Assembly: GCF_002973535.1 (NCBI RefSeq)
Contig: NZ_PVEP01000001.1
Coordinates: 1 to 64,000, forward strand
DNA length: 64,000 nucleotides
Direction of reading: 5' to 3'
Source of the DNA: Albidovulum denitrificans
GTDB taxonomy: Bacteria; Pseudomonadota; Alphaproteobacteria; Rhodobacterales; Rhodobacteraceae
This document shows, piece by piece, positions 1 through 64,000 of this stretch. Both the position numbers and the translations under genes were made by a program. Each line of letters begins with the position of its first letter. Position 1 is the stretch's first letter. The notes below the pieces were generated by a model. That model saw only the letters and a program-made list of their open reading frames with translations, was not told where the DNA came from and did not search any database.

Positions 1-317
1 CGATGCTGGCGCCGTGCGATGTTCTCCACCAGGCTCATCACCATGCAGTCCGCTTCCTCCGCCTCAATGACGACTGCCGGAATCTTCTCCTGCCCAAGCA
101 GTCGAAAGGCTTCCAGCCGGCCCTCGCCGCAAACCAGGTCATAGCGCTCCGGGTCGTCAGGGTGTCTGCGAACGGTCACCGGTCGCTTGAGCCCGACGGC
201 ATCGATGTTTTCCACGATTTCCCTGTGCAGCCGCTTGTTGCGGGCACGTGGATTCAGAACCTCGATCCGATCGATCGGGATCATTCGAAGATGCTGGGGA
301 CGGGGCTGATCGGTCAT
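1..317 (-). CDS. ParB N-terminal domain (RepB/Spo0J-like) protein, partial at window edge
   Basis: The reverse strand reads from ATG at 317 and runs off the left end; about 105 residues are visible. They contain a ParB/Srx-fold nuclease-like domain: an IPIDRIEVLNPRAR segment, then a CGEGRLEAF motif (the ParB GxGR box) and the SLVENIARR box that follows it in Spo0J/ParB/RepB proteins. Family members bind DNA and use CTP for plasmid or chromosome partition; copies beside serine recombinases usually belong to integrated mobile elements. The start overlaps the recombinase stop as ATGA, so the two are translationally coupled. The C-terminal DNA-binding half is outside the window, so a partition role cannot be confirmed. 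Confidence 0.82.
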   Translation of the reverse strand, partial: MTDQPRPQHLRMIPIDRIEVLNPRARNKRLHREIVENIDAVGLKRPVTVRRHPDDPERYDLVCGEGRLEAFRLLGQEKIPAVVIEAEEADCMVMSLVENIARRQH

Positions 318-1915
318 GCTACCTCCCTGAGAGGTTTGCGCTCTGCGAGCGCGTAGAGCGGATCGAGGCTGTCAAAACGGTAACCGTCGAGGGCGAGGCC
401 ATTGTCCTCGGCAAGACGAAGTCTGCCGGCGCCAATGTCGAGGAGAGGGAAGAGGAAGTAGTCGAAAGGCTTCCGGTTGAGTTCGTCCATCCGGATAACT
501 ACGGAGATGTCCGGTACAAGCCCTGTATCGAACCGCACACGCCAGCGCAGCGAGCCGGCCTGGGTGCGGGTGCAGCGGACAATGAGCAACGACAGGGAAA
601 ACTCGCCATTGACGGTCACGAGATCGGTCGTCGCATCTCGCGTGGCGGCTCCGCCTGCAGCGGAGATCCCCCTCAGAACTTCATCGATGACTTCGGGATG
701 GAGCCGGCGGAGTTCGCGGTTGATCTCGATGTAGCGATAGTCGCGCCGCGGCCGGAAACCGACGAGACGATAGGCCCTGAGAAGGCTGCCGAACCGATGG
801 CTGTAGGCGCTGCTCGATGGGGTTTCGTCGGCCTCGTCGATAATGAGACCCGACAACGCGCCCTGATGTTCCAGCAGCGCTTGCAATGCAGCGAGCATCT
901 CCGCGTCGGACATGCGGGCCGAGCGTGCCGCGATGATATTGTTGGCAGCTTCGTAGAGCATCGGATCGACGATTGCCGGAAAGCTGTTCGGCGCTCGGAT
1001 CCATGTCTCGGGGTCGTTGCGGACACGCTTCTTCTTGAGCTTGAAAGACACCCGGTTCCAGACATTGGTGCCGATGTACTTCTCGTTGATCAGCAACTGA
1101 TGGACGGAACCCCGCGTCCAGGGCCGACCGAGGTCCGTAAGGATGCCACGGTCATTCAGGCCCTCTGCGATCTGTGCTTCGTTTTGACCCCCTGAAACAA
1201 AGGCGCGGTAGATCTCGCGGACGATAGCGACTTCTTCCTCGGGTCCCGGCACGAGCACGACGCGATCGGTTTGAAGGCTCTTTTGTTCACCTTGGGTGAG
1301 CGTTGCCTTGGGAACCCCGTGCTGATCGATGAGTAGGCGACGTAAACCGAACCCGGCGGGACCACCCTGACGAAAGCCTTTTTCAATCAGGCGGCATTGC
1401 CCGGTGAAAACCTTACTCGACAGCTCTCGGCTGTATTCGCCAGCCATGGCACGCTTGAAGCCCTTGAACATCGTAGCCATAGGGCTGCCGTCGTTTTCAA
1501 ATTGTTCGGCGCAATAGTGCACGTCGATCCCGGCGCGCCGGCAGATATATTCGTAATAGGCGCTCTCGTCGGCGTCCTGGAAACGGCCCCAACGGCTGAT
1601 GTCGTAGACAAGGATGACGTCGAAATCCGCGCTGCCAGAAGTGACGGTCTCGATCAGCTGTTTCAGTGCGTCCCGGCCTTCAATCCGCAACCCGCTCTTT
1701 CCTTCATCGGCGTAAGTCCGGACGATCTCCATGCCGCGCCGTGCGGCATAGGTCTGGATTGCCGCCGCCTGGTTTTCAGTCGAATAGCGCTGGTGATCGG
1801 TAGACATGCGCACGTACTCGGCCGCCCGAACAAGGGACGGGCCATCGCGTGCTTTGTCTGGGAACTCGGGATTCACCACCGGGCTCGGCCTCCATTTGCG
1901 CCAGAAGAAAAACAT
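314..1915 (-). CDS. Large serine recombinase (resolvase/invertase N-domain plus recombinase domain)
   Basis: A 533-residue site-specific recombinase. The resolvase-type catalytic domain starts with EYVRMSTDHQ, where Ser38 is the expected nucleophile, and carries the DISRWGR motif with conserved arginines. A Recombinase (PF07508-type) domain follows, with the LNDRGILTDLGRPWTRGSVHQLLINEKYIG signature split around residues 255-285, and a long C-terminal DNA-binding part ends near 533. ATG at 1915 gives about 28 residues before the catalytic domain, longer than usual, so a later non-ATG start is possible. It is coupled to the ParB-like gene and transcribed away from the repeat-rich gap at 1916-2760, where its recombination site may lie. 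Confidence 0.88.
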   Translation of the reverse strand: MFFFWRKWRPSPVVNPEFPDKARDGPSLVRAAEYVRMSTDHQRYSTENQAAAIQTYAARRGMEIVRTYADEGKSGLRIEGRDALKQLIETVTSGSADFDVILVYDISRWGRFQDADESAYYEYICRRAGIDVHYCAEQFENDGSPMATMFKGFKRAMAGEYSRELSSKVFTGQCRLIEKGFRQGGPAGFGLRRLLIDQHGVPKATLTQGEQKSLQTDRVVLVPGPEEEVAIVREIYRAFVSGGQNEAQIAEGLNDRGILTDLGRPWTRGSVHQLLINEKYIGTNVWNRVSFKLKKKRVRNDPETWIRAPNSFPAIVDPMLYEAANNIIAARSARMSDAEMLAALQALLEHQGALSGLIIDEADETPSSSAYSHRFGSLLRAYRLVGFRPRRDYRYIEINRELRRLHPEVIDEVLRGISAAGGAATRDATTDLVTVNGEFSLSLLIVRCTRTQAGSLRWRVRFDTGLVPDISVVIRMDELNRKPFDYFLFPLLDIGAGRLRLAEDNGLALDGYRFDSLDPLYALAERKPLREVA

Positions 1916-2057
1916 CCAAGGCCGGTGCCGCAGAGGCCCGGGTAAGGTCGTTCGTCATTCTATGAGTCCCCTTCACCATACCAGATTCTGTCGCGCACGA
2001 GGCCGCTCAAATGACACCTAAAGTCTACATCGGCAGGATCGTGCTGCCGAGATCCAG

Positions 2058-2230
2058 TTCCCTGCTCGAAGAAGAAATTACTGTGTTCAGGTCAAAAAAG
2101 TTCCCTGTTCCTGTCAGCAGGGAAATTTCGAGTAAAGCATTGAACAGTCGTTGAGTTTTTCGTCGGCCCTGGCGTTGATTGCCAGAAAACAGCAGAAATT
2201 CGCTGTTAATTTCCCTGTTTGCAGGGAATT
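2058..2230. repeat. Cluster of TTCCCTG / CAGGGAA inverted repeats
   Basis: TTCCCTG occurs at 2058-2064, 2101-2107 and 2211-2217; its complement CAGGGAA occurs at 2118-2124 and 2222-2228. These form two hairpins (2101-2124 with a 10-nt loop, and 2211-2228 with a 4-nt loop). Between them AACAGC (2188-2193) pairs with GCTGTT (2202-2207). The block is much richer in A+T than its surroundings and lies upstream of the recombinase, so it could be a recombinase attachment or binding site; that role is inferred. Confidence 0.7.
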
Positions 2231-2400
2231 TTGCGGAGACGGGATAGCTCCAGACTGGCTCCTCCGCCACTTGCCCCGATTGCCCCCGAACATCGCCCGT
2301 GTGCCGCCGATCTGCGCGGGTTGGAAGTGGCCTTGCAGGCGTTCTGTGTTGCCAGAACCCGTGGCCAGCACGCCCGCGGGGAGCGGGCTGCAGTCTTGTC

Positions 2401-2460
2401 AGGTGTGGTGGTCCGGCGATGCCCGGCGGGGCGGGGCGGGCCTTGGGGCCGGGCAGGGGC
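2401..2460. repeat. Dispersed ~60-bp repeat, copy 1 (left of catabolic operon)
   Basis: This segment aligns without gaps to 17641-17700, same orientation, with 50 of 60 bases identical by my count. Both copies hold the core GCGATGCCCGGCGG and a downstream CCGGGCAG, which can pair as a GC-rich stem (TGCCCGG with CCGGGCA). The two copies bracket the 2761-17468 operon as direct repeats. No coding potential is evident. Confidence 0.65.
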
Positions 2461-2639
2461 GGCGGCCATGGGCAGGGTCAGCCTCGCGTCCGGGGTAGCC
2501 TTGCGTGACGGCGTTTCCGGGGTGGGGAAATCTCCCGTGTCCGGTTTGGCGACCGCTTTTCCGACTTGGGTTTTTCGGCCAGATTTTCTTTGAAAGTCTA
2601 TACTTGTCAGATAGATGGATCGTCCTTTCCTGCGCGCGC

Positions 2640-2690
2640 ATTTTTCCTTTACAAAAGATATAAAGTGATAACATTATTGACAATGTTCCG
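2640..2690 (+). promoter_or_regulatory. Putative promoter/operator of the cyclic-imide-type operon
   Basis: This is the only AT-rich patch before the operon. TTTACA at 2648-2653 could be a -35 box with a -10-like TAACAT near 2669. AACATT (2670-2675) and AATGTT (2682-2687) form an inverted repeat around ATTGAC, and ATTGACAAT (2676-2684) is itself palindromic. A regulator site overlapping the promoter is plausible; the GntR protein encoded at 17730-18500 is a candidate binder. Promoter boxes are weak, so this is tentative. Confidence 0.4.
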
Positions 2691-2760
2691 AGCGCGCCGG
2701 AGGAGGGTGGCCTGACCGGAACGGCCGCCGGGGGGCGGACTGCCTCAGAGGAGATCCATC

Positions 2761-3438
2761 ATGGAAATGTCATCGCTTACGGCCCGTCAGCTTTTCGAGA
2801 ACGCGAAGGCCAACCCGACGCGCAAGCGTTTCGGCTTCGGCAGGAAGCCCATGCTCATCAACATCGACCTGCAATGCGCCTATACCTCGGTCGGCGAATT
2901 CGTGTCGGCCTATGAGACCGATCCGAAGCAGCTCGACTACGTCAACACGCTGTCCGGGCTGGCGCGGGCGAAGGGGCTGCCGCTGACCTGGACCTATGTG
3001 GCCTATATGCAATCGGGCGAGGATTGCGGCGTCTGGGGGACGCGCACCGACACGCCGGACTCGCTTCAGAACATCAAGGTCGGCTCCCGCCGGGCGGAAT
3101 TCGATCCGCGGCTGAAGATCGACCCGGTGAAGGACATCATCATCAACAAGCGCATGGCCTCGCCCTTTCATGAGACCAACCTGCAATCGCTGATGGTCTG
3201 GCATCAATGCGACACGGTGGTGCTGACGGGCGGCTCTACCTCGGGCTGCGTGCGCGCCTGCGTGGTCGATGCGATCTCGCGCGGCTACAGGGTGATCGTC
3301 CCCGAGGAATGCGTGGCCGACAAGCATGAAAGCCCGCATTTCGCCAATCTCTACGACATCTCGGTGAAATACGGCGATGTGATCCCGGTCAGCGAGGCGA
3401 TCGCCTGGTACGAGGCCTATCAACCCGAGGGCAAGTGA
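2761..3438 (+). CDS. Isochorismatase-family cysteine amidohydrolase (half-amidase candidate)
   Basis: 225 residues with the isochorismatase-like hydrolase fold and the triad Asp36 (INIDLQ), Lys130 (NKRMASPF) and Cys163 (GGSTSGCVRACVVDA). The Cys makes it an amide hydrolase like N-carbamoylsarcosine amidase or maleamate amidohydrolase rather than a true isochorismatase. ATG at 2761 follows an AGAGGAG ribosome site. It is the first gene of the operon and sits directly before two cyclic-amide-hydrolase-like genes, so hydrolysis of a half-amide (for example a maleamate or succinamate type compound) to the dicarboxylate plus ammonia is the likely job. The exact substrate is inferred. Confidence 0.85.
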   Translation: MEMSSLTARQLFENAKANPTRKRFGFGRKPMLINIDLQCAYTSVGEFVSAYETDPKQLDYVNTLSGLARAKGLPLTWTYVAYMQSGEDCGVWGTRTDTPDSLQNIKVGSRRAEFDPRLKIDPVKDIIINKRMASPFHETNLQSLMVWHQCDTVVLTGGSTSGCVRACVVDAISRGYRVIVPEECVADKHESPHFANLYDISVKYGDVIPVSEAIAWYEAYQPEGK

Positions 3439-3439
3439 G

Positions 3440-4378
3440 ATGGACGCCGCCAACGAAATCCGTTCCGACCTTGGTCTTTACGACTATCTGCCCTGGCCGG
3501 GGCGCCCGAAGATCACCTGGCCCGGCGGCAAGAAGCTTGCCGTCTGGATCGCGCCGAATATCGAGTTCTACGAATACGACCCGCCGAACAACCCGACCCG
3601 GACGCCCTGGGGACGGCCGAACCCCGACGTGCTGCAATATTCACACCGCGACTACGGCAACCGGGTCGGCTGGCGGCGGATGATGGCGGCGATGGATCGT
3701 GCGGGGTTTCGCGGCTCGGTCTCTCTCAACGTGGCGCTCTGCGATCACCACCCCGAGATCATCAAGGCCTGCGCGGATCGCGGGTGGGAGTTCTTTTCCC
3801 ACGGCATCTACAACACCCGCTATGTCTACAACATGACCGTGGAGCAGGAACGCGCGATCATCCGCGATGCCTTCGACACGGTGCGCAATCATACCGGGCA
3901 GGAACTGGCCGGCTGGCTGTCGCCTGCACTGTCGAACAACCTCTGGACCATGGACATCCTGGCCGAGGCGGGCATCCGGTACACCTGCGACATGTTCCAC
4001 GACGATCAGCCGATGCCGGTGAAGGTGAAAAGCGGCAGGCTGATCTCGATGCCCTATTCGCTCGAGATGAACGATGTCATCGTCTATAATAGCCAGAAGG
4101 TCACGCCCCGCCATTATGGCGAGATCATCAAGCGCCAGTTCGACCAGCTTTACCGGGATTCGGACGAAAGCGGCATGGTGATGTGCATTCCGCTGCACCC
4201 CTATCTGGTCGGCCAGCCGCACCGCATCGACGCCTTTGCCGAGGCGATCGACTATATCGCCGGACATGACGGCGTGTGGCAGACCACCGGGCGCGAGATT
4301 GCCGAGGCCTATCACGAAAGCGGCGCCTATGACGCCATGACCGCGGCCATGGCCGCCCTGAAAGAGGGGACCCGCTGA
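3440..4378 (+). CDS. Polysaccharide-deacetylase-fold hydrolase, PuuE allantoinase / cyclic imidase type (1)
   Basis: 312 residues of the NodB/PuuE fold. Visible family blocks are SHRDYGNRVGW (~residue 70), a SHGIYN segment (~120), the AGWLSPALS motif and a DMFHDDQPM block (~190). It lacks the TFDD motif of true chitooligosaccharide deacetylases, which fits PuuE allantoinase and imidase-type relatives that open cyclic amide or imide rings. Its ATG overlaps nothing but begins one base after the amidohydrolase stop, and its stop overlaps the next start (TGATG). With the neighbouring amidase, a ring-opening step giving a half-amide is likely. Substrate unknown. Confidence 0.8.
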   Translation: MDAANEIRSDLGLYDYLPWPGRPKITWPGGKKLAVWIAPNIEFYEYDPPNNPTRTPWGRPNPDVLQYSHRDYGNRVGWRRMMAAMDRAGFRGSVSLNVALCDHHPEIIKACADRGWEFFSHGIYNTRYVYNMTVEQERAIIRDAFDTVRNHTGQELAGWLSPALSNNLWTMDILAEAGIRYTCDMFHDDQPMPVKVKSGRLISMPYSLEMNDVIVYNSQKVTPRHYGEIIKRQFDQLYRDSDESGMVMCIPLHPYLVGQPHRIDAFAEAIDYIAGHDGVWQTTGREIAEAYHESGAYDAMTAAMAALKEGTR

Positions 4379-5304
4379 TGCCGCCGCTTCCCGAAAGCTA
4401 TCTTGATTACCCGGCGCGTCATTATGGCATGGATCAGGACCGCTACGACTGGTCCGACATGTTCGCGCGCAAGCCGGTCGTCTGGCCGGACGGGGCGCGG
4501 GTGGCGCTGTCCATCGTCACCCACGTGCAGCATTTCCCGCTCGACATGCCGGCCAAGCCCTTCAAGGCCCCCGGCGCGCTGTCGATGCCCTACCCGGATT
4601 TCCGCTACTTCACCAATCGCGACTATGGCAACCGCGTCGGCATCTTCCGGGTGCTGAAGCTTTTGGCGGCCAAGGGGCTGCGGACGAGTTTCGCCATCAA
4701 CGGCTGCATCGCCGAACGCTATCCGGCGCTGCTGCGCGCGGTGGTCGAGGGCGGTCATGAGGTGGTGGCGCATGGCCTTGACATGGGCAAGGTCCATCAC
4801 TCCGGTCTGGGCGCCGCGGAGGAGGATGCCATCGTCGCCGAAGCGCTGCGGCTTCTGCGCGAGGGGTCGGGCCAGAAGGTCGCGGGCTGGCTCTCGCCCG
4901 GCCGTGCGCAAGGGTTCAGCACGCCAGAGATTCTGGTGAAGAACGGTGTGCAATGGTGTCTCGACTGGGCCAATGACGACCTGCCCTATGAGATGCGCAC
5001 CGACAAAGGGCCGCTTCTGGCGATGCCGCTGGCCTATGAGACCGACGACCGCGTCGTTTCGAACGAATATTTCCAGTCGGAACCGGACTGGGTGCAGCAG
5101 GTCAAGGACCGCTTCGACGTCCTGTACCGCGAAAGCGGCGATTTCGGCGGCCGGGTGATGAGCGTGCCGCTGCACAGCTGGGTGTCCGGCATGCCCTATC
5201 GCGTCGAATACCTGCGCGAGGTGCTGGACTACATCCTTTGCCATTCCGGCGTCTGGGTAGCCCCGGCGGGCGAGATCGCCGAGGCGTTTCGCAAGCAGGC
5301 CTGA
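4378..5304 (+). CDS. Polysaccharide-deacetylase-fold hydrolase, PuuE/imidase type (2)
   Basis: 308 residues, a diverged paralogue of the preceding protein. Shared blocks are FTNRDYGNRVGIFR, VVAHGLDMG, the AGWLSPGRAQ motif, NDDLPYE and VMSVPLHSWVSG. The first ~60 residues resemble those of the neighbour (W-P-G/D with a YDYLPW/YDWSDM type entry). Start ATG overlaps the upstream stop. Two such genes side by side could form a heteromer or act on two related rings. The SPLHSWVSG/PLHPYLVG block near the C-terminus is the usual conserved His segment of this family. Deacetylation of a polysaccharide is unlikely because there is no signal peptide. Confidence 0.8.
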   Translation: MPPLPESYLDYPARHYGMDQDRYDWSDMFARKPVVWPDGARVALSIVTHVQHFPLDMPAKPFKAPGALSMPYPDFRYFTNRDYGNRVGIFRVLKLLAAKGLRTSFAINGCIAERYPALLRAVVEGGHEVVAHGLDMGKVHHSGLGAAEEDAIVAEALRLLREGSGQKVAGWLSPGRAQGFSTPEILVKNGVQWCLDWANDDLPYEMRTDKGPLLAMPLAYETDDRVVSNEYFQSEPDWVQQVKDRFDVLYRESGDFGGRVMSVPLHSWVSGMPYRVEYLREVLDYILCHSGVWVAPAGEIAEAFRKQA

Positions 5305-5316
5305 CGCGCCCTTCAT

Positions 5317-5342
5317 GCCGCGCGCCCGCAAGGGCGCGCGGC
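5317..5342 (+). other. Strong hairpin with GCAA tetraloop between imidase-like and hydratase genes
   Basis: An 11-bp perfect stem (GCCGCGCGCCC, 5317-5327, with its complement at 5332-5342) closes a GCAA loop, the GNRA type that is especially stable in RNA. No T-run follows, so it looks more like an mRNA processing or stabilising element than a terminator. Confidence 0.7.
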
Positions 5343-5380
5343 CCGTGCCAAGACGAGAGACAAGCACAGGAACACCCCGC

Positions 5381-6793
5381 ATGGCGCAAGCGACCGCCCC
5401 CGCAGCACGAACCCTGTTCGGAAAGATCTGGGACGCGCATGAGATCCTGCGCCACCCCTCCGGCCAGTCGCTGCTTTATATCGACCGCGACATGATCCAC
5501 GAGGGCAGCTTTCACGCCTTCGCGGACCTCAGGCGCCGGGGCCTGCATCCGCGTCGGCCAAAGCAGATCTTCGGCATTGCGGATCATTATGTGCCGACGC
5601 TTGGCCGCAGCGCGGATGCGGCCGCCAGCCCCGCCATCGCACGGATGATCCGCACCTTCGATGAGAACATGGAATGGGGCGATGTGCGCCATTTCGGGCT
5701 GGAAAGCCGCGAACAGGGCATCGTGCATGTGGTCGCGCCCGAACAGGGGATCACGCTGCCGGGCCTGACCATCGTCTGCTCTGACAGCCATACCTCAACC
5801 CAGGGCGCGCTTGGCGCCATCGCCTTTGGCATCGGCCAGTCGGAGAATGCGCATGTGCTGGCGACGCAGACGCTTTGGCAGATGCGCCCGAAGACGATGC
5901 GCGTGACCGTCGGGGGCGTCCTTGGCCAGGGTGTGACGGCGAAGGATGTCGTTCTTGCGCTGATTGCGAAGATCGGCGCGGCGGGGGCAGGGGGCCATGC
6001 CATCGAATATGCCGGCCCCGTGGTGCGCGCGATGTCGATCGAGGCGCGGCTGACGCTGTGCAACATGTCCATCGAGGCGGCGGCGCGGCTGGGCATGGTT
6101 GCGCCCGACGACACGACCTTCGACTATGTGAAGGGCAGGCCCTATGCGCCCGAGGCCGCCGAATGGGACCGCGCGCTGGCCGGGTGGCGGCAACTGCCCA
6201 CCGATGAAGGCGCGCAGTTCGACCGCGAGGTGGTTCTGGACGGCACCGCCATCGCGCCGATGGTGACCTGGGGAACCAGCCCCGAGGATGCCGTGCCGAT
6301 CACCGGCCGGGTCCCCGATCCGGCGGGCTTTGCCAGCGCCGAAAAGCGCAAGGCGGCGGCGAAGTCGCTGGACTACATGGACCTTGCCCCCGGCACCGCG
6401 CTGGACGGGCTGAAGATCGACCGCGTGTTCATCGGCTCCTGCACCAACAGCCGGATCGAGGATCTGCGCGCGGCGGCGGCGGTCCTGAAGGGGCGCAAGG
6501 CCACGGTCCCCGCCATCGTCGTTCCCGGCTCCACCCGCGTGCGTGAGCAGGCCGAGGCCGAAGGGCTGGCCAGGACCTTCCGCGAGGCCGGGTTCGAATG
6601 GCGCCATTCGGGCTGTTCGATGTGCGCGGCGATGAACGGCGATGTGGCCGCGCCGGGCGAACGCTGCGCCTCGACCTCGAACCGCAACTTCGTCGGCCGT
6701 CAGGGGCCGGGGGCGCGGACCCATCTCCTCAGCCCGGCAATGGCGGCGGCGGCGGCGATTGCGGGCCATCTGACCGATGTGCGTCGGCTGTGA
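5381..6793 (+). CDS. Aconitase-family hydratase large subunit (LeuC-like; dimethylmaleate/3-isopropylmalate type)
   Basis: 470 residues, the large subunit of an aconitase-superfamily (de)hydratase. The [4Fe-4S] ligands are visible as Cys354 (GSCTNSR), Cys412 and Cys415 (GCSMC). Other family blocks are SDSHTSTQGALGA and FGIGQSE near 140-160. ATG at 5381 begins the alignable region; the frame is open further upstream but has no family sequence. The small subunit follows at once. In a catabolic operon with a PEP-mutase-family lyase, the pair resembles dimethylmaleate hydratase (DmdAB) or a maleate/citraconate hydratase more than leucine biosynthesis. A biosynthetic LeuCD cannot be excluded from sequence alone. 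Confidence 0.85.
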   Translation: MAQATAPAARTLFGKIWDAHEILRHPSGQSLLYIDRDMIHEGSFHAFADLRRRGLHPRRPKQIFGIADHYVPTLGRSADAAASPAIARMIRTFDENMEWGDVRHFGLESREQGIVHVVAPEQGITLPGLTIVCSDSHTSTQGALGAIAFGIGQSENAHVLATQTLWQMRPKTMRVTVGGVLGQGVTAKDVVLALIAKIGAAGAGGHAIEYAGPVVRAMSIEARLTLCNMSIEAAARLGMVAPDDTTFDYVKGRPYAPEAAEWDRALAGWRQLPTDEGAQFDREVVLDGTAIAPMVTWGTSPEDAVPITGRVPDPAGFASAEKRKAAAKSLDYMDLAPGTALDGLKIDRVFIGSCTNSRIEDLRAAAAVLKGRKATVPAIVVPGSTRVREQAEAEGLARTFREAGFEWRHSGCSMCAAMNGDVAAPGERCASTSNRNFVGRQGPGARTHLLSPAMAAAAAIAGHLTDVRRL

Positions 6794-6806
6794 AGGGAAA
6801 GATCGC

Positions 6807-7421
6807 ATGAAAGCCTTCCTCCGCGAAACCTCTCCCGTCGTCGTGATCCCCGGCGTGAATTGCGACACCGACCAGATCATCCCCGCCCGCTTTCTCAAAG
6901 AGGACCGCGCGAAGGGCTATGACGGGTTTCTGTTCCACGACATCAGCCGCGACGCCGCGGGAAACCCCGATCCCGCCTTTCCGCTGAACCGCCCCGGCGC
7001 CGACAGGGCGACGATCCTGTTGGTCGAGGATAATTTCGGCTGCGGTTCCTCGCGTGAGGCGGCGGTCTATGCGCTGGTGGATCGCGGCATCCGCGCCGTG
7101 ATCGGGCCAAGCTTCGGCGACATCTTCTTCAACAACGCGCTGAAGAACGGGCTGGTGCCGGTGCGCCTGCCCGTCGCGCGGTGCGAGGCGCTGGAGGACT
7201 ATCTGGCGAAACACGACGGCGCCACCGTGACGGTGGATCTGGAGGCCGGGCAGCTGGTGCTGCCCGGCGCCCTGGGCCGCCACCCGATCGAGATCCCGTC
7301 CCTTGCGCGCGACTGCATCCTGCGTGGCCTCGACGAGATCGAGATGACCCTCACCTTCATGGAGCGCATCGAAAGCTTCGAGGCGGCGAGGATCGCAGAC
7401 AACCCGTGGCTGGGCCGCTGA
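6807..7421 (+). CDS. Aconitase-family hydratase small subunit (LeuD-like)
   Basis: 204 residues forming the swivelling small subunit. Family motifs are NCDTDQIIPARFLK near residue 20 and FGCGSSREAAVYALVDRGIRAVI near 75, which bind the substrate and contact the large subunit. ATG at 6807 is preceded by GGGAAAG. It lies 13 bases after the large subunit, so both are made together. The length matches LeuD/DmdB proteins. Together they would add water across the double bond of an unsaturated dicarboxylate; specificity is not readable by eye. Confidence 0.85.
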   Translation: MKAFLRETSPVVVIPGVNCDTDQIIPARFLKEDRAKGYDGFLFHDISRDAAGNPDPAFPLNRPGADRATILLVEDNFGCGSSREAAVYALVDRGIRAVIGPSFGDIFFNNALKNGLVPVRLPVARCEALEDYLAKHDGATVTVDLEAGQLVLPGALGRHPIEIPSLARDCILRGLDEIEMTLTFMERIESFEAARIADNPWLGR

Positions 7422-7479
7422 TGGCGGGCCAGTCGCAACAGCAAAGACCAATGACTGCTTGAAACAGGGAGTAAAGCGA

Positions 7480-8703
7480 ATGACCCATCACCTCAATCGT
7501 CGCAGCCTGCTGAAGGCTTCGGGCGCGCTGGCACTGGCCAGCGGGCTGGCGGCGCCGTCGATCCTGCGGGCGCAGGCCGCCACCGTGAAGGTCGGCATCC
7601 TCGAGCCGCTGACCGGCAACCTTGCCTATAACGGCACCCAATGCGTCGCCGGGGCCAAGTTCGCCGTCGAGGCGCTGAACGCCGCGGGCGGCATCAAGAG
7701 CATGGGCGGTGCCCAGATCGAGCTTGTCGTCGCCGATGCCCAAAGCCGCCCCGAGGTGGCCGCCGCCGCCGTCGATACGCTGGTCGAGGCCGGGGTCTGC
7801 GCCTTCACCGGCGCCACCGCTTCCTCGCTCGGTCTGGCCTCCACCCAGGCGGCTGCGAAATACAACCTTGCGCAGGTCGTCTCGATCGGCACCGCCGAGG
7901 CGATGGTGGAACGCGGTCTGCCGAACGTCTTCCGCTTCACCCCCGGCGTGAACAAATGCACCACGGTCGCGCTTGATAACCTGCGGCTCCTGAACGAGGG
8001 CGCGGGCAGCCCGGTCAAGACAGCCGCCATCGTGCATGAGGACGGCCCCTTCGGCTCTGGCATGGCCAAGATCCTGAACGAACGCCTGCCCGGCATCGGC
8101 ATCGAGGTGGTCGAGACGATCCAGCACCCGACGCCGCAGCGGGATTTCAACAACATCGCGCTGCGCGTCAAGGCATCGAAAGCCGACATCCTGATCCCGT
8201 CGAACTACATCAACGAATACACGCTGATGGCCAAGGCGATCCGCCAGCAGCGGGTGGAACTGATGGCGATCTACTCGATCCTCGGCGGCGCCGCCTCGAA
8301 CATCAAGTTCGTGCGCGAGAACAACGAGGTCGCGCAATATGTGATGGACTGCAACCACTGGTACGACCCGCAAAAGCCCGCCTCGGTCGCGCTGGCCGAA
8401 AACGTAGCGAAGGCCGGGCTGGACCTGACCTATGACGTGATGGTGGCCTATGCCTCGGTCCAGGTCATCGCCGACGCGCTTGAGCGGTCCGCCTCGGACG
8501 ACCGCGAGAAGATGATCGAGGCGCTTGCCGCCTCGACCTTCGACGGTTCGATCATGCCCTACGGGCCGACCAAGTTCGTCAACGGCGACAACGTGAACTC
8601 GCAGCCGGTGAACACCCAGATCCGCGGCGAGAAGATCGAGCTGGTCTTCCCGAAGGAATACGCGACCGCCGAGGCCGTGTTCCCGATGCCCAAAGAGGGC
8701 TGA
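7480..8703 (+). CDS. Liv-type ABC transporter periplasmic substrate-binding protein
   Basis: 407 residues of the periplasmic binding protein type 1 (Peripla_BP_6) family that serves branched-chain amino acid and amide/aromatic-acid importers. The N-terminus NRRSLLKASGALALASG has a twin-arginine signal (Arg7-Arg8) and an AxA-type cleavage near RAQAA. The mature part begins KVGILEPLTGNLAYNG, a typical first strand, and ends with KEYATAEAVFPMP. ATG at 7480 has a CAGGGAG ribosome site. It is followed by a strong hairpin and then by both permeases and both ATPases. The ligand is probably the imide or amide handled by the neighbouring enzymes. Confidence 0.9.
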   Translation: MTHHLNRRSLLKASGALALASGLAAPSILRAQAATVKVGILEPLTGNLAYNGTQCVAGAKFAVEALNAAGGIKSMGGAQIELVVADAQSRPEVAAAAVDTLVEAGVCAFTGATASSLGLASTQAAAKYNLAQVVSIGTAEAMVERGLPNVFRFTPGVNKCTTVALDNLRLLNEGAGSPVKTAAIVHEDGPFGSGMAKILNERLPGIGIEVVETIQHPTPQRDFNNIALRVKASKADILIPSNYINEYTLMAKAIRQQRVELMAIYSILGGAASNIKFVRENNEVAQYVMDCNHWYDPQKPASVALAENVAKAGLDLTYDVMVAYASVQVIADALERSASDDREKMIEALAASTFDGSIMPYGPTKFVNGDNVNSQPVNTQIRGEKIELVFPKEYATAEAVFPMPKEG

Positions 8704-8710
8704 CCCTTGC

Positions 8711-8747
8711 GGTCCCCGCCGATGGCAGAGTGCCATCGGCGGGGACC
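8711..8747 (+). other. 17-bp perfect stem-loop after the binding-protein gene
   Basis: The arm GGTCCCCGCCGATGGCA (8711-8727) is perfectly complementary to 8731-8747 around a 3-nt GAG loop. No T-run follows. Such hairpins between a binding-protein gene and its permease genes commonly protect the upstream mRNA or limit read-through, giving excess binding protein over membrane parts; here that role is inferred. Confidence 0.8.
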
Positions 8748-8783
8748 GTCCCCGGCCCGAGCCCGCAAGAGAGAGCCTTCGCT

Positions 8784-9656
8784 ATGTCCAGTCTGATCCT
8801 GCCGGCCGTGCTGAGCGGCCTGACGATGGGCGCCATCTATGCGCTTGTCGCCTTGGGGCTGACGCTCATCTACGGCGTCCTCCACATCATCAACTTCGCC
8901 CATGGCAGCCTGCTCATGCTGGCGCTCTATGCCGTCTATTTCCTGCATTTCTATCTGGGGATAGACCCCTACATCGCCATTCCGATCGTGCTGCCGGTGT
9001 TCTTCGTGCTTGGCTATGCGCTGCAACGCGGCCTCATCGCGCCGATGAGCAGCGGGTCGGAAACCAATGTGCTGCTGGTCACGCTGGCGCTGTCGCTGGC
9101 GATCGACAACCTCGCGCTTTATTTCTGGACGTCGAACACCCGCACCATCGACATCCCCTATGCCTATGACACGGTCGAGTTTCTGGGCGCCTATCTGCCG
9201 CTTGGCCGGGTGATCGCCTTCTTCGCCGCGCTGGCGGTGGCGCCGGTGCTGTGGCTTTTCATGGAACACACGCGGCTTGGCGCCTCGATCAAGGCCGTCG
9301 CCATCGAAAAGCGCGGGGCAGAGATCGTGGGCATCGACGTGAACCACGCCTATGCGGTCTGCTTCGGCATCGGCACCGCCTGCGTGGCGCTGGCCGCCTG
9401 CCTGCTGCTGCCGACCTTCTATGTCACGCCGCAGGTCGGCTATACCTTCGTGCTGGTCGCCTTTACCACCGTCGTTCTGGGCGGCATGGGCAGCCTGCCG
9501 GGGGCGCTGGTCGCGGGGCTGCTTCTGGGGGTGATTGAATCGCTCTGCGGGCTGTTTCTTGGCGAAAGCCTCGGCCAGATCGGTATCTTCCTCGCCTTCA
9601 TCCTGATCCTTCTGTTCAAGCCGTCCGGGCTTCTGGGGCGGGGGGTGAAGGCATGA
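8784..9656 (+). CDS. Branched-chain-type ABC transporter permease (LivH family)
   Basis: 290 residues with about eight hydrophobic segments and LivH hallmarks: GAIYALVALGLTLIYGVLHIINFAHG split at the N-terminus and AVAIEKRGAEIVGIDVNHAYAV, the coupling region, near 175. The C-terminus FKPSGLLGR is typical. ATG at 8784 was chosen because it starts the first membrane helix; upstream codons cross the hairpin. The stop overlaps the LivM-type start. It builds the inner-membrane channel of the Liv-type importer with the next gene. Confidence 0.9.
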   Translation: MSSLILPAVLSGLTMGAIYALVALGLTLIYGVLHIINFAHGSLLMLALYAVYFLHFYLGIDPYIAIPIVLPVFFVLGYALQRGLIAPMSSGSETNVLLVTLALSLAIDNLALYFWTSNTRTIDIPYAYDTVEFLGAYLPLGRVIAFFAALAVAPVLWLFMEHTRLGASIKAVAIEKRGAEIVGIDVNHAYAVCFGIGTACVALAACLLLPTFYVTPQVGYTFVLVAFTTVVLGGMGSLPGALVAGLLLGVIESLCGLFLGESLGQIGIFLAFILILLFKPSGLLGRGVKA

Positions 9657-10636
9657 AACCGACCTCAATGGGCCAGGCGGTCCTGATCGCCGCGGCGGTG
9701 CTTTATCTCGTCAGCGTCTTCTTCCTGTCCTCGCCGATCTGGATGGGCTTCTCGCTCAACGCGCTCATCATCGCGGTGGTGGCGCTGTCCTGGAACGTCA
9801 CCGGCGGTTTCGGCGGGCTCTTTTCCTTCGGACATGCGGTGATGTACGGCACCGGCGCCTATGCCTCGGCCGTCCTTCAGGTCAATTACGGTGTCAACGC
9901 CTGGATCGGCCTTGTCGCGGGCATCGTCGCAGGCGCGGTGATGGGGGCCTTCATCGGCGCGATCACCTTCCGCTTCGGGCTGAAAGGGTCCTATTTCGCG
10001 CTCGTCACCCTGGCCTTCGCCGAGGTGATGCGGATCTGCGCCTCGTCCTTCGCCTTCACCGGCGGCGGGGCTGGGCTTCAGGTGAAGCTCGATCCGGGGA
10101 TCTCCACGCTTCAGTTTCAGGATCGCACGGTCAGCTACACGCTGCTTTTGCTGGTCGTGGCGGCGGTGATGATCCTGACCGCGGTGATGAAGAATTCGCG
10201 TTTCGGCGCCTATCTGATCGCCATCCGCGAGAATGAGGACGCGGCGCGCGCGCTTGGCATCGACACCTATCGCATCAAGGTGATCGCGATGGCGATCTCG
10301 GGGGCCTTCGGCGGGCTTGCGGGCGTGCTTTACCTGCAAACCATGCTCTATATCGACAGCACCGTCGTCTATGGCAATGCGATCTCGGTCGAGGCGCTGA
10401 TCGGGCCGCTGATCGGTGGCGCCGGCACCGTCTGGGGGCCGCTGGTCGGCACGCTCGGCCTGCATCTTCTGGGCGAGGGCGCCAAGCATCTGCTGTCCAA
10501 CGCGCCGGGGCTGAACTTTGTCCTTTATGCCGTGGTTCTGATCTGCGCGCTGCGCTTCCTGCCGCAAGGCCTGATGGGGTTCGCGGCGCGCATCGGACCC
10601 TTCCGCAAGAAGGAGGAGGACGACGACAATGCTTGA
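9653..10636 (+). CDS. Branched-chain-type ABC transporter permease (LivM family)
   Basis: 327 residues, multi-spanning. LivM features are ALSWNVTGGFGGLFSFGHAV near residue 45, YFALVTLAFAEV near 120 and the cytoplasmic coupling helix IRENEDAARALGIDTYRIKV near 195. It overlaps the LivH-type gene by four bases (ATGA) and its end overlaps the first ATPase by eight bases, showing tight coupling. The acidic-basic tail RKKEEDDDNA is cytoplasmic. Length is usual for the family. Confidence 0.9.
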   Translation: MKPTSMGQAVLIAAAVLYLVSVFFLSSPIWMGFSLNALIIAVVALSWNVTGGFGGLFSFGHAVMYGTGAYASAVLQVNYGVNAWIGLVAGIVAGAVMGAFIGAITFRFGLKGSYFALVTLAFAEVMRICASSFAFTGGGAGLQVKLDPGISTLQFQDRTVSYTLLLLVVAAVMILTAVMKNSRFGAYLIAIRENEDAARALGIDTYRIKVIAMAISGAFGGLAGVLYLQTMLYIDSTVVYGNAISVEALIGPLIGGAGTVWGPLVGTLGLHLLGEGAKHLLSNAPGLNFVLYAVVLICALRFLPQGLMGFAARIGPFRKKEEDDDNA

Positions 10637-11369
10637 GGTTCGCAACATCTCCAAAAGCTTCGGCGGCCTGAAGGCGGTCAGCGATGCCTCGCTGGACGTC
10701 CCCGAAGGGTCCATCGTGGCGCTGCTGGGGCCGAACGGCGCCGGCAAGACGACCTGCTTCACCATGATCGCGGGCTTCACGAAGCCCGACACCGGCACCG
10801 TGACCTTCCGCGGCGAGGACATCACCGGGCTGGCGCCGCACCAGATCTGCGCGCGCGGCATGATCCGTACCTTCCAGATCGTGCAGCCCTTCGCCGGGCT
10901 GACGGTCGAGGAAAACATCGCCGTCGGGGCCTATCTGCACCACCATGACCGGGCCGATGCGACGGCCCTCGCGCGCAAGGTGGGCAAGCAGCTTGGCATG
11001 GGCGGAATGCTTGACCGCCCCGCCGCCTCGCTGACCATCGCCGGGCGCAAGCGGCTTGAGCTTGCGCGGGCGCTGGCCACGGGGGCAAAGCTGCTGCTGC
11101 TGGATGAGGTGATGGCGGGGCTGATCCCGTCCGAGGTGACCGAGATCGTCGGCATCATCCGCCAGATCCGCGATGAGGGCCACACCATCCTGCTGATCGA
11201 ACATGTGATGCAGGCGGTGATGAGCCTCGCCGAGACGGCCTATGTGCTGAATTACGGCGAGATGATTGCCCATGCCCCGCCGAAGGAACTGGTTCAGGAC
11301 CCCGCCGTGATCGAGGCCTATCTGGGCCATGGCGCGGCGACCCGCTTGCAGGAGGGCGGCCATGCTTGA
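10629..11369 (+). CDS. Branched-chain-type ABC transporter ATPase (LivG family)
   Basis: 246 residues of ABC ATPase. Walker A is LGPNGAGKTTC near residue 36, the LivG-like insertion IRTFQIVQPFAGLTVEENIAVGA follows, and Walker B is LLLLDEVMAGL near 155. The signature is degenerate: LTIAGRKRLELARAL replaces the usual LSGGQQ form, as in many LivG proteins (YGxxRRLEIARAL). The C-terminal LivG tail is VIEAYLGHGA. It pairs with the next ATPase to drive the importer. Confidence 0.9.
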   Translation: MLEVRNISKSFGGLKAVSDASLDVPEGSIVALLGPNGAGKTTCFTMIAGFTKPDTGTVTFRGEDITGLAPHQICARGMIRTFQIVQPFAGLTVEENIAVGAYLHHHDRADATALARKVGKQLGMGGMLDRPAASLTIAGRKRLELARALATGAKLLLLDEVMAGLIPSEVTEIVGIIRQIRDEGHTILLIEHVMQAVMSLAETAYVLNYGEMIAHAPPKELVQDPAVIEAYLGHGAATRLQEGGHA

Positions 11370-12063
11370 GATTTCCGGGATCAAGGCGGGCTACGGCTCC
11401 ATGGCGGTGCTGCACGGCGTCGACATGCAGATCGGCGCGGGGGAGATCGTCGCGCTTCTGGGATCGAACGGCGTCGGCAAGACCACGCTGAACAACGTCA
11501 TCTCGGGCTTTATCCGTCCGACGGCGGGCACGGTCACCTTCGACGGCCAGCAGATCAGCGGGTGCAGGTCGCGCGACATCGTGGCCATGGGCATCGCGCA
11601 GGTACCCGAGGGGCGCAAGATCTTTCCCAACCTGACGGTGGCGGAGAACCTCGAACTGGGCGCGTTCCGCCGTGCGGCCGGGCATCGAAAGCAGAACTTC
11701 GAACGGATCTGCGGCATCTTCCCGCGCCTGCGCGAACGGCTGGGCCAGCTGGCCGGGACGCTGTCGGGGGGCGAACAGCAGATGCTGGCGATCGGGCGCG
11801 GCCTGATGTCGGAGCCGAAGCTGCTGATCCTCGACGAACCCTCGCTGGGCCTCTCGCCGATCCTGGTGGAGGAGATGTTCGACCTGATCGGCCATATCAA
11901 CGCCGATGGCATGTCGGTGCTGCTGGTGGAACAGAACGTGATGCAGTCGCTGAACGTCGCCAGCCGCGCCTATGTGCTGGAACAGGGACATATCGTCATG
12001 CAGGGCGACACCGCCGGCATGCTGAAGGACCCGCAACTGCGGCAGGTCTATCTGGGCCTCTGA
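11362..12063 (+). CDS. Branched-chain-type ABC transporter ATPase (LivF family)
   Basis: 233 residues. Walker A GSNGVGKTTL (near 38), the Q-loop region IAQVPEGRKIFPNLTVAENL, ABC signature LSGGEQQMLAIGRGL (near 137) and Walker B LLILDEPSLGLSP are all intact. The tail LRQVYLGL is the usual LivF ending. ATG at 11362 overlaps the end of the LivG-type gene. It is the last transporter gene; a GC-rich hairpin follows before the lyase gene. Confidence 0.9.
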   Translation: MLEISGIKAGYGSMAVLHGVDMQIGAGEIVALLGSNGVGKTTLNNVISGFIRPTAGTVTFDGQQISGCRSRDIVAMGIAQVPEGRKIFPNLTVAENLELGAFRRAAGHRKQNFERICGIFPRLRERLGQLAGTLSGGEQQMLAIGRGLMSEPKLLILDEPSLGLSPILVEEMFDLIGHINADGMSVLLVEQNVMQSLNVASRAYVLEQGHIVMQGDTAGMLKDPQLRQVYLGL

Positions 12064-12073
12064 CGCTCCCCGC

Positions 12074-12097
12074 GCCGGGCCGCCCGACTGGCCCGGC
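12074..12097 (+). other. GC-rich hairpin between LivF-type and lyase genes
   Basis: GCCGGGCC (12074-12081) pairs with GGCCCGGC (12090-12097) around an 8-nt loop. No T-run follows. It is one of several stem-loops separating functional blocks of this operon. Confidence 0.55.
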
Positions 12098-12122
12098 CGT
12101 CAAACAGGAAACGGAGAATGAA

Positions 12123-13016
12123 ATGTCCCTGACACGCACAGCCCGCCTGCGCAAAGCCCTTGGAGGCGAACGGGCGATCATGGCCCCCGGCGTCGTGGAT
12201 GCGATGTATGCCCGCCTGGTGGCCGAGGCCGGGTTTGACGCTATGTACATGACCGGGGCCGGGACATCGGCCACGCGGCTCGGCTATCCCGATGTGGGCC
12301 TGCTGACGATGACCGAGATGGTGGACAACGCCACCCGCATCGCCGATGCCTCGGACGTGCCGCTGATCGCGGATGCCGATAACGGCTATGGCGGGCCGCT
12401 GAACGTGCGCCGCGCGATCCAGCAATACGAACGCGGCGGCATCGCGGCGGTGCATCTGGAAGACCAGGTGCTGCCCAAGCGCTGCGGCCATCTTGCGGGC
12501 AAGCAACTGATTTCCGCGGCCGATATGGTCGCCAAGGTGAAGGCGGCGGTGGATGCGCGGATCGACCCGGATTTCGTGGTCATCGCCCGCACCGATGCGC
12601 TGGCGCTTCACGGCCGCAACGCCGCCTTCGACCGTGCCGAGATGTATCGTGAGGCCGGGGCCGACGTGATCTTCGTCGAGAGCCCGCTGGCCGAGGACCT
12701 GCCCCATATCGCGCCGCGCTTCCCCGGCGTGCCGCTGCTTTACAACATGGCAACCTCTGGCAAGACCCCGTTCCTGACCCGGAGTGAGATCGAGAAGCTG
12801 GGCTTCAAGCTTATCATCTATCCCAACTGGCTCCTCCTGTCGGCCTGCGAGGCGGCGCGCAAGACGCTCGAGGTGATGAAAAACGAGGAATCCATCGCCT
12901 CGGTCGCGCCGCAGGTGATGAGCTTCAGGCAGTTCTTCGACACCGCCCGCATGGCCGAGGTGCAGGAACTTGAGGCCCGCTATGGCACGCCCGAGGAAAG
13001 CCGCACGGGATACTGA
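12123..13016 (+). CDS. PEP mutase / isocitrate lyase family C-C lyase (methylisocitrate/dimethylmalate lyase type)
   Basis: 297 residues of a TIM-barrel lyase. Conserved parts are the ADADNGYG metal site (Asp85, Asp87), HLEDQ (Glu113-Asp114), and the mobile loop PKRCGH, where Cys121 is the catalytic residue of true lyases rather than phosphonate-forming mutases. It would cleave a 2-hydroxy (or 2-methyl) substituted malate-type product into a 2-oxoacid and a short acid. Next to an aconitase-like hydratase this resembles 2,3-dimethylmalate lyase. Methylisocitrate lyase or oxaloacetate decarboxylase activities are alternatives. The ribosome site is GGAAACGGAG. Confidence 0.85.
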   Translation: MSLTRTARLRKALGGERAIMAPGVVDAMYARLVAEAGFDAMYMTGAGTSATRLGYPDVGLLTMTEMVDNATRIADASDVPLIADADNGYGGPLNVRRAIQQYERGGIAAVHLEDQVLPKRCGHLAGKQLISAADMVAKVKAAVDARIDPDFVVIARTDALALHGRNAAFDRAEMYREAGADVIFVESPLAEDLPHIAPRFPGVPLLYNMATSGKTPFLTRSEIEKLGFKLIIYPNWLLLSACEAARKTLEVMKNEESIASVAPQVMSFRQFFDTARMAEVQELEARYGTPEESRTGY

Positions 13017-13024
13017 AAATAACG

Positions 13025-13052
13025 GGCGCGCGGCCCGACCCGCGTGCCTTTT
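13025..13052 (+). terminator. Terminator-like hairpin with T-run after the lyase gene
   Basis: GGCGCGCGG (13025-13033) pairs with CCGCGTGCC (13040-13048), one G-T wobble, six-base loop, followed by TTTT. This is the form of an intrinsic terminator, yet the next gene starts only 19 bases later, so it may act as a partial terminator (attenuator) within the operon. Confidence 0.6.
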
Positions 13053-13071
13053 CGTTGAAGGGGGATCGCAG

Positions 13072-14472
13072 ATGGCCGTTCTGTCAGCCGAAGACGTGGA
13101 ATTCGATTATGTGGTGCCGGTCGTGGTGGTCGGCGCCGGGGCCTGTGGCCTGACCGCCGCGCTGGCCGCGCATGACGCGGGCCAGGAGGTGATGATCCTT
13201 GAACGCGACGAAAGCCCGCGCGGCTCCACCTCGCTCTCCGCCGGTCTGATCCCGGCCGCGGGGACGATGCTGCAAAAGGCGGCGGGGATCGAGGACAGCG
13301 CCGATCTCTTCGCCGCCGATCTGGTCGCCAAGACCCATGATCACACGCCCCCCGACATGGCGATGGTCGCCGCGAAAACCTCCGGCCCGATGATCGACTG
13401 GCTGATCCGCGATCACGGGATCGAGCTGGAGCTTGTCACCGGCTTTCTCTATCCCGGCCATTCGCGGATGCGTATGCACGGCCCGAAAAGCCGCACCGGC
13501 GCCGATCTGGAACAGGCGCTGCTCTCGGCGGTGTCGGCGGGCGGGATCGACCTGATCTCCGGTGCCTCGGTCGAGGATCTGTATGCAGATGCCGACGGGC
13601 GGGTGACGGGCCTGCGCTTTCGCCGCCCCGACGGTGCGCTGGAAACGCTGGGCTGCGCCGCGCTGGTTCTGGCCTGCTGCGGTTTCGCGGGCGATGCCGC
13701 CATGGTGCGCGACTATATCCCCGAAATCGCCGATGCCGAATGTTGCGGGCATATGTCCAACACCGGCGACGCGGTGAAATGGGGTCTCGCGCTTGGCGCG
13801 ACGGTGGCGGATATGGGCGCCTATCAGGGCCACGGCTCGGTCGCGCATCCCCATTCGCTTCCCTTGACCTGGGCGGCGATCACCCAGGGCGGGATACTGG
13901 TCAATACCGACGGCCACCGCTTTTCGAACGAGATGCGCGGCTATTCCGAACATGGTGCCGAGGTCGCGGCGCAGCCGGGTCATGTCGCCTGGGACATCTT
14001 CGACGCAAGGGCAGAGGAAGCCGCGCTCGGCTTTCACGACTATCGTGAGATCCGCAAGCTCGGCGCGGTGAAAAGCGCCGATACGGTGGAGGAACTGGCC
14101 GAGGTCACGGGCCTGCCCTTCGAGGCGCTGCAAGCCGAGCTTGACGCGATCGCCGCCGCCGCCGAAAGCGGCGCGCCGGACCGCTTCGGTCGCCGGTTTG
14201 CCCGCGATCTGCTGCTGCAAGCGCCCTGGCGCGCCGTCAAGGTGAACGGCGCGCTGTTTCACACGCAGGGCGGGCTGGTCATCGACCACGATGCCCGCGT
14301 GCTGGGCAAGGACGGGACGCCGCTGCCGAACCTGATGGCGGGCGGGGGCGCCGCGCGCGGCCTCTCGGGCGATTCCAACTACGGCTATCTGTCGGGCAAC
14401 GGTCTTTTGTCGGCGACGGCCTTCGGGCGCCTTGCCGGGATCAGCGCCGCACGCATCGCGGCAGGGGCATGA
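13072..14472 (+). CDS. FAD-dependent oxidoreductase, fumarate reductase / 3-ketosteroid dehydrogenase-like flavoprotein
   Basis: 466 residues. The N-terminal dinucleotide-binding motif VVVVGAGACGLTAALAA and ERDESPRGSTSLSAG match the FRD/SdhA-type FAD-binding family, and the C-terminal GGGAARGLSGDSNYGYLSGNGLLSATAFGR block closes the FAD domain (split here around the GN). ATG at 13072 follows GAAGGGGGA. No signal peptide or haem domain is present, so it is a soluble cytoplasmic enzyme. It could reduce or desaturate a C4-dicarboxylate-like intermediate made by its neighbours. The exact reaction is unknown. Confidence 0.82.
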   Translation: MAVLSAEDVEFDYVVPVVVVGAGACGLTAALAAHDAGQEVMILERDESPRGSTSLSAGLIPAAGTMLQKAAGIEDSADLFAADLVAKTHDHTPPDMAMVAAKTSGPMIDWLIRDHGIELELVTGFLYPGHSRMRMHGPKSRTGADLEQALLSAVSAGGIDLISGASVEDLYADADGRVTGLRFRRPDGALETLGCAALVLACCGFAGDAAMVRDYIPEIADAECCGHMSNTGDAVKWGLALGATVADMGAYQGHGSVAHPHSLPLTWAAITQGGILVNTDGHRFSNEMRGYSEHGAEVAAQPGHVAWDIFDARAEEAALGFHDYREIRKLGAVKSADTVEELAEVTGLPFEALQAELDAIAAAAESGAPDRFGRRFARDLLLQAPWRAVKVNGALFHTQGGLVIDHDARVLGKDGTPLPNLMAGGGAARGLSGDSNYGYLSGNGLLSATAFGRLAGISAARIAAGA

Positions 14473-14509
14473 AGACCGGCAGGGCCGGTGCAGGAAACGG
14501 AGGAAATGA

Positions 14510-15283
14510 ATGAAGAAGGTCATGGTGATCGTTCCCTTCCCGATGGGGAAGGAGGACCTCGCGCGCCGTGAGGCGCAGATGAAGGCGGTCGATCTGGGGC
14601 CGGGGATCGCGTTCCACTATCGCCCCGTGCGGGTGGGGCCGAAGAACTATTCCAGCCAGCATGACATGGCGCTGGCGGACTTCTCGATCCTCGATGCCGG
14701 GCTCGATGCCGAGAAGGAGGGGTTCGACGCGGTCTGCATCGACACGATGTCCGACAGCGGCATGTCGATGCTGCGCTCGGTGCTGACGATCCCGGTCATC
14801 GCGCCGGGGCGGCACGCGATGCTGGTGGCGCAGATGCTGGGCGACAAGTTCTCTGTCCTGATGATGTGGGACCGCTGGAAGATGCTCTACACCAAGACGC
14901 TGGGAGAGCTGGGGATGGAACATAAATGCGCCTCCATGCGCTCCATCGGGGTGACGCCGGACAACAAGTCGCTCTTGTCGGGCAAGGAGGATGAGGTGTT
15001 TCCGCTTCTCCTGGCGGCGGCGCGGAAATGCATCGACGAGGATGGCGCGCAGGTCCTGATCCTTGGCTCCACCACCATGCACGAGGCGCATCAGTGGCTG
15101 GCCGAGCGGGTCGGCGTTCCGGTCATCAATCCCGGCCCGCTGACCTACAAGCTTGCCACCATCGCGCTGGACCTGAACCTGACCCATTCGAAAGAGACAT
15201 GGCCCGCGCCGCTGGAGCCCAAGCATGACATGATCCGTGCCATCGGCGCCGCCGGGGCCGCATTTCTGGAGGGCCGCCAATGA
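14510..15283 (+). CDS. Asp/Glu-racemase-superfamily protein (1), canonical cysteines replaced
   Basis: 257 residues of the PF01177 fold that includes hydantoin racemase, maleate isomerase and aspartate racemase. The two active-site loops are VCIDTMSDSG (residues 75-84) and LGSTTM (185-190). By comparison with the CxxDPG and GCxxM loops of hydantoin racemase, Thr79 and Ser187 occupy the catalytic cysteine places; Cys76 is nearby but not aligned. ATG at 14510 has a GGAGG site. It is followed by a paralogue with a four-base overlap. A cis-trans isomerase, racemase or non-redox lyase role on a diacid or imide is possible. Confidence 0.75.
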   Translation: MKKVMVIVPFPMGKEDLARREAQMKAVDLGPGIAFHYRPVRVGPKNYSSQHDMALADFSILDAGLDAEKEGFDAVCIDTMSDSGMSMLRSVLTIPVIAPGRHAMLVAQMLGDKFSVLMMWDRWKMLYTKTLGELGMEHKCASMRSIGVTPDNKSLLSGKEDEVFPLLLAAARKCIDEDGAQVLILGSTTMHEAHQWLAERVGVPVINPGPLTYKLATIALDLNLTHSKETWPAPLEPKHDMIRAIGAAGAAFLEGRQ

Positions 15284-16050
15284 CCCGTATCCTGGTGATC
15301 GTTCCCTTCGCGCTGGATGCCGAAGGGGTAAGGAACCGCGAGGCGCAGTCGGGCTATGTGCCGCTGCCCGCCGATTGGCAATTGACCTATCGCCCGGTGA
15401 CCTGCGGGCCGACCTCATTCATGTCGCCGCATGACTGGGGGCTGATGGACATGGCCATCTTCGAGGCCGGTTGCACCGCCCAGCAGGAAGGCTTCGACGC
15501 GGTCTGCATCGACACGATGTCCGACAGCGGCATGGTGATGCTGCGCTCGGTCCTCGATATTCCGGTGATCGGGGCGGGCAAGGCCTCCATGCTCTACGCG
15601 CTGACGCTGGGGGGGCGGTTTTCGGTGCTGGCGCAGTGGAAACCGGCGCTGCCGCGCTATCGCAAGGCGATCCGCGAATACGGGTTCGACCGGCAATGCG
15701 CCTCGGTCCGCAGCTTCGACCAGCCACCGGATTTCTCCAACCTCATCACCGGGAAAGAGGACAAGGTCTTTCCGAAGATGCGCGATGTGGCGATGCGCTG
15801 CATCGAGGAGGACGGGGCAGAGGTGATCTGCCTCGGTTCCACCACCATGCATCAAGCGGGGGAATATCTGGCCCAACATCTGCCGGTGCCGGTCGTCAAT
15901 CCGGGGCCGCTGACCTACAAGCTGGTCGAGACCTTCCTGGCCCTCGGCCTTCGCCACGGGCGCGAGGCCTATCCCGCGCCGGTAGAGCCGCGTCTGGAGA
16001 TGCTTGGCGCGATGATGAAGGCGGGCGCGGCCGCCGTCGCGAAGGGCTGA
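15280..16050 (+). CDS. Asp/Glu-racemase-superfamily protein (2), paralogue
   Basis: 256 residues, clearly homologous over the full length to the preceding protein: the same IVPF start, an identical VCIDTMSDSGM loop, KEDxVFPxMxxxAxxCIxEDGA, LGSTTMH and PVxNPGPLTYKL. The canonical two-cysteine pair is likewise missing (Thr and Ser at those places). ATG overlaps the upstream stop (ATGA), so both are made together and a hetero-oligomer is likely. Conservation of the same substitution in both copies argues it is functional, not decay. Confidence 0.75.
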   Translation: MTRILVIVPFALDAEGVRNREAQSGYVPLPADWQLTYRPVTCGPTSFMSPHDWGLMDMAIFEAGCTAQQEGFDAVCIDTMSDSGMVMLRSVLDIPVIGAGKASMLYALTLGGRFSVLAQWKPALPRYRKAIREYGFDRQCASVRSFDQPPDFSNLITGKEDKVFPKMRDVAMRCIEEDGAEVICLGSTTMHQAGEYLAQHLPVPVVNPGPLTYKLVETFLALGLRHGREAYPAPVEPRLEMLGAMMKAGAAAVAKG

Positions 16051-16055
16051 CCCCC

Positions 16056-17468
16056 GTGGCCGGGGCCGCGGAAAGGCTGGCGCAGGCCGCCGCGCAGGGC
16101 GATTTCGCGGCGGCGCCCGCCCCGGTGCGGGCGGCGTATCGCGATTTCCTGCTCGACACCGTCGCGGTGATGGCGGCCGGCGCGGCGCATGGCACGCTGG
16201 CTCCGGTCCGCGCCGCGATCGTGGCCAGCGGCGGCGCGGGCCCGGCATCGGCCGCCGGATGCGCGCAGGGCGTTCCCGCCGGGATCGCCGCGCTGGTCAA
16301 CGGCATGGCGATGACGGTCCTGCAACTTCAGGACGGCCACCGCCGCGCGCGCGGCCATCCGATGAGCCATGTCCTGCCCGCAGCGCTCGCCGTGGCAGAG
16401 GAAACCGGCGCCGACGCGCCCGCCTTCCTGAACGCGGTCATGGCGGGGTATGAGGTTTCGGCCCGCATCGGGGCGTCACTGGGCGGGATGCAGCCCCTGC
16501 TGCACGACACCGGCACCTTCGGCTCTATCGGCGCGGCGGTGGCGGCGGCGCATCTTTTTGCCCGCGACAGCGCTACCGGCACCCGCGCCCGGCTGATTGC
16601 GGATACCATCGGCAATGCCGCCGCCGTGGCGCTGTTTCCCTTCCGCGATACCTGCATGGAAGGCGCGGGCGCGCATCACCTGTTCGTTGGCCTTGGCACG
16701 CAGAACGGCGTGATGGCGGCGCGGGCTGCGCTGGCGGGGCTGACGCCATCGCCCGACACGCTGGAACGGTTCTTCGGCCCGAGGGCGGGGGAGGGCTTCG
16801 TGCCGGACCAGCTCTGCGACGGGATTGGCGCGGATGGCACCTGGTCGCGGCATGAGATCCTTTCGGCCTATCTGAAATGGCACCCGGTCTGCGCCCATCT
16901 TGGCCCGATGCTTGATTGTATCGAGGCGCTGCGGGCGCGCCACGGCGGGTTCGATCCTGCCCGGATCGCCGCTGTCCGGGTGGAGACCTACGCGACCGCG
17001 CTGGACTACGACGCGCCCGATCCGCGTTCGGACCTGGCGGCGCGGTTCAGCTTCCGCCATGCGGCGGCACTGGCGCTGTGCTTCGGGCCGCTGCGCCATG
17101 ACGGATTTTCCCCCCGGCGTCTGGCCAGCGCGGCGGTGCGCGCGATGGCCGCGCGCGTCACGCTGGCCGTCGATCCCGGCCTCGACGCGCTTTATCCCGC
17201 CAGTCGGCCGGGGCGTGTCACGCTGGGCTTCACTGACGGGCAACAGGTCAGCGCCGAGGTGCGGGTGCCGAAGGGCGACGGTCCGAACCCGTTGCCGCGC
17301 GCGGATGTGAACCGCAAGGCCCGCACGCTGATAGGGGCGGCCTGGGCCGACCCCGCCCATTTCGACGGGATCGCCCGCCTGCTGGACCGGGTCGAGGCCA
17401 CGCCGCCCGCCGACCTGCCGCAGGCACTGGGCCGCCTTCTGCGTTCCCCCTTCGCGCCTTCGTCCTGA
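16056..17468 (+). CDS. MmgE/PrpD family protein (2-methylcitrate dehydratase-like)
   Basis: 470 residues from GTG at 16056, which is the first start after the upstream stop. MmgE/PrpD features are the all-helical N-domain with DTVAVMAAG, LQLQDGHRRARGHP near 90-105 (the family D-H pair) and the C-terminal lid domain with VETYATALDYD and DVNRKARTL. Members dehydrate 2-methylcitrate, epimerise iminodisuccinate or decarboxylate cis-aconitate. As the last gene of a dicarboxylate operon it probably acts on a hydroxylated or substituted diacid. The gene is unusually rich in Ala/Arg codons, as is the rest of the operon. Confidence 0.8.
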   Translation: MAGAAERLAQAAAQGDFAAAPAPVRAAYRDFLLDTVAVMAAGAAHGTLAPVRAAIVASGGAGPASAAGCAQGVPAGIAALVNGMAMTVLQLQDGHRRARGHPMSHVLPAALAVAEETGADAPAFLNAVMAGYEVSARIGASLGGMQPLLHDTGTFGSIGAAVAAAHLFARDSATGTRARLIADTIGNAAAVALFPFRDTCMEGAGAHHLFVGLGTQNGVMAARAALAGLTPSPDTLERFFGPRAGEGFVPDQLCDGIGADGTWSRHEILSAYLKWHPVCAHLGPMLDCIEALRARHGGFDPARIAAVRVETYATALDYDAPDPRSDLAARFSFRHAAALALCFGPLRHDGFSPRRLASAAVRAMAARVTLAVDPGLDALYPASRPGRVTLGFTDGQQVSAEVRVPKGDGPNPLPRADVNRKARTLIGAAWADPAHFDGIARLLDRVEATPPADLPQALGRLLRSPFAPSS

Positions 17469-17470
17469 CC

Positions 17471-17503
17471 GCCTCTGAAAGGCCGCCTCTGAAAGGCCGT
17501 TTT
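17471..17503 (+). terminator. Tandem 14-bp repeat ending in a possible terminator
   Basis: GCCTCTGAAAGGCC is present twice in direct tandem (17471-17484 and 17485-17498). Each copy can fold as GCCT...AGGC, and the pair as GGCC...GGCC, followed by GTTTTG. It lies immediately after the MmgE/PrpD stop and is a likely transcript end for the operon. The T-run is short. Confidence 0.5.
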
Positions 17504-17640
17504 GCGGTGCCGACTCGGAGGCTCGAAAAGCCGGGTATTGCCCGACCGCGGGTGGGCGTAGGGCGGGGGGGCGGCAGCGCTTTATGGTGAAGCCCACATC
17601 CAACGGCTGTTCGGGGCAAGACGGTGCAGGATCGCCCGCC

Positions 17641-17700
17641 CGGTGGGGCGGTCGGGCGATGCCCGGCGGCGCGGGACGCGCCTTGAGTCCGGGCAGAGGA
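17641..17700. repeat. Dispersed ~60-bp repeat, copy 2 (right of catabolic operon)
   Basis: Direct-orientation match of 2401-2460 (10 differences, no gaps). The shared core is GCGATGCCCGGCGG with the complementary CCGGGCAG downstream. It lies in the 261-bp gap between the MmgE/PrpD gene and the end of the GntR gene; that gap has no gene of its own. Confidence 0.65.
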
Positions 17701-17729
17701 ACGACCGCGACAGGTCCAGTCCGGCCACT

Positions 17730-18500
17730 TCAGGGGTTGCGGGAATCGTCGAGCAGAAAATCCTTCCCCCGCTCGCGCTTCAACGAGACGCGGTATTCGT
17801 AGCGATCCGCGCAATAAAGGATCTCGGCAGCGTAGAACGGCACCATCTCGGCGTTGAAGAACAGCCGGTTCACCCGCATCAGCGCCGCCCCGATGGGGAC
17901 TTTCAGGTGCTGCGCGGCATATTCGTCGGCCAGCGTCGCGGTCAGCGTCTGCTCCACCTGCTCCACCGTCGTGCCTTCGCGCTGGACGAGGTCGATCATG
18001 TTCGTCGTGGCCAGATCCTTGCGGGTCAGGCCCGCGCCGAAGGCGGGCAGGATATAGGCCATCGACAGCGAATAGGGCTTGCCGTCCAGTTCCCGGACCC
18101 TGGCAGAGCGGATCAGGTCCGCCGTCGGCGCAACCCCCATCTGCGCGCAGATCCTTGGCGGCGCCTCCCCCCGGTCGAGGCTGACGACCTTCAGCCGGGT
18201 GCCTTTGCCCACGGCATTGAGGTAACTGAACAGCCCGTTGATATTCGACACCACCGCGCGGTTGAACCGCGACTTCTGCGCATGGTCGGTGACGAAGGTG
18301 CCACGGCCGCGGGTGCGGGTCACCAGCCCCTCATCCGCCAGCATCTCCATCGCCTTGCGCACGGTGATGCGGCTGGTGGTGAAGCTTTCGGCCAGCTCCG
18401 CCTCGCTGGGGACCGGGACATCCAGCGGATAGTAATCGTTCACGATCCGCTCTCGCATGACCGCATAGATCCGGTGATAGAGGGGGGTGGGTGAACTCAT
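17730..18500 (-). CDS. GntR-family transcriptional regulator with UTRA domain (HutC subfamily)
   Basis: 256 residues. A winged helix (PLYHRIYAVM, then PSEAELAESFTTSRITVRKAMEMLADEGLVTRTRGRGTFV, split around residues 30-70) is followed by a C-terminal ligand-binding UTRA domain with RVNRLFFNAEMVPFYAAEILYCADRYEYRVSL. ATG at 18500 puts the start just before the helix-turn-helix; ATG 18509 or a TTG at 18560 are alternatives. It is transcribed after the dehydrogenase gene at 18576 and is likely autoregulated with it. Targets may include the palindromes before the Pot-type operon (20448-20461) and the operon at 2761. Confidence 0.85.
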   Translation of the reverse strand: MSSPTPLYHRIYAVMRERIVNDYYPLDVPVPSEAELAESFTTSRITVRKAMEMLADEGLVTRTRGRGTFVTDHAQKSRFNRAVVSNINGLFSYLNAVGKGTRLKVVSLDRGEAPPRICAQMGVAPTADLIRSARVRELDGKPYSLSMAYILPAFGAGLTRKDLATTNMIDLVQREGTTVEQVEQTLTATLADEYAAQHLKVPIGAALMRVNRLFFNAEMVPFYAAEILYCADRYEYRVSLKRERGKDFLLDDSRNP

Positions 18501-18575
18501 CGCGATCATGCCGGGTGAAATTTCATAAGATGGCGGACCATGATCCTGCGCCCCTGTCAATGGCTTTCCACCAGC

Positions 18576-19514
18576 TCACGGCCGCTGGCCGCTGAGCGCA
18601 AGCTGCGCCGCGATCAGCGCTCGGTCGCGCGCCGCCTCCAACTCGTCGATGCCACGGCCCCGCGCTTCGGCGCCGACGCCCGAGATCAGCTTGTCCTGCG
18701 TCGCCCGGTCCAGCGCCGGGTTGCCCAGGTCCTGCCAGCGCCGTTCCTGGCTTGGCCCCAGATGCGACAGGTAATGGCCGATCCCGCCGCTGCCGCCGCC
18801 CAGATGATAGGCCATATGCGCCCCCACCACCGACCAGCGCAGGCCCGGCCCGTGAACCAGCGCCGCGTCGATATTCTCGACGCTGGCGATGCCTTCGGCG
18901 ACCATGCTCACCGCCTCGCGCCAAAGCGCCGAGGACAGGCGGTTGGCGATATGGCCCACGGCCTCGCGTTGCAGAAAGACAGGGGTGCGGCCAAGGCCAC
19001 GGTAAAAGGCCGCCGCCGTCTCCAGCCGGTCGGGATCGGGGCCGAAAAGTTCGACCAGAGGCATCAGATGCGGCGGGTTGAAGGGATGCGCGGTGATGAG
19101 GCGGGCGGGGTCGCCCATCGCGGCGCTCAACTCCGACCAGACGAGTGATGAGGTGCTTGAGGCGATCATGGCCCCGGCAGGGGCGGCGGCCTCGACCGCG
19201 GCATAGATCGCCCGCTTCAGCGGCACGTTTTCGGGCGCGTTTTCCTGTACCCAGACGGCCTTTTCGACCGCGTCCTCCAGGCTGGTCGTCAGGCGCAACT
19301 GCCCCGCGGCGGGCAGATCCGGCGCAAGCTCGGCGATCTGCCGCAGCGCCGTGGCGATCCGTTCGGGAACCGCGGGCCAGGCCGCTTTGGCCGGTTCCTG
19401 AAGGACGACATCGTATCCGTGGGCCATGAACAGCGCCGACCAGCTGGTCCCGATCAAGCCGCCGCCGATGACCGCAATCGTGTCGCCGCCCTGTGGAATA
19501 TCCCCGGTCGCCAT
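18576..19514 (-). CDS. 3-hydroxyacyl-CoA-dehydrogenase-family NAD-dependent dehydrogenase (lambda-crystallin / carnitine dehydrogenase type)
   Basis: 312 residues. The Rossmann motif IAVIGGGLIGTSWSALFMAHGYDV opens the protein, followed by the family blocks IASSTSSLVWSEL and ITAHPFNPPHLMPLVEL (active-site His) and AVGHIANRLSSALWREA. The length matches single-domain-pair enzymes such as carnitine 3-dehydrogenase or L-gulonate 3-dehydrogenase rather than fused FadB. Oxidation of a beta-hydroxy acid is the family reaction. It is the first gene of a minus-strand pair with the GntR regulator, which suggests its substrate or product is the effector. Confidence 0.82.
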   Translation of the reverse strand: MATGDIPQGGDTIAVIGGGLIGTSWSALFMAHGYDVVLQEPAKAAWPAVPERIATALRQIAELAPDLPAAGQLRLTTSLEDAVEKAVWVQENAPENVPLKRAIYAAVEAAAPAGAMIASSTSSLVWSELSAAMGDPARLITAHPFNPPHLMPLVELFGPDPDRLETAAAFYRGLGRTPVFLQREAVGHIANRLSSALWREAVSMVAEGIASVENIDAALVHGPGLRWSVVGAHMAYHLGGGSGGIGHYLSHLGPSQERRWQDLGNPALDRATQDKLISGVGAEARGRGIDELEAARDRALIAAQLALSGQRP

Positions 19515-19571
19515 GTCCTGTCTACTCCTGCACCTGCCCGAGTGTCGCCCGCGCGGGGAGGGGCGTCAACG

Positions 19572-19587
19572 ATATAATGTCATATAT
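19572..19587 (-). promoter_or_regulatory. AT-rich inverted repeat upstream of the dehydrogenase-GntR pair
   Basis: ATATA (19572-19576) and TATAT (19583-19587) flank ATGTCA in a short AT-rich island between the dehydrogenase start and the end of the LuxR-type gene. It is a reasonable place for the promoter and a GntR operator, but the arms are low-complexity. Confidence 0.3.
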
Positions 19588-19626
19588 TTATGTATTTTGA
19601 TAGCGCCGGTCACGCGGGCGAAAACC

Positions 19627-20415
19627 CTATGGCTTGACCAGCGTGTCGATGAAGCGCGCGAACAGCTCGCCCTGCGAACTGATCCCCAGCTTGGCATAGA
19701 TGTTGCGCCGGTGAATGCGCACGGTTCCCGACGAAATGCCCAGCACCTGCCGGATCGCTTCTGCCGAATAGCCCTTGAGCGTATATTCCACGACCTCGCG
19801 TTCGCGCGGCGTCAGGATGCCTTCGCCGAAATGCTGAAAGCTGCGTTCGATGCGCCGGTCCGCGCGGGCGGCCTCCGGTCCGGCGGGCAGGTCGAACCGT
19901 TCCGCGAGATCGGCCCAGTGATTGCGCACAGCGGCCCGGACGATGGGCCAGGCAGTGCGAAGCGCGGCAAACTCCCTTGCGCTGAAGGCCTTGTCGGCCC
20001 GCATCAGCGACACGATGACCATCGCGCCGCGATCGAGGCCGACGAAGAAGCCGATTTCCTCGGCCAGGCCGGTCTGGACGTAATAGCTGCGGAAATACTC
20101 CCCCTGATAGAAGCGGTCCGGCGCAAGGTCGCGCATCCGGTACAGCCCCGGCGCGGTCGGGCGGGTCGCGGCAAGGTAGAAGGGGTCAAGAAGGTAAGGC
20201 CCCGCCTGATAGTCGGTCACGAAGACCGCCCGCTTGGCCTGCGGAAAGTCGTCGTAAAGGTCCAGCGGGCGCGCGGCGCCGCGATAACCGAAGATGACGG
20301 TGAAGTCATAAGGCGCTATCGTGCGCAGGAACTCCGCCAGCCGTCGCGGGAAATCGGGGCTTCCCTGCGCCGCGATCACCGCGCCGATGCGGTCGAACTT
20401 TGCCTCTATGCCCAT
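19627..20415 (-). CDS. LuxR-type transcriptional regulator
   Basis: 262 residues. The C-terminal GerE/LuxR helix-turn-helix is clear near residues 195-245 (LTPREREVVEYTLKGYSAEAI, then ISSGTVRIHRRNIYAKLGISSQGELFARF). The N-terminal ~170 residues form a sensor-like domain without the Trp/Tyr/Asp set needed to call an acyl-homoserine-lactone domain by eye. It is divergent from the Pot-type transporter operon with a 105-bp shared control region, so it probably regulates that operon in response to a catabolite. No luxI homologue is nearby. Confidence 0.85.
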   Translation of the reverse strand: MGIEAKFDRIGAVIAAQGSPDFPRRLAEFLRTIAPYDFTVIFGYRGAARPLDLYDDFPQAKRAVFVTDYQAGPYLLDPFYLAATRPTAPGLYRMRDLAPDRFYQGEYFRSYYVQTGLAEEIGFFVGLDRGAMVIVSLMRADKAFSAREFAALRTAWPIVRAAVRNHWADLAERFDLPAGPEAARADRRIERSFQHFGEGILTPREREVVEYTLKGYSAEAIRQVLGISSGTVRIHRRNIYAKLGISSQGELFARFIDTLVKP

Positions 20416-20447
20416 CTTGCGTGTTTCTTTCGGGAACTATGCGGTTT

Positions 20448-20461
20448 GTGGTATATACAAC
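20448..20461. promoter_or_regulatory. GTATATAC-centred palindrome, GntR/HutC-type operator candidate
   Basis: GTGGTATATACAAC is palindromic except for one base pair and contains the GTATATAC core that fits the GntR/HutC operator pattern. It lies between the LuxR-type gene and the Pot-type operon, where it could control either. The GntR(UTRA) gene is 2 kb away. Binding is inferred. Confidence 0.5.
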
Positions 20462-20520
20462 GGATCGCTCCGTTTCTACGATTTCTGCAATTCCATGGCA
20501 TATGCGCGGATAGAGAAGGC

Positions 20521-21615
20521 GTGACAGGAAACGACGATTCCCCCATCGCGGAACTGCGGGGCGCGACGAAACGCTTCGGCCCGGTCGTCGCGGCGCGGAA
20601 CCTGAACCTGACCATCCGGCGGGGGGAGTTCCTGTCGTTCCTCGGCCCCTCCGGCTGTGGCAAGACGACGGCACTTCGGATGCTTGCCGGCTTCGAGACG
20701 CCAAGCGAGGGCGCGATCTTCCTTGACGGCCAGCAGGTGAACGACCTGCCCGCGCACCGGCGGCCGGTGAACATGGTCTTCCAGCACTATGCGCTTTTCC
20801 CGCATCTGACGGTGGCCGAAAATATCTCATACGGGCTGCGCCAGCGCCGCCCGAAGCCGCCCAAGGCAGATGTCGCGGCGGCGGTCGAACGTGCGCTGGA
20901 AACCGTCCGCCTGCCGGGTTTCGGCGCGCGGCGCATCTGGGAAATGTCAGGCGGCCAGCAGCAGCGGGTGGCGCTGGCCCGCGCCATCGTCAACGAACCG
21001 AAGCTGCTTTTGCTGGACGAACCGATGGCCGCGCTCGACAAGAAGCTGCGCCACGACATGCAGATCGAGTTGCAGACCCTGCAACGGCAACTGGGCATCA
21101 CCTTCATCCTCGTCACCCATGATCAGGAAGAAGCCCTGTCGATGTCCGACCGCATCTGCATCATGCGCGACGGGCAGATCGTCCAGATGGGCAGCCCGCG
21201 CGACCTCTACGACCGGCCGAAGAACCGCTATGTCGCGGATTTCGTCGGCAAGTCCAATTTCTTCGACGGGACGGTCGAAAGCGTCGCGGGCGACAGCGCG
21301 AAGATGACCGGCCCCGGTGACGTGGCCTTCGTAGGCCACGCGGGTGAGGGTGTTGCCCCCGGTCAGGCGGCAATGGCCAGCGTCCGGCCCGAACAGATCA
21401 GCCTGTCGCGCGGCGCGGGCGGCGTTCCCGTCACCGTCGTCAATCGCATCTTCCTTGGCGAACACACCGAATATCTGGTTCGGAACCCCGATCTGGGCCA
21501 GTTCCTGATCCTTGCCTCGCGTCAGGCAGAGGCGGGCGAGGGCAATTTCGAACCGGGGGACACGGGATATGCGACCTGGCGCGATGGCGCGGCGCTGATC
21601 CTCAATAACGACTGA
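20521..21615 (+). CDS. Spermidine/putrescine-type ABC transporter ATP-binding protein (PotA-like)
   Basis: 364 residues from GTG at 20521; the frame is open further upstream but the ABC domain begins just after this codon. Walker A GPSGCGKTTALRML, signature MSGGQQQRVALARAI, Walker B LLLLDEPMAALDKKLR and the H-loop VTHDQEEALSMSD are intact. The C-terminal TOBE-type domain (VRPEQISLSRG) is typical of PotA/FbpC proteins. It is the first gene of the transporter operon divergent from the LuxR-type regulator. It energises import of a polyamine-like or other small organic solute. Confidence 0.88.
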   Translation: MTGNDDSPIAELRGATKRFGPVVAARNLNLTIRRGEFLSFLGPSGCGKTTALRMLAGFETPSEGAIFLDGQQVNDLPAHRRPVNMVFQHYALFPHLTVAENISYGLRQRRPKPPKADVAAAVERALETVRLPGFGARRIWEMSGGQQQRVALARAIVNEPKLLLLDEPMAALDKKLRHDMQIELQTLQRQLGITFILVTHDQEEALSMSDRICIMRDGQIVQMGSPRDLYDRPKNRYVADFVGKSNFFDGTVESVAGDSAKMTGPGDVAFVGHAGEGVAPGQAAMASVRPEQISLSRGAGGVPVTVVNRIFLGEHTEYLVRNPDLGQFLILASRQAEAGEGNFEPGDTGYATWRDGAALILNND

Positions 21616-21636
21616 AAACCAACTGGGAGACTGATC

Positions 21637-22797
21637 ATGACGGACCGGAAGGACTTCATCTCACGCGAAAAATTCATGGCCGAACTCTGGCGCTACAAGA
21701 ACGGGTCGGTCACGCGGCGGCATTTCCTGGGCGTGACCGGGCTTGGCGCGGCGACGGCTGTTCTGGGCGCGGCGATGCCGGGGCTGCGCTCGGCGGCCTG
21801 GGCGCAGGGGAACATCGGCGACCGGGTGGTTCTGGCGACCTGGCCCAACTACCACGACCCGGAAAACTTCGACGCCTTCCGCGAGGCGACGGGCGCGGCG
21901 GTGGACATGAACGTCTTCGGATCGAACGAAGAGATGCTGGCCAAGTTGCAGGCGGGCGGCTCGGGCTGGGACGTCTTCGTGCCGACCAACTACACGATCA
22001 CCACCTATGTCGATGAGGATCTGATCGAACCGCTCGACCTGTCGAAGATCCCGAACTACGACGCCGCGTCCTATAATCAGCGCTTCGCCGGTCCCGGCAC
22101 GGTGGACGGAACCGTCTATGCGGTGCCGAAGAACTGGGGCACGACCGGCTTCGCGGTCAATACCGCGCAGCTTGGCGCCAACCCCAAACCGACCACCTGG
22201 AAGGAATTCTGGGACATGACCATGGCCGATTTCAGCGGCCGCACGATGGTCCATGACTATCAGCTGACGACCATCGGCAACGCGCTGAAATACTACGGTT
22301 ATTCCTTCAACTCCATCGACCCCGCGGAACTGGCCGACGCCGAGAAGCTGCTCCTCGACGCCAAGCCGCATCTTTTCGCGATCTCGTCCGATTACCAGCC
22401 CTCGATGCGCTCGGGCGATGCCTGGATGACGATCTGCTGGACCGGCGACGGCAAGCAGATGAACCGCGACATGCCGGAAATCGAGTATGTGCTGGGCAAG
22501 GAGGGGGGCGAGCTTTGGTCGGACTTCTACGCCATCCCGAAGGGCGCGCCGCATATGGACGCGGCCTATGCGCTCATCAACTTCCTGCTCGACCCTGCGG
22601 TGAACGCGAAGGAATCGCTTTTCCATGGCTATCCGACGGCCGATGCCCGCGTCGATGCGCTGATGCCGCCCGAGGTTCTGAACGACCCGATCCTCTATCC
22701 GGCGGCCGACCTGCTCGACGCGCTGGAATTCGGCGCCGCCGTGACGCTGACCGACCCCAACCGCGCCGAGCTGATGGCGCGCTTCAAGTCGGCCTGA
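21637..22797 (+). CDS. ABC transporter substrate-binding protein, PotD/PotF-like
   Basis: 386 residues. The N-terminus has a twin-arginine motif (TRRHFLG, Arg27-Arg28) and a hydrophobic stretch ending AAWAQG. The mature part has SBP_bac_8-type features: VLATWPNYHDPENFDAF, GWDVFVPTNYTITTYV, PKNWGTTGFAVN and AYALINFLLDP. The long n-region before the twin arginines is unusual but seen in this subfamily. The ligand pocket cannot be assigned by eye; polyamine transport is the family label, not proven here. Confidence 0.88.
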   Translation: MTDRKDFISREKFMAELWRYKNGSVTRRHFLGVTGLGAATAVLGAAMPGLRSAAWAQGNIGDRVVLATWPNYHDPENFDAFREATGAAVDMNVFGSNEEMLAKLQAGGSGWDVFVPTNYTITTYVDEDLIEPLDLSKIPNYDAASYNQRFAGPGTVDGTVYAVPKNWGTTGFAVNTAQLGANPKPTTWKEFWDMTMADFSGRTMVHDYQLTTIGNALKYYGYSFNSIDPAELADAEKLLLDAKPHLFAISSDYQPSMRSGDAWMTICWTGDGKQMNRDMPEIEYVLGKEGGELWSDFYAIPKGAPHMDAAYALINFLLDPAVNAKESLFHGYPTADARVDALMPPEVLNDPILYPAADLLDALEFGAAVTLTDPNRAELMARFKSA

Positions 22798-22801
22798 CGG
22801 C

Positions 22802-23653
22802 ATGAGTCCGAGGCTGAGGACAACCCTTCTGCTGGCGCCCGCGACGGTGTGGCTTCTGGCCATGCTCGTCCTGCCGCTTGTGGTCGTGGCGGTCTTCAGC
22901 TTTGGCGAACGCGCGGCGGCGGGGGGCTACTCCGCCGCCTTCAGCCTGGAAAACTTCGCCAATCTCGGCACCCGCTGGGCGGCGTTCAAGAACACGCTGA
23001 TGCTGGCACCGGCAGGCACCGTCCTGTGCCTGCTGATCGCCTATCCGCTGGCCTATTTCCTTGCGGTCAGGGCCGATCCGAAATGGCGCACGCTGCTGCT
23101 GATCCTTGTCATCGTGCCATTCTGGACCTCGATCCTGATCCGCTCCTACGCCTGGATCTACCTGCTGGGCGGGCAGGGCGTCCCGAAACTTGTCGGCCTT
23201 TTGGGGTTTGGCAGCCCGCGCCTTGTCAACACGCCCTTCGCGGTGCTGATCGGCATTGTCTACGGCTATCTGCCGCTGATGGTCTTCCCGATCTTCGTCA
23301 GCCTCGAACGGCTCGACAAGCGGTTGCTTGAGGCGTCCGCCGACCTTGGCAGCCCGCCCTGGCGCAGCTTCCTGCAAGTCACGCTGCCCCTGTCGATGCC
23401 CGGCGTTGCCACCGGCTGCATGCTGGTCTTCATCCTTCTGATGGGGGAATTCCTGATCCCCGCCATGCTGGGCGGCGGCAAGGTCTTTTTCGTCGGCAAT
23501 GCGCTGGTCGATCTCTTCCTGCAATCGCGCAACTGGCCCTTCGGGGCGGCGGTCGCGGTTGCGCTCGTCGTCATCATGCTCGTCACCGTCACCGCCTACA
23601 TGCGCCTCACGCGCCGCTGGGCGGGGGGGCGCGACGATGTCTCGCTGATGTGA
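22802..23653 (+). CDS. ABC transporter permease, PotB-like
   Basis: 283 residues with six predicted membrane spans. The EAA coupling loop is LLEASADLGSPPWRSFLQVTLPLSMPG near 178-205, the typical binding-protein-dependent permease motif. The start at ATG 22802 lies four bases after the binding-protein stop. It pairs with the next gene to form the channel. Confidence 0.88.
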   Translation: MSPRLRTTLLLAPATVWLLAMLVLPLVVVAVFSFGERAAAGGYSAAFSLENFANLGTRWAAFKNTLMLAPAGTVLCLLIAYPLAYFLAVRADPKWRTLLLILVIVPFWTSILIRSYAWIYLLGGQGVPKLVGLLGFGSPRLVNTPFAVLIGIVYGYLPLMVFPIFVSLERLDKRLLEASADLGSPPWRSFLQVTLPLSMPGVATGCMLVFILLMGEFLIPAMLGGGKVFFVGNALVDLFLQSRNWPFGAAVAVALVVIMLVTVTAYMRLTRRWAGGRDDVSLM

Positions 23654-23660
23654 GGCCGGG

Positions 23661-24485
23661 ATGAGGGTGTACGCGCTGGCCGTCTATCTCTTCCTCTACA
23701 TCCCGATCGGGGTGATCGCGGTCTTTTCCTTCAACGCGGGCCGCTACGCCGCGCAGTTGCAGGGCTTTTCGACCCAGTGGTACGGCAAGGCGCTGGCCAA
23801 TCCCTTCGTGATGGAGGCGTTGCAGACCAGCGCCACGGTCGCCGCGTCCTCGGCGCTGCTGGCCACCATCGCCGGAACGCTCGCGGCGCTGGCCCTTCAG
23901 GGCGTCGGCGGCAGGCCCCGGATGATCTTCGACGCGCTCCTTTACATCGCGGTCATGGTGCCGGGGATCGTCATCGGCATTTCCACCCTGATCGCGCTGG
24001 TGACGCTCTTTGACTGGCTCAACCCGATGATTGCGTCGCTTTGGCCGGTGGCCGGGACCGCGCCGCAACTGCACCTTGGCACCGGATCGCTGATCGCGGC
24101 GCACGGGCTGTTCGCGATGGCGCTTGTGGTCATCATCGTGCGGGCGCGGGTGGCGGGGATGGACCGCAGCCTGATCGAGGCCTCGGCCGACCTCGGCGCC
24201 ACGCCCTTCGGAACGTTCCGGCAGGTGACGCTGCCGCAGATCGCGCCCGCGATCCTTGCGGGGTTCCTTCTGTCCTTCACCTTCAGCTTCGACGATTTCA
24301 TCATCGCCTTCTTCGTCGCCGGGTCCGAGACGACGCTGCCGATCTACGTCTTCTCCTCCATCCGCCGCGGCGTCACGCCCGAGATCAACGCCATCGGCAC
24401 CATGGTTCTGGCGGTGTCGCTGATGGTGCTGATCCTGGCCCAGACCATCCTGCGGCGGGGTGGTGTCAGGGCGCCGGAGGAGTAA
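23661..24485 (+). CDS. ABC transporter permease, PotC-like
   Basis: 274 residues, six predicted spans. The N-terminus LAVYLFLYIPIGVIAVFSFN is the usual PotC start, and the EAA loop is LIEASADLGATPFGTFRQVTLPQIAPAI. FSFDDFIIAFFVAGSETTLPIYVFSSIRRGVTPEINAIGT (split near residue 215) is diagnostic of PotC/PotI. It completes the transporter and is followed after five bases by the SDR gene. Confidence 0.88.
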   Translation: MRVYALAVYLFLYIPIGVIAVFSFNAGRYAAQLQGFSTQWYGKALANPFVMEALQTSATVAASSALLATIAGTLAALALQGVGGRPRMIFDALLYIAVMVPGIVIGISTLIALVTLFDWLNPMIASLWPVAGTAPQLHLGTGSLIAAHGLFAMALVVIIVRARVAGMDRSLIEASADLGATPFGTFRQVTLPQIAPAILAGFLLSFTFSFDDFIIAFFVAGSETTLPIYVFSSIRRGVTPEINAIGTMVLAVSLMVLILAQTILRRGGVRAPEE

Positions 24486-24490
24486 GGGCC

Positions 24491-25249
24491 ATGTTGCTGG
24501 AAAACCGCGTCGCATTCCTGACCGGGGCAGGGTCCGGCATCGGTCGGGCCGGGGCGCTGGCCCTTGCCCGGAACGGGGCGACGGTCATCGTCACCGACCT
24601 CGATCCCGGCCGCGCGGGCGCTGTCGCGGAAGAGATCGCAGCGGCAGGCGGGCGGGCCGAGGCCATGGGTCTTGACGTTACCGAGGACGCCGCGCTGGAA
24701 GGGGCGATCCACGATACCCATGACCGTTTCGGCAGGCTCGACATCCTGCATTCCCATGCCGGGATCCAGATTCCAGGCCGGCTTGAGGATGTCAGCACCA
24801 ACGACATGGACGCCTCGTGGCGGCTGAACGTGCGCTCGCATTTCGTCGCGGCGCGCGCCGCCATGGCGGTGATGAAACCGCGCGGGGCGGGGTCGATCAT
24901 CGTGACCTCATCGAACTCCGGGGTGCAGTACGACCGCGAGATGATCGCCTATTGCACGACGAAACACGCCGTCATCGCGATGGTGCGCCAGATCGCCGTG
25001 GACTATGCCCGCCACGGCGTGCGGTGCAACGCGCTTTGCCCCGGCTTTGTCGACACCGTCTTCAACGCGGGCTTCGAAAGCCAGATGGGCGGGCGCGCGG
25101 CGCTTGAGGGCTATGTGGCGCAAACCATTCCGATGCGCCGCTGGGGGACGCCCGAGGAAGTGGCGGAAAGCATCGTCTATCTCGCGTCGGACAGCTCGTC
25201 CTTCATGACCGGCCATGCGCTTGTGCTGGATGGCGCGGAATCGCTTTAA
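24491..25249 (+). CDS. Short-chain dehydrogenase/reductase (SDR)
   Basis: 252 residues of a classical SDR. Cofactor motif TGAGSGIGRAGALAL (TGxxxGxG, residues ~11-19), SSNSG catalytic Ser block, and YCTTK catalytic Tyr-Lys pair are visible; the C-terminus FMTGHALVLDGAESL is standard. An Asp (TDLDP) after the second strand favours NAD(H). The usual NAG motif is HAG here. As the last gene of the transporter operon it probably oxidises the imported alcohol or a derived intermediate. Confidence 0.88.
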   Translation: MLLENRVAFLTGAGSGIGRAGALALARNGATVIVTDLDPGRAGAVAEEIAAAGGRAEAMGLDVTEDAALEGAIHDTHDRFGRLDILHSHAGIQIPGRLEDVSTNDMDASWRLNVRSHFVAARAAMAVMKPRGAGSIIVTSSNSGVQYDREMIAYCTTKHAVIAMVRQIAVDYARHGVRCNALCPGFVDTVFNAGFESQMGGRAALEGYVAQTIPMRRWGTPEEVAESIVYLASDSSSFMTGHALVLDGAESL

Positions 25250-25342
25250 GGCGCCGACCGGCTCCGCCCCGCGGTGCCAGCAAGGGACCGGCGCGCCGCA
25301 CAGCCAGCCGCTCTGGTTCATAGCATCTCGGGTTTGCACTGA

Positions 25343-25377
25343 ATCAGAATTTGAATTTATTTCGTTTGAATTCTGAT
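25343..25377. terminator. Inverted repeat between convergent SDR and GntR genes
   Basis: ATCAGAATT (25343-25351) and AATTCTGAT (25369-25377) form a perfect 9-bp stem in an AT-rich island of the 159-bp convergent gap. There is no clear T-run, so bidirectional termination is plausible but unproven. Confidence 0.45.
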
Positions 25378-25408
25378 ACTTACGATCTCAACACAAACCA
25401 TAAACGCT

Positions 25409-26095
25409 TTAGTCCTGCGCTTCGGCCAGCTTCTGCCGCGCGATTTCCGAGGCTTCGTTGATGTGGCTGTGAACCGCCGCCGCGGCGGCATCGGGATCGT
25501 TCGCGGCGATCGCCTCGAAGATCCGCGTGATCCGGGCATAGCCGGAGCGGTGCCGGTCCGTCGTCGAAAGCGTCATGCCCCGCAGGCGGCTGATCCGGCC
25601 GTTCAGGCGGTTGACCACATCCCAGGAGATGTCATGCCCGGCCGCCTTGAAGATGAGATGGTAGAACTCGGTCGAGGCGGCCAGCAGATCGTGCGACGCG
25701 CCCCCCTCATAGGCCGCGCCGAGTGTTTCGAGCGCGGCGCGAAGCTCTTCCCTGATCTTGTCATCCGCGACCACGGCGCAGTCACGCGCCGCATCGGCCT
25801 CAAGAAGCATGCGGATCTTGTAGATCTGCCGCGCCTGAGGCCAGTCGAGCGGCGCCACGATCGGCCCCTTGTTGGCCAGAAACTCTACCAGCCCCTCGGC
25901 CTCCAGATAGCGGATGGTTTCGCGCACCACGGTCCGTGACACGCCCAGCTGATCGCACAGATTGCGCTCCACCAGGCGTTCGCCCGACTTGAAATACCCG
26001 CTCAGGATCGCGGCGCGCATCCGTTCGGTGACGATCTCGCGAAGGGTCTGCGGGGGCTGCTCGATCTTCAGGCTGGTTCCGGTCGGGAGGGGCAT
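25409..26095 (-). CDS. GntR-family transcriptional regulator with FCD domain (FadR subfamily)
   Basis: 228 residues from ATG 26095. The N-terminal winged helix is TLREIVTERMRAAILSGYF, then LCDQLGVSRTVVRETIRYLEAEGLVEF; the C-terminal all-helical FCD domain has the metal/effector residues expected in FYHLIFKAAGH and HSHINEASEIA. A longer frame to 26164 exists, but it abuts the upstream DUF1330 stop and lacks family sequence. It lies beside the ring-degradation operon starting at 26573 and is its likely repressor; TGGTATACCA in that promoter is the candidate operator. Confidence 0.87.
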   Translation of the reverse strand: MPLPTGTSLKIEQPPQTLREIVTERMRAAILSGYFKSGERLVERNLCDQLGVSRTVVRETIRYLEAEGLVEFLANKGPIVAPLDWPQARQIYKIRMLLEADAARDCAVVADDKIREELRAALETLGAAYEGGASHDLLAASTEFYHLIFKAAGHDISWDVVNRLNGRISRLRGMTLSTTDRHRSGYARITRIFEAIAANDPDAAAAAVHSHINEASEIARQKLAEAQD

Positions 26096-26133
26096 GGTGC
26101 TGTGCTGATCACTCTCTTGGGGTCGCTGGAGTA

Positions 26134-26144
26134 CCGTAATACGG
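26134..26144. promoter_or_regulatory. Short palindrome upstream of the FadR-type gene
   Basis: CCGTA-A-TACGG is a perfect 5-bp-arm palindrome located in the 68-bp gap between the DUF1330 stop and the chosen regulator start. It may be an autoregulatory site; the function is a guess from position. Confidence 0.3.
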
Positions 26145-26163
26145 GATGCCCGGCACCGTCGCA

Positions 26164-26448
26164 CTACATATCTTCGACAATCGCGATCTGCACCTCTGCC
26201 GCGCCCCGTCGCAAGGCGCGGGCGGCGCGGTACTGGTCTGAGGCGTAGCAGGCCTGCGCATCCTCGATGGACGGGAATTCGACGATGACATGGCGGGCAA
26301 AGGCGGCGCCCTCAAGCGCCACGGCCCGGCCGCCGCGCGCCAGAAAACGGCCCCCATGCGCCTCGAAAACACCGCGCGCCTGCGCCTGATAGGCGGCATA
26401 GGCCTGGGCGTCGGTCACGGTGACATGGGCAATCCAGTAAGCGGCCAT
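26164..26448 (-). CDS. DUF1330 (NIPSNAP/EthD-like dimeric alpha-beta barrel) protein
   Basis: 94 residues from ATG 26448, preceded by an excellent CAGGAGG ribosome site. The sequence is a typical DUF1330: AAYWIAHVTVTDAQAYAAYQAQARGVFEAHGGRFLARGG and a VIVEFPSIEDAQACYASDQYRAARALR block. These small barrels often occur in catabolic operons and may bind or tautomerise intermediates; enzymatic roles are mostly unproven. It is the first gene of a minus-strand pair with the FadR-type regulator, divergent from the operon at 26573. Confidence 0.88.
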   Translation of the reverse strand: MAAYWIAHVTVTDAQAYAAYQAQARGVFEAHGGRFLARGGRAVALEGAAFARHVIVEFPSIEDAQACYASDQYRAARALRRGAAEVQIAIVEDM

Positions 26449-26516
26449 TTCGTCCTCCTGGGCTGGGATTCCGACCCCCGCGCGCCCTGCGGGAGGACAG
26501 TTCGAAAGAGGCCTTA

Positions 26517-26548
26517 TTGACATATGGTATGATGGTATACCAATACTC
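26517..26548 (+). promoter_or_regulatory. Promoter with TGGTATACCA operator for the monooxygenase operon
   Basis: A consensus -35 TTGACA (26517-26522) is followed by an AT-rich spacer and a weak -10 (AATACT, 26542-26547). The palindrome TGGTATACCA (26533-26542) sits between them, with an extra half-site TGGTAT at 26525-26530. A repressor bound here would block the promoter; the FadR-type protein encoded next door is the obvious candidate. Confidence 0.55.
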
Positions 26549-26572
26549 GGGAAATCAGCAAGGGATTCGAAA

Positions 26573-27175
26573 ATGGACGCACTCATCCGCAAGACGCTGC
26601 TGCATGTCGAGACGACGCTTGTCGAAGGCGGGCGCGCGGCTCCGGTGCCGCTGAAGCTGATTGCGGCGGCGGCGGTGATACGGAACCCCTGGGCCGGCCG
26701 TGGTTTTGTCGAGGACCTGAAGCCGGAAATTCACGCCGTGGCCCCGGTCCTTGGCGAACTGCTTTCCGGGATGGTTCTTGAGGCTGCGGGCGGCGGCGAC
26801 AAGGTCGAGGGCTATGGCAAATCGGCGGTCGTCGGCCTTGGCGGCGAGGTCGAACATGCCTCGGCGCTGATCCATACGCTGCGGTTCGGGAACCATTACC
26901 GCACGGCGGTGGGCGCCCGAAGCTATCTGTCCTTCTGCAACACCCGTGGCGGCGCCAATGCGCCGGTGATGATCCCCCTGATGGACAAGAATGACGCCGG
27001 GCGGCGCTCGCACTATCTCACCATCAACTTTGCCATCCCCGATGCGCCCGCGGATGACGAAATCGTCATTGCGCTTGGCGCGTCGATCGGGGGGCGGCCG
27101 CATCACCGTATCGGCGACCGTTATCAGGACCTGAAGGATCTGGGCCATGATGTCGAAAACCCTGCGGGCGTCTGA
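26573..27175 (+). CDS. Amino-acid-synthesis family (PF06684/DUF1185) protein
   Basis: 200 residues. It matches the family by the core EGYGKSAVVGLGGEVEHASALIHTLRFGNHYRTAVGA (split near residue 85) and the N-terminal KLIAAAAVIRNPWAGR block. A second member is encoded at 38732-39319 in another ring-catabolic cluster. The biochemical role of the family is not established; the name does not reflect proven function. It is the first gene of the operon and overlaps the hydrolase gene by 29 bases. The conserved His (EHA) and Tyr-Gly-Lys suggest an active site. Confidence 0.85.
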   Translation: MDALIRKTLLHVETTLVEGGRAAPVPLKLIAAAAVIRNPWAGRGFVEDLKPEIHAVAPVLGELLSGMVLEAAGGGDKVEGYGKSAVVGLGGEVEHASALIHTLRFGNHYRTAVGARSYLSFCNTRGGANAPVMIPLMDKNDAGRRSHYLTINFAIPDAPADDEIVIALGASIGGRPHHRIGDRYQDLKDLGHDVENPAGV

Positions 27176-27962
27176 CGGCAGCCGCATCGGCCTGATCGCG
27201 GCCTGTCCGGGCGCGCCGCTCGTGCTGCTGCACGGGGTCGGCATGTGCGCCGAGGCCTGGGCGCCGCAGATCGCCGCCTTCGCCGCGACCCGTCAGGTCA
27301 TCGCGCTTGACCTGCCGGGGCATGGCAGGACCGATGCCCTGAAAGGCGCGCCGAGTCTGGCCGACTACGTTGCCTGGGCCGCGCGGGCGATTGCCGGGCT
27401 TGACCTTGGTCCGGTCGCTCTGGCCGGGCATTCGATGGGGGCGCTGATAGCGCTCGGCACCGCGATCGAACATCCGCATCTGGTGGAGCGGGTCGCCCTC
27501 CTGAACCCGGTTCACAAGCGCGGTCCCGCCGCGCGTGAGGCGGTGCTTTGCCGCGCGCGTGAGCTTGCCCAGGGCCGCAGCGATCCCGAGGCCCCGCTGG
27601 CCCGGTGGTTCGCCCCCCACGAGGCGCCCGAAGTGCGCGACCGGGTCGGCGGCTGGCTGCGCGCGGTGGATGCGGACGGCTATGCCGCGACCTATGCGGC
27701 CTTTGCCGAGGGCGACGCCGTCTATGCCGACCGCATCGGCGAGGTCCGTTGCCCGACGCTGGTCCTGACCGGCGAACACGACGCGAATTCCAGCCCGGAC
27801 ATGACCCGCGCAATCGCTGCCGGGATCGGGAACGCCCGCGCGGTTGTCATTGCGGGTGCGCGCCACATGGTCTCGCTCACCGCGCCGGACCGGGTGAACA
27901 CGGAACTCGCGCGCTGGCTCGGCCTGCCCGAGGGCGCGGTGGGAGGGGGAGGAACCGCATGA
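27147..27962 (+). CDS. Alpha/beta hydrolase (RutD/PcaD-like)
   Basis: 271 residues of alpha/beta-hydrolase fold. VLLHGVGM is the oxyanion-hole HG, the nucleophile elbow is AGHSMG (Ser near residue 100), the acid is in TGEHDANS and the catalytic His in GARHMV. Length and order match carbamate or enol-lactone hydrolases such as RutD and PcaD. ATG at 27147 lies inside the end of the previous gene, and the stop overlaps the flavin reductase start. It probably hydrolyses the product of the monooxygenase encoded downstream. Confidence 0.87.
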   Translation: MMSKTLRASDGSRIGLIAACPGAPLVLLHGVGMCAEAWAPQIAAFAATRQVIALDLPGHGRTDALKGAPSLADYVAWAARAIAGLDLGPVALAGHSMGALIALGTAIEHPHLVERVALLNPVHKRGPAAREAVLCRARELAQGRSDPEAPLARWFAPHEAPEVRDRVGGWLRAVDADGYAATYAAFAEGDAVYADRIGEVRCPTLVLTGEHDANSSPDMTRAIAAGIGNARAVVIAGARHMVSLTAPDRVNTELARWLGLPEGAVGGGGTA

Positions 27963-28873
27963 ACCCTGAACCGACACGTCTGCTGCGCGACGCCTTCGGC
28001 TGTTTCATGACCGGCGTCACCGTGGTGACAACGATAGATGAAACGGGCGCCCCGCGTGGCTTCACGGCCAATTCCTTCTCCTCGGTGTCGCTTGACCCGC
28101 CCCTGTTGCTGATCTCGATCTCGAACCGTTCGGCCAACCTGTCGGCTTACACGTCGGGCCGGGGCTTTGCGGTGAACGTCCTGTCGGAAGGCCAAAAGGC
28201 AATCTCGAACGTCTTCGCCCGGCCGAGCGAGGATCGCTTCACCAGCGTCGACTGGCAGGCGGGTCCCTACGGGTCGCCCGTGATCGCGGGCGGCTCCGCC
28301 TGGTTCGATTGCAGTCTGGAGCGCGCGATCGAGGCGGGCGATCACACGATCCTGATCGGCAGGGTGGAGGATTTCGATGCCTCGACGGCGCCCGGCCTTG
28401 GCTATTGCCGTGGCGCCTATGTCACGCCCGCCGCCGCCGCCCTGTCGGCCGAACACGGGCCCCGCGTGGTGCTGGCGGCCATCGTGGAGCATGAGGGGCG
28501 GGTGCTGCTGCTTGACGACGGCGCGGGCGGGGTCAAGCTGCCTGAAATGCGCGTGGGGCAGGGCGGCGCGCGCGGCGCCTTCGACCGGCTGATCGCCGAA
28601 ACCGGCACCGACGCCACGCCGGGCCTGGTCTACGCCATCTACGACGACACCGAGCGCGGGCTGCAATTCATCGTGCATCTGTGTCCCGCGGCGACCGACG
28701 CGCACAAGGCCGGGGCCTTCGTCGCCCTGACGGAAGCGGCGATGACAGACACGACCGACCCTGCGCAACAGGTCATGCTGCGCCGGTTCGCCGCCGAATA
28801 CCGGCAGGGCAATTACGGACAATATGTCGGCTCGCATGTCGCGGGCGAAATCCGTCCGTTCGCGAAGGGATAA
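27959..28873 (+). CDS. Flavin reductase domain fused to a degenerate Nudix-like domain
   Basis: 304 residues. Residues ~1-155 are a flavin reductase-like (HpaC/RutF) domain: FGCFMTGVTVVTT, FTANSFSSVSLDPPLLLISI, GFAVNVLSEGQ and GDHTILIGRVED. It supplies reduced flavin to the neighbouring luciferase-like monooxygenase. The C-terminal part (~165-300; VVLAAIVEHEGRVLLLDDGAGGVKLPEM) looks like a Nudix fold, but the Nudix box is absent (no REUxEE), so hydrolysis is unlikely. Single-domain flavin reductases are ~160-190 residues, so the extra domain is unusual and may sense a nucleotide or tether the partner. ATG overlaps the upstream stop. Confidence 0.82.
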   Translation: MNPEPTRLLRDAFGCFMTGVTVVTTIDETGAPRGFTANSFSSVSLDPPLLLISISNRSANLSAYTSGRGFAVNVLSEGQKAISNVFARPSEDRFTSVDWQAGPYGSPVIAGGSAWFDCSLERAIEAGDHTILIGRVEDFDASTAPGLGYCRGAYVTPAAAALSAEHGPRVVLAAIVEHEGRVLLLDDGAGGVKLPEMRVGQGGARGAFDRLIAETGTDATPGLVYAIYDDTERGLQFIVHLCPAATDAHKAGAFVALTEAAMTDTTDPAQQVMLRRFAAEYRQGNYGQYVGSHVAGEIRPFAKG

Positions 28874-28877
28874 GAGG

Positions 28878-29915
28878 ATGAAGTTTTCGCTGTTCATTCA
28901 CATGGAGCGCACCGACCCCGCCGAGGATCAGCGCAAGCTTTACGACGAGATGATCGACCTGTGCAAAATCGCTGATGCGGGCGGGATGCACGCGATCTGG
29001 TCGGGGGAGCATCACGCGATGAACTTCACCATCGCGCCGAACCCGATGCTGACGCTGGTCGATCTGGCCCATCACACCAGGAACGTGCGCCTTGGCACCG
29101 GCACGGTGATGGCGCCGCTCTGGCATCCGCTGCGCCTTGCGGGCGAGGCGGCGATGACCGACCTGATGACCGGCGGGCGGCTTGAACTGGGCGTGGCGCG
29201 CGGCGCGTATATGTTTGAGTATGAGCGGATGCATCCGGGCCTTGACGCCTGGAACGCGGGCCAGATGATGCGGGAACTGATCCCCGCGGTCGAGGCGCTC
29301 TGGCAGGGCGACTACACCCATGACGGCCAGTTCTGGAAATTCCCGAAATCGACCTCGGCCCCGATGCCGGTGCAGGAGGGCGGGCCGCCGATCTGGGTCG
29401 CAGCCCGCGATCCGAACAGCCACGAATTCGCCGTCTCCCATGGCTACAACGTGCAGGTCACGCCGCTGCATCTGGGCGATGAGGAGGTGGAAAAGCTGAT
29501 GGGCCATTTCAACGCCGCCTGCGAGAAATTCGCCAAGGTGCCGCGCCCGAAGATCATGCTGCTGCGCCACACCTATGTCGCCGCGGATGAGGCCGACGCC
29601 GAACGTGGCGCGGTCGAGGTGAACCGCTTCTACAACTATTTCGGCGCCTGGTTCAAAAATGAGCGCGACATCTCGATGGGCCTTATCAAGCCGCTGACCG
29701 AGGATGAGATCGCCGCCCATCCGTTCTACAGCCCCGCCGCCATGCGCGCGAACAACGTGATCGGCCCGGCCGCCGAGGTCATCGCGCGGCTGAAACGCTA
29801 TGAGGAACTGGGCTATGACGAATATTCCTTCTGGATCGACACCGGGATGAGCTTCGCGCGCAAGAAAGCCTCGCTTGAAAGGTTCATCGCCGAGGTGATG
29901 CCCGCATTTGCATGA
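28878..29915 (+). CDS. Luciferase-like (LLM class) flavin-dependent monooxygenase
   Basis: 345 residues of the bacterial luciferase TIM-barrel family. Family blocks are AIWSGEHHAMNF (EHH), TGTVMAPLWHPLRLAGEAAMTDLMTGGRLELGVARG (split near 75-105) and WVAARDPNSHEFAVSHG. ATG at 28878 follows AAGAGGATG, four bases after the reductase stop. It would use reduced FMN from the upstream reductase to oxygenate an organic substrate; related pairs open pyrimidine (RutA/RutF) and pyridine (PyrA/PyrE) rings. Substrate here unknown. Confidence 0.9.
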   Translation: MKFSLFIHMERTDPAEDQRKLYDEMIDLCKIADAGGMHAIWSGEHHAMNFTIAPNPMLTLVDLAHHTRNVRLGTGTVMAPLWHPLRLAGEAAMTDLMTGGRLELGVARGAYMFEYERMHPGLDAWNAGQMMRELIPAVEALWQGDYTHDGQFWKFPKSTSAPMPVQEGGPPIWVAARDPNSHEFAVSHGYNVQVTPLHLGDEEVEKLMGHFNAACEKFAKVPRPKIMLLRHTYVAADEADAERGAVEVNRFYNYFGAWFKNERDISMGLIKPLTEDEIAAHPFYSPAAMRANNVIGPAAEVIARLKRYEELGYDEYSFWIDTGMSFARKKASLERFIAEVMPAFA

Positions 29916-29922
29916 GGGGATG

Positions 29923-31389
29923 ATGGAACGTTTCGATCTTTATATCGACGGCAGCTTCGACGCGGGGGCGGCGCGTTTCGCCTCGTTCGATCCCGCCACG
30001 GGCGCGCAATGGGCCGAGATCGCCGAGGCCCGCGAGGCCGAGGTGGACCGCGCCGTCGCCGCCGCCGGGCGCGCCTTTCGCGAAGGACCGTGGCCTGCGA
30101 TGACGGCAACCGCGCGCGGCAAGCTTTTGATGAAGCTCTCCGATCTGGTACAGGCCGCGGCCCCCGACCTCGCCCGGCTTGAGACGCGCGACACCGGCAA
30201 GATCATCCGCGAAACCTCGGCCCAGATCGCCTATGTCGCGGATTACTATCGCTATTACGCGGGCCTTGCCGACAAGATCGAGGGCGCGCATCTGCCGATC
30301 GACAAGCCCGACATGGAGGTCTGGCTGCGGCGTGAGCCGATCGGCGTGGTGGCGGCGATCGTTCCCTGGAACAGCCAGTTGTTCCTCAGCGCGGTCAAGC
30401 TTGGCCCGGCCCTGGCGGCGGGCTGCACGGTGGTGCTGAAGGCGTCCGAGGACGGCCCGTCGCCGCTTCTGGCCTTCGCGAGGCTTGTCCATGAGGCAGG
30501 CTTCCCGCCCGGCGTCGTCAACGTGATAACCGGCTTCGGCCCGACCTGCGGGGCGCGGCTGACGACCCATCCCGGCGTCGATCACATCGCCTTCACCGGC
30601 GGCCCGGAAACCGCGCGCGCGGTCCTGCGCGGCTCGGCCGAAAACCTTGCCTCGACCTCGCTTGAGCTGGGCGGCAAGTCGCCCTTCATCGTCTTTGCCG
30701 ATGCCGACCTCGACAGCGCGGTCAACGCCCAGATCGCGGGCATCTTCGCCGCGACCGGGCAAAGCTGTGTCGCAGGCTCGCGCCTGATCGTGCAGGACAG
30801 CGTGAAGGCCGGGATGCTGGCGACGCTGGCCGAACGCGCGGCGCGGATCGTGATCGGCGCGCCGGGCGACATGGCGACCGAGATGGGGCCGCTCTGCACC
30901 GCGCGCCAGCGCGACCGCCTGCATGGTATCGTGACCGCCTCGGTCGAGGCGGGGGCAAAGCTGATCTGCGGCGGCGTTCTGCCCGAGGGGCCAGGCACCT
31001 ATTACCCGCCGACGGTCCTTGACTGCACCGGCCTGCCCGACGCGCCCTGCCTGCGGGAGGAACTGTTCGGCCCGGTCCTGTCGGTCATGGGTTTCACCGA
31101 TGAGGCAGAGGCGCTCGGGATCGCGAACGACACGGCCTATGGTCTCGCCTCCGGCCTCTTCACCCGCGATCTGGCGCGGGCGCACCGGATGATCCGCGCG
31201 CTGCGCGCGGGTGTGGTCTGGGTCAACACCTATCGCGCGGTCTCGCCGATGGCGCCGTTTGGCGGCCACGGGCTTTCGGGCCACGGCCGCGAAGGCGGGC
31301 TTGCCGCCGCGCTTGACTATACGACGGTCAAGACCGTCTGGCTGCGCACCTCGGAGGACCCGATCCCCGACCCCTTCGTGATGCGCTGA
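29923..31389 (+). CDS. Aldehyde dehydrogenase (NAD(P)+)
   Basis: 488 residues of a standard ALDH. Motifs are VAAIVPWNSQLF (cofactor/oxyanion Asn), LELGGKSPFIVFADADLDSAV (general base Glu) and GQSCVAGSRL with nucleophile Cys282. ATG at 29923 or the adjacent 29920 are both possible after GAGGGGA. It is the last gene of the operon and would oxidise the semialdehyde left after ring opening and hydrolysis to a dicarboxylate. No obvious terminator is seen in the following 250 bases. Confidence 0.9.
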   Translation: MERFDLYIDGSFDAGAARFASFDPATGAQWAEIAEAREAEVDRAVAAAGRAFREGPWPAMTATARGKLLMKLSDLVQAAAPDLARLETRDTGKIIRETSAQIAYVADYYRYYAGLADKIEGAHLPIDKPDMEVWLRREPIGVVAAIVPWNSQLFLSAVKLGPALAAGCTVVLKASEDGPSPLLAFARLVHEAGFPPGVVNVITGFGPTCGARLTTHPGVDHIAFTGGPETARAVLRGSAENLASTSLELGGKSPFIVFADADLDSAVNAQIAGIFAATGQSCVAGSRLIVQDSVKAGMLATLAERAARIVIGAPGDMATEMGPLCTARQRDRLHGIVTASVEAGAKLICGGVLPEGPGTYYPPTVLDCTGLPDAPCLREELFGPVLSVMGFTDEAEALGIANDTAYGLASGLFTRDLARAHRMIRALRAGVVWVNTYRAVSPMAPFGGHGLSGHGREGGLAAALDYTTVKTVWLRTSEDPIPDPFVMR

Positions 31390-31639
31390 GGTCTGGCCCG
31401 CACGACGACCAAGGACCCGCCGCGGATGGAACGGACTTGCCCCGATAGGCGCCTAACCCGGACGGTCCGACGGTGAAGGCGAACCTGCGCCCGCCGGGTC
31501 TGACCCTTGCCGCCGTCCTGACCCCTGATGTCCCTTCGCGCCCGCCGGAAACCGCGATCGCGACCCCGCCGCAAGATCGCTGCCGGGGTGGTTCGCATGG
31601 CCCCAGGAAGGCGCGGTCTTGCATTCCACGACGTTTGCG

Positions 31640-31670
31640 TTAAAAGAGGTATTATAAATACCACTTTTAA
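31640..31670 (+). promoter_or_regulatory. NsrR-type operator upstream of the Rrf2 regulator and cbb3 operon
   Basis: A 31-bp inverted repeat: TTAAAAG-A-GGTATT at 31640-31653 and AATACC-A-CTTTTAA at 31657-31670 around ATA, with only one mismatched pair in 14. The size and AT-rich form match the long operators of NsrR-like Rrf2 repressors. It ends 11 bases before the regulator ATG, so it most likely mediates autoregulation and control of the downstream ccoNOQP genes. The remainder of the 292-bp gap (31390-31639) shows no gene. Confidence 0.75.
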
Positions 31671-31681
31671 GGCGAACCGCC

Positions 31682-32098
31682 ATGAACCTCACCTCCTTCA
31701 CCGATTACGGGCTGCGGATGCTGATGCGCATGGCAAGCGCCCCCGATCAGGCCTTCTCCACCGCCGATCTTGCCGAGGAATTCCGTCTCTCCCGGAACCA
31801 CCTGACCAAGATCATGCAGCGCCTCGCGCAGGGCGGCATCGTCGAGACCCGGCGCGGGGTGAATGGCGGGGCCATCCTGCGCCGCAGCCCGGCCGAGATC
31901 CGGCTTGGCGACGTGGTCCGGCTGCTTGAACAGGGCCAGACCCTTGCCGAGTGCTTCGGACCGGGCAAGGGGGCCTGCACGATCGAGGGCTGCTGCCGCC
32001 TGAAAGCCCGCCTGCGGCAGGCCGAAGCCCGGTTCATCGAGGATCTGAACAGATCGACCCTTCTGGATATCGCCCTGCCGGCGCGGGTGGCGGCATGA
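31682..32098 (+). CDS. nsrR: Rrf2-family transcriptional regulator, NsrR-like
   Basis: 138 residues. The winged helix (LTSFTDYGLRMLMRMA, then LAEEFRLSRNHLTKIMQRLAQGGIVETRRGVNGG) is typical Rrf2. Cysteines in ECFGPGKGACTIEGCC (~residues 87-102) form the Fe-S ligand set used by NsrR, with spacing C-x8-C-x4-C, slightly different from Escherichia coli NsrR. It probably senses nitric oxide or redox state and controls the cbb3 oxidase operon that begins 19 bases later. IscR is less likely given the operator and context. Confidence 0.85.
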   Translation: MNLTSFTDYGLRMLMRMASAPDQAFSTADLAEEFRLSRNHLTKIMQRLAQGGIVETRRGVNGGAILRRSPAEIRLGDVVRLLEQGQTLAECFGPGKGACTIEGCCRLKARLRQAEARFIEDLNRSTLLDIALPARVAA

Positions 32099-32117
32099 CC
32101 GGGAAAGGCGGGGACAG

Positions 32118-33743
32118 ATGACCGCAACGCTCACCTTGCCCGAACGCCGCATCGGGCTGTTCCTGTCGGTCCTGCTGGCCTTGATGGGGCTTTTCATGGC
32201 GGCGGCGGCGCGCCACGGGGTGATGTCGCTGCACGGGTTCATGGCGCTTGGTCTCGGTCTTGGGCTGGTCTTCCTCATCGGCGGGTCGCTTTATGACCCC
32301 GCGCCACCCCATCGGCGCCCGGACCGCTATTACGACGCGCCGACCCGTTTCGGGCTGACGCTGACATTGGTCTGGGCAATCATCGGCATGGGCGTCGGCG
32401 TCTGGGTCGCAGCACTGCTTTACTGGCCCGAGGCGACGCCACCCTGGCCCGCGACCAGCTTCGGCCGCCTGCGTCCCGTCCACACGACCGGCATCATTTT
32501 CGGCTTTGGCGGCAATGCGCTGATCGCGACCTCGTTCCACGTCCTGCAACGCACCTCGCGCGCCCGGCTTGCCGACAGCATCAGCCCCTGGGTCGTCGTC
32601 CTTGGCTACAACCTGTTCTGCGCCTGGGCCGTGACCGGCTATCTGATGGGCTCCACCCAGTCGAAGGAATATGCCGAGGCCGAATGGTATGCGGACCTCT
32701 GGCTTGTGGTGATCTGGGTCACCTATTTCACCCTCTACCTGCGGACCCTGGCACGGCGGAATGAGCCGCATATCTACGTCGCCAACTGGTACTATCTGGC
32801 CTTCATCCTTGTCGTGGCGATGCTGCATATCGTCAACAACCTCGCCCTGCCGGTGCGGCTGACCACGGCGGAAAGCTTCCCCGTCTGGTCGGGCGTGCAG
32901 GATGCGATGGTGCAATGGTGGTACGGCCATAACGCGGTGGCCTTCTTCCTGACCGCCGGGTTCCTCGGGATGCTCTATTACTTCCTGCCGGTCCGCTCCG
33001 GGCGGCCGATCTGGTCCTACCGGCTGTCGATCGTCAGCTTCTGGGGCATCACCTTCTTCTACATCTGGGTCGGCTCCCACCACCTGCACTACACCGCGCT
33101 GCCCTACTGGGCGCAGACGCTGGGCATGACCTTTTCGGTGATGTTGCTGGTGCCAAGCTGGGCCTCGGCGGGCAATGCCATCGCGACGCTGAACGGTGCC
33201 TGGCACAAGGTCCGCGACGACGCCACGCTGCGCTTCATGTTCGTGGCGGCGGTGTTTTACGGGCTGTCCACTTTCGAGGGGTCGTTCCTGGCCATCCGCC
33301 CCGTCAACTCGCTGAGCCACTATACCGACTGGACCGTGGGGCATGTGCATTCCGGCACGCTTGGCTGGGTGGCAATGATCATCTTCGGCGCGATCTACAC
33401 GCTGGTCCCGCAGCTTGGCGGCAAGAGGCAGATGGCCTCGCCCCGGGCGATCGAATGGCACTTCTGGCTCGCCGTCACGGGGACGCTCATCTACGTCATC
33501 GCGATGTGGAACGCCGGGATCACGCAAGGTCTGATGTGGCGGGCCTATGACCGCAACGGCGCGCTCTCCTACAGCTTTGTCCAGTCGGTTCAGGCGATGG
33601 CCCCCTATTATCTCCTGCGCACCATCGGCGGGGCGCTGTTCCTGACGGGCGCGGTCCTGTGTGCCTGGAACTGTCGCGCGACGCTGCGCGGGGCGCGGGA
33701 AGGGGCGGCGGACCGTCCGCTTGTCCCGCAACCGGCGGAATAG
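32118..33743 (+). CDS. ccoN: cbb3-type cytochrome c oxidase subunit I (CcoN)
   Basis: 541 residues, about twelve or more membrane helices. Haem/copper ligands are visible in RPVHTTGIIFGFGGN (haem b His), QWWYGHNAVAFFLT (CuB His and the cbb3-type Tyr), VGSHHLHY (CuB His pair) and WTVGHVHSGTLGW (haem b3/b His). FEGSFLAIRP carries the conserved Glu of cbb3 enzymes. It reduces oxygen to water with high affinity and pumps protons. It is somewhat longer at the N-terminus than many copies and belongs to an Rrf2-linked operon without ccoGHI, suggesting an alternative rather than the primary cbb3 oxidase. Confidence 0.93.
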   Translation: MTATLTLPERRIGLFLSVLLALMGLFMAAAARHGVMSLHGFMALGLGLGLVFLIGGSLYDPAPPHRRPDRYYDAPTRFGLTLTLVWAIIGMGVGVWVAALLYWPEATPPWPATSFGRLRPVHTTGIIFGFGGNALIATSFHVLQRTSRARLADSISPWVVVLGYNLFCAWAVTGYLMGSTQSKEYAEAEWYADLWLVVIWVTYFTLYLRTLARRNEPHIYVANWYYLAFILVVAMLHIVNNLALPVRLTTAESFPVWSGVQDAMVQWWYGHNAVAFFLTAGFLGMLYYFLPVRSGRPIWSYRLSIVSFWGITFFYIWVGSHHLHYTALPYWAQTLGMTFSVMLLVPSWASAGNAIATLNGAWHKVRDDATLRFMFVAAVFYGLSTFEGSFLAIRPVNSLSHYTDWTVGHVHSGTLGWVAMIIFGAIYTLVPQLGGKRQMASPRAIEWHFWLAVTGTLIYVIAMWNAGITQGLMWRAYDRNGALSYSFVQSVQAMAPYYLLRTIGGALFLTGAVLCAWNCRATLRGAREGAADRPLVPQPAE

Positions 33744-33746
33744 GCC

Positions 33747-34475
33747 ATGCTGAAGCTTCATTACAATCTGGAAAAGATCTCCATGGGGCTGGTGGCGGCG
33801 ATCATCGTCGCGGCCTCCATCGGCGGATTGGTCGAGATCGCGCCGCTTTTCACCCTTGATGAGACCGTCGAACTTCCCGGCGACCTGCGCCCCAACACGC
33901 CATTGGAGCTTGCCGGGCGCGAGATTTACATGCGCGAGGGATGCTATGCCTGCCACAGCCAGATGGTGCGCAGCCTTGCCGATGAACTGGACCGCTACGG
34001 CCCATACTCGCTCGCCTCGGAAAGCGCCTATGACCACCCGATGCTCTGGGGATCGAAACGCACCGGACCGGACCTTGCAAGGCTGGGCGGAAAATACTCC
34101 GACGACTGGCATGTGGCGCATCTGATCGACCCGCGCAGCGTCGTTCCCGCCTCGATCATGCCATCCTATCCCTGGCTGACGCGCCCGCTTGATACCGCCT
34201 TGCTGCCCGATGCGCTGGCGACGCTGGCGCGGCTGGGGGTTCCCTATGACAAGGAGATGATCGCGGCGGCCGAGGCCGATGCGCTGGCCCAAAGCCGCCC
34301 CGGCACCGAGGCCGCCGACGGGTTTCAGGCCCGCTATGGCGCGCGCCCCGCCGTTCAGGCCTTCGACGGCGATCCATCGCGCCTGACGGAACTGGATGCG
34401 CTGATCGCCTACCTGCAATCGCTGGGGACGCTGACCGACGCGCCCTATCGTGCGCTGGCGGAGGGGGCGCCATGA
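33747..34475 (+). CDS. ccoO: cbb3-type cytochrome c oxidase subunit II (CcoO)
   Basis: 242 residues: one N-terminal membrane anchor (ISMGLVAAIIVAASIGGLVEI) and a periplasmic mono-haem cytochrome c domain with CYACHSQMVR (CxxCH) and the distal Met region PSYPWL. It passes electrons from CcoP to CcoN. Start ATG 33747 is four bases after ccoN; its stop overlaps ccoQ. Confidence 0.93.
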   Translation: MLKLHYNLEKISMGLVAAIIVAASIGGLVEIAPLFTLDETVELPGDLRPNTPLELAGREIYMREGCYACHSQMVRSLADELDRYGPYSLASESAYDHPMLWGSKRTGPDLARLGGKYSDDWHVAHLIDPRSVVPASIMPSYPWLTRPLDTALLPDALATLARLGVPYDKEMIAAAEADALAQSRPGTEAADGFQARYGARPAVQAFDGDPSRLTELDALIAYLQSLGTLTDAPYRALAEGAP

Positions 34476-34633
34476 CACATGACAGCCTTGTCTACCTCTC
34501 GAAAACCGTCGGTCTGGTCTGGCTGGTGGGGTTCTTCGTGATCGTGATCCTGCGCGCCTACAGCCCGTCCCGGCGCAAGGCCCATGACGCCGCCGCTAGG
34601 TCGATCCTGCCGGAACCGGAGGATCGCGAATGA
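34472..34633 (+). CDS. ccoQ: CcoQ/FixQ-type small subunit of cbb3 oxidase
   Basis: 53 residues from ATG 34472 (overlapping the ccoO stop) to TGA 34633. One membrane helix (GLVWLVGFFVIVILRAY) is followed by a charged cytoplasmic tail with SRRKAHDAAARSIL, the usual CcoQ arrangement. It stabilises the complex. Its stop overlaps the ccoP start. Confidence 0.88.
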   Translation: MTHDSLVYLSKTVGLVWLVGFFVIVILRAYSPSRRKAHDAAARSILPEPEDRE

Positions 34634-35502
34634 CGGCGCCGCATCACAGGGAGGTCGACCCCGTCACCGGCCATGACACCACGGGACATGACTGGAACGG
34701 AATCAGGGAACTGAACACGCCGTTTCCAAGGCTGGTGATCTGGGCGCTGGTTCTGGCGTTCCTGTATTCCGTCATCGCCTGGGTTCTGCTGCCCGCCTGG
34801 CCGACGGGGCGCGACTACACCCGCGGGCTTCTCGGGCTGGATCAGCGGGCCGAGGCGGCAGAGGGCTTTCGCGCCCTTTCCGGGCGGCGTCAGGACTGGC
34901 TGTCGCGCTTCGGGGGCGCGGATTTCGCCGCCCTGACCGCGGACAAGGCGCTGATGGCAACCGCCATGCCCGCCGCCGCCCGGCTTTATGCCGACAATTG
35001 CGCGGCCTGTCATGGCACGCGCGGGCAGGGCGGGCCGGGGTTTCCGGTGCTTTCGGACGGCACATGGCTCTGGAGCGGCGATCCCGACGAAATCGCCACA
35101 ACCATTCGCCACGGCATCAACGCCGATGACCCCGATACCCGCTATGCCGAAATGCCCGCCTTCGACTGGATCGAACGGCCCGACCGGATCGCCCTGTCCC
35201 GCTTCGTCGCGGACCTGCCCGGCGGCGCGGCCGATTTCGAAACACCCGCCGGGGGCCTTTTCACCGAGAATTGCGCCACCTGCCACGGCGATACCGGCGC
35301 CGGTGGCCTTTCGGTCGGCGCGCCGTCCCTGACCGACACCGCCACCCTTTACGGGCAGGACCCGGAAACGGTCATGGAAACGCTGCGGCACGGCCGCGCC
35401 GGCCTGATGCCCGCATGGTCCGGCCGCCTGTCCGGGGCCGAGATCAACCTGCTGGCCCTTTATGTCACGCAGCTTGGCCAGGGCAGCGGGGGGCGGCCAT
35501 GA
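34630..35502 (+). CDS. ccoP: cbb3-type cytochrome c oxidase subunit III, di-haem (CcoP)
   Basis: 290 residues. The cytoplasmic N-terminus has HDWNGIRELNTPFPR, the CcoP signature, then one membrane span and two cytochrome c domains with CAACH (~residue 124) and CATCH (~218). It receives electrons from soluble cytochromes. The second distal Met is in GLMPAW. ATGA overlaps exist at both ends. Confidence 0.93.
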   Translation: MTAPHHREVDPVTGHDTTGHDWNGIRELNTPFPRLVIWALVLAFLYSVIAWVLLPAWPTGRDYTRGLLGLDQRAEAAEGFRALSGRRQDWLSRFGGADFAALTADKALMATAMPAAARLYADNCAACHGTRGQGGPGFPVLSDGTWLWSGDPDEIATTIRHGINADDPDTRYAEMPAFDWIERPDRIALSRFVADLPGGAADFETPAGGLFTENCATCHGDTGAGGLSVGAPSLTDTATLYGQDPETVMETLRHGRAGLMPAWSGRLSGAEINLLALYVTQLGQGSGGRP

Positions 35503-35657
35503 CGGGGCGGACCGAAAGGCGGCTGGCGATTGCGGCGGCGCTGGTCCTGGGCGCGGTGGTCGTTCTGGCCAATGCACGGCTTCTGTCGGTCGCCGTGCGC
35601 TCGCAGCCCGAATGCCGGGAAGCCGCGGGCCTGCCCCCCGCCAGACCTGCCTGCTGA
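35499..35657 (+). CDS. Small membrane protein downstream of ccoP
   Basis: 52 residues from ATG 35499, overlapping the ccoP stop by four bases. One hydrophobic helix (LAIAAALVLGAVVVLANARL) is followed by a short tail with two cysteines near the end (QPEC and PAC). The coupling to ccoP argues it is real. I do not recognise the family; a small oxidase accessory protein is a guess. Confidence 0.6.
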   Translation: MTGRTERRLAIAAALVLGAVVVLANARLLSVAVRSQPECREAAGLPPARPAC

Positions 35658-35670
35658 AAAGGAGCTTCGG

Positions 35671-36468
35671 ATGCTGGAACCCCTGCCGACCCTTCGCAGC
35701 CCCGACCGGCCCGCCTCACCCTACGCAAAGGGGCTGCCCGCCACCGCGGCGCTGGACTGGCTGCGCGCCGGATGGCGGGACCTGCGGATGTCGCCCGGCT
35801 CCAGCCTGGCCTATGGATTGTTCCTGACCCTGGCCTCTTATGCCGTGCTGTGGCTGCTGAAGGCGGGCCATCTTCTCTACCTCGCGCTGCCCGCACTCTC
35901 GGGCTTTCTGATTATCGGGCCGTTCCTGGCTGTCGGGCTTTACGAGAAAAGCCGCAGGCAGGGGCAGGGCGGGCGGGTCTCTGTCAGCCGGATGCTCACC
36001 TTCCGCCCGGCCTCGGGGGGGCAACTGGCCTATGCGGGCTTGCTGCTTGGCCTGCTCGTCCTCTTCTGGCTCAGGGCGGCGGACCTGCTTTATGCGCTGT
36101 TTTTCGGACTTTTCCCATTCCCCGGCGCAGAGGAGGCGTTGACCAATGTGTTGACGACGCCCCGGGGATGGACGCTGATCGCGACGGGTACGCTGGTGGG
36201 CGGGCTGTTCGCAGCCTTTGCCTTCGCGATCAGCGTCTTTTCCATTCCGATGCTCGTCTCGCGCCGGACCGATGCGCTGACCGCGCTTGGCCTCAGCTTC
36301 GTGATGACGGTGCAGAACCTTCGCCCCATGTTGCTTTGGGGGGCGATCGTCGCCGCCGGGCTGGCGCTGTCGGTCGCAACCGGCCTTGTGGGTCTGATCC
36401 TTGTCTTTTCGGTTCTCGGCCATGGGACCTGGCATGCCTGGCAGACGGTGGGCGGGGGCGCAGGATGA
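35671..36468 (+). CDS. DUF2189 integral membrane protein
   Basis: 265 residues with about six hydrophobic segments. It matches DUF2189 by DWLRAGWRDLRMSPGSSLAYGL at the start, LPALSGFLIIGPFLAVGLYEKSRR, FSIPMLVSRRTDALTALGLSF and the GHGTWHAW end. ATG 35671 is preceded by AAAAGGAG. The function is unknown. Its place in a cbb3 operon suggests a link to oxidase assembly or nitrosative stress. A second DUF2189 gene is at 54103-54978. Confidence 0.85.
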   Translation: MLEPLPTLRSPDRPASPYAKGLPATAALDWLRAGWRDLRMSPGSSLAYGLFLTLASYAVLWLLKAGHLLYLALPALSGFLIIGPFLAVGLYEKSRRQGQGGRVSVSRMLTFRPASGGQLAYAGLLLGLLVLFWLRAADLLYALFFGLFPFPGAEEALTNVLTTPRGWTLIATGTLVGGLFAAFAFAISVFSIPMLVSRRTDALTALGLSFVMTVQNLRPMLLWGAIVAAGLALSVATGLVGLILVFSVLGHGTWHAWQTVGGGAG

Positions 36469-36677
36469 CCCTTCTTCTCCTCATACCCATCTCGCTCGCG
36501 CTTGGACTGCTGGGGCTTTGCGCCTTTCTCTGGGCGCTTCGCAATGGCCAGTTCGACGACCCCGACGGCGCCGCCTGGCGCGTCATTCCCCCATGTTATC
36601 CCCCTGAACCGAAAGGAAAGATCCATGACAAGCTGGCTCCCGTCGCTCAAGACCGCAACACCGGAGGAAGGCTATGA
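36465..36677 (+). CDS. ccoS: CcoS-like cbb3 oxidase maturation protein
   Basis: 70 residues from ATG 36465, overlapping the DUF2189 stop. The start LLLLIPISLALGLLGLCAFLWALRNGQFDDPDGAAWRV matches CcoS: a single helix followed by the GQ(F/Y)DD motif. CcoS is needed for copper and haem insertion into the cbb3 oxidase. The C-terminal ~20 residues run 53 bases into the next gene in another frame, so they are probably unconserved. Confidence 0.8.
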   Translation: MTLLLLIPISLALGLLGLCAFLWALRNGQFDDPDGAAWRVIPPCYPPEPKGKIHDKLAPVAQDRNTGGRL

Positions 36678-36858
36678 CCTTGCCGTCAAGCTCGCGCGGG
36701 TCGCGGTCAAGCTGACGCAGCCCGATGCCGCTGTCCGCGACCGTCTGAGGCCGGACTATGCCGGGGATTCGGACGCCCTGATCGCCGTCAGCCAGGTGGT
36801 CGCAACCCATTTCGCCACCGTCGCCGCCGCGAACGACTACTGGCGGGCCAGGGCATGA
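36625..36858 (+). CDS. Hexameric tyrosine-coordinated haem protein (HTHP)
   Basis: 77 residues from ATG 36625 after GAAAGGAAAG. It has the HTHP pattern WLPSLKTATPEEGYDLAVKLAR, VKLTQPDAAVRDRLRPDY, then LIAVSQVVATHFATVAAANDYW. This family (Silicibacter pomeroyi structure) forms hexamers that bind haem through a tyrosine and show peroxidase and catalase activity. Downstream of an NsrR-type regulator and a cbb3 oxidase it probably protects against reactive oxygen or nitrogen species. It overlaps the end of the CcoS-like frame by 53 bases and the next gene by four. Confidence 0.88.
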   Translation: MTSWLPSLKTATPEEGYDLAVKLARVAVKLTQPDAAVRDRLRPDYAGDSDALIAVSQVVATHFATVAAANDYWRARA

Positions 36859-37151
36859 GCGAGGTCGAGCGGGACGGGGATCAGTTCATCGTCGACGCAA
36901 AGCTGCTCGCGAAAGCCTTTGGCCTGTCGGACGCCGAAACGCGCGCCCGGATGCAGGGCGGCCAGATCGCCTCCGTGTGCGAGGCGGGCGAGGGCGAGGA
37001 TGCCGGTCGTTGGCGGCTGACCTTCCGCCATCAGGGGCGCGCGCTGAGGATGATCGTCGATGCAGAGGGCAAGATATTGAGCAACGGCACAGCCCCGATC
37101 GGCCACCCCAACGCCGCGCGCCGGGCCACGACAAAGGGCAATCCCGGCTAG
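36855..37151 (+). CDS. DUF6522-type small protein
   Basis: 98 residues from ATG 36855, overlapping the HTHP stop. The sequence VERDGDQFIVDAKLLAKAFGLSDAETRARMQGGQIASVCEAGEGEDAGRWRLTFRH (split near residue 35) fits the DUF6522 pattern as I recall it. There is no signal peptide or membrane segment. The function is unknown; the position at the end of the cbb3/HTHP operon suggests an accessory role in the same stress response. Confidence 0.72.
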   Translation: MSEVERDGDQFIVDAKLLAKAFGLSDAETRARMQGGQIASVCEAGEGEDAGRWRLTFRHQGRALRMIVDAEGKILSNGTAPIGHPNAARRATTKGNPG

Positions 37152-37208
37152 GCGAGGGGCGTCAGGGGCGTAGCTCAGGCGCAGGCTTTGAACGAACGCG
37201 CGCGCCCC

Positions 37209-37625
37209 TCACAGCTTGTCCAGGAGGTCGCGCAGGCGCTTTGCCTCCCGCTCCGTCAGGTTGTGCAGCGTCCGGGCAGAGATCTTGCGCGCCGTCTCTA
37301 TCGCGGTGCGGGTCACGGCCTCGCCTTCGGGCGTCAGGGAAATCTCAAGCCTTCGGCGGTCGCTTTGCGACGGGTCGGCGCGGACATAGCCCTTGCGGAG
37401 CAGCCGCTCGATCACGCCCTTCGTCGTCGCCGCGTCCATCGCCACCTGTCGGCCAAGGTGATTCTGCGACAGCGGCCCGTCTTCGGTCAGCCGGGCGAGG
37501 ACGGCGAACTGGCGCGGGGTCAGGTCGGGCATCTCATGCGCGAAAATCTCCAGATGCTTCTGGTTGGCCACGCGCAGCTTGAAGCCGATCTGCTCCTCAA
37601 GCCGGTATCCGTTCCCCTCGCTCAC
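37209..37625 (-). CDS. MarR-family transcriptional regulator
   Basis: 138 residues from GTG 37625. The winged helix is visible as LTPRQFAVLARLTEDGPLSQNHLGRQVAMDAATTKGVIERLLRKGYV (split near residues 35-80) with the wing DRRRLEISLTPEGEAV. It is divergent from the UPF0280/hydroxylase operon with a strong palindrome between them (37751-37775), so it is the likely repressor of that operon, released by a ring-type ligand. Confidence 0.88.
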   Translation of the reverse strand: MSEGNGYRLEEQIGFKLRVANQKHLEIFAHEMPDLTPRQFAVLARLTEDGPLSQNHLGRQVAMDAATTKGVIERLLRKGYVRADPSQSDRRRLEISLTPEGEAVTRTAIETARKISARTLHNLTEREAKRLRDLLDKL

Positions 37626-37750
37626 CCGGCGCCCTCTCCCTACGGTTTGCCAGTCTTTCCCGCAGCCTAGGACGGCGCGGCGCGGAAGGCAAAGCGCGAA
37701 TGGCGCGGGTCGGGGGTGCGGTCTGTGTCACGCCGGGGTGAGGCCGCGAA

Positions 37751-37775
37751 AAATCGTTTGACAGCAAACGAATTT
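37751..37775. promoter_or_regulatory. MarR-type operator between the divergent MarR and UPF0280 genes
   Basis: AAATCGTTTG (37751-37760) is repeated in inverse as CAAACGAATTT (37765-37775) with a four-base ACAG spacer; the only departure from symmetry is one inserted A. This is the best palindrome in the region and is the size of MarR-family sites. It indicates that the operon's first gene starts downstream of it. Confidence 0.7.
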
Positions 37776-37841
37776 GGGGGCGCAATCGGGGGCAGGGATC
37801 GCAACCGGCCGGGACGGGGTATGGGAAGGCGCGCGACAGGG

Positions 37842-38735
37842 ATGCAGGAGGGGGCGGAACGCGCGGTCGCGGGCCGCATCGCCGCTTCCGGCCGTCTGCG
37901 GCTGCGGCACGGGCCGATCGACGTCATTATCGACCTTTCCGGCGACCCTGGCGCGGTGGCGCGGGCCGAGGCGGCGTTGCGGCGTGGCTTCGCGGGGGTG
38001 CTGGACGGGCTGGTGGCCGAACTGCCGCTTCTTCGCGCGCCGGTCCAAAGCGACAGCGCCGCGCCCTTTGGCCCGGTCGCCCGCCGGATGATGGCGGCGG
38101 CGCGCCCCCATGCCGGGGTCTTCGTGACGCCGATGGCGGCGGTCGCGGGGGCGGTGGCCGATCATCTGCTTTCCATCGCGTTGAGTGCCGCGCCCCTGCG
38201 CCGCGCCCTTGTCAACGATGGCGGCGACATCGCGCTGTGGCTGGCCCCCGGTGAGGTCACGCGCCTTGCCGTGGCCGCGCCCGGCGGTCTGCCCGCGCGG
38301 ATCACGCTTCGCGGCGGTGACGGCATCGGCGGTGTCGCGACAAGCGGCTGGTGCGGGCGCAGCCACTCGCTTGGCATCGCCGACGCGGTGACGGTGCTGG
38401 CTGATGATGCGGCCAGCGCCGATGTCGCGGCCACCCTGATCGCCAATGCCGTCGATCTGCCCGGCCACCCCGCCATCCGCCGCTGCCCGGCGCGCGAGCT
38501 TGCGCCTGACAGCGATCTCGGCGACCGTCCGGTGGTGGTCGATGTCGCGCCCCTGACGCAAACCGACCGCGACACCGCCCTTCAGGCCGGTCTGACCGTC
38601 GCCGAAACCATGCGCGCGCGCGGTCTGATCCGGGGCGCGTTTCTGCATCTTCAGGGCGCCTCGCGCACAGCCGCCCCCGTCGCGCTGCAAACCTCGCTGC
38701 ACGCGCCCCCCCGACAGGAAGGAGACATGCCATGA
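37842..38735 (+). CDS. UPF0280 family protein (ApbE-like fold)
   Basis: 297 residues from ATG 37842; the frame is open to 37716, but that would run through the operator, and ATG 37821 is the other option. UPF0280 signs are RLRHGPIDVIIDLSGD, VNDGGDIALWLAPGE, GVATSGWCGRSHSLGIADAVTVLADDAASADVAATLIAN (split) and the C-terminal RGAFLHLQG. The family is placed with ApbE flavin transferases by fold, but its own activity is not established. First in an operon with a flavin-containing hydroxylase and reductase, it may help cofactor loading. The stop overlaps the next ATG. Confidence 0.8.
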   Translation: MQEGAERAVAGRIAASGRLRLRHGPIDVIIDLSGDPGAVARAEAALRRGFAGVLDGLVAELPLLRAPVQSDSAAPFGPVARRMMAAARPHAGVFVTPMAAVAGAVADHLLSIALSAAPLRRALVNDGGDIALWLAPGEVTRLAVAAPGGLPARITLRGGDGIGGVATSGWCGRSHSLGIADAVTVLADDAASADVAATLIANAVDLPGHPAIRRCPARELAPDSDLGDRPVVVDVAPLTQTDRDTALQAGLTVAETMRARGLIRGAFLHLQGASRTAAPVALQTSLHAPPRQEGDMP

Positions 38736-39319
38736 TAAAGGCCAATATCCGCAAGATCGTGACCGTGGTCGAAGAGGTGCTGACCGAGATGGGGCAACCC
38801 GTTTCGCCGCCCACCCGCCGCGCCGCCGCCATCGCGGTGATCGAGAACCCGCTGGCGGGCCGCTATCAGGCCGATCTGGAGGATCTGATGCAGATTGGCG
38901 AGGAGCTTGGCGGCCTTCTGGGCGAGAAATGCGTGGCCGCGCTCGGCATCAGCCCGGCAGAGGCGCAAAGCTACGGCAAGGCCGCGCTGGTGGGCGAGAA
39001 TGGCGAACTGGAACACGCCGCCGCGATCCTGCACCCGCGTCTGGGCAAGCCCTTGCGTGCGGCGGTCGAAAAGGGCGCGGCGCTGGTGCCGTCGAACAAG
39101 AAGCGCGGGCCGATGGGGCATCCGCTGGACGTGCCGCTGGGCCACAAGGACGCGGCCTATGTGCGCTCCCATTTCGACGGGATGGAGGTGCGCGTGACCG
39201 ATGCCCCCCGCGCCGATGAGATCCTTGTGGCGGTCGCCGTCACCGATAGCGGGCGTCCCCTGCCGCGCGTCGGCGGGCTGACCCATGAGGAGGCGGAAGG
39301 AAAGGACGGGCTGCGGTGA
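38732..39319 (+). CDS. Amino-acid-synthesis family (PF06684/DUF1185) protein
   Basis: 195 residues; paralogue of the protein at 26573-27175. The shared core is SYGKAALVGENGELEHAAAILHPRLGKPLRAAV with AAIAVIENPLAGRY near the start and a C-terminal ADEILVAVAVTDSGRPLPRVGG. It overlaps both neighbours by four bases, so it is made with the hydroxylase subunits. The function is not established; recurrence beside oxidative ring-catabolic enzymes in this window points to a role in processing a ring-derived product. Confidence 0.85.
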   Translation: MIKANIRKIVTVVEEVLTEMGQPVSPPTRRAAAIAVIENPLAGRYQADLEDLMQIGEELGGLLGEKCVAALGISPAEAQSYGKAALVGENGELEHAAAILHPRLGKPLRAAVEKGAALVPSNKKRGPMGHPLDVPLGHKDAAYVRSHFDGMEVRVTDAPRADEILVAVAVTDSGRPLPRVGGLTHEEAEGKDGLR

Positions 39320-40140
39320 GCTTGTATCGCCCGCAAGCGCTGGATCGGGCCCTGGCCTTCCTCGGCGAAGGTCCGGCGGCGGTGGTCGCCGGGGGGACCG
39401 ATGTCTTCCCCGCGCTGGGCCTGCGGCCCGCGCCCGCGCGGGTGCTGGACCTGTCGGCGGTTGAGGGCCTGCGCGGCATCGCGCGGGCGGGCGACGGCTG
39501 GCGGATCGGCGCGGCGACGACCTGGACCGATGTGGTGCGCGCCGACCTGCCGCCCCTTTTCGACGCGCTGAAACAGGCCGCCCGGCAGGTCGGATCGGTC
39601 CAGATCCAGAATACCGGCACCGTCGCGGGCAATATCTGCAACGCCTCGCCCGCCGCCGATGGCGTTCCCGTCCTGATCGCGATGGAGGCGGAGGTGGAGC
39701 TTGCCTCGCATCACGGCACCCGCCGGATGCCGCTTTGCGATTTCATCACCGGCCCGCGCAAAACGGACCTTCGGGAAGGGGAGATCGTGACGGCGCTGCA
39801 CTTGCCGCACCGTGACGGCGCGCGGTCGGCCTTCGGCAAGCTTGGCAGCCGGACCTATCTGGTCATCTCCATCGTCTCCGCCGCCGTGATCCTGTGGACC
39901 GAGGGGCGCATTGTCAGCGGCGCGCGGGTCGCGGTCGGCGCGGCCTCTCCCGTGCCGATGCGGTTGCCCGATGTCGAGGCGGCGCTGGTGGGCCGCGCCC
40001 TGTCGGACCTGCCCGGCGCGGTGCTGGCGAACCATCTGGCGGCGCTGACCCCCATCGACGACGTGCGCGCGACGGCCGCCTACCGGCGCGAGGCGGCGCT
40101 GGTAATGATCCGCCGCGCGCTGGAAGGACTGGGCCAATGA
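39316..40140 (+). CDS. Xanthine-dehydrogenase-family FAD-binding subunit
   Basis: 274 residues from GTG 39316, overlapping the upstream stop. The FAD motifs AVVAGGTDVFPAL and QIQNTGTVAGNICNASPAADGVPVLIAM (split near residue 95) are those of the medium subunit of molybdenum hydroxylases. The C-terminal CO dehydrogenase flavoprotein domain ends with RREAALVMIRRALE. It passes electrons from the Fe-S clusters of the next protein to an acceptor, possibly NAD+. Confidence 0.9.
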   Translation: MSLYRPQALDRALAFLGEGPAAVVAGGTDVFPALGLRPAPARVLDLSAVEGLRGIARAGDGWRIGAATTWTDVVRADLPPLFDALKQAARQVGSVQIQNTGTVAGNICNASPAADGVPVLIAMEAEVELASHHGTRRMPLCDFITGPRKTDLREGEIVTALHLPHRDGARSAFGKLGSRTYLVISIVSAAVILWTEGRIVSGARVAVGAASPVPMRLPDVEAALVGRALSDLPGAVLANHLAALTPIDDVRATAAYRREAALVMIRRALEGLGQ

Positions 40141-42833
40141 CGAAGATCGCCTTCACGCTGAACGGACAGCCCGCCGAGGCAGGGGTCGGGGGGCTGGAAC
40201 GGCTCTCCACCACCCTGCGCCGCGATCTCGGCTGCACCGACGTCAAGATCGGCTGCGACGCGGGCGATTGTGGCGCCTGCACGGTGCTGATCGACGGCGA
40301 ACCCGTCTGCGCCTGCATCACCCCCACCGCGCAGGCCGAAGGGCGGCGGGTGGAAACGCTGACGGGGCTGCACACGGGCGACCCGGTCATGACGCGGCTG
40401 ACACGGGCCTTCGAACGCCATGGCGCCGCGCAATGCGGCATCTGCACGCCGGGGATGCTGGTTTCCGCCGCAGCACTGCTGCGCGCGGTGCCTGCGCCAG
40501 AGGAAGCGCAGGTGCGGGACGCGCTGGGTGGTGTCCTTTGCCGCTGCACCGGCTATCGCAAGATCATCGACGCGGTGCTGGACTGGCAGGGCAGGGACGC
40601 GCCGGAAGAGGGCCGCGTCGGCGGCAGGGTCCGCCGCGTCGACGGCGCCCGCAAGGTCGAGGGGCGCGAGGTCTTCGGCGACGATGCCGCGCCCGAGGAT
40701 GCGGCCGTGCTGCGCGTCATCCGCTCCCCCCACCACCACGCGCGGTTCCGTTTCGGCGACCTTGATGCCTATGCCAAGGCCGAGGGGATCGACCTGATCC
40801 TGACCGCCGCCGACATTCCGGGCGAAAACGCCTTTGGCATCGTGCCGGGCTTCATCGACCAGCCGGTCTATGCCGACGGCACAGCCCGCTTTCGGGGGGA
40901 GGCCGTCGCGGCGGTCGTGGGCAACGCGGCCCTGATCGCCGCCCTGGACCTTTCCCGCTTCCCCGTGACCTGGGAGGAGAAGGCAGAGGCGCTGACGCCC
41001 GACGCCGCCCGCCTGACCGGCGATCTGCACGGGGGCCGCGCCGGAAACGTCATGTGCCGGGGCTTTGTCAGGAAGGGTGACGCCGGGGCGGCGCTGGCGC
41101 GGGCCGATGTGGTGGCCGAGGGGACCTGCGAGACGGGCTTTATCGAACACGCCTATATCGAGCCCGAGGCCGGGTTCGCCCGCTGGGTTGACGGCCGCGT
41201 CGAACTGACCGGCGGCACCCAGGCGCCGCAGATGAACCGCGAGGCGCTGATGGCGATCCTTGGCCTGCCGGAAAGCGCGATCCGTATCCTGCCGACGGCG
41301 GTGGGCGGGGGGTTCGGCTCGAAGCTCGACATCTCCTGGCAGCCCCATGTAGCACTCGCGGCGATGGGGCTGAAACGCCCGGTCCGGGTGCTTTACAGCC
41401 GCGCCGACAGCATGTCATCGACCACCAAGCGGCATCCAGCGCGGATGACGGTCAGGGCCGGGGCGACGAAGGACGGCAAGCTTTGCGGTTTCAGCTTTGA
41501 GGGGGTGTTCAACACCGGCGCCTATGCCTCATGGGGGCCGACGGTGGCGAACCGGGTGCCGGTCCATGCGGGCGGGCCTTACGCGCATGACGATTACATC
41601 GCGAAGTCCGAGGCCGTGCATACCCATTGCGTCCCCGCCGGCGCCTTCCGCGGCTTTGGCGTCCCGCAGGCCGCCATCGCGCAAGAGGCGGTCTTTGACG
41701 ATCTGGCGCTGGCCCTGGGGATGGACCGGCTGGAGTTCCGCCTCCTGAACGCGCTCGACAACGGGATCCCGACCACCACGGGGCAGGTCTTCGACGGCGC
41801 GGTCGGCATCAAACCCTGCCTTGAGGCGCTGCTGCCCGCGTGGCATGAGGGTTTGGCAAAAGCGCGTGATTTCAATGCAAAAGGCGGCGTTCTTAAGAAA
41901 GGCGTTGGGGTCGCCTGCGGCTGGTACGGCTGCGGCAACACCTCGCTTCCCAACCCCTCCACCATCCGCGCCGGGATCACGGCGGACGGGCGGATCGTCC
42001 TTCATCAGGGCGCGATGGATATCGGTCAGGGCGCGAATACCGTCATCGCCCAGATATTCGCCGAAGCGCTTGGCGTGCCGCTGGAAAAGGTCGAACTTGT
42101 CGGCCCCGATACCGATGTGACACCCGATGCGGGCAAGACCTCCGCCTCACGCCAGACCTTCGTGTCGGGCAATGCGGCACGGCTGGCGGGACTTCAACTG
42201 CGATCTGAGCTTCTTCGCCTAACGAATTGTCAGGATGGAATAATCGGCTTTGACGATGGCCTGACCGTGGCGGCCGAGGGCGTGACCCATCGGGTGCCAT
42301 TGGAGCCAACCGAAGGCTACGCGCTTGAGGCGGTCGACTCCTACGATCCGCCGACGCTGCCGCTGGACGAAAACGGTCAGGGCGTGCCATACGCCGTCTA
42401 CGGCTATACCGCGCAGATGGCCGAGGTGACGGTCGATACGGACCTTGGCACCGTCACCGTCGACCGCATCCATGCCGCCCATGATGTCGGCCGCGCGATC
42501 AACCCGCTGCTGGTCGAGGGGCAGATCCATGGCGGTGTGGCCCAGGGCCTCGGCCTCGCGCTGATGGAGGAATATATCCCCGGCCGCACCGACAACCTGC
42601 ATGACTACCTGATCCCCACCATCGGCGACGTGCCGCCCATCACCTCGCATATCGTCGAGGTGACGGACCCCCACGGCCCCTACGGCGCCAAGGGGCTGGG
42701 TGAACATGTGCTGATCCCCACCGCGCCCGCGATCCTGTCGGCGATCCGCCACGCAAGCGGCGCGCGCATCTCAAGGGTTCCGGCGACGCCGGACCGGGTT
42801 CTGGCGGCGATCCGCGCCGCGAAGGAGGGCTGA
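40137..42833 (+). CDS. Molybdenum hydroxylase, fused [2Fe-2S] and Mo-binding subunits (nicotinate dehydrogenase-like)
   Basis: 898 residues from ATG 40137 (overlap ATGA). Residues ~1-155 hold the two [2Fe-2S] domains: CDAGDCGACTVLIDGEPVCAC and CGICTPGML with CRCTGY. From ~170 the molybdopterin domain follows, with GGGFGSK, AFRGFGVPQ and the catalytic Glu in GAKGLGEHV near the C-terminus. In most relatives these are separate S and L polypeptides, so this is a fusion; only the FAD part is separate. It should hydroxylate an aromatic N-heterocycle or similar at a ring carbon using water. Nicotinate is one possibility because of the next gene. Confidence 0.9.
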   Translation: MTKIAFTLNGQPAEAGVGGLERLSTTLRRDLGCTDVKIGCDAGDCGACTVLIDGEPVCACITPTAQAEGRRVETLTGLHTGDPVMTRLTRAFERHGAAQCGICTPGMLVSAAALLRAVPAPEEAQVRDALGGVLCRCTGYRKIIDAVLDWQGRDAPEEGRVGGRVRRVDGARKVEGREVFGDDAAPEDAAVLRVIRSPHHHARFRFGDLDAYAKAEGIDLILTAADIPGENAFGIVPGFIDQPVYADGTARFRGEAVAAVVGNAALIAALDLSRFPVTWEEKAEALTPDAARLTGDLHGGRAGNVMCRGFVRKGDAGAALARADVVAEGTCETGFIEHAYIEPEAGFARWVDGRVELTGGTQAPQMNREALMAILGLPESAIRILPTAVGGGFGSKLDISWQPHVALAAMGLKRPVRVLYSRADSMSSTTKRHPARMTVRAGATKDGKLCGFSFEGVFNTGAYASWGPTVANRVPVHAGGPYAHDDYIAKSEAVHTHCVPAGAFRGFGVPQAAIAQEAVFDDLALALGMDRLEFRLLNALDNGIPTTTGQVFDGAVGIKPCLEALLPAWHEGLAKARDFNAKGGVLKKGVGVACGWYGCGNTSLPNPSTIRAGITADGRIVLHQGAMDIGQGANTVIAQIFAEALGVPLEKVELVGPDTDVTPDAGKTSASRQTFVSGNAARLAGLQLRSELLRLTNCQDGIIGFDDGLTVAAEGVTHRVPLEPTEGYALEAVDSYDPPTLPLDENGQGVPYAVYGYTAQMAEVTVDTDLGTVTVDRIHAAHDVGRAINPLLVEGQIHGGVAQGLGLALMEEYIPGRTDNLHDYLIPTIGDVPPITSHIVEVTDPHGPYGAKGLGEHVLIPTAPAILSAIRHASGARISRVPATPDRVLAAIRAAKEG

Positions 42834-42834
42834 C

Positions 42835-44277
42835 ATGGTCCGTCAGACGGTCGAATCCCGCATGGAGGGCAAGATCCGCTGCGATGCCTGCCCGGTCATG
42901 TGCTACATCGCCGAAGGCCGCGCCGGGGCCTGCGACCGCTATGCGAATGAGGGCGGCGACCTCGTGCGCCTTGACCCGTTCACGGTCTTGCAGGCGGTGA
43001 AGGAAGAGGATGGCGCGGTGGTCCCCTTCCTTGACGGTGACGCGGGCGAATGGGACGGCGACATCCTGCGTTCTGAACGGCCCTTCATCACCGCCATCGG
43101 GGCCGGGACCACCTATCCCGACTACAAACCCGCGCCCTTCATCGTCGCGCAGGACCATGACGGGGTCGATATGGTGACGGTGGTGACCGAGGGCATCTTC
43201 TCCTACTGCGGGGCCAAGGTGAAGATCGACACCGACCGCTATCTGGGGCCAGAGGCCGCGCCGGTGCGGGTCGAGGGGGAGGCGATCGGCCATGTGATGA
43301 CGGCCGAATACGGATCGCAGATGCTCTCGCTCGGCGGGGTCCACCACCTGACCGGCGGGTCGAAGAAGGAAGGCCGTGTCACCTGCGACGCGCTTCTCAG
43401 GCTTTGCAACCGTGAGGCGGTCACCGTCACCATCGACGGCGGCGCCGAGGTGGTGTTGCAGGCGGGCCGCCCGCCGGTCGTCAACGGGGTTGAGGAACAC
43501 CTGATGCGGGTTGGCTGCGGGTCCGCCACCATCGGCATGTTCGCCAAGCAATGGCACGGGCTGGTGGATGAGGTCGTCGTGGTCGATGACCACATCACCG
43601 GGGTCCTGTCCGAACATCAGGCGGGCAAGCTGCTGGACGTGCCGCCGACCGGCATCAAGATCCTTGGCCACAAGTCCACGCCGGGGCGCTATTTCCGCGT
43701 CGCCGATCCCGGCACCGGCTGGGGCGGCACGAATATCGAGGACCCGCTGACCATCCTTGGCCCCTGGCGTGATCCGGCCTGGCCGGGCCTCAGGCTGCTG
43801 ATGGTCTCAACCACCGGCGAACAGTGGGGGTATTACGAGCTTGACGAAAACCGCGTTCCGCTCCGGCGCGACCTGCCGGAGGCGCTGAAACTCTCGGTCG
43901 AACGGATCGCCGAGAATTGCGAGCCTTCGGTGACCTCCGTCCTCTTCATGGGCGGCGCGGGCGGCAGCCTGCGGGCAGGCGTGACGGAAAACCCGGTGCG
44001 GCTGACGCGCTCGGTCCGGCAGGCGGTGACCAATGTCACCTGCGGGGGCGCGGAGTGTTATGTCTGGCCCGGCGGCGGCATCACCTTCATGGCCGATGTG
44101 ATGGACATGCCGACGAACGCCTTCGGCTATGTGCCGACCCCGGCGCTGGTCGCGCCCATCGAATTCACCCTGCGCCTGTCCGATTACGCGGCCCTTGGCG
44201 GGCATATGGAGCAGGTCCGCCGGGTGGAGGAGATCGAGGGCCAGATCGAACGGCGGATCCCGCGCGCGAAACGGTAG
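42835..44277 (+). CDS. 6-hydroxynicotinate reductase-like iron-sulfur flavoprotein
   Basis: 480 residues. The N-terminus IRCDACPVMCYIAEGRAGACDRY carries Cys16, Cys19, Cys23 and Cys33, a ferredoxin-like [4Fe-4S] set. The body matches the Hnr family of Eubacterium barkeri (EGIFSYCGAKVKIDTDRYLG, HHLTGGSKKEGRVTCDALL, VTCGGAECYVWPGGGITFM). Hnr reduces the ring of 6-hydroxynicotinate to tetrahydro-oxonicotinate. Placed directly after a molybdenum hydroxylase, hydroxylation then reduction of an aza-aromatic ring is likely. I saw no canonical ApbE acceptor motif in it. It ends the operon. Confidence 0.85.
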   Translation: MVRQTVESRMEGKIRCDACPVMCYIAEGRAGACDRYANEGGDLVRLDPFTVLQAVKEEDGAVVPFLDGDAGEWDGDILRSERPFITAIGAGTTYPDYKPAPFIVAQDHDGVDMVTVVTEGIFSYCGAKVKIDTDRYLGPEAAPVRVEGEAIGHVMTAEYGSQMLSLGGVHHLTGGSKKEGRVTCDALLRLCNREAVTVTIDGGAEVVLQAGRPPVVNGVEEHLMRVGCGSATIGMFAKQWHGLVDEVVVVDDHITGVLSEHQAGKLLDVPPTGIKILGHKSTPGRYFRVADPGTGWGGTNIEDPLTILGPWRDPAWPGLRLLMVSTTGEQWGYYELDENRVPLRRDLPEALKLSVERIAENCEPSVTSVLFMGGAGGSLRAGVTENPVRLTRSVRQAVTNVTCGGAECYVWPGGGITFMADVMDMPTNAFGYVPTPALVAPIEFTLRLSDYAALGGHMEQVRRVEEIEGQIERRIPRAKR

Positions 44278-44293
44278 CGGGCGGCGCGCAGAT

Positions 44294-44323
44294 TCCCCCG
44301 GAAAGTGATCGGGGGGGAGTTTT
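44294..44323 (+). terminator. Probable terminator after the 6-hydroxynicotinate-reductase-like gene
   Basis: TCCCCCG (44294-44300) pairs with CGGGGGG from 44310, nine-base loop, followed by AGTTTTCC. It lies in the 93-bp gap before the amidase gene and would end the hydroxylase operon. The T-run is short. Confidence 0.5.
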
Positions 44324-44370
44324 CCGGCCCGGCGCGGCGCCCTATGATGCGCCAAAACGGGCGGGAACCG

Positions 44371-45591
44371 ATGCGGGCAGTCTTCCTTTTTCTTGCGCTT
44401 TGTCTGGCGACACTGCGCCCCCTCTGGGCCGATGAACTGTCCGCGCTGGCGCGGCTCGACCCGGCCGCTTCGCGGGTTGTCAACGCAGGCGATGGGATCG
44501 CGTTCGATCTGGCGATCAGCCAGGGGGTGCCATACCGCGCCTTTGTCCTTGCCGATCCGGCGCGGCTGGTGATGGATTTCGCCGAGGTCGATTTCACCGG
44601 CGCCACGGCGGCCGGGATCGACGAGGCCGCAGGGGTGACGGACCTTGGCTGGGGGCCGATCCGGCCCGGCTGGTCGCGTCTGGTCGCCACGCTTGACGCG
44701 CCCTATGCCATCACCAGCGCCGAGGAGCGGGTGGCCGACGATGGCAGCGCGGTGATCCGTGTCCGTCTGACCCCCGTCAACGCCACTGATTTCGCTGCCC
44801 GCACCGCGCTTGCCCCCGCCGTCGACCCGCGCTGGACCCTGCCCAGCCCCGCCATCGTGGATCAGCCGAAGCGCCGCCAGACCGGCGAGCGCCCGCTGAT
44901 CGTGGTGCTGGACCCCGGCCATGGCGGCATCGACCCCGGCGCCGATGCGGGCGGCAAGGTTGAGGCCGAGGTGATGCTGACCTTCGCCCGCGAACTTGCC
45001 GACCGGCTGCGGCGCGCAGGCATCACCGTCGTGATGACGCGGGAGGAGGACGTCTTTGTCCCGCTTGAAACCCGGATCAGCATCGCCCGCGCCGCCGGGG
45101 CCGATGTCTTCCTGTCGCTGCATGCCGATGCGCTGGCCGAGGGCGAGGCGACGGGGGCCACGGTCTATGAACTGGCCGATCAGGCCACCGACCGGGCGTC
45201 CGAACGGCTGGCCGAGCGCCATGACCGCGCCGACCTGCTGGCGGGGATCGACCTGAGCGGGCAGGATGACCTGATCGCCTCAGTGATGATGGACATGGCG
45301 CGGACCGAAACCCAGCCCCGCGCGGCACGGCTGGCACGGGACCTGGTGAAGGAGATTCGCGCGCGGGGCGGCAAGATGCACCGCCACCCGATCCAGGGCG
45401 CGGCGTTTTCGGTGCTGAAATCGCCCGACATCCCCTCGCTTCTGCTTGAGGTCGGGTTCCTGTCCTCGGCCCGCGACCGGGCGCGGCTGGCCGATCCCGA
45501 CTGGCGCGCGATGATGCAGGAGGCGATTCTGGCGGCGCTGCGGTCATGGGCCGTGGCGGACGCCGCCGAGGCGAAGCTGATCCGTCAGTGA
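44371..45591 (+). CDS. amiC: N-acetylmuramoyl-L-alanine amidase with AMIN domain (AmiC-like)
   Basis: 406 residues from ATG 44371. An N-terminal signal peptide (AVFLFLALCLATLRPLWADE) is followed by an AMIN domain (~30-130) and a zinc Amidase_3 domain (~165-395) with DPGHGGIDPGA, VMTREEDVFVPLETR, FLSLHADA and LEVGFLSS (catalytic Glu). It cleaves septal peptidoglycan for daughter-cell separation. Other ATGs at 44344/44347 exist, but the chosen start fits the signal peptide. It is convergent with the PqiA-like gene, overlapping by seven bases. Confidence 0.9.
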   Translation: MRAVFLFLALCLATLRPLWADELSALARLDPAASRVVNAGDGIAFDLAISQGVPYRAFVLADPARLVMDFAEVDFTGATAAGIDEAAGVTDLGWGPIRPGWSRLVATLDAPYAITSAEERVADDGSAVIRVRLTPVNATDFAARTALAPAVDPRWTLPSPAIVDQPKRRQTGERPLIVVLDPGHGGIDPGADAGGKVEAEVMLTFARELADRLRRAGITVVMTREEDVFVPLETRISIARAAGADVFLSLHADALAEGEATGATVYELADQATDRASERLAERHDRADLLAGIDLSGQDDLIASVMMDMARTETQPRAARLARDLVKEIRARGGKMHRHPIQGAAFSVLKSPDIPSLLLEVGFLSSARDRARLADPDWRAMMQEAILAALRSWAVADAAEAKLIRQ

Positions 45592-46019
45592 CCGCCCTCG
45601 CGTGGCGTCAGGTGTGAGGTGGCAAGGCTCGCCAGCACGCAGAAGGTGAAGAGGTACAGGCCCCAGCCCGTCTCAACCCGCCCGACGCCGACCCCCTTGG
45701 CCAGCACGATATAGATCGCGATGAGGAAGATGTCGGCCATCGCCAGCTTGCCGAGGATCCCCAGCGCAGGCAGCAGGCGCGGGGAGGCAAGGTCGAACTG
45801 CACCAGCGCCAGGCCGATGGTCTTGAGGTAAGGCGCGAAGATCGCGAGGAACGTCACCAGAAGCGCCAGCGCCACGTCCTTTTCCCAAAGCGCCTGAAGG
45901 CCCGAGACGACGGAAATCGCGTCGAGATCGAAGAAGGGCAGAAAGCCCGCGCGCAAAAGCGGCGCGAACCAGGAGACGGGGAAAAGGACCAGAAGGGCAA
46001 GGTTCGCAAGACGCAGCAT
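45585..46019 (-). CDS. Paraquat-inducible protein A (PqiA)-like membrane protein
   Basis: 144 residues from ATG 46019 with four hydrophobic segments (LRLANLALLVLFPVSWFAPLL, LALLVTFLAIFAPYL, LAMADIFLIAIYIVLA, LYLFTFCVLASLATSH). The F-x-I-S-x-(PY)LK-type motifs and length fit a half-size PqiA. PqiA proteins are inner-membrane parts of envelope lipid-transport systems; the MlaEF-like genes 0.5 kb upstream support an envelope role. No PqiB/MCE protein is nearby. A longer upstream frame has no PqiA sequence. Confidence 0.78.
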   Translation of the reverse strand: MLRLANLALLVLFPVSWFAPLLRAGFLPFFDLDAISVVSGLQALWEKDVALALLVTFLAIFAPYLKTIGLALVQFDLASPRLLPALGILGKLAMADIFLIAIYIVLAKGVGVGRVETGWGLYLFTFCVLASLATSHLTPREGGH

Positions 46020-46060
46020 GGCGGTGTGATAGGGCCTGCCGCGCCCGGCGCCAAGCCCGA

Positions 46061-46396
46061 TCAGTATTGCACCCGCCGCCGTTTCGCCCGGCGGGTCAGG
46101 ATCAGCAGAACCCAAAGCCAGAAACAGACCCAGCCCAGCAGCAGCATCGCCGCCTGAAGCCGGGTCCAGCCGGGATCGCTGCTAAGCAGGATCGCGCTGA
46201 CCGAAAGAAGCACGAGGTTGAGGATAAAGGCCGCCGCGGAAAACCACATCGCCCCCAGCGCCCAACCCACGGGGCGCCCCTTGGCGCGCGCATATCTGTA
46301 GCGGCTGCGGCAGACCAGAAGGCTCAGAAGCGGCGGAACGCATCCGAAAGCCGCCAGAATGACGAGAGAGGGAAGGATCGTCTGTCCGAGCCCCAT
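46061..46396 (-). CDS. Hypothetical membrane protein (111 residues)
   Basis: 111 residues from ATG 46396 with three predicted membrane helices (LPSLVILAAFGCVPPLLSLLV, ALGAMWFSAAAFILNLVLLSV, AAMLLLGWVCFWLWVLLIL) and a very basic C-terminus (RRAKRRRVQY), which should be cytoplasmic. I do not recognise the family. It lies between the Mla-type ATPase and the PqiA-like gene on the same strand. Confidence 0.65.
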   Translation of the reverse strand: MGLGQTILPSLVILAAFGCVPPLLSLLVCRSRYRYARAKGRPVGWALGAMWFSAAAFILNLVLLSVSAILLSSDPGWTRLQAAMLLLGWVCFWLWVLLILTRRAKRRRVQY

Positions 46397-46517
46397 CGAG
46401 CATCTCCATCACCGTCCCCGCGAAAAAAACTAGGGGCGGTACAGGGCAAAGTCAATTTTTACGATAGCTTGGCGGCGAAACTTCGCGTGATCCGGGGGCG
46501 CGGCGCGGCGCGGCGCA

Positions 46518-47264
46518 CTAGCGCACCGACTCGATCGGCCCTTCGGCGCGGCCGTGGATGAATTGCTGGACATAAGGGTCCGGCGTCGCGTCCAGTTCCG
46601 AAACCGGCCCGGTCCACTGGATGACCCCGCCATGCAGCATCGCCACCTTGTCGGCAATGGCGCGGACCGAGGTCATGTCATGGGTGATGGTCATGGCGGT
46701 CGCCCCCATTTCCACCACGATCTCGCGGATCAACTCATTGATGACGCCCGACATGATCGGGTCGAGGCCGGTGGTCGGCTCGTCGAAAAAGATGATCTCC
46801 GGCTCGGCGGCGATGGCGCGGGCAAGGCCCACGCGCTTTTGCATGCCCCCCGACAGTTCCGCCGGAAACAGGTCCGCGACGGCAGGTTTCAGACCGACGC
46901 GGCGCAGTTTCTCAACCGCGATCTCGCGCGCCTCGGCCTTGGGGCGCTTCTGCGCGCCGCGCAAGAGGCGGAAGGCGACGTTCTGCCAGACCGGCAGGCT
47001 GTCGAAAAGCGCGCCGCCCTGAAAGAGCATCCCGAACCGGGCAAGGAACGCATCGCGTGAGGCCCGTTCCGCCGCTTTGCCATCGACAAGGATCTGCCCG
47101 CTATCGGGCGTCACAAGGCCAAGGACGCATTTCAGCAGCACCGACTTGCCGGTGCCGGAGCCGCCGATGATCACCATGCTTTCGCCCTTGGGGATCGTCA
47201 GGTCGACCCCGTTCAGGACGGTGTTGGCGCCAAAGGCCTTGTGGACGTCACGTAGCTCGATCAT
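46518..47264 (-). CDS. ABC transporter ATPase, MlaF-like (lipid/organic solvent transport)
   Basis: 248 residues from ATG 47264, overlapping the permease stop. MlaF signs are Walker A GGSGTGKSVLLKCVLGL, FQGGALFDSLPVWQNVAF (Q-loop plus Mla-type insert), signature LSGGMQKRVGLARAI and Walker B EIIFFDEPTTGLDPIMSG. It energises retrograde phospholipid transport with the MlaE-like permease. Start chosen because the frame upstream lies inside the permease gene. Confidence 0.9.
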   Translation of the reverse strand: MIELRDVHKAFGANTVLNGVDLTIPKGESMVIIGGSGTGKSVLLKCVLGLVTPDSGQILVDGKAAERASRDAFLARFGMLFQGGALFDSLPVWQNVAFRLLRGAQKRPKAEAREIAVEKLRRVGLKPAVADLFPAELSGGMQKRVGLARAIAAEPEIIFFDEPTTGLDPIMSGVINELIREIVVEMGATAMTITHDMTSVRAIADKVAMLHGGVIQWTGPVSELDATPDPYVQQFIHGRAEGPIESVR

Positions 47265-48043
47265 GCCGAAAAGAACACCTCCGTCAGGAGGTAGTTCGCC
47301 GCCAGGATCAGGACCGATGCGGTGACGACGGCGGTCTTGGTGGCCTTGCCCACGCCCTGCGCGCCGCGGCCCGAATTCATGCCGAAATAGCAGCCCGCCA
47401 GCGCCACGATGAACCCGAAGGCCGCGCCCTTCCAGAGGCCCGAGGCGACATCCCAGAATTCGAGGAAGTCGCGGGTGTTCTTCAGATAGGTCGCGGCGTT
47501 GAAATCCAGCCGGGTGACGCCGACCAGATAGCCGCCCATGATCCCGATGCTGTCGCCCACCGCGACCAGCGCCGGAACCGCCAGCGTCGCCGCCAGAAGG
47601 CGCGGCGCGACAAGGTATTTCATCGGGTTCGTGGACAGCGTCGTCAGCGCGTCGATCTGTTCGGTGACCTTCATCGTGCCGATTTCCGCCGCGATGGAAG
47701 AGGCGACCCGCGCCGCGACCATCAGCCCGCCCAGAACCGGCCCAAGCTCTCGCGCCATGCCGATGGCGACGATGGAGGGGACGACGGATTCGGCCGAAAA
47801 CCGCGCCCCGCCCGCGTAGATCTGCAAGGCCAGCGCGCCGCCGGTGAAGAGCGTGGTCAGACCCACGACAGGCAGGCTGTAATAGCCGATCTGCATCAGC
47901 GCGTTGAGGAATTCGCGCGGGTAGAAGGGCGGGCGGAAGATGTGGCTGATCCCGGTCAGCGCGAAAAGCGTGATCTGTCCGATGGCGGCGAGCGCGCCAA
48001 GGACCTGCCGTCCAAGGGCGGCAAGCGGTGAGGTCAGCGTCAT
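47261..48043 (-). CDS. ABC transporter permease, MlaE family
   Basis: 260 residues, five or six membrane spans. MlaE motifs are [60 protein letters not shown] (split near 95-135) and the C-terminal [23 protein letters not shown]. It forms the membrane core with the ATPase. ATG 48043 overlaps the stop of the alanine racemase gene by four bases. The MlaD (MCE) partner is not in the window. Confidence 0.9.
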
Positions 48044-49086
48044 GCCGCGCCTCCGCGATAGTGGCGGGCATAGCGATGGCCGAGCGCGGTCAGAACCTCA
48101 TACCCGATGGTGCCCGCCATGGTGGCGAGCGCGTCGACGCCCTGATGCGGGCCGAGGATGTCGAGCGTCTCGGGCGTATCCGCAAGGTCCGTCACATCCA
48201 CGCCCATCGAATCCATCGACACGCGGCCGACCAGCGGGCAGGGCGTGTCGCCGTGCCAGACCTGCGCCTTCCCCGTCATGGCGCGGATCAACCCGTCGGC
48301 ATAGCCCGCGCCCAGCGTCGCGATGCGCGAAGGGCGCGACGCGGTCCAGGTGTTGCCGTAACCCACCGTCTCACCCGCCGGGATCTCGCGGATCTGGATC
48401 ACCGGCAGCGACAGGCGCACGACCGGGGCGGCATCGGCAAAGGGCGCGCCGCCGTAAAGGCCGATGCCAGGGCGGGTGACGTCGAAATGATAGTCGGGGC
48501 CAAGCAGGATGCCGCCGGTGGCCGACAGCGACCGGGCAACCCCCGTGCCGTCCGTCATCGCCCGGAAGGCGGCCAGCTGGCGGGCGTTCATCTCATGCCC
48601 CGGCTCGTCCGCGCAGGCGAGGTGCGACATCAGAAGGCGCGGCCCGGCGGCCAGCGCCTCGGCCGAAATCGCCCGCCAGTCCGCCGCTTCCAGACCCAGC
48701 CGGTTCATGCCGCTGTCGAATTGCAGCCCGAAGGCGTGGCCGGGCAGGGCGGCCCGGTGCCGCGCCCATTGATCGGGCGAATTCAGCATAGGGATCAGGC
48801 CCGCATCGCCGATCACCCAGGCATCACCCGCCATATGCCCGGCGAAGACGAAGATCTCCGGCCCGGCGCCGAGGGCGCGGCGGATCGCGGCGCCCTCATG
48901 CGCCTCGGCCACGAAGAAGCGGCGCGCGCCCGCGGCGGCAAGGGCCGGGGCAACGGTGCCGGCCCCCAGACCGTAGCAATCCGCCTTGACCACCGCGCCC
49001 GCCTCCGCCGCGCCGGACAGCGCCGACAAGGCCCGCCAGTTGCGGGTGATCGCGTCGAGGTCGATGGAAAGAACCGCCTGTGCCAT
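48040..49086 (-). CDS. alr: Alanine racemase
   Basis: 348 residues from ATG 49086. The PLP lysine is in [13 protein letters not shown] (residue ~34) and the second catalytic Tyr in [18 protein letters not shown] and [13 protein letters not shown] are further Alr blocks. It makes D-alanine for peptidoglycan. It shares a minus-strand run with dnaB upstream and the MlaEF-like genes downstream, a common order in Rhodobacterales. Confidence 0.93.
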
Positions 49087-49149
49087 GGCGCATCTTTTCG
49101 CAGGCGTCGCGGCGGGGTGCAAGGGCCATGGCGGTGGCGGCAAGCGGGG

Positions 49150-49920
49150 TCAGAAGTCGCTGTCCATCCGCATCCGCCGCCACATCTTTTCGCCGATCTC
49201 GCAATCATAGGCGGCGGCAGCCTGCACCGGGATCACACGCTCCACCGGCGCCCCGGCAATCTCAAGCACCAGCTTGCGGGTGACGGCTTCGGCGAAATCC
49301 TCCCACCCGGTGACCGGCATGACGAACGCGCCCGGCCCGCCGATCACGCAAAGCTCATAATAGCGGTCAAGGTCGTCGATCCGCATGAAGCTGCCATCCT
49401 CCGTCATCAGGGGCAGCCCGTTGACGGTGATGCCCTGCGCCACGACCGCATCGCGCGCCGCCGTCACAAGACCGCCCTGATTGTTCGGCCCGTCGCCGGA
49501 AATGTCGATGACGCGCCGCATCCCCTCAAACCCGTTATCGTCGAAATACCCGGCCCCGAAGCGCAGCGCGGCGGTGATGGAGGTGCGGCTTTGGCGCGTG
49601 GTCCGGTCGGTTTCCAGCAGATCGGCAACCGCCAGCAGATCATCGCGGCTTTCGATCAGACGCCAGTCCTGAATGACCCGCCGCCGCGTCTCCCCCGCCC
49701 ATTCGACGTAAGCAAGCGCCATCCGCCCCGTCAGCGCCCGCCCCAAGGCCGCCGCGACCGCATCGCTGCGCAGTGCCTCGACATAGCCCTGTCGTTGCAA
49801 TTCCAGCTCCGACGCGGACATGGAGCGGGAAACATCGACCAGAAGCAGAAGCTCCAGATCGACCTCCTCGGCCTTCGCGGGCGCCGCCAGAAGCGCCAGA
49901 ACGGGCAGGACATAGCGCAT
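49150..49920 (-). CDS. DUF1194 secreted von Willebrand factor A-like protein
   Basis: 256 residues from ATG 49920. The signal peptide (YVLPVLALLAAPAKAEE) is followed by a vWA domain with LLLLVDVSRSMSASE (MIDAS DxSxS), SRTSITAALRFG (Thr) and VIDISGDGPNN (Asp). DUF1194 proteins are periplasmic and their role is unknown; the MIDAS suggests metal-dependent protein binding. It lies between dnaB and alr on the same strand. Confidence 0.88.
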   Translation of the reverse strand: MRYVLPVLALLAAPAKAEEVDLELLLLVDVSRSMSASELELQRQGYVEALRSDAVAAALGRALTGRMALAYVEWAGETRRRVIQDWRLIESRDDLLAVADLLETDRTTRQSRTSITAALRFGAGYFDDNGFEGMRRVIDISGDGPNNQGGLVTAARDAVVAQGITVNGLPLMTEDGSFMRIDDLDRYYELCVIGGPGAFVMPVTGWEDFAEAVTRKLVLEIAGAPVERVIPVQAAAAYDCEIGEKMWRRMRMDSDF

Positions 49921-49973
49921 GGGCAAAGCGTCGCCCGAAGGCCGCTGCCTGTCCAATCACGAATGCGGGGGGC

Positions 49974-51461
49974 CTAGAAGTTGCCGTCGCCCTGCTGCCA
50001 CGCCTTCACGAGGTTGCCGAAGCGGGTGAAACGCGCCTCGAAGCTCAGCTCCACGGTGCCGATCGGCCCGTGACGCTGCTTGCCGATGATGACCTCGGCC
50101 TTGCCATGGACCTGTTCCATGACCTCCTGCCACTTCGCCATCCCCTCAAGGTCATGATCGCCGGGCTTTTCGCGTTCCTTGTAGTATTCCTCGCGGAACA
50201 CGAACATGACCACGTCGGCGTCCTGCTCGATCGAGCCGGATTCCCGCAGGTCCGACAGTTGCGGGCGCTTGTCGTCGCGGCTTTCGACCTGACGCGACAG
50301 CTGCGACAGCGCGATGACCGGGATGCTGAGTTCCTTTGCCAGGGCCTTGAGACCCATGGAAATCTCCGCAATCTCCTGCACCCGGTTGTCGCCCTTTCCG
50401 GTGCCGCGCAAAAGCTGAAGGTAGTCGACAAAGACGACGTCAAGCCCATGCGTCCGCTTCAGCCGCCGGCAGCGCGCCGCGACCTGGCTGATCGGCAGGG
50501 CGGGCGTGTCGTCGATATATAGCGGGCAGCTTTCCAGCGCCTTCGCGGCCTCGACGAAACGGCGGAATTCCCCTTCGGTCATGTCGCCGCGCCGGATCTG
50601 TTCAGAGGGCACCTCGGACGCCTCGGAAAGGATCCGCGCCGCCAGTTGCTCGGCCGACATTTCCAGCGAAAAGAACCCCACCGCGCCGCCATTCACCGCG
50701 CCCTCGCTGCCATCGGGGCGCTTGCCCTTCTTGTAGGCCTTGGCGATGTTGAAGGCGATGTTGGTGGCCAGCGACGTCTTCCCCATCGACGGCCGCCCGG
50801 CCAGGATCAGAAGGTCGGACGGATGCAAACCGCCCAGCTTCTTGTCCAGATCGACAAGGCCGGTCGATACCCCCGACAGCGCCCCTTCGCGCTGATAGGC
50901 GGCGAGGGCCGTCTGCACCGCCTCGGTCGTGGCCTTCAGGAACGACACGAAGCCCTTTTCCACCGTCCCCTGCTCGGCCAGCGTGTAAAGCCGCTGCTCG
51001 GCCTCGGTGATCTGGTCCTTGGGGTCGCTGTCGACCTCGATCCGCCGCGCCCGGTCGGAAATGTCACGGCCCAGCGACATCAACTCGCGCCGCACGGCAA
51101 GGTCATAGATCATCTGCGCATAATCGCGCGCCGCGAAGGCGGAGATCGCCGATCCGGCAAGACGGGCGAGGTAGGCCGGGCCGCCAAGCTCCTTCAGCCC
51201 CTCATCCTCTTCCAGATAGGCCTTCAGCGTGACCGGCGAGGCGAGCGCGTTCTTCTGGATCCGCGCCACCGCGATCTCGAAGATACGGGCATGGACCGGC
51301 TCGAAGAAATGCTCGGCCTTCACCAGCGCCGCGATACGGTCGTAGATGTCGTTATTCGTCAGAATGGCGCCGAGCAGCTGCTGTTCGGCCTCGATATTAT
51401 GCGGAAGCGTGTCTTCCTCCGGCGCGTTCGACACCGCGCGGAGCGCCGCTACATCGTTCAT
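49974..51461 (-). CDS. dnaB: Replicative DNA helicase DnaB
   Basis: 495 residues from ATG 51461 with a GGGGGACAG site just upstream. The N-domain (LPHNIEAEQQLLGAILTNND) is followed by a RecA-type ATPase: Walker A AGRPSMGKTSLA (~residue 220), FFSLEMSAEQLAAR, Walker B VVFVDYLQLL and the arginine finger region KHRHG/KQRHGPIGTVEL. It unwinds DNA at the fork. The frame is open further upstream without family sequence. Confidence 0.95.
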   Translation of the reverse strand: MNDVAALRAVSNAPEEDTLPHNIEAEQQLLGAILTNNDIYDRIAALVKAEHFFEPVHARIFEIAVARIQKNALASPVTLKAYLEEDEGLKELGGPAYLARLAGSAISAFAARDYAQMIYDLAVRRELMSLGRDISDRARRIEVDSDPKDQITEAEQRLYTLAEQGTVEKGFVSFLKATTEAVQTALAAYQREGALSGVSTGLVDLDKKLGGLHPSDLLILAGRPSMGKTSLATNIAFNIAKAYKKGKRPDGSEGAVNGGAVGFFSLEMSAEQLAARILSEASEVPSEQIRRGDMTEGEFRRFVEAAKALESCPLYIDDTPALPISQVAARCRRLKRTHGLDVVFVDYLQLLRGTGKGDNRVQEIAEISMGLKALAKELSIPVIALSQLSRQVESRDDKRPQLSDLRESGSIEQDADVVMFVFREEYYKEREKPGDHDLEGMAKWQEVMEQVHGKAEVIIGKQRHGPIGTVELSFEARFTRFGNLVKAWQQGDGNF

Positions 51462-51645
51462 CACTGTCCCCCGTTCTGAGCGAAGGGATATGCGCGATAC
51501 CGGCCCGCCACGCAAATTGTATATTGCTGTGGATGATCGGTGGATAAGCCCCTGAAGCCCATATCCTGCGCTCGATGCGACCGCGATGTCAACATCTGGT
51601 CCGCCCGGCGCGCCTGCCTTGCGGCCATCCGCCGCCGATCCGGGC

Positions 51646-52326
51646 CTAGACCTTCTGCCGCGCCGCCTGCCAGGGGCGCGGATTGGTCAGGAAGGCCTCG
51701 ACCTCGTCCAGCGTGTCCTTGTCGAAGGCGCCCGATTCGCGCGCCTCGGCCAGAACGTCCCACCAGGTGCAGAGGTAATGCAGCTTGACCCCATGCGCAT
51801 CGAGCGTCGGAACCGTTTCCGGGAAGATGCCGTAATAGAAGATCACCGCCGTATGGCCGCAGCTTGCCCCGGTGTCGCGGATCGCATCGACGAAGGACAG
51901 CTTCGACCCGCCATCGGTCGTCAGATCCTCGACCAGAAGCACGCGCTGGCCTTCGCTCATCGCGCCCTCGATCCGGGCATTGCGGCCATAGCCCTTGGGC
52001 TTCTTGCGCACATAGGTCATCGGCAGCGCCAGCCGTTCGGCCACCATGGCGGCAAAGGGAATGCCCGCCGTCTCGCCGCCTGCGATGTTGTCGAAGGCCT
52101 CGAACCCCGCCTCGCGCATCACGGTGACGGCTAGGAAATCCATCAGCGTGGAACGGATGCGGGGGAAGGAGATCAGCTTGCGGCAGTCGATATAGGTCGG
52201 CGAGGGCAGGCCCGAGGCCAGCGTGAAAGGCTCGGCCGCGTTGAAATGCACCGCCTTGATCTCAAGCAACATCCGCGCGGTCAACCGGGCGATTTCCTCT
52301 TTCGGCGGGAAGGAGCTTGGGATCAT
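51646..52326 (-). CDS. pyrE: Orotate phosphoribosyltransferase
   Basis: 226 residues. The PRPP-binding loop is [14 protein letters not shown]; other blocks are [15 protein letters not shown] and [12 protein letters not shown] (active-site loop Lys). It makes OMP in de novo pyrimidine synthesis. It is co-directional with and downstream of pyrC, separated by 103 bp with a strong inverted repeat. Confidence 0.94.
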
Positions 52327-52356
52327 CGTTCGGCCCTCATGCTTTCAGTGTGGTTC

Positions 52357-52413
52357 AAATACTCCCCGCGGAGCGTCCAGCCCTGGCCGGGGAAGCCTCC
52401 GGCGGGAGTATTT
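52357..52413 (-). repeat. AAATACTCC-type inverted repeat between pyrC and pyrE
   Basis: AAATACTCCCCGCGGAG (52357-52373) matches the reverse complement of CTCCGGCGGGAGTATTT (52397-52413) with two differences, and a smaller GGCCGGGG/CCCTGG stem lies in the loop. The ends in AAATA/TATTT give T-runs on either strand, so it could terminate transcription or act as a dispersed palindromic element. It is the only copy I see here. Confidence 0.65.
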
Positions 52414-52429
52414 CGGCCACCGTGAAAGA

Positions 52430-53470
52430 TCAACAGCTCACCGACCAGTGAACCGGGAAACCCGGATCGAAGACGGTGACGGTTCCGGCACCCGTGTCGA
52501 TCTTCGCGGGGAAGCTTGCCGGGCGGTCGGTTTTTTCCAGCGTGATGCGGTCTTCGTTCGCGGGCAGGCCGTAGAAGGCGGCGCCGCTCAGCGAGGTGAA
52601 GGTCTCCAGCCGGTCCATCGCGCCCTCTTCCTCGAACACATGGGCGAGAAGCGCCATGGTGTTCGTTGCGGTGAAGCAGCCCGCGCAGCCGCAGGCATGT
52701 TCCTTCAGCGCATCGGGATGGGGGGCGCTGTCGGTGCCGAGGAAGAAGCGCGCGGCCCCGCTGGTGGCGGCGGCGCGCAGGGCAAGGCGGTGTTCCTCGC
52801 GCTTGGCGACGGGCAGGCAGTAGTAATGCGGCTTGATCCCCCCCGCGAGGATGTGGTTGCGGTTGATGATCAGGTGATGGGTGGTGATCGTGGCGGCAAG
52901 GTCGTCGCCTTGCGCGCTGGCATAGTCCACGCCGTCCTTCGTCGTGATATGTTCCATCACCACCCGCAGGCCCGGCGTCGCGCGGCGGATCGGGTCCAGC
53001 ACGCGGTCGATGAACACCGCCTCGCGGTCGAAGATGTCGATGGCGCTGTCGGTCACCTCGCCATGAACGCAAAGCGGCAGGCCAATCTCCGCCATCGTCT
53101 CCAGCACGCCGCGCACCTTGTCGAAGTCGCGCACGCCGGAGGCGGAGTTGGTCGTGGCCCCGGCAGGGTAGAGCTTCACCGCCTTCACAAGGCCCGACGC
53201 ATGGGCGACGGCGACATCGGCGGGGTCCGTCGCCTCGGTCAGGTAAAGCGTCATCAGCGGTTCGAACGCCATGCCTTCGGGCAGGGCGGCGAGGATGCGC
53301 TCGCGATAGGCGGCGGCGTCCCTGGCCGTCACCACCGGCGGCACGAGGTTCGGCATGATGATGGCGCGGGCGAAGTGGCGCGCGGTTTCCGGCAGCACGG
53401 CCTTCAGCATCGCGCCATCGCGCAGGTGCAGGTGCATGTCGTCGGGGCGGCGGAGCGTGATCTGGGTCAT
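52430..53470 (-). CDS. pyrC: Dihydroorotase
   Basis: 346 residues of the class II (PyrC) type. Metal ligands are in MHLHLRDG (HxH), the carboxylated Lys in KAVKLYPAG, His in LCVHGE and MEHITT, and Asp in GTDSAPH. It closes carbamoyl-aspartate to dihydroorotate. ATG 53470 opens the family sequence. It is transcribed toward pyrE. Confidence 0.94.
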
Positions 53471-53623
53471 GGCGATGCCCTAGCGCGTTCGCGCCGCGCT
53501 TTCCATCGCGTTCCGCGCCGGTGTGCGAAGAATTTCGCCGGGCGGTCAGGGTCGTGCGGTTTCTTTCCGCAACGCGGCGCGGTGCTGCTAGGTTCGGGCA
53601 TGTGCGACAGGAGGAATGATCCC

Positions 53624-53974
53624 ATGACCCGATATGCCGGCGGCTGCCAATGTGGCGCGGTGCGCTACGAGGTGGAATGCAGTCTCGACCAGCCCATCAC
53701 CTGCAACTGCTCGCGCTGTCAGAAGCTGGGCTCGGTCCTGGTCTTCGCGCCGCGCGACGGGTTCACGCTGCTGAGCGGCGAGGGAGAGCTGAGCGAATAT
53801 CTCTTCAACACGCGCGCCATCCGCCATCTTTTCTGCAAGACCTGCGGGATCGAGAGCTTTTCATACGGTCAGATGCCCGACGGCACGCCGATGGTCGCAA
53901 TCAACGCGAACTGCCTTGACGGGGTGGAGCCGCGGGAGTTGACGCCGCAGCATTATGACGGGCGGTCGGTCTAG
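53624..53974 (+). CDS. GFA/CENP-V family zinc protein
   Basis: 116 residues from ATG 53624 after a good AGGAGGA site. It has the GFA zinc pattern GGCQCGAVRYE, CNCSRCQKLG and FCKTCGIESF, which bind two zinc ions. The family is named after glutathione-dependent formaldehyde-activating enzyme, but most members lack a proven activity. It stands alone, divergent from pyrC. Confidence 0.9.
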   Translation: MTRYAGGCQCGAVRYEVECSLDQPITCNCSRCQKLGSVLVFAPRDGFTLLSGEGELSEYLFNTRAIRHLFCKTCGIESFSYGQMPDGTPMVAINANCLDGVEPRELTPQHYDGRSV

Positions 53975-54102
53975 CGCCGCGATCTCTGAAAGGTGTGGGG
54001 CGGGGACGGCCGTTTCGTGTTATCCTGAACGGATCGGGCGCCGCGTTGGACGGGTGATCCGTTCCCCATGCCGCGTGCGCCCTTTGCAAAGGAGGGCGCG
54101 AG

Positions 54103-54978
54103 ATGACCCAAACGATTGGCAACCCGCTGTCCTGGGGCGCGCAGGCCCTGGGCCTTGCCGGGCATGACATTGCCGAGGTGGCGCAAGAGGTCCGCGGCAG
54201 GACCGCGGCGGATCCCCTCATCCGGCGCATCGACACCGAGGATCTGCGCGAGGCGCTGCGGCTGGGCCTGGCGGATTTCGCGGCGCTGAGGACGGATGTC
54301 ATGGCGGCCTGCGTGATCTATCCGGTGATCGGCATGGCGCTGATCTGGGCGGCGTTCCACCAGAACGCGCTGCCCTTGGTCTTTCCGCTGATCTCGGGCT
54401 TCCTGCTGATCGCGCCCGCCGCCGCGATCGGGCTTTATGAGATGAGCCGGAGGCGCGAGGCGGGGCTGCCCGCAAGCTGGGGCGATGCCTTTGCGGTGCT
54501 GCGATCGCCCCGGATCGGGGCGATGCTGGTCCTGTCGGTGGGGCTTTTCGCGCTGTTCCTGACCTGGCTGGTCGTCGCGCATATGGTGTTCCTGCTGACC
54601 CTCGGCCCCGATCTTCCGGCCTCGGTCGCGGTGTTCCTGTCCGAGGTCTTCACGACCCCTGCCGGCTGGGCGATGATGCTGATCGGCATCGCGGTGGGCT
54701 TTGTCTTTGCCGCCGTGACGCTGGCCGCGACCGTGGTGACCTTCCCGATGCTCGTCGACCGGCCGGTGGGGCTGCCCCTGGCCATCGTGACCTCGCTGCG
54801 CGTCACGGGGCGCAATCCGAGCTTGGTGGCGGTCTGGGGCGCGGTGCTGGCCGGGTCGATGGTGCTGGGGTCGCTGCCCTTCCTTCTGGGCCTTGCGGTC
54901 GTGCTGCCGGTTCTGGGCCATGCAAGCTGGCATCTTTACCGCCGCGCGGTGGGCTTTGCGGGCGAGGTTCGGGCCTGA
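54103..54978 (+). CDS. DUF2189 integral membrane protein (second copy)
   Basis: 291 residues with about six membrane segments and the DUF2189 blocks DTEDLREALRLGLADFAALRTDV, VFPLISGFLLIAPAAAIGLYEMSRRRE, VTFPMLVDRPVGLPLAIVTSLRVT and GHASWHLYRR. It is related to the copy at 35671-36468 but lies in a housekeeping area. ATG 54103 follows GGAGGGCGCGAG. The function is unknown. Confidence 0.85.
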   Translation: MTQTIGNPLSWGAQALGLAGHDIAEVAQEVRGRTAADPLIRRIDTEDLREALRLGLADFAALRTDVMAACVIYPVIGMALIWAAFHQNALPLVFPLISGFLLIAPAAAIGLYEMSRRREAGLPASWGDAFAVLRSPRIGAMLVLSVGLFALFLTWLVVAHMVFLLTLGPDLPASVAVFLSEVFTTPAGWAMMLIGIAVGFVFAAVTLAATVVTFPMLVDRPVGLPLAIVTSLRVTGRNPSLVAVWGAVLAGSMVLGSLPFLLGLAVVLPVLGHASWHLYRRAVGFAGEVRA

Positions 54979-55041
54979 AATGCTATAGCCCTTGAAGCGG
55001 AGGGGGAACCGGGCCACATTCAAGGGATGAAGGGCCGGGTG

Positions 55042-55347
55042 ATGATCGCGAAACCGTTTCTTGCTGTGCCGCTGCTTGCAGCGCTTTGGGCCTGTGCGCC
55101 CGCGCCGGGCTTTGTCTCGACGCCGGGGGTGCGTGACATCACGGCGGCCGAGGCCGCGCAATGCACCTATGTCAGCGATTTCCGGGTCAAGCCGCCGGTC
55201 TTCGGGCCGTTCGCGGCCAAGGGGGTCGATTATGCGCGCAATCAGGTCCGCGCGGATGCGCAGGATGCGGGCGCGAATGCGATCATCTTCGACGCCGCGC
55301 CCGGCGTCACGGTCTATGAGGTACATGCCGTTGCCTATCGCTGCTGA
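55042..55347 (+). CDS. Small predicted lipoprotein
   Basis: 101 residues from ATG 55042, chosen because AAGGG lies seven bases upstream; ATG 55027 is the other option. The N-terminus IAKPFLAVPLLAALWAC is a lipoprotein signal with a lipobox-like LWAC. The rest (TAAEAAQCTYVSDF, DYARNQVRADAQDAGANAIIFD) resembles DUF4156-type envelope proteins. It overlaps the next start in a different frame. Confidence 0.7.
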   Translation: MIAKPFLAVPLLAALWACAPAPGFVSTPGVRDITAAEAAQCTYVSDFRVKPPVFGPFAAKGVDYARNQVRADAQDAGANAIIFDAAPGVTVYEVHAVAYRC

Positions 55348-55960
55348 CCGGCTTGCGGGCGCGCTGGCGTCGCTTTGGCTGTCGCTTGCGCCGGTCGCCG
55401 CCGTCGCGGCCGATTGCCCGGTGCCGGGCGATACCGGGGTCCGCGCCGAATATGCCGATGGCGGGGTGGTGGACTATCGCCTTCTGCCGGACGGCCAGGT
55501 GGAGGTCTTCGAACCCGCCGCCGGGGGCGCGGGCGAGGGGCTGGTCTTCACCAGCCTTTATGGGGTCTACGACCTGACCGTGGCGGCGCGGGACGCGGAT
55601 GGCGGAACCGATCCCGACCGGACGCTTCGCTATGGATATGCCACCGACGACCACCCGCTCGCCCGGCCCGAAAGCGGCGCGGTCTGGGTCGGGACGGCGG
55701 TGACGCACTGGCCCGACGGGTCCGAGACCGCCGAGACCGCCGCCTATGTCTTCGGCCGCGAGGGGGAGCGGCAGCTATCGGGCTGCACCTATCGCACGAT
55801 CCCGGTCAAGGTCACCTTCATGGACGATCGGGGCTGGGTGGCGCAGGACCTGCTCTATTTCATCGATTTCGGCCTGTCAGTCGCCACCGGGCGGCAGCAC
55901 GTCACCGACCGCGCCCCGCGCTGGCGCGCGCTGGCCGGGCTGGTGCCGATCACGCCTTAA
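55325..55960 (+). CDS. Hypothetical secreted protein (211 residues)
   Basis: 211 residues from ATG 55325, overlapping the end of the lipoprotein gene by 23 bases. A signal peptide (AGALASLWLSLAPVAAVAADC) is followed by a beta-rich body (RAEYADGGVVDYRLLPDGQVEVFE, DHPLARPESGAVWVG) with two cysteines. I do not recognise the family. It is convergent with trpE, stops three bases from it, and is probably periplasmic. Confidence 0.7.
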   Translation: MPLPIAADRLAGALASLWLSLAPVAAVAADCPVPGDTGVRAEYADGGVVDYRLLPDGQVEVFEPAAGGAGEGLVFTSLYGVYDLTVAARDADGGTDPDRTLRYGYATDDHPLARPESGAVWVGTAVTHWPDGSETAETAAYVFGREGERQLSGCTYRTIPVKVTFMDDRGWVAQDLLYFIDFGLSVATGRQHVTDRAPRWRALAGLVPITP

Positions 55961-55963
55961 GCG

Positions 55964-57472
55964 TCAGTTCCCGCGCCGGACGAAGCGGCCGGCATCCTCG
56001 GCCGCCGCTTTCAGCGCCTTGGATTTGTTGACGGTTTCCTGCCATTCCGCCTCGGGGTCGCTGTCATAGACGACGCCGCCCCCGGCCTGGATGTAAAGCT
56101 TGCCGTCCTTCACCACCGCTGTCCTCAGCGCGATGCAGAAATCCATCTCGCCATTGGCGGCGAAATAGCCGACGCCGCCGCCATAGATGCCGCGCTTTTC
56201 GGGTTCCAGCTCGTCGATGATCTCCATCGCGCGGACCTTGGGCGCGCCAGAGACGGTGCCTGCGGGCAGACCGGCCAGAAGGGCCGACAGCGCATCCTCA
56301 TCCTCGCGGATTTCCCCCACCACGTTCGAGACGATGTGCATGACGTGGGAATAGCGCTCGATGATGAACTTCTCGGTCGGGTGGACGGTGCCGATCCTGG
56401 CCACCCGCCCCACGTCGTTGCGCCCGAGGTCGAGCAGCATGAGGTGTTCGGCCAGTTCCTTCTTGTCGGCCAGCAGATCGGCCTCATAGGCGCGGTCTTC
56501 CTCCGGCGTCGCGCCGCGCGGGCGGGTGCCTGCGATGGGGCGGATCGTGACCTCGCCATCGCGCACCCGCACCAGAATCTCGGGGCTGGCGCCGACGATG
56601 TGGAAATCGCCGAAGTTGAAGAAGGTCAGGAAGGGCGAGGGGTTGGTGCGCCGGAGCGAGCGGTAGAGCGCGAAGGGCGGCAGGGCGAAATCGGCGGTCC
56701 AGCGCTGCGAGGGGACGACCTGAAAGATGTCGCCCGCGCGGATATAGTCCTTGGCCTTTTCCACGGCGGCCTTGTAGGCGTCATGGCTGAAGTTCGACCG
56801 CAATTCGCCCACCGTCGCCAGATCGCCCAGCGACCGGCTTTCACCGGCGGGTGCGCGTTCCAGATCGCGGACCGCGTCCATCACCCGCTCGGCGGCCTGC
56901 GCATAGGCGGCGCGTGCCGACAGGCCGGAATTGGCCCAGGCGGGGGAACAGACGGTGACCTCGCCCTTCACGCCATCGAGAACGGCGATGATGGTCGGGC
57001 GCATCAGCACCGCGTCGGGGGCGCCGATCGGGTCGGGGTTGACGTTCGGCAGGTGTTCGACCAGCCGGATCATGTCATAGCCGAGATAGCCGAAAAGCCC
57101 CGCCGCGATGGCCGGTATCCCTTCGGGCATGTCGATCCGGCTTTCGGCGATCAGCGCGCGCAGCGTGTCCAGCGGATGGCCCGACAACGGCTCGAAAGCA
57201 TCGGCGTCGAACCGCGCCTGGCGGTTGATCCGGCTTGTCGTGCCGTGGCAATCCCAGATCACATCGGGCTTCATCCCGATGACGGAATAGCGCCCGCGCA
57301 CCTCGCCCCCGGTGACCGATTCGAGCATGAAGCTCATCGGTTGGGCCTCGGCCAGTTTCAGCATCAGCGACACGGGCGTGTCGAGATCGGCGGCCAGCCG
57401 CGTATAGACAAGCTGGTTGCGCCCGGCGGCAAAGCCTGCCTCGAACTCCGCGAAGGTGGGGGTCAGAGCCAT
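55964..57472 (-). CDS. trpE: Anthranilate synthase component I
   Basis: 502 residues. The chorismate-binding domain shows RTNPSPFLTFFNFGDFHIVGASPE, RPIAGTRPRGATPEEDRAYEADLLADKKELAEHLMLLDLGRND (split), VSGAPKVRAMEIIDELEP and YGGGVGYFAANGEMDFCIALRT; the N-domain has LLESVTGGEVRGRYSVIG, the Trp-feedback LLES block. It makes anthranilate with TrpG. It lies directly after the PpiD-like gene on the same strand (two bases apart). Confidence 0.94.
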   Translation of the reverse strand: MALTPTFAEFEAGFAAGRNQLVYTRLAADLDTPVSLMLKLAEAQPMSFMLESVTGGEVRGRYSVIGMKPDVIWDCHGTTSRINRQARFDADAFEPLSGHPLDTLRALIAESRIDMPEGIPAIAAGLFGYLGYDMIRLVEHLPNVNPDPIGAPDAVLMRPTIIAVLDGVKGEVTVCSPAWANSGLSARAAYAQAAERVMDAVRDLERAPAGESRSLGDLATVGELRSNFSHDAYKAAVEKAKDYIRAGDIFQVVPSQRWTADFALPPFALYRSLRRTNPSPFLTFFNFGDFHIVGASPEILVRVRDGEVTIRPIAGTRPRGATPEEDRAYEADLLADKKELAEHLMLLDLGRNDVGRVARIGTVHPTEKFIIERYSHVMHIVSNVVGEIREDEDALSALLAGLPAGTVSGAPKVRAMEIIDELEPEKRGIYGGGVGYFAANGEMDFCIALRTAVVKDGKLYIQAGGGVVYDSDPEAEWQETVNKSKALKAAAEDAGRFVRRGN

Positions 57473-57474
57473 GG

Positions 57475-59328
57475 TCAGTTCAACTGCGCGTTGACGGCGG
57501 CGATGGCGTTCTGGTCCAGCTTGATGCCCGCGCGGGCCTCGACCGCCTCGGTGTAAAGCTGGAACATGTCCTGCGCGATGGATTGCGACATCTGGGTCGC
57601 CACCTGTCCGCGCAATTGCACCACCTCGGGCGCGGTCGGGTCGGCGGCGTTGACGGCGCGAAGCGCGATCAGGAAGACGCGGCCCTGCGCCTCCACGGCG
57701 GCGGTCGCGCCATCGGCCATGGTGAAGGCCCGCTGCACCACCTCGGGCGGGGTCCGGTCGATGAAACCGCCGCGCGCGAAATCGTCATAGCGCGTGACGA
57801 CAAGGCCCGAGGCCTGAAGCGCCTCCGGGTCGGTCGAGGCTGCGGCGATGTCGTCGGCCATCTTCTTCAGCTCTGCCTGCGTCTGATCCCGCGTCCAGTC
57901 GGCGATCACCTGATCGCGGACCTCCTCCAGCGGGCGGACAGCGGGCGGGTCGATGCTGTCGAGGCGCAGCGCGAAGACGCCGCCATCGTCCAGCGGGACC
58001 AGTTGCGGAAAGTCCTCGGCCGTCGCGGCCTGCGCGGCATCGCGGAAGGCGGGGTAGGCGGCGATGCCCTCTTCGCTGGCCGTGTCGAAGGCCATGGTCG
58101 CCAGCTCCATGTCGGTTTCCTTGGCGACATCTTCCAGCGTCGCCCCGGTGGCGAGCAGGTCTTCGAGATGGTTGCTCTCATCCGCGATCATGCGCCGCGC
58201 CTGATCGAGAGAGGCCTCGGCCGCAAGTTCCTCGCGCGCCTCGTCGAAGGTCACGGTCTGGGCGTCGAGAATGCCGTTCATGGCGTAAAGCGCGGGGCCG
58301 AAATCGGTCTCGATCGGGCCGACGACGCCGGGCGCGGTCAGGGCAAAGACGGCATCGCCCGCAGCCCCCAGATCCTCTTTGCCCACATCGCCAAGGTCCA
58401 CATCGGCAAGCTCCAGCCCGCGTTCCCTGGCAAGGCCCGAGAAGTCGATTTCCCCGGCATCGAAGCGTGCCTTGGCGGCTGTCGCCGTCGCCTCATCCGG
58501 GTAGACCAGCTTTTCCACCAGCCGCCGTTCGGGCGTCACATAGTCGTCGATCCGTGCCTGATAGGCCTGTTGCAGCGCCGCGTCGTCCAGCGTGACCTTG
58601 CCGACCACCATTTCGGGCGACAGCCAGACATAGGTGATGTTGCGCGTCTCGGGCTTGGTATAGGGGGCCGGGTGGGCCTCGAAATAGGTCTTGATCTCTG
58701 CCTCATCCGGGACCGCGACGGGCGCGGGCAGGTCCGAGGGCAAAAGCTCGGCCAGCGTGAAGCTGCGCGTTTCGGTCGCCCAGGCTGTGATCATGTCGTC
58801 AAGCATGGCGGGCGAGGCGGTCGCGCTGACGGCGGCGTCCTGAATCACGGTGCGGGCGGTTTCGTCGCGGATCTTCGCCTCGAACTCCGCCTCGCTCAGC
58901 CCTTCCTGTTGCAGGGCAAGCTTGTAGGCATCGCGGTCGAACTTGCCATCAAGGCCCTGAAAGGCCGGGAAGGTGACAAGCCGGTCGCGCACCGCCGCAT
59001 CGCCGACGGAAACGCCAAGCCGCGCCGCTTCGCCTTCCAGCGCCGCCGAGGCCAGAAGCCGTGACAGCACATTGCGGTCAAGGCCAAGCTGCTGGGCGGT
59101 CTCGAAATTCACCGGCTGCTGAAGCTGGGCCGAGGCTGCCTGCATCTCGCGGCTGACGGCGCGGGCATAGTCGCGCATGGCAATCTCCCGGTCGCCGACG
59201 CTGCCGATGGCGGCGTTGGAGGCGCCGAAGTTGCGCGCCCCAAAGCCGCCGAGCCCGAGGATGAGCATCGCCATCAGGATCCAGATGATCGTGTTACCGC
59301 GCTTCTTGGCGCGCAGCGGGGTCGACAT
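57475..59328 (-). CDS. PpiD-like membrane-anchored peptidyl-prolyl isomerase (SurA N-terminal domain)
   Basis: 617 residues. A single N-terminal anchor (NTIIWILMAMLILGLGGFG) is followed by a SurA N-like chaperone domain (~35-165), a parvulin-like region with repeated PPIC-type segments, and a long C-terminal domain. It assists folding of exported proteins at the inner membrane. ATG 59328 precedes KKRGN, the cytoplasmic positive charge. The length matches PpiD. Confidence 0.9.
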   Translation of the reverse strand: MSTPLRAKKRGNTIIWILMAMLILGLGGFGARNFGASNAAIGSVGDREIAMRDYARAVSREMQAASAQLQQPVNFETAQQLGLDRNVLSRLLASAALEGEAARLGVSVGDAAVRDRLVTFPAFQGLDGKFDRDAYKLALQQEGLSEAEFEAKIRDETARTVIQDAAVSATASPAMLDDMITAWATETRSFTLAELLPSDLPAPVAVPDEAEIKTYFEAHPAPYTKPETRNITYVWLSPEMVVGKVTLDDAALQQAYQARIDDYVTPERRLVEKLVYPDEATATAAKARFDAGEIDFSGLARERGLELADVDLGDVGKEDLGAAGDAVFALTAPGVVGPIETDFGPALYAMNGILDAQTVTFDEAREELAAEASLDQARRMIADESNHLEDLLATGATLEDVAKETDMELATMAFDTASEEGIAAYPAFRDAAQAATAEDFPQLVPLDDGGVFALRLDSIDPPAVRPLEEVRDQVIADWTRDQTQAELKKMADDIAAASTDPEALQASGLVVTRYDDFARGGFIDRTPPEVVQRAFTMADGATAAVEAQGRVFLIALRAVNAADPTAPEVVQLRGQVATQMSQSIAQDMFQLYTEAVEARAGIKLDQNAIAAVNAQLN

Positions 59329-59406
59329 CGGCTTTGCCCTCCCAAGGGTCAGGTTTTCAGGGGTGTTTAGGTCAGGTCCGGGGGTTGGGCAAGGCCGCGC
59401 GCGGGT

Positions 59407-60585
59407 TCACGGCCGAAAGGCGGCCAGACGGTCGATCAATTCGGCGATTCCAGCGGTCCCGATATTGGCAAAGGCGATGCGCAATTCGCGCGCGCCTGCC
59501 GGGTCGTCCTTGGGCCGGAACATGGTGCCGGGCAGCAAAAGGACGCCCGCCTCGGCCACCAGACGGCGGGCAAGCTCGGGCGCGGGCAGGGGGAAGGGGT
59601 GTTCGGCATAGGCGAAGAACGCCCCGCAACCCATCAGCCGCCAGCCGGGGAGGTTGGCGAACCCCGCTTCCAGCGCGGCGCGGCGGGCAAGGATTTCGGC
59701 CCGCTCCCCCGCGACCCACTGGCCAAGGTTGCGCAGCCCCCAGAGCGCGCCGGTCTGGCCAAGCTGGTTGGGGCAGATGGCAACGGTGTCGAGGAATTTC
59801 TCCACCTCTGCCAGCCGCCTTGCATCGGCGATCATGGCGCCGACGCGGTGGCCGGTCAGGCGGAACGCCTTTGAGAAGGAATAAAGGTGGACCAGCACAC
59901 CGCGCCAGTCGGGATCGGCGAACAGGTCATGCGGCGCGGCGCTGCGGCTGTCGAAATCGCGGTAGGTCTCGTCAAGGACCAGAGCAAGGCCCCGGCGCCG
60001 GGCAAGGTCATAGAAGGCGCGGACGGTGTCGGCCGGGTATTCGACGCCGCCGGGGTTGTTCGGTGTGACAAGGACGATGGCCTTGGTGCGCGGCGTGATC
60101 AGCATCTCTGCCGCCTCGGCGGACGGGATCAGGTCCGCGCCGCAGGGCAGCGGCACGGCGGCGATCCCCTGCATGTCGAGCCACATTTTATGGTTGAAAT
60201 ACCAAGGCGTTGGCAGGATGACCTCATCCCCCGTGGCAGCGATGGTGGCCATCGCCGCGCAGAAGGCCTGATTGCAGCCCTGCGTGACCGCGACCTCCCC
60301 GGCCGCGATACTTCCACCATAAGCGACCGACCACCTTGCCGCGATTTCCTCGCGCAGTGCGGGCAGGCCCAGAACCGGGCCGTAAAGATGGGCGGCGGGA
60401 TCGTTCAGCGCCGCCTCGGCCAGGGCCTGCCGCAACCCTTCGGGCGGCGCCTCCATCGGGGCGGCTTGACTGACGTTGATAAGCGGACGATCCGGCGGAA
60501 AGACCACGCCTTCAAGCCAGCGCCGCGCCTCCATCACCGGGGGCGCCTCGGTCGCTTCCATCCGGGGGGCAAGGGGCAGGGTCAT
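59407..60585 (-). CDS. Class I/II pyridoxal-phosphate aminotransferase
   Basis: 392 residues of the aspartate aminotransferase fold. Conserved parts are VTQGCNQAFCAAM, LVTPNNPGGVEYP, LVLDETYRDF and the PLP lysine in SFSKAFRLTGHRVGAM. The C-terminal Arg binding the substrate carboxylate is in ARELRIAFANIG. The specific amino donor is not clear. It lies alone between the PpiD-like and DUF2127 genes. Confidence 0.9.
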   Translation of the reverse strand: MTLPLAPRMEATEAPPVMEARRWLEGVVFPPDRPLINVSQAAPMEAPPEGLRQALAEAALNDPAAHLYGPVLGLPALREEIAARWSVAYGGSIAAGEVAVTQGCNQAFCAAMATIAATGDEVILPTPWYFNHKMWLDMQGIAAVPLPCGADLIPSAEAAEMLITPRTKAIVLVTPNNPGGVEYPADTVRAFYDLARRRGLALVLDETYRDFDSRSAAPHDLFADPDWRGVLVHLYSFSKAFRLTGHRVGAMIADARRLAEVEKFLDTVAICPNQLGQTGALWGLRNLGQWVAGERAEILARRAALEAGFANLPGWRLMGCGAFFAYAEHPFPLPAPELARRLVAEAGVLLLPGTMFRPKDDPAGARELRIAFANIGTAGIAELIDRLAAFRP

Positions 60586-60647
60586 CGGGCGCTCCGTCGC
60601 AGGGATCGGGGCCTACTGTAGCGAGGGGCGCGCGCGGCGCAAGCGGG

Positions 60648-61127
60648 TCAGGCGGCTTTCGGCAGGCTCCGCCACTCGTGCCAGATCAGCCAGATCACGA
60701 TCAGGTCGAACACCGTCAGCCCCGCCATCAGCAGCGACTGGGTCACCAGAAACTTCTGCACCTGCCAGACGATGAAGCCGCAAAGGACAAGGATCGACAG
60801 CGGATAGGCCCAGCGATAGCCCATGATCAGCGCCCCCACGGCGGCGAGTTTGATAAGCCCGTGGCCGATCAGATAGACCGCCCAGAAATGCTGCGTGCTG
60901 ACGTTGTAGGCCATGGCCAGCGCCATGATCTTGCCGCTGAGCCAGTCGGCCGGGTCCTCCCCCAACTCCCCCGCCGTCATCCAGCGCGCGGCGGCGTGGA
61001 CCCAATTGGCGCTGAGGAAGAAGAGGAAGACGCCGGTCAGCGTCTCGACCGTCGCGAAGACGGCCTTGGCGATGATGCCCAGTTCGAAGGCGTCGTGCAG
61101 AAACTCCGCCCAGCCGCGCCGCCGCAT
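60648..61127 (-). CDS. DUF2127 membrane protein
   Basis: 159 residues with four or five hydrophobic segments. DUF2127 blocks are LHDAFELGIIAKAVFATVETLTGV, FWAVYLIGHGLIKLAAVGALI and YPLSILVLCGFIVWQVQKFL. The function is unknown. It lies six bases after the phosphoribosyltransferase stop, so the two may be co-transcribed. Confidence 0.87.
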   Translation of the reverse strand: MRRRGWAEFLHDAFELGIIAKAVFATVETLTGVFLFFLSANWVHAAARWMTAGELGEDPADWLSGKIMALAMAYNVSTQHFWAVYLIGHGLIKLAAVGALIMGYRWAYPLSILVLCGFIVWQVQKFLVTQSLLMAGLTVFDLIVIWLIWHEWRSLPKAA

Positions 61128-61133
61128 CGGCCG

Positions 61134-61637
61134 TCAGTCCGCGCCGCGATAGGGCTGGACGTATTGCAGCGCCATGTCCCAGGGGAAGAAGATCCAGGTG
61201 TCCTGGCTGACTTCGGTGACATAGGTGTTGACCATCGGCCGCCCGGAGGGTTTCGCGTAAACGGTGGCGAAATGCGCCTTGGGGTAAAGCTTGTGGACCA
61301 GTTCCAGCGTCTTGCCGGTATCGACGAGGTCGTCGATGACCAGAATCCCCTCACCATCGCCCATCAGATCGGCCTGCGGGCTTTTGGTGACCTTCGCCTC
61401 GCCCCGGCTTTGATGGGAATAGCTTTTCACGCTGATCGTATCGACGACGCGGATGTCCAGCTCGCGGCTGACGATCATCGCCGGGACCAGCCCGCCGCGC
61501 GTGATCGCGACGATGGCGCGCCAGTTGCCGTCATCCGGCCCGTGGCCATCCAGCCGCCAGGCCAGCGCCCGGCTGTCGCGATGGATCTGGTCCCAGGAGA
61601 CGTGAAACCCCTTCTCATGCGGCAGCCGGTCATTCAT
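61134..61637 (-). CDS. gpt: Xanthine phosphoribosyltransferase
   Basis: 167 residues. The PRPP loop is [17 protein letters not shown], with [22 protein letters not shown] and [12 protein letters not shown] typical of Gpt. It salvages xanthine and guanine. It shares the minus strand with fabI, four bases downstream of its stop. Confidence 0.92.
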
Positions 61638-61641
61638 GGCG

Positions 61642-62469
61642 TCATTCCTTGCCGTTGCGCCCCGTGACGACGTCGATATCCGGCGCGTCCACGGCCTTCA
61701 TGCCCACGATGTGATAGCCGGCATCGACGTGATGGGTTTCCCCCGTCACGCCCGATCCCAGATCGGACAGCAGGTAAAGCGCCGATTTGCCGACCTCATC
61801 CTGATGGACGTTGCGGCGCAGCGGCGAATTCAGCTCATTCCACTTCAGGATATAGCGGAAATCCCCGATGCCGCTGGCGGCAAGCGTTTTGATCGGCCCG
61901 GCGGAGATCGCGTTGCAGCGGATGCCGTCTTTGCCGAGATCCTCGGCGATATAGCGCACCGAGGCCTCAAGCGCGGCCTTGGCCACGCCCATGACGTTGT
62001 AATGCGGCATGACCCGTTCGGCCCCGTAATAGGTCAGCGTCAGCAGCGACCCGCCATCGGGCATCATCGCGGCGGCCCGGCGGCAGACGGCGGTGAAGGA
62101 ATAGACCGAGATGTCCATCGTCATGCGGAAATTCTCGGGCGAGGTTTCGACGTAACGGCCGCGCAGTTCGCCCTTGTCGGAAAAACCGATGGCATGGACC
62201 AGAAAGTCGATCTTGCCCCACGTTTCCTTCAGCGTCGCGAAAAGCGTGTCGAGCGAGCCTTCGTCGGCCACGTCGCATTCCACGATCAGCGTCGATCCGA
62301 TCTCGGCCGCAAGCGGTTCGACGCGCTTTTTCAGCGCCTCACCCTGGTAGGAGAGCGCGATATCGGCCCCCTCGGCGGCCAGCGCCTTGGCGATGCCCCA
62401 GGCGATCGACTTGTCGTTCGCCAGTCCCATGATAAGGCCGCGCTTGCCCGCCATCAATTTGGTTGCCAT
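61642..62469 (-). CDS. fabI: Enoyl-[acyl-carrier-protein] reductase (NADH)
   Basis: 275 residues of FabI. The cofactor start [42 protein letters not shown], and the catalytic Tyr-x6-Lys ([11 protein letters not shown]) with [12 protein letters not shown] are all visible. It completes each cycle of fatty-acid elongation. ATG 62469 or the second Met gives nearly the same protein. Confidence 0.94.
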
Positions 62470-62648
62470 ATCTGTCCCCGCGTCCGATTTTCCCGAGTGC
62501 GGGAAGCATTAGGCGAAGTTCGGGGGAGCATCAAGTGGACCGCGCCCCTCCGGCACCGAGCGATTGGCGGGGAATCGGTTATCGCGACGGGATGGGTGGT
62601 CCGGGGTGCGCTCTATCGGGGCGTGTGCAAAAGTCAGGAGGGCCGTTC

Positions 62649-63254
62649 GTGGCCGAACGCACAGGGATTTTCGCCGGGGACGACCCGTTCAGCATCGCGC
62701 GGGCCTGGCTGACAGAGGCGGAAAAGACGGAAATCAACGATCCCAATGCCATCGCACTGGCGACAACTGACCTAAAGGGCATGCCGAATGCGCGCATGGT
62801 CCTGCTGAAAGAGATTGAGCAGGACGCTTTTCTCTTTTACACAAATTACGGGTCGGTGAAGGCGCGCGAGATCGAGGCGGCTGGCAAGGCAGCCTTTGTT
62901 ATGCATTGGAAGAGTTTGCGTCGTCAGATCCGTGTGCGTGGGGTTACCAGTCGAGAAGACGGGAGCAAGGCGGATGCCTACTTCGCGTCTCGGTCGCTGC
63001 AAAGCAGGCTCGGAGCATGGGCGTCACGTCAATCCGAACCCCTGACGTCGCGTACCAGGTTGATTGCCGAGGTTGCCCGTGTCACCGGGACGCTTGGTCC
63101 GGCGCCGAAGCGCCCCCCCTTCTGGGGAGGGATTCGGCTCAGGCCGCTTGAGATGGAGTTCTGGGCTGACGGCGCGTTCAGATTGCACGACAGGTTCCGC
63201 TGGAGTCGCGAGACGCTGGAGGGGGACTGGTCGATCACACGGCTTAATCCGTGA
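62649..63254 (+). CDS. pdxH: Pyridoxamine 5'-phosphate oxidase
   Basis: 201 residues from GTG 62649 with a strong AGGAGGG site eight bases upstream. PdxH signs are [32 protein letters not shown] (split), [16 protein letters not shown] (FMN site), [16 protein letters not shown], and the C-terminal [27 protein letters not shown] with active-site Arg/His. It makes PLP. From about 62800 the codons are clearly less GC-biased than in the neighbours. Confidence 0.93.
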
Positions 63255-63360
63255 TGTATGAGTGTGCAGACTGTGGAACGGGGGCTCCACGAGATAGGGA
63301 ATTGAACCACTGGCGGCGACGGTCCTGGCCGGACGCCCTGGCGGATGGGAATACGAGACT

Positions 63361-63894
63361 ATGACGGATACACATCCGAACCAGCACGAGTTGATCGGTC
63401 GCGTGAAATGGTTCGATCCAGCCAAGGGCTTTGGGTTCATCGTCGCCGAGGAAGGCGGGGGTGACATCCTTCTGCACGCCAATGTGCTGCGCAATTTCGG
63501 GCAGGGATCGGTTGCCGACAATGCGCGCATTCGCGTGATCGTGCAGCAGACCCAGCGCGGCGCGCAGGCGGTCGAAGTGCTTGAGATCCTGCCACCCGAC
63601 ACCGAAGAGGCGGCCCCGATCGAGGATCTGGGCGACAGCGACGCGGCCACGATCGCGGCACTTCCGCTGGAACCGGCCCGCGTCAAGTGGTTCGACAAGG
63701 TCAAGGGCTTTGGTTTTGCAAACGTTTACGGCCGCCCCGAGGATGTCTTCATCCATATCGAGGTGCTGCGCCGGTCGGGCTTTGCCGATCTGCAACCCGG
63801 TGAGGCGGTGTGCCTGCGGGTGATCGAGGGCAAGCGCGGCCGCATGGCGGCGCAGGTGACCGCCTGGGACGCCGCCCTGCGGGACGGCAAGTGA
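63361..63894 (+). CDS. Cold-shock protein with two CSD domains
   Basis: 177 residues with two cold-shock domains: GRVKWFDPAKGFGFI...DILLHANVL at ~10-70 and ARVKWFDKVKGFGFA...DVFIHIEVL at ~105-170, each with RNP1 (KGFGF) and RNP2-like motifs. Two-domain CSPs are common in Rhodobacterales. It binds single-stranded nucleic acid. The 106-bp leader has a small GTGGA/TCCAC hairpin at 63275-63292. The stop overlaps the next gene (GTGA). Confidence 0.93.
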   Translation: MTDTHPNQHELIGRVKWFDPAKGFGFIVAEEGGGDILLHANVLRNFGQGSVADNARIRVIVQQTQRGAQAVEVLEILPPDTEEAAPIEDLGDSDAATIAALPLEPARVKWFDKVKGFGFANVYGRPEDVFIHIEVLRRSGFADLQPGEAVCLRVIEGKRGRMAAQVTAWDAALRDGK

Positions 63895-64000
63895 CAGGCG
63901 CCCGCGCGGCCCTTGCTGTCGTCGCCTGCCTTGGCGCGACGGCGGCCTTCGGTGCCTGTTCCGAGACGCAGGCCGAGTTCCGCTGGGACGGCGGGGCGGC
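63891..64000 (+). CDS. Exported protein, probably DUF192 family, partial at window edge
   Basis: GTG at 63891 overlaps the cold-shock stop and opens a frame to the window end (36 residues). A signal peptide (AALAVVACLGATAAFGAC) is followed by SETQAEFRWDGG. In Rhodobacterales a DUF192 periplasmic protein usually follows the two-domain cold-shock gene, so this is the likely identity, but too little is visible to prove it. Confidence 0.55.
   Translation, partial: MTGARAALAVVACLGATAAFGACSETQAEFRWDGGA

Follow-up and report, generated by a model that had tools for sequence, protein, structure and literature searches.

A candidate operon for cyclic-imide catabolism in Albidovulum denitrificans and the conserved gene trio at its front

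The 64,000 nucleotide stretch of Albidovulum denitrificans DNA analysed here (the window) carries at positions 2761-17468 a series of hydrolase, hydratase, lyase and transporter genes, which raises the question of what compound they serve to degrade. The original prediction, made from the nucleotide sequence, was that they constitute a complete operon for the catabolism of a cyclic imide or a substituted maleate. Our analyses have identified by Pfam all of the named enzyme families as uninterrupted frames on the + strand, with neighbouring genes overlapping or separated by gaps of less than 80 bases, so that a single transcription unit is likely; the observation as such is thus confirmed. The gene order from CSH to the flavoprotein recurs in 13 other loci, 12 of which (L036-L048 and L050; Rhizobiaceae-like bacteria, Paracoccus and kin) share 68-93% identity gene by gene, and this recurrence indicates that the order is not due to chance.

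The operon encodes its own Liv-type importer, as had been predicted, which consists of a LivK-type substrate-binding protein (7459..8703; Peripla_BP_6), LivH-type (8730..9656) and LivM-type (9653..10636) permeases (both BPD_transp_2), and LivG-type (10629..11369; ABC_tran, BCA_ABC_TP_C) and LivF-type (11362..12063; ABC_tran; start codon inferred) ATPases. Convergent to the operon lies a gene for a HutC-type GntR/UTRA protein (17730..18560, - strand; Pfam GntR and UTRA), which is its probable regulator; a counterpart with 74% identity lies next to the operon in Rhizobium rhizoryzae (L037), and in L051 and L053 one is found on the upstream side. The adjacent 3-hydroxyacyl-CoA-dehydrogenase-family protein (18576..19514, - strand; 3HCDH_N, 3HCDH), possibly an accessory component, is kept in L037 at 66% identity. 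A scan of the sequence found 6 promoter-like sites (2.3 expected) and 10 terminator-like sites (8.6 expected); one promoter-like site is located at 2648-2677, upstream of CSH.

The amidase and the two PuuE-like proteins

The first gene, CSH (2761..3438), encodes an isochorismatase-family Cys amidase (Pfam Isochorismatase), whose best match in the PDB is N-carbamoylsarcosine amidohydrolase (26st, E 6.6e-33). The residues D36, K130 and C163 are near-invariant in an alignment of 74 sequences, and they correspond to the Asp-Lys-Cys arrangement that we take to be the catalytic triad of the N-carbamoylsarcosine amidase/half-amidase group of the isochorismatase superfamily, to which CSH is accordingly assigned. 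The residue alignments for CSH, the lyase and the hydratase were limited to sequences with at least 35% identity and a length of 0.8-1.25 times that of the window protein.

PuuE1 (3440..4378) and PuuE2 (4378..5304) both belong to the family Polysacc_deac_1, and they score 117.8 and 120.5 bits, respectively, against the allantoinase PuuE model TIGR03212, which has an equivalog cut-off of 424.6. Plain allantoin degradation was ruled out by these scores. The nearest solved relative of PuuE1 is nonetheless an allantoinase, and its Glu, His, Asp-Asp, Asn-Asp and His residues align with the pocket residues of 3cl6/1z7a; E42 is kept in 73 of 74 relatives, and H121, D188, D189, N211, D212 and H253 in all 74. 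PuuE1 thus possesses the pocket characteristic of the PuuE/cyclic imidase fold family and is proposed to be a cyclic imidase. PuuE2 shares this pocket only in part: where PuuE1 has Glu/Asp, Gln is found in 52 of 70 sequences, and a conserved His is absent in 17 of the 70. Of the two ring-opening hydrolases originally described, both PuuE-like proteins are present, but the diverged pocket of the second suggests that the pair may represent one enzyme and its partner, with PuuE2 possibly a subunit of PuuE1 rather than a second imidase.

The hydratase, the lyase and the accessory proteins

The large hydratase subunit AcnL (5381..6793, start codon inferred; Pfam Aconitase) scores 640 bits against the LeuC model TIGR00170 (cut-off 560.25) and is named leuC by NCBIfam; the small subunit AcnS (6777..7421; Aconitase_C) scores 159.7 bits against the leuD model. 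Model scores place the pair as LeuCD-like and outside the HacA/DmdB subfamily. The cysteines C357, C415 and C418 (numbered from base 5372), which presumably hold the [4Fe-4S] cluster, are near-invariant in 36 sequences. In a tree of 38 operon and 30 housekeeping rows, AcnL is set apart from housekeeping LeuC by one branch (support 95/92), with the operon rows L061 and L078 on very long branches, and a second LeuC of typical kind, scoring 792 bits, is encoded on contig C13 of the genome.

The lyase (12123..13016; PEP_mutase) best matches 2,3-dimethylmalate lyase in the PDB (3fa3, E 3.1e-63); it scores 275 bits against the methylisocitrate lyase prpB model, under the cut-off of 354.4, and falls outside 8 PrpB rows in a tree. 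D84, D86, E113, C121 (in the motif KRCGH), G122 and H123 are near-invariant in 44 sequences, and with D84, D86 and E113 taken to bind the metal and the KRCGH Cys taken to be catalytic, the protein is assigned to the C-C lyases of the isocitrate lyase (ICL)/PEP-mutase superfamily. The residue after N208 is Met and not the Ser that we understand to mark oxaloacetate hydrolases. The protein is proposed to be an alkylmalate lyase. The catalytic residues of the amidase, the hydratase and the lyase, including the lyase Cys, are all kept.

The flavoprotein (13072..14472; FAD_binding_2) belongs to the fumarate reductase/TcuA family and matches the flavocytochrome c fumarate reductase 1d4c with E 4.2e-54. 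Two His of 1d4c are retained, but Tyr and Asn/Tyr occupy the positions of two Arg, presumably the catalytic and substrate-binding ones, which places the protein outside the flavocytochrome c fumarate reductases proper. These replacements make desaturation less than certain, and the protein is proposed to be an alkylsuccinate dehydrogenase that could act in either direction.

The tandem paralogues Rac1 (14510..15283) and Rac2 (15280..16050), which are 52% identical, have the hydantoin-racemase type of Asp/Glu-racemase fold (Asp_Glu_race) that had been predicted, but both carry Thr79 and Ser187 at the positions of the two catalytic Cys. Among 38 distinct genes surveyed in this family, the 30 with at least 45% identity have either Thr/Ser (28 genes) or Ser/Ser (2 genes) at these positions. 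Classical amino-acid or hydantoin racemases are ruled out by the absence of the catalytic Cys. The MmgE/PrpD protein (16056..17468, GTG start inferred; MmgE_PrpD N and C domains) best matches IDS-epimerase (2hp0) in the PDB; it is proposed to act as an isomerase or hydratase on the alkyl-dicarboxylate, and it belongs to the same family as (S)-(R)-methylsuccinate isomerase.

Distribution of the trio and its downstream gene sets

The gene set was searched for in other genomes, as the original prediction had suggested, using the best 80 of at least 585 PuuE1 relatives and counting genes by tblastn. CSH is present in 78 and PuuE2 in 77 of these best 80 loci, and CSH, PuuE1 and PuuE2 are consecutive on one strand in 75 of them, which identifies these genes as a conserved trio. 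Its hosts include Rhizobium and Paracoccus as well as Halomonas, Marinobacter and Luminiphilus. Three downstream sets were defined, viz. set a (flavoprotein, LeuCD-like hydratase and isocitrate-lyase-family lyase, as in the window), set b (CoA-transferase, RipB-like and RipC-like proteins, with acyl-CoA dehydrogenase) and set c (CoA-transferase and an HMG-CoA-lyase-like (HMGL-like) protein). Set a is complete beside the trio in 28 of the best 80 loci, in several gene orders, and sets b and c are each found in 7; acyl-CoA dehydrogenase is present in all 7 set b loci. Set a never occurs together with b or c among the best 80 (Fisher P 0.0015, for loci that are non-independent). The remaining 38 loci have no complete set, and 25 of the best 80 are shorter than 20 kb, so that some loci are cut. 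Separation of the sets is not clean in every case: L111 combines set a with an HMGL-like gene, the plasmids L121, L122 and L124 carry AcnLS together with CoA-transferase/HMGL, and CoA-transferase and acyl-CoA dehydrogenase occur alongside set a in L044, L045 and L120.

Individual components are also replaced in some loci. In an operon of Neorhizobium petrolearium, HyuAB and an isochorismatase-family hydrolase stand in place of PuuE1/PuuE2/CSH; Burkholderia plantarii has a hydratase of the HacA/LeuD-DmdB type in place of the LeuCD type; and L062, L160 and L161, which lack AcnLS, have PrpD. The set b proteins resemble RipB/Ich and RipC/Ccl, although those of L099 score 247.9 bits (RipB-like) and 244.4 bits (RipC-like), i.e. 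below the equivalog cut-offs of 340 and 375. The gene set of a Pseudosulfitobacter plasmid matches the five published methylsuccinate genes, its MaoC and acyl-CoA dehydrogenase being 64% and 57% identical, respectively, to the proteins of that cluster (PMC12290011). The loci support the view that the exchanges of HyuAB, HacA-type hydratase, PrpD and CoA-level enzymes preserve the same pathway logic.

The probable substrate and its relation to known pathways

Based upon these results, we consider the chances about even that the operon catabolises a cyclic imide with an alkyl-branched succinate skeleton, for which methylsuccinimide or a close homologue is the best fit. The Liv-type importer would take up the substrate, PuuE1, possibly paired with PuuE2 in a heteromer, would open the imide ring to a half-amide, and CSH would hydrolyse the latter, releasing ammonia and leaving a dicarboxylate. 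Stereochemistry or the position of a double bond may be adjusted by the MmgE/PrpD protein, possibly with the help of Rac1/Rac2. The flavoprotein would desaturate the alkylsuccinate to an alkylmaleate (e.g. citraconate), which AcnL/AcnS would hydrate to an alkylmalate (e.g. citramalate) and the lyase would cleave, yielding pyruvate as the 2-oxoacid together with a short acid (acetate, or propionate if the substrate were a dimethyl homologue). The genes, their families, the conserved residues and the gene associations are observed, whereas each reaction is inferred, as are the order of the steps and the substrate, which the original prediction likewise presented as inference. The part of that interpretation which has held is that a ring opener, half-amidase, hydratase, lyase and importer travel together, and this comparison would appear to raise an imide pathway above guesswork; the type of substrate has had to be revised.

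The nearest PDB relatives of CSH and PuuE1 are both ureide enzymes, which counts against an imide, and the creatinine/hydantoin route likewise combines a ring-opening enzyme, N-methylhydantoinase (HyuAB), with the isochorismatase-family N-carbamoylsarcosine amidase. If the substrate were a hydantoin or other ureide, PuuE would yield an N-carbamoyl acid that CSH decarbamoylates, and the downstream enzymes would degrade a branched amino-dicarboxylate (e.g. methylaspartate) after loss of the amine. The presence of HyuAB for the PuuE pair in one operon (L161), the fold of Rac1/Rac2 and the aminotransferases that neighbour the trio in certain loci of marine alphaproteobacteria are consistent with this. 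However, Pfam detects no PLP enzymes among the window operon genes, and no aminotransferase or ammonia-lyase family is found either there or in the annotated gene content of the compact clusters on L120, L160 and L161; sets a, b and c all represent free-dicarboxylate rather than amino acid chemistry; and the low allantoinase scores of both PuuE proteins and the missing racemase Cys also count against a ureide substrate, which we regard as an unlikely but viable alternative.

An unsaturated (alkyl)maleimide, e.g. from tetrapyrrole breakdown, would give an alkylmaleate directly upon ring opening. AcnLS, together with a lyase whose nearest match is dimethylmalate lyase, could act on it at once, and the flavoprotein would then have some other role, e.g. 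as a reductase or in handling a side product. Three of the best 80 loci (L053, L058 and L061) show lyase and AcnL with no flavoprotein in the available stretch, but all 28 complete set a loci have one (by definition), and the set b that replaces it has an acyl-CoA dehydrogenase, i.e. a desaturation step, in every case. This replacement argues for a saturated succinimide-type skeleton that requires desaturation, and an acyl-CoA dehydrogenase of this kind acts on methylsuccinyl-CoA (PMC12290011). A maleimide-type ring, which was among those originally proposed, is, therefore, rather improbable, and the suggested origin from haem or chlorophyll found no support in any analysis: no tetrapyrrole-handling gene is present among the families examined, and the top-ranked literature matches contain no bacterial pathway for ethylmethylmaleimide or hematinic acid.

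Less probable again is that the imide is only an intermediate, the operon completing the breakdown of a larger N-heterocycle that would be begun by enzymes whose genes lie at other sites in the genome. In marine gammaproteobacteria and on Sphingomonas plasmids, the trio lies among oxidases, alpha/beta hydrolases, DUF1838, VOC, methyltransferase and other genes, surroundings that resemble a longer pathway, and these extra genes of the marine clusters reveal no upstream substrate. Against this, the dedicated importer of the window and the compact Halomonas/Marinobacter type (15 loci), which bears a TRAP importer, suggest that the imide itself, or something closely related, is what enters the cell. 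A role in the metabolism of leucine or branched-chain amino acids, in which AcnLS would be LeuCD and the Liv-type importer would carry leucine, as the leuC name and score might imply, is rejected as highly improbable in view of the separate LeuC in the genome, the tree split and the absence of a LeuA or LeuB homologue among the operon genes by Pfam.

The predicted imide pathway shares parts with several known systems. In the nicotinate fermentation of Eubacterium barkeri, dimethylmaleate hydratase (DmdAB) is followed by 2,3-dimethylmalate lyase, and the window similarly has an aconitase-family hydratase and an ICL-family lyase that would act in series on an alkylmaleate; however, its hydratase is of the LeuCD-like and not the HacA/DmdB type, the other E. 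barkeri enzymes are absent, and the relatives of the window operon are aerobic. Bacterial cyclic-imide metabolism by an imidase and a half-amidase is known from Pseudomonas putida YZ-26 and Blastobacter. The PuuE fold includes real imidases, viz. HxnM of Aspergillus nidulans, which is 64% identical to a P. putida imidase homologue, and the fungal system likewise proceeds from imide to half-amide to dicarboxylate, although its amidase HxnN is unrelated to CSH (PMC9304392). In open-access literature on imide catabolism, this gene set and methylsuccinimide, represented partly by top-ranked matches, we found no published cluster with PuuE1-PuuE2-CSH. A further parallel is the methylsuccinate/itaconate cluster Ict-Ich-Ccl-Mcd-Msi, in which a branched C5 dicarboxylate is also desaturated, hydrated and cleaved to pyruvate and a C2 unit, with an MmgE/PrpD isomerase included (PMC12290011). 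Homologues of its CoA-transferase, hydratase, lyase and acyl-CoA dehydrogenase adjoin the trio in the set b loci, whereas the enzymes of the window (flavoprotein, aconitase family, ICL family) are unrelated and would act on free acids, with ring opening and amide hydrolysis added in front.

More tentatively, the trio may be a general, hitherto undescribed gateway by which natural alkylsuccinimide-type imides enter methylsuccinate-type metabolism; the PuuE imidase would be heteromeric, the free-acid or CoA routes downstream would be plug-in modules and, in some lineages, the Cys-less racemase-fold pair would represent an isomerase of a new kind. If the imide pathway is correct, the public names of these proteins (allantoinase, polysaccharide deacetylase, 3-isopropylmalate dehydratase, racemase) are probably misleading, and the recurrence of CSH-PuuE1-PuuE2 across soil and sea bacteria would be explained. 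Until recently it was unclear where methylsuccinate in the environment comes from, according to the available sections of PMC12290011, which do not propose imides, and imides would be one answer to this open question, having been overlooked as suppliers of branched C5 dicarboxylates in the environment. The operon would then provide a free-acid counterpart to the CoA-dependent methylsuccinate route, and bacterial metabolism would gain a complete and portable route for degrading imides.

Gene content of the operon and conserved residues of its enzymes

The probable operon at positions 2761–17468 consists of 15 open genes on the forward strand, which overlap or are separated from their neighbours by gaps of less than 80 bases. 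They encode an isochorismatase-family Cys amidase (CSH, the proposed half-amidase), two PuuE/imidase-like proteins (PuuE1 and PuuE2), LeuC/LeuD-like hydratase subunits (AcnL and AcnS), a five-gene Liv-type importer, a lyase of the ICL/PEP-mutase family, a flavoprotein, two racemase-fold proteins (Rac1 and Rac2) and an MmgE/PrpD protein, and the gene set named in the original prediction is thus present in full. The predicted start codons of AcnL, LivF and PrpD lie at 5381, 11362 and 16056 (GTG), respectively. Downstream, the opposite strand encodes a regulator of the GntR/UTRA type and a member of the 3-hydroxyacyl-CoA-dehydrogenase family; a LuxR-type regulator (19627–20415, reverse strand) lies between these neighbours and a polyamine-type ABC importer (both assigned by eye).

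PuuE1 and PuuE2 are PuuE-like and both score far under the allantoinase cut-off. In the PuuE1 alignment, E42 is kept in 73 of 74 sequences and H121, D188, D189, N211, D212 and H253 in all 74. At the position aligned with E42, PuuE2 has Gln (52/70), Glu (15/70), Gly (2/70) or Asp (1/70); each of the two His positions holds His in 53 of 70 sequences, and Glu, Asp or Ser is found at the position aligned with Asn211, while the Asp positions are retained. Of the two ring-opening hydrolases originally proposed, PuuE1 keeps its pocket residues but PuuE2 has diverged, and the simplest reading is that PuuE2 would serve in a putative heteromer as a partner that is altered or lacks catalytic activity.

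The closest PDB relative of CSH is N-carbamoylsarcosine amidohydrolase, and the CSH triad is near-invariant. The Fe-S cysteines are present in AcnL, which scores above the leuC cut-off (640 vs. 560 bits); in a tree in which two long-branched rows were not relied on, the operon AcnLs and 30 housekeeping LeuCs fall on opposite sides of one branch (95/92). The lyase, whose closest PDB relative is 2,3-dimethylmalate lyase (3fa3), scores under the prpB cut-off, and two of its residues that distinguish pyruvate-releasing methylisocitrate-type lyases from isocitrate lyase, F184 and P234, show hardly any variation among 44 relatives. The flavoprotein is closest to soluble fumarate reductases yet lacks the two Arg that are catalytic in that enzyme, and the PrpD protein is closest to IDS-epimerase and cis-aconitate decarboxylase.

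Rac1 and Rac2 have the racemase fold that had been predicted but not the racemase Cys, as Thr79 and Ser187 occupy the Cys positions in an alignment with hydantoin racemase 3qvj. Among 38 distinct relatives in the loci examined (the window's two included), the 30 with at least 45% identity have Thr/Ser (28) or Ser/Ser (2), and the eight more distant ones have both Cys in one case and only the second in two. A Cys-independent reaction must be assumed from these residues. The two gene types frequently occur in tandem; such pairs lacking both catalytic Cys, with the motifs DT(M/V)SDSG and LGSTTMH, are found at 14510–16050 and in loci L160, L161 and L163–L166. Two genomes of one family (G319 and G449) have seven Rac1 matches each.

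Distribution of the CSH-PuuE1-PuuE2 trio

Genome contigs were scanned with a four-sequence PuuE1 alignment, and the best 80 of at least 585 relatives were kept; many of these loci are close kin, hence the counts over them are not independent events. The recurrence of the gene set in other genomes, for which a search had been suggested, holds for the trio, which is consecutive and on the same strand in 75 of these 80 loci. By tblastn, CSH was present in 78/80 and PuuE2 in 77/80, followed by the lyase family (46/80), AcnL (37/80), AcnS (34/80), the flavoprotein (33/80), acyl-CoA dehydrogenase (20/80), CoA-transferase (19/80), RipC-like and HMGL-like proteins (8/80 each) and RipB-like proteins (7/80). 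Gene absences partly reflect contig ends, as 25 of these loci span less than 20 kb.

The closest operon copies among the matches listed are from Paracoccus and Rhizobiaceae-like genomes. Within a 292-genome sample of the window's own order, 36 genomes (its own included) match PuuE1 with an E-value of 1e-40 or lower, and the only other close match (60%) is in G098, where the trio is present. This patchiness suggests that the operon was acquired by horizontal transfer. The window comprises the initial 64 kb of a contig of 1.17 Mb in a 4.1 Mb genome, and a recombinase-like gene (by eye; 314–1915, reverse strand) at the contig start, immediately upstream of the operon, would fit such an acquisition.

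The trio is also found in other neighbourhoods. In marine gammaproteobacteria and on Sphingomonas plasmids (L090, L098, L109, L111 and L114–L116, and the plasmids L122 and L124) it lies among recurring genes (viz. F18, a 240-aa family with no Pfam match, DUF1838, VOC, cupin, methyltransferase-like, FAD-linked oxidase, nitrilase and aldehyde dehydrogenase genes) in what looks like a longer pathway. In L033, L039, L095 and L113 the trio (CSH 46–53%) adjoins molybdopterin oxidoreductase, FAD oxidoreductase and amidase genes, with HyuAB, sulfurtransferase and cystathionine beta-lyase in addition on the annotated Salipiger plasmid (L039), and the substrate there perhaps contains sulfur. In L056, L057, L060 and L067 it adjoins aminotransferase-, GlnB- and glutamine synthetase-like genes (the last two by eye), compatible with ammonia release or with a housekeeping neighbour.

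Alternative downstream gene sets and step replacement

Three downstream sets were defined: a (flavoprotein, AcnL and lyase), b (CoA-transferase, RipB-like and RipC-like) and c (CoA-transferase and HMGL-like). Complete sets among the best 80 of at least 585 loci number 28, 7 and 7, respectively, with none in 38, and set a overlaps neither b nor c (Fisher P 0.0015, the loci being non-independent). Set a occurs in the window's gene order in 13 other loci (two plasmids among them), in a Halomonas/Marinobacter/Saccharospirillum order (15 loci) that has divergent AcnLS, GntR and, in most cases, a TRAP importer, and in further orders in L052, L111 (weaker) and L120 (a Burkholderia plantarii plasmid). 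Exceptions are L111 (set a with an HMGL-like gene), Acidiphilium L121 (AcnLS with CoA-transferase and HMGL), Sphingomonas/Sphingobium L122 and L124 (AcnLS with CoA-transferase, HMGL and the lyase), and L044, L045 and L120 (set a with CoA-transferase and acyl-CoA dehydrogenase); hence, the sets are mainly alternatives rather than strict exclusives.

Single steps are also replaced. Neorhizobium petrolearium has HyuB, HyuA and an isochorismatase-family hydrolase amid genes for the Liv importer, PrpD, lyase, flavoprotein, Rac1 and Rac2, and PuuE and AcnLS were not found within the 28.7 kb stretch. The Tistrella mobilis region comprises the importer, two PrpD, the lyase, a protein annotated as a tautomerase (without a Pfam match), the flavoprotein, Rac1 and Rac2, and the trio was not found within 24.7 kb. 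L062 combines the trio with flavoprotein, lyase and PrpD, AcnLS being absent from the stretch examined, and the hydratase of B. plantarii is not of the LeuCD type but belongs to the HacA/LeuD-DmdB subfamilies, whose cut-offs it exceeds (529.6 and 143.5 bits). The cluster label requires 8 changes on the lyase tree, at least 4 of them forced by well-supported branches, although rows such as the PrpB-like genes of L078 and L093 may be neighbours and not pathway members; judging from this tree, lyases from several superfamily branches occupy this place in the clusters.

Candidate substrates: cyclic imide or hydantoin

The enzyme family names suit hydantoin or ureide chemistry no worse than imides, and aminotransferases lie near some marine alphaproteobacterial loci (F32 in six, F57 in four). 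However, no amine-removing enzyme was found in the window operon or in the compact clusters L120, L160 and L161, and each of the three downstream sets would act on dicarboxylates. Hence, we regard a hydantoin or ureide substrate as unlikely and give the cyclic imide an even chance. A PuuE-related fold is capable of imidase chemistry, because A. nidulans HxnM, a protein with such a fold that shares 64% identity with a P. putida imidase homologue, is a cyclic imidase (PMC9304392). A description of the cluster was not found among the published open-access papers listed for the gene set and for imide catabolism.

The cyclic imide reading is narrowed by set b. The L099 proteins score 248 bits with RipB/Ich and 244 bits with RipC/Ccl, their top NCBIfam models (under the equivalog cut-offs), and acyl-CoA dehydrogenase is also present in all seven set b loci. 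These operons (L072, L078, L086, L093, L099, L103 and L104) have a third PuuE-like gene beside the CoA enzymes, with about 27–29% identity to PuuE1 where measured. PMC12290011 describes conversion of methylsuccinate to pyruvate and acetyl-CoA by acyl-CoA dehydrogenase, an MmgE/PrpD isomerase, Ict, Ich and Ccl; a Pseudosulfitobacter plasmid has exactly the gene combination of the route described there, and its MaoC and acyl-CoA dehydrogenase are 64% and 57% identical to their L099 counterparts. This likeness ties the trio to alkylsuccinate and argues for an imide substrate that would be saturated; of the original prediction, the cyclic imide is retained as a proposed substrate but the maleimide is not favoured. 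The source of environmental methylsuccinate was, as the same paper states, unclear until recently.
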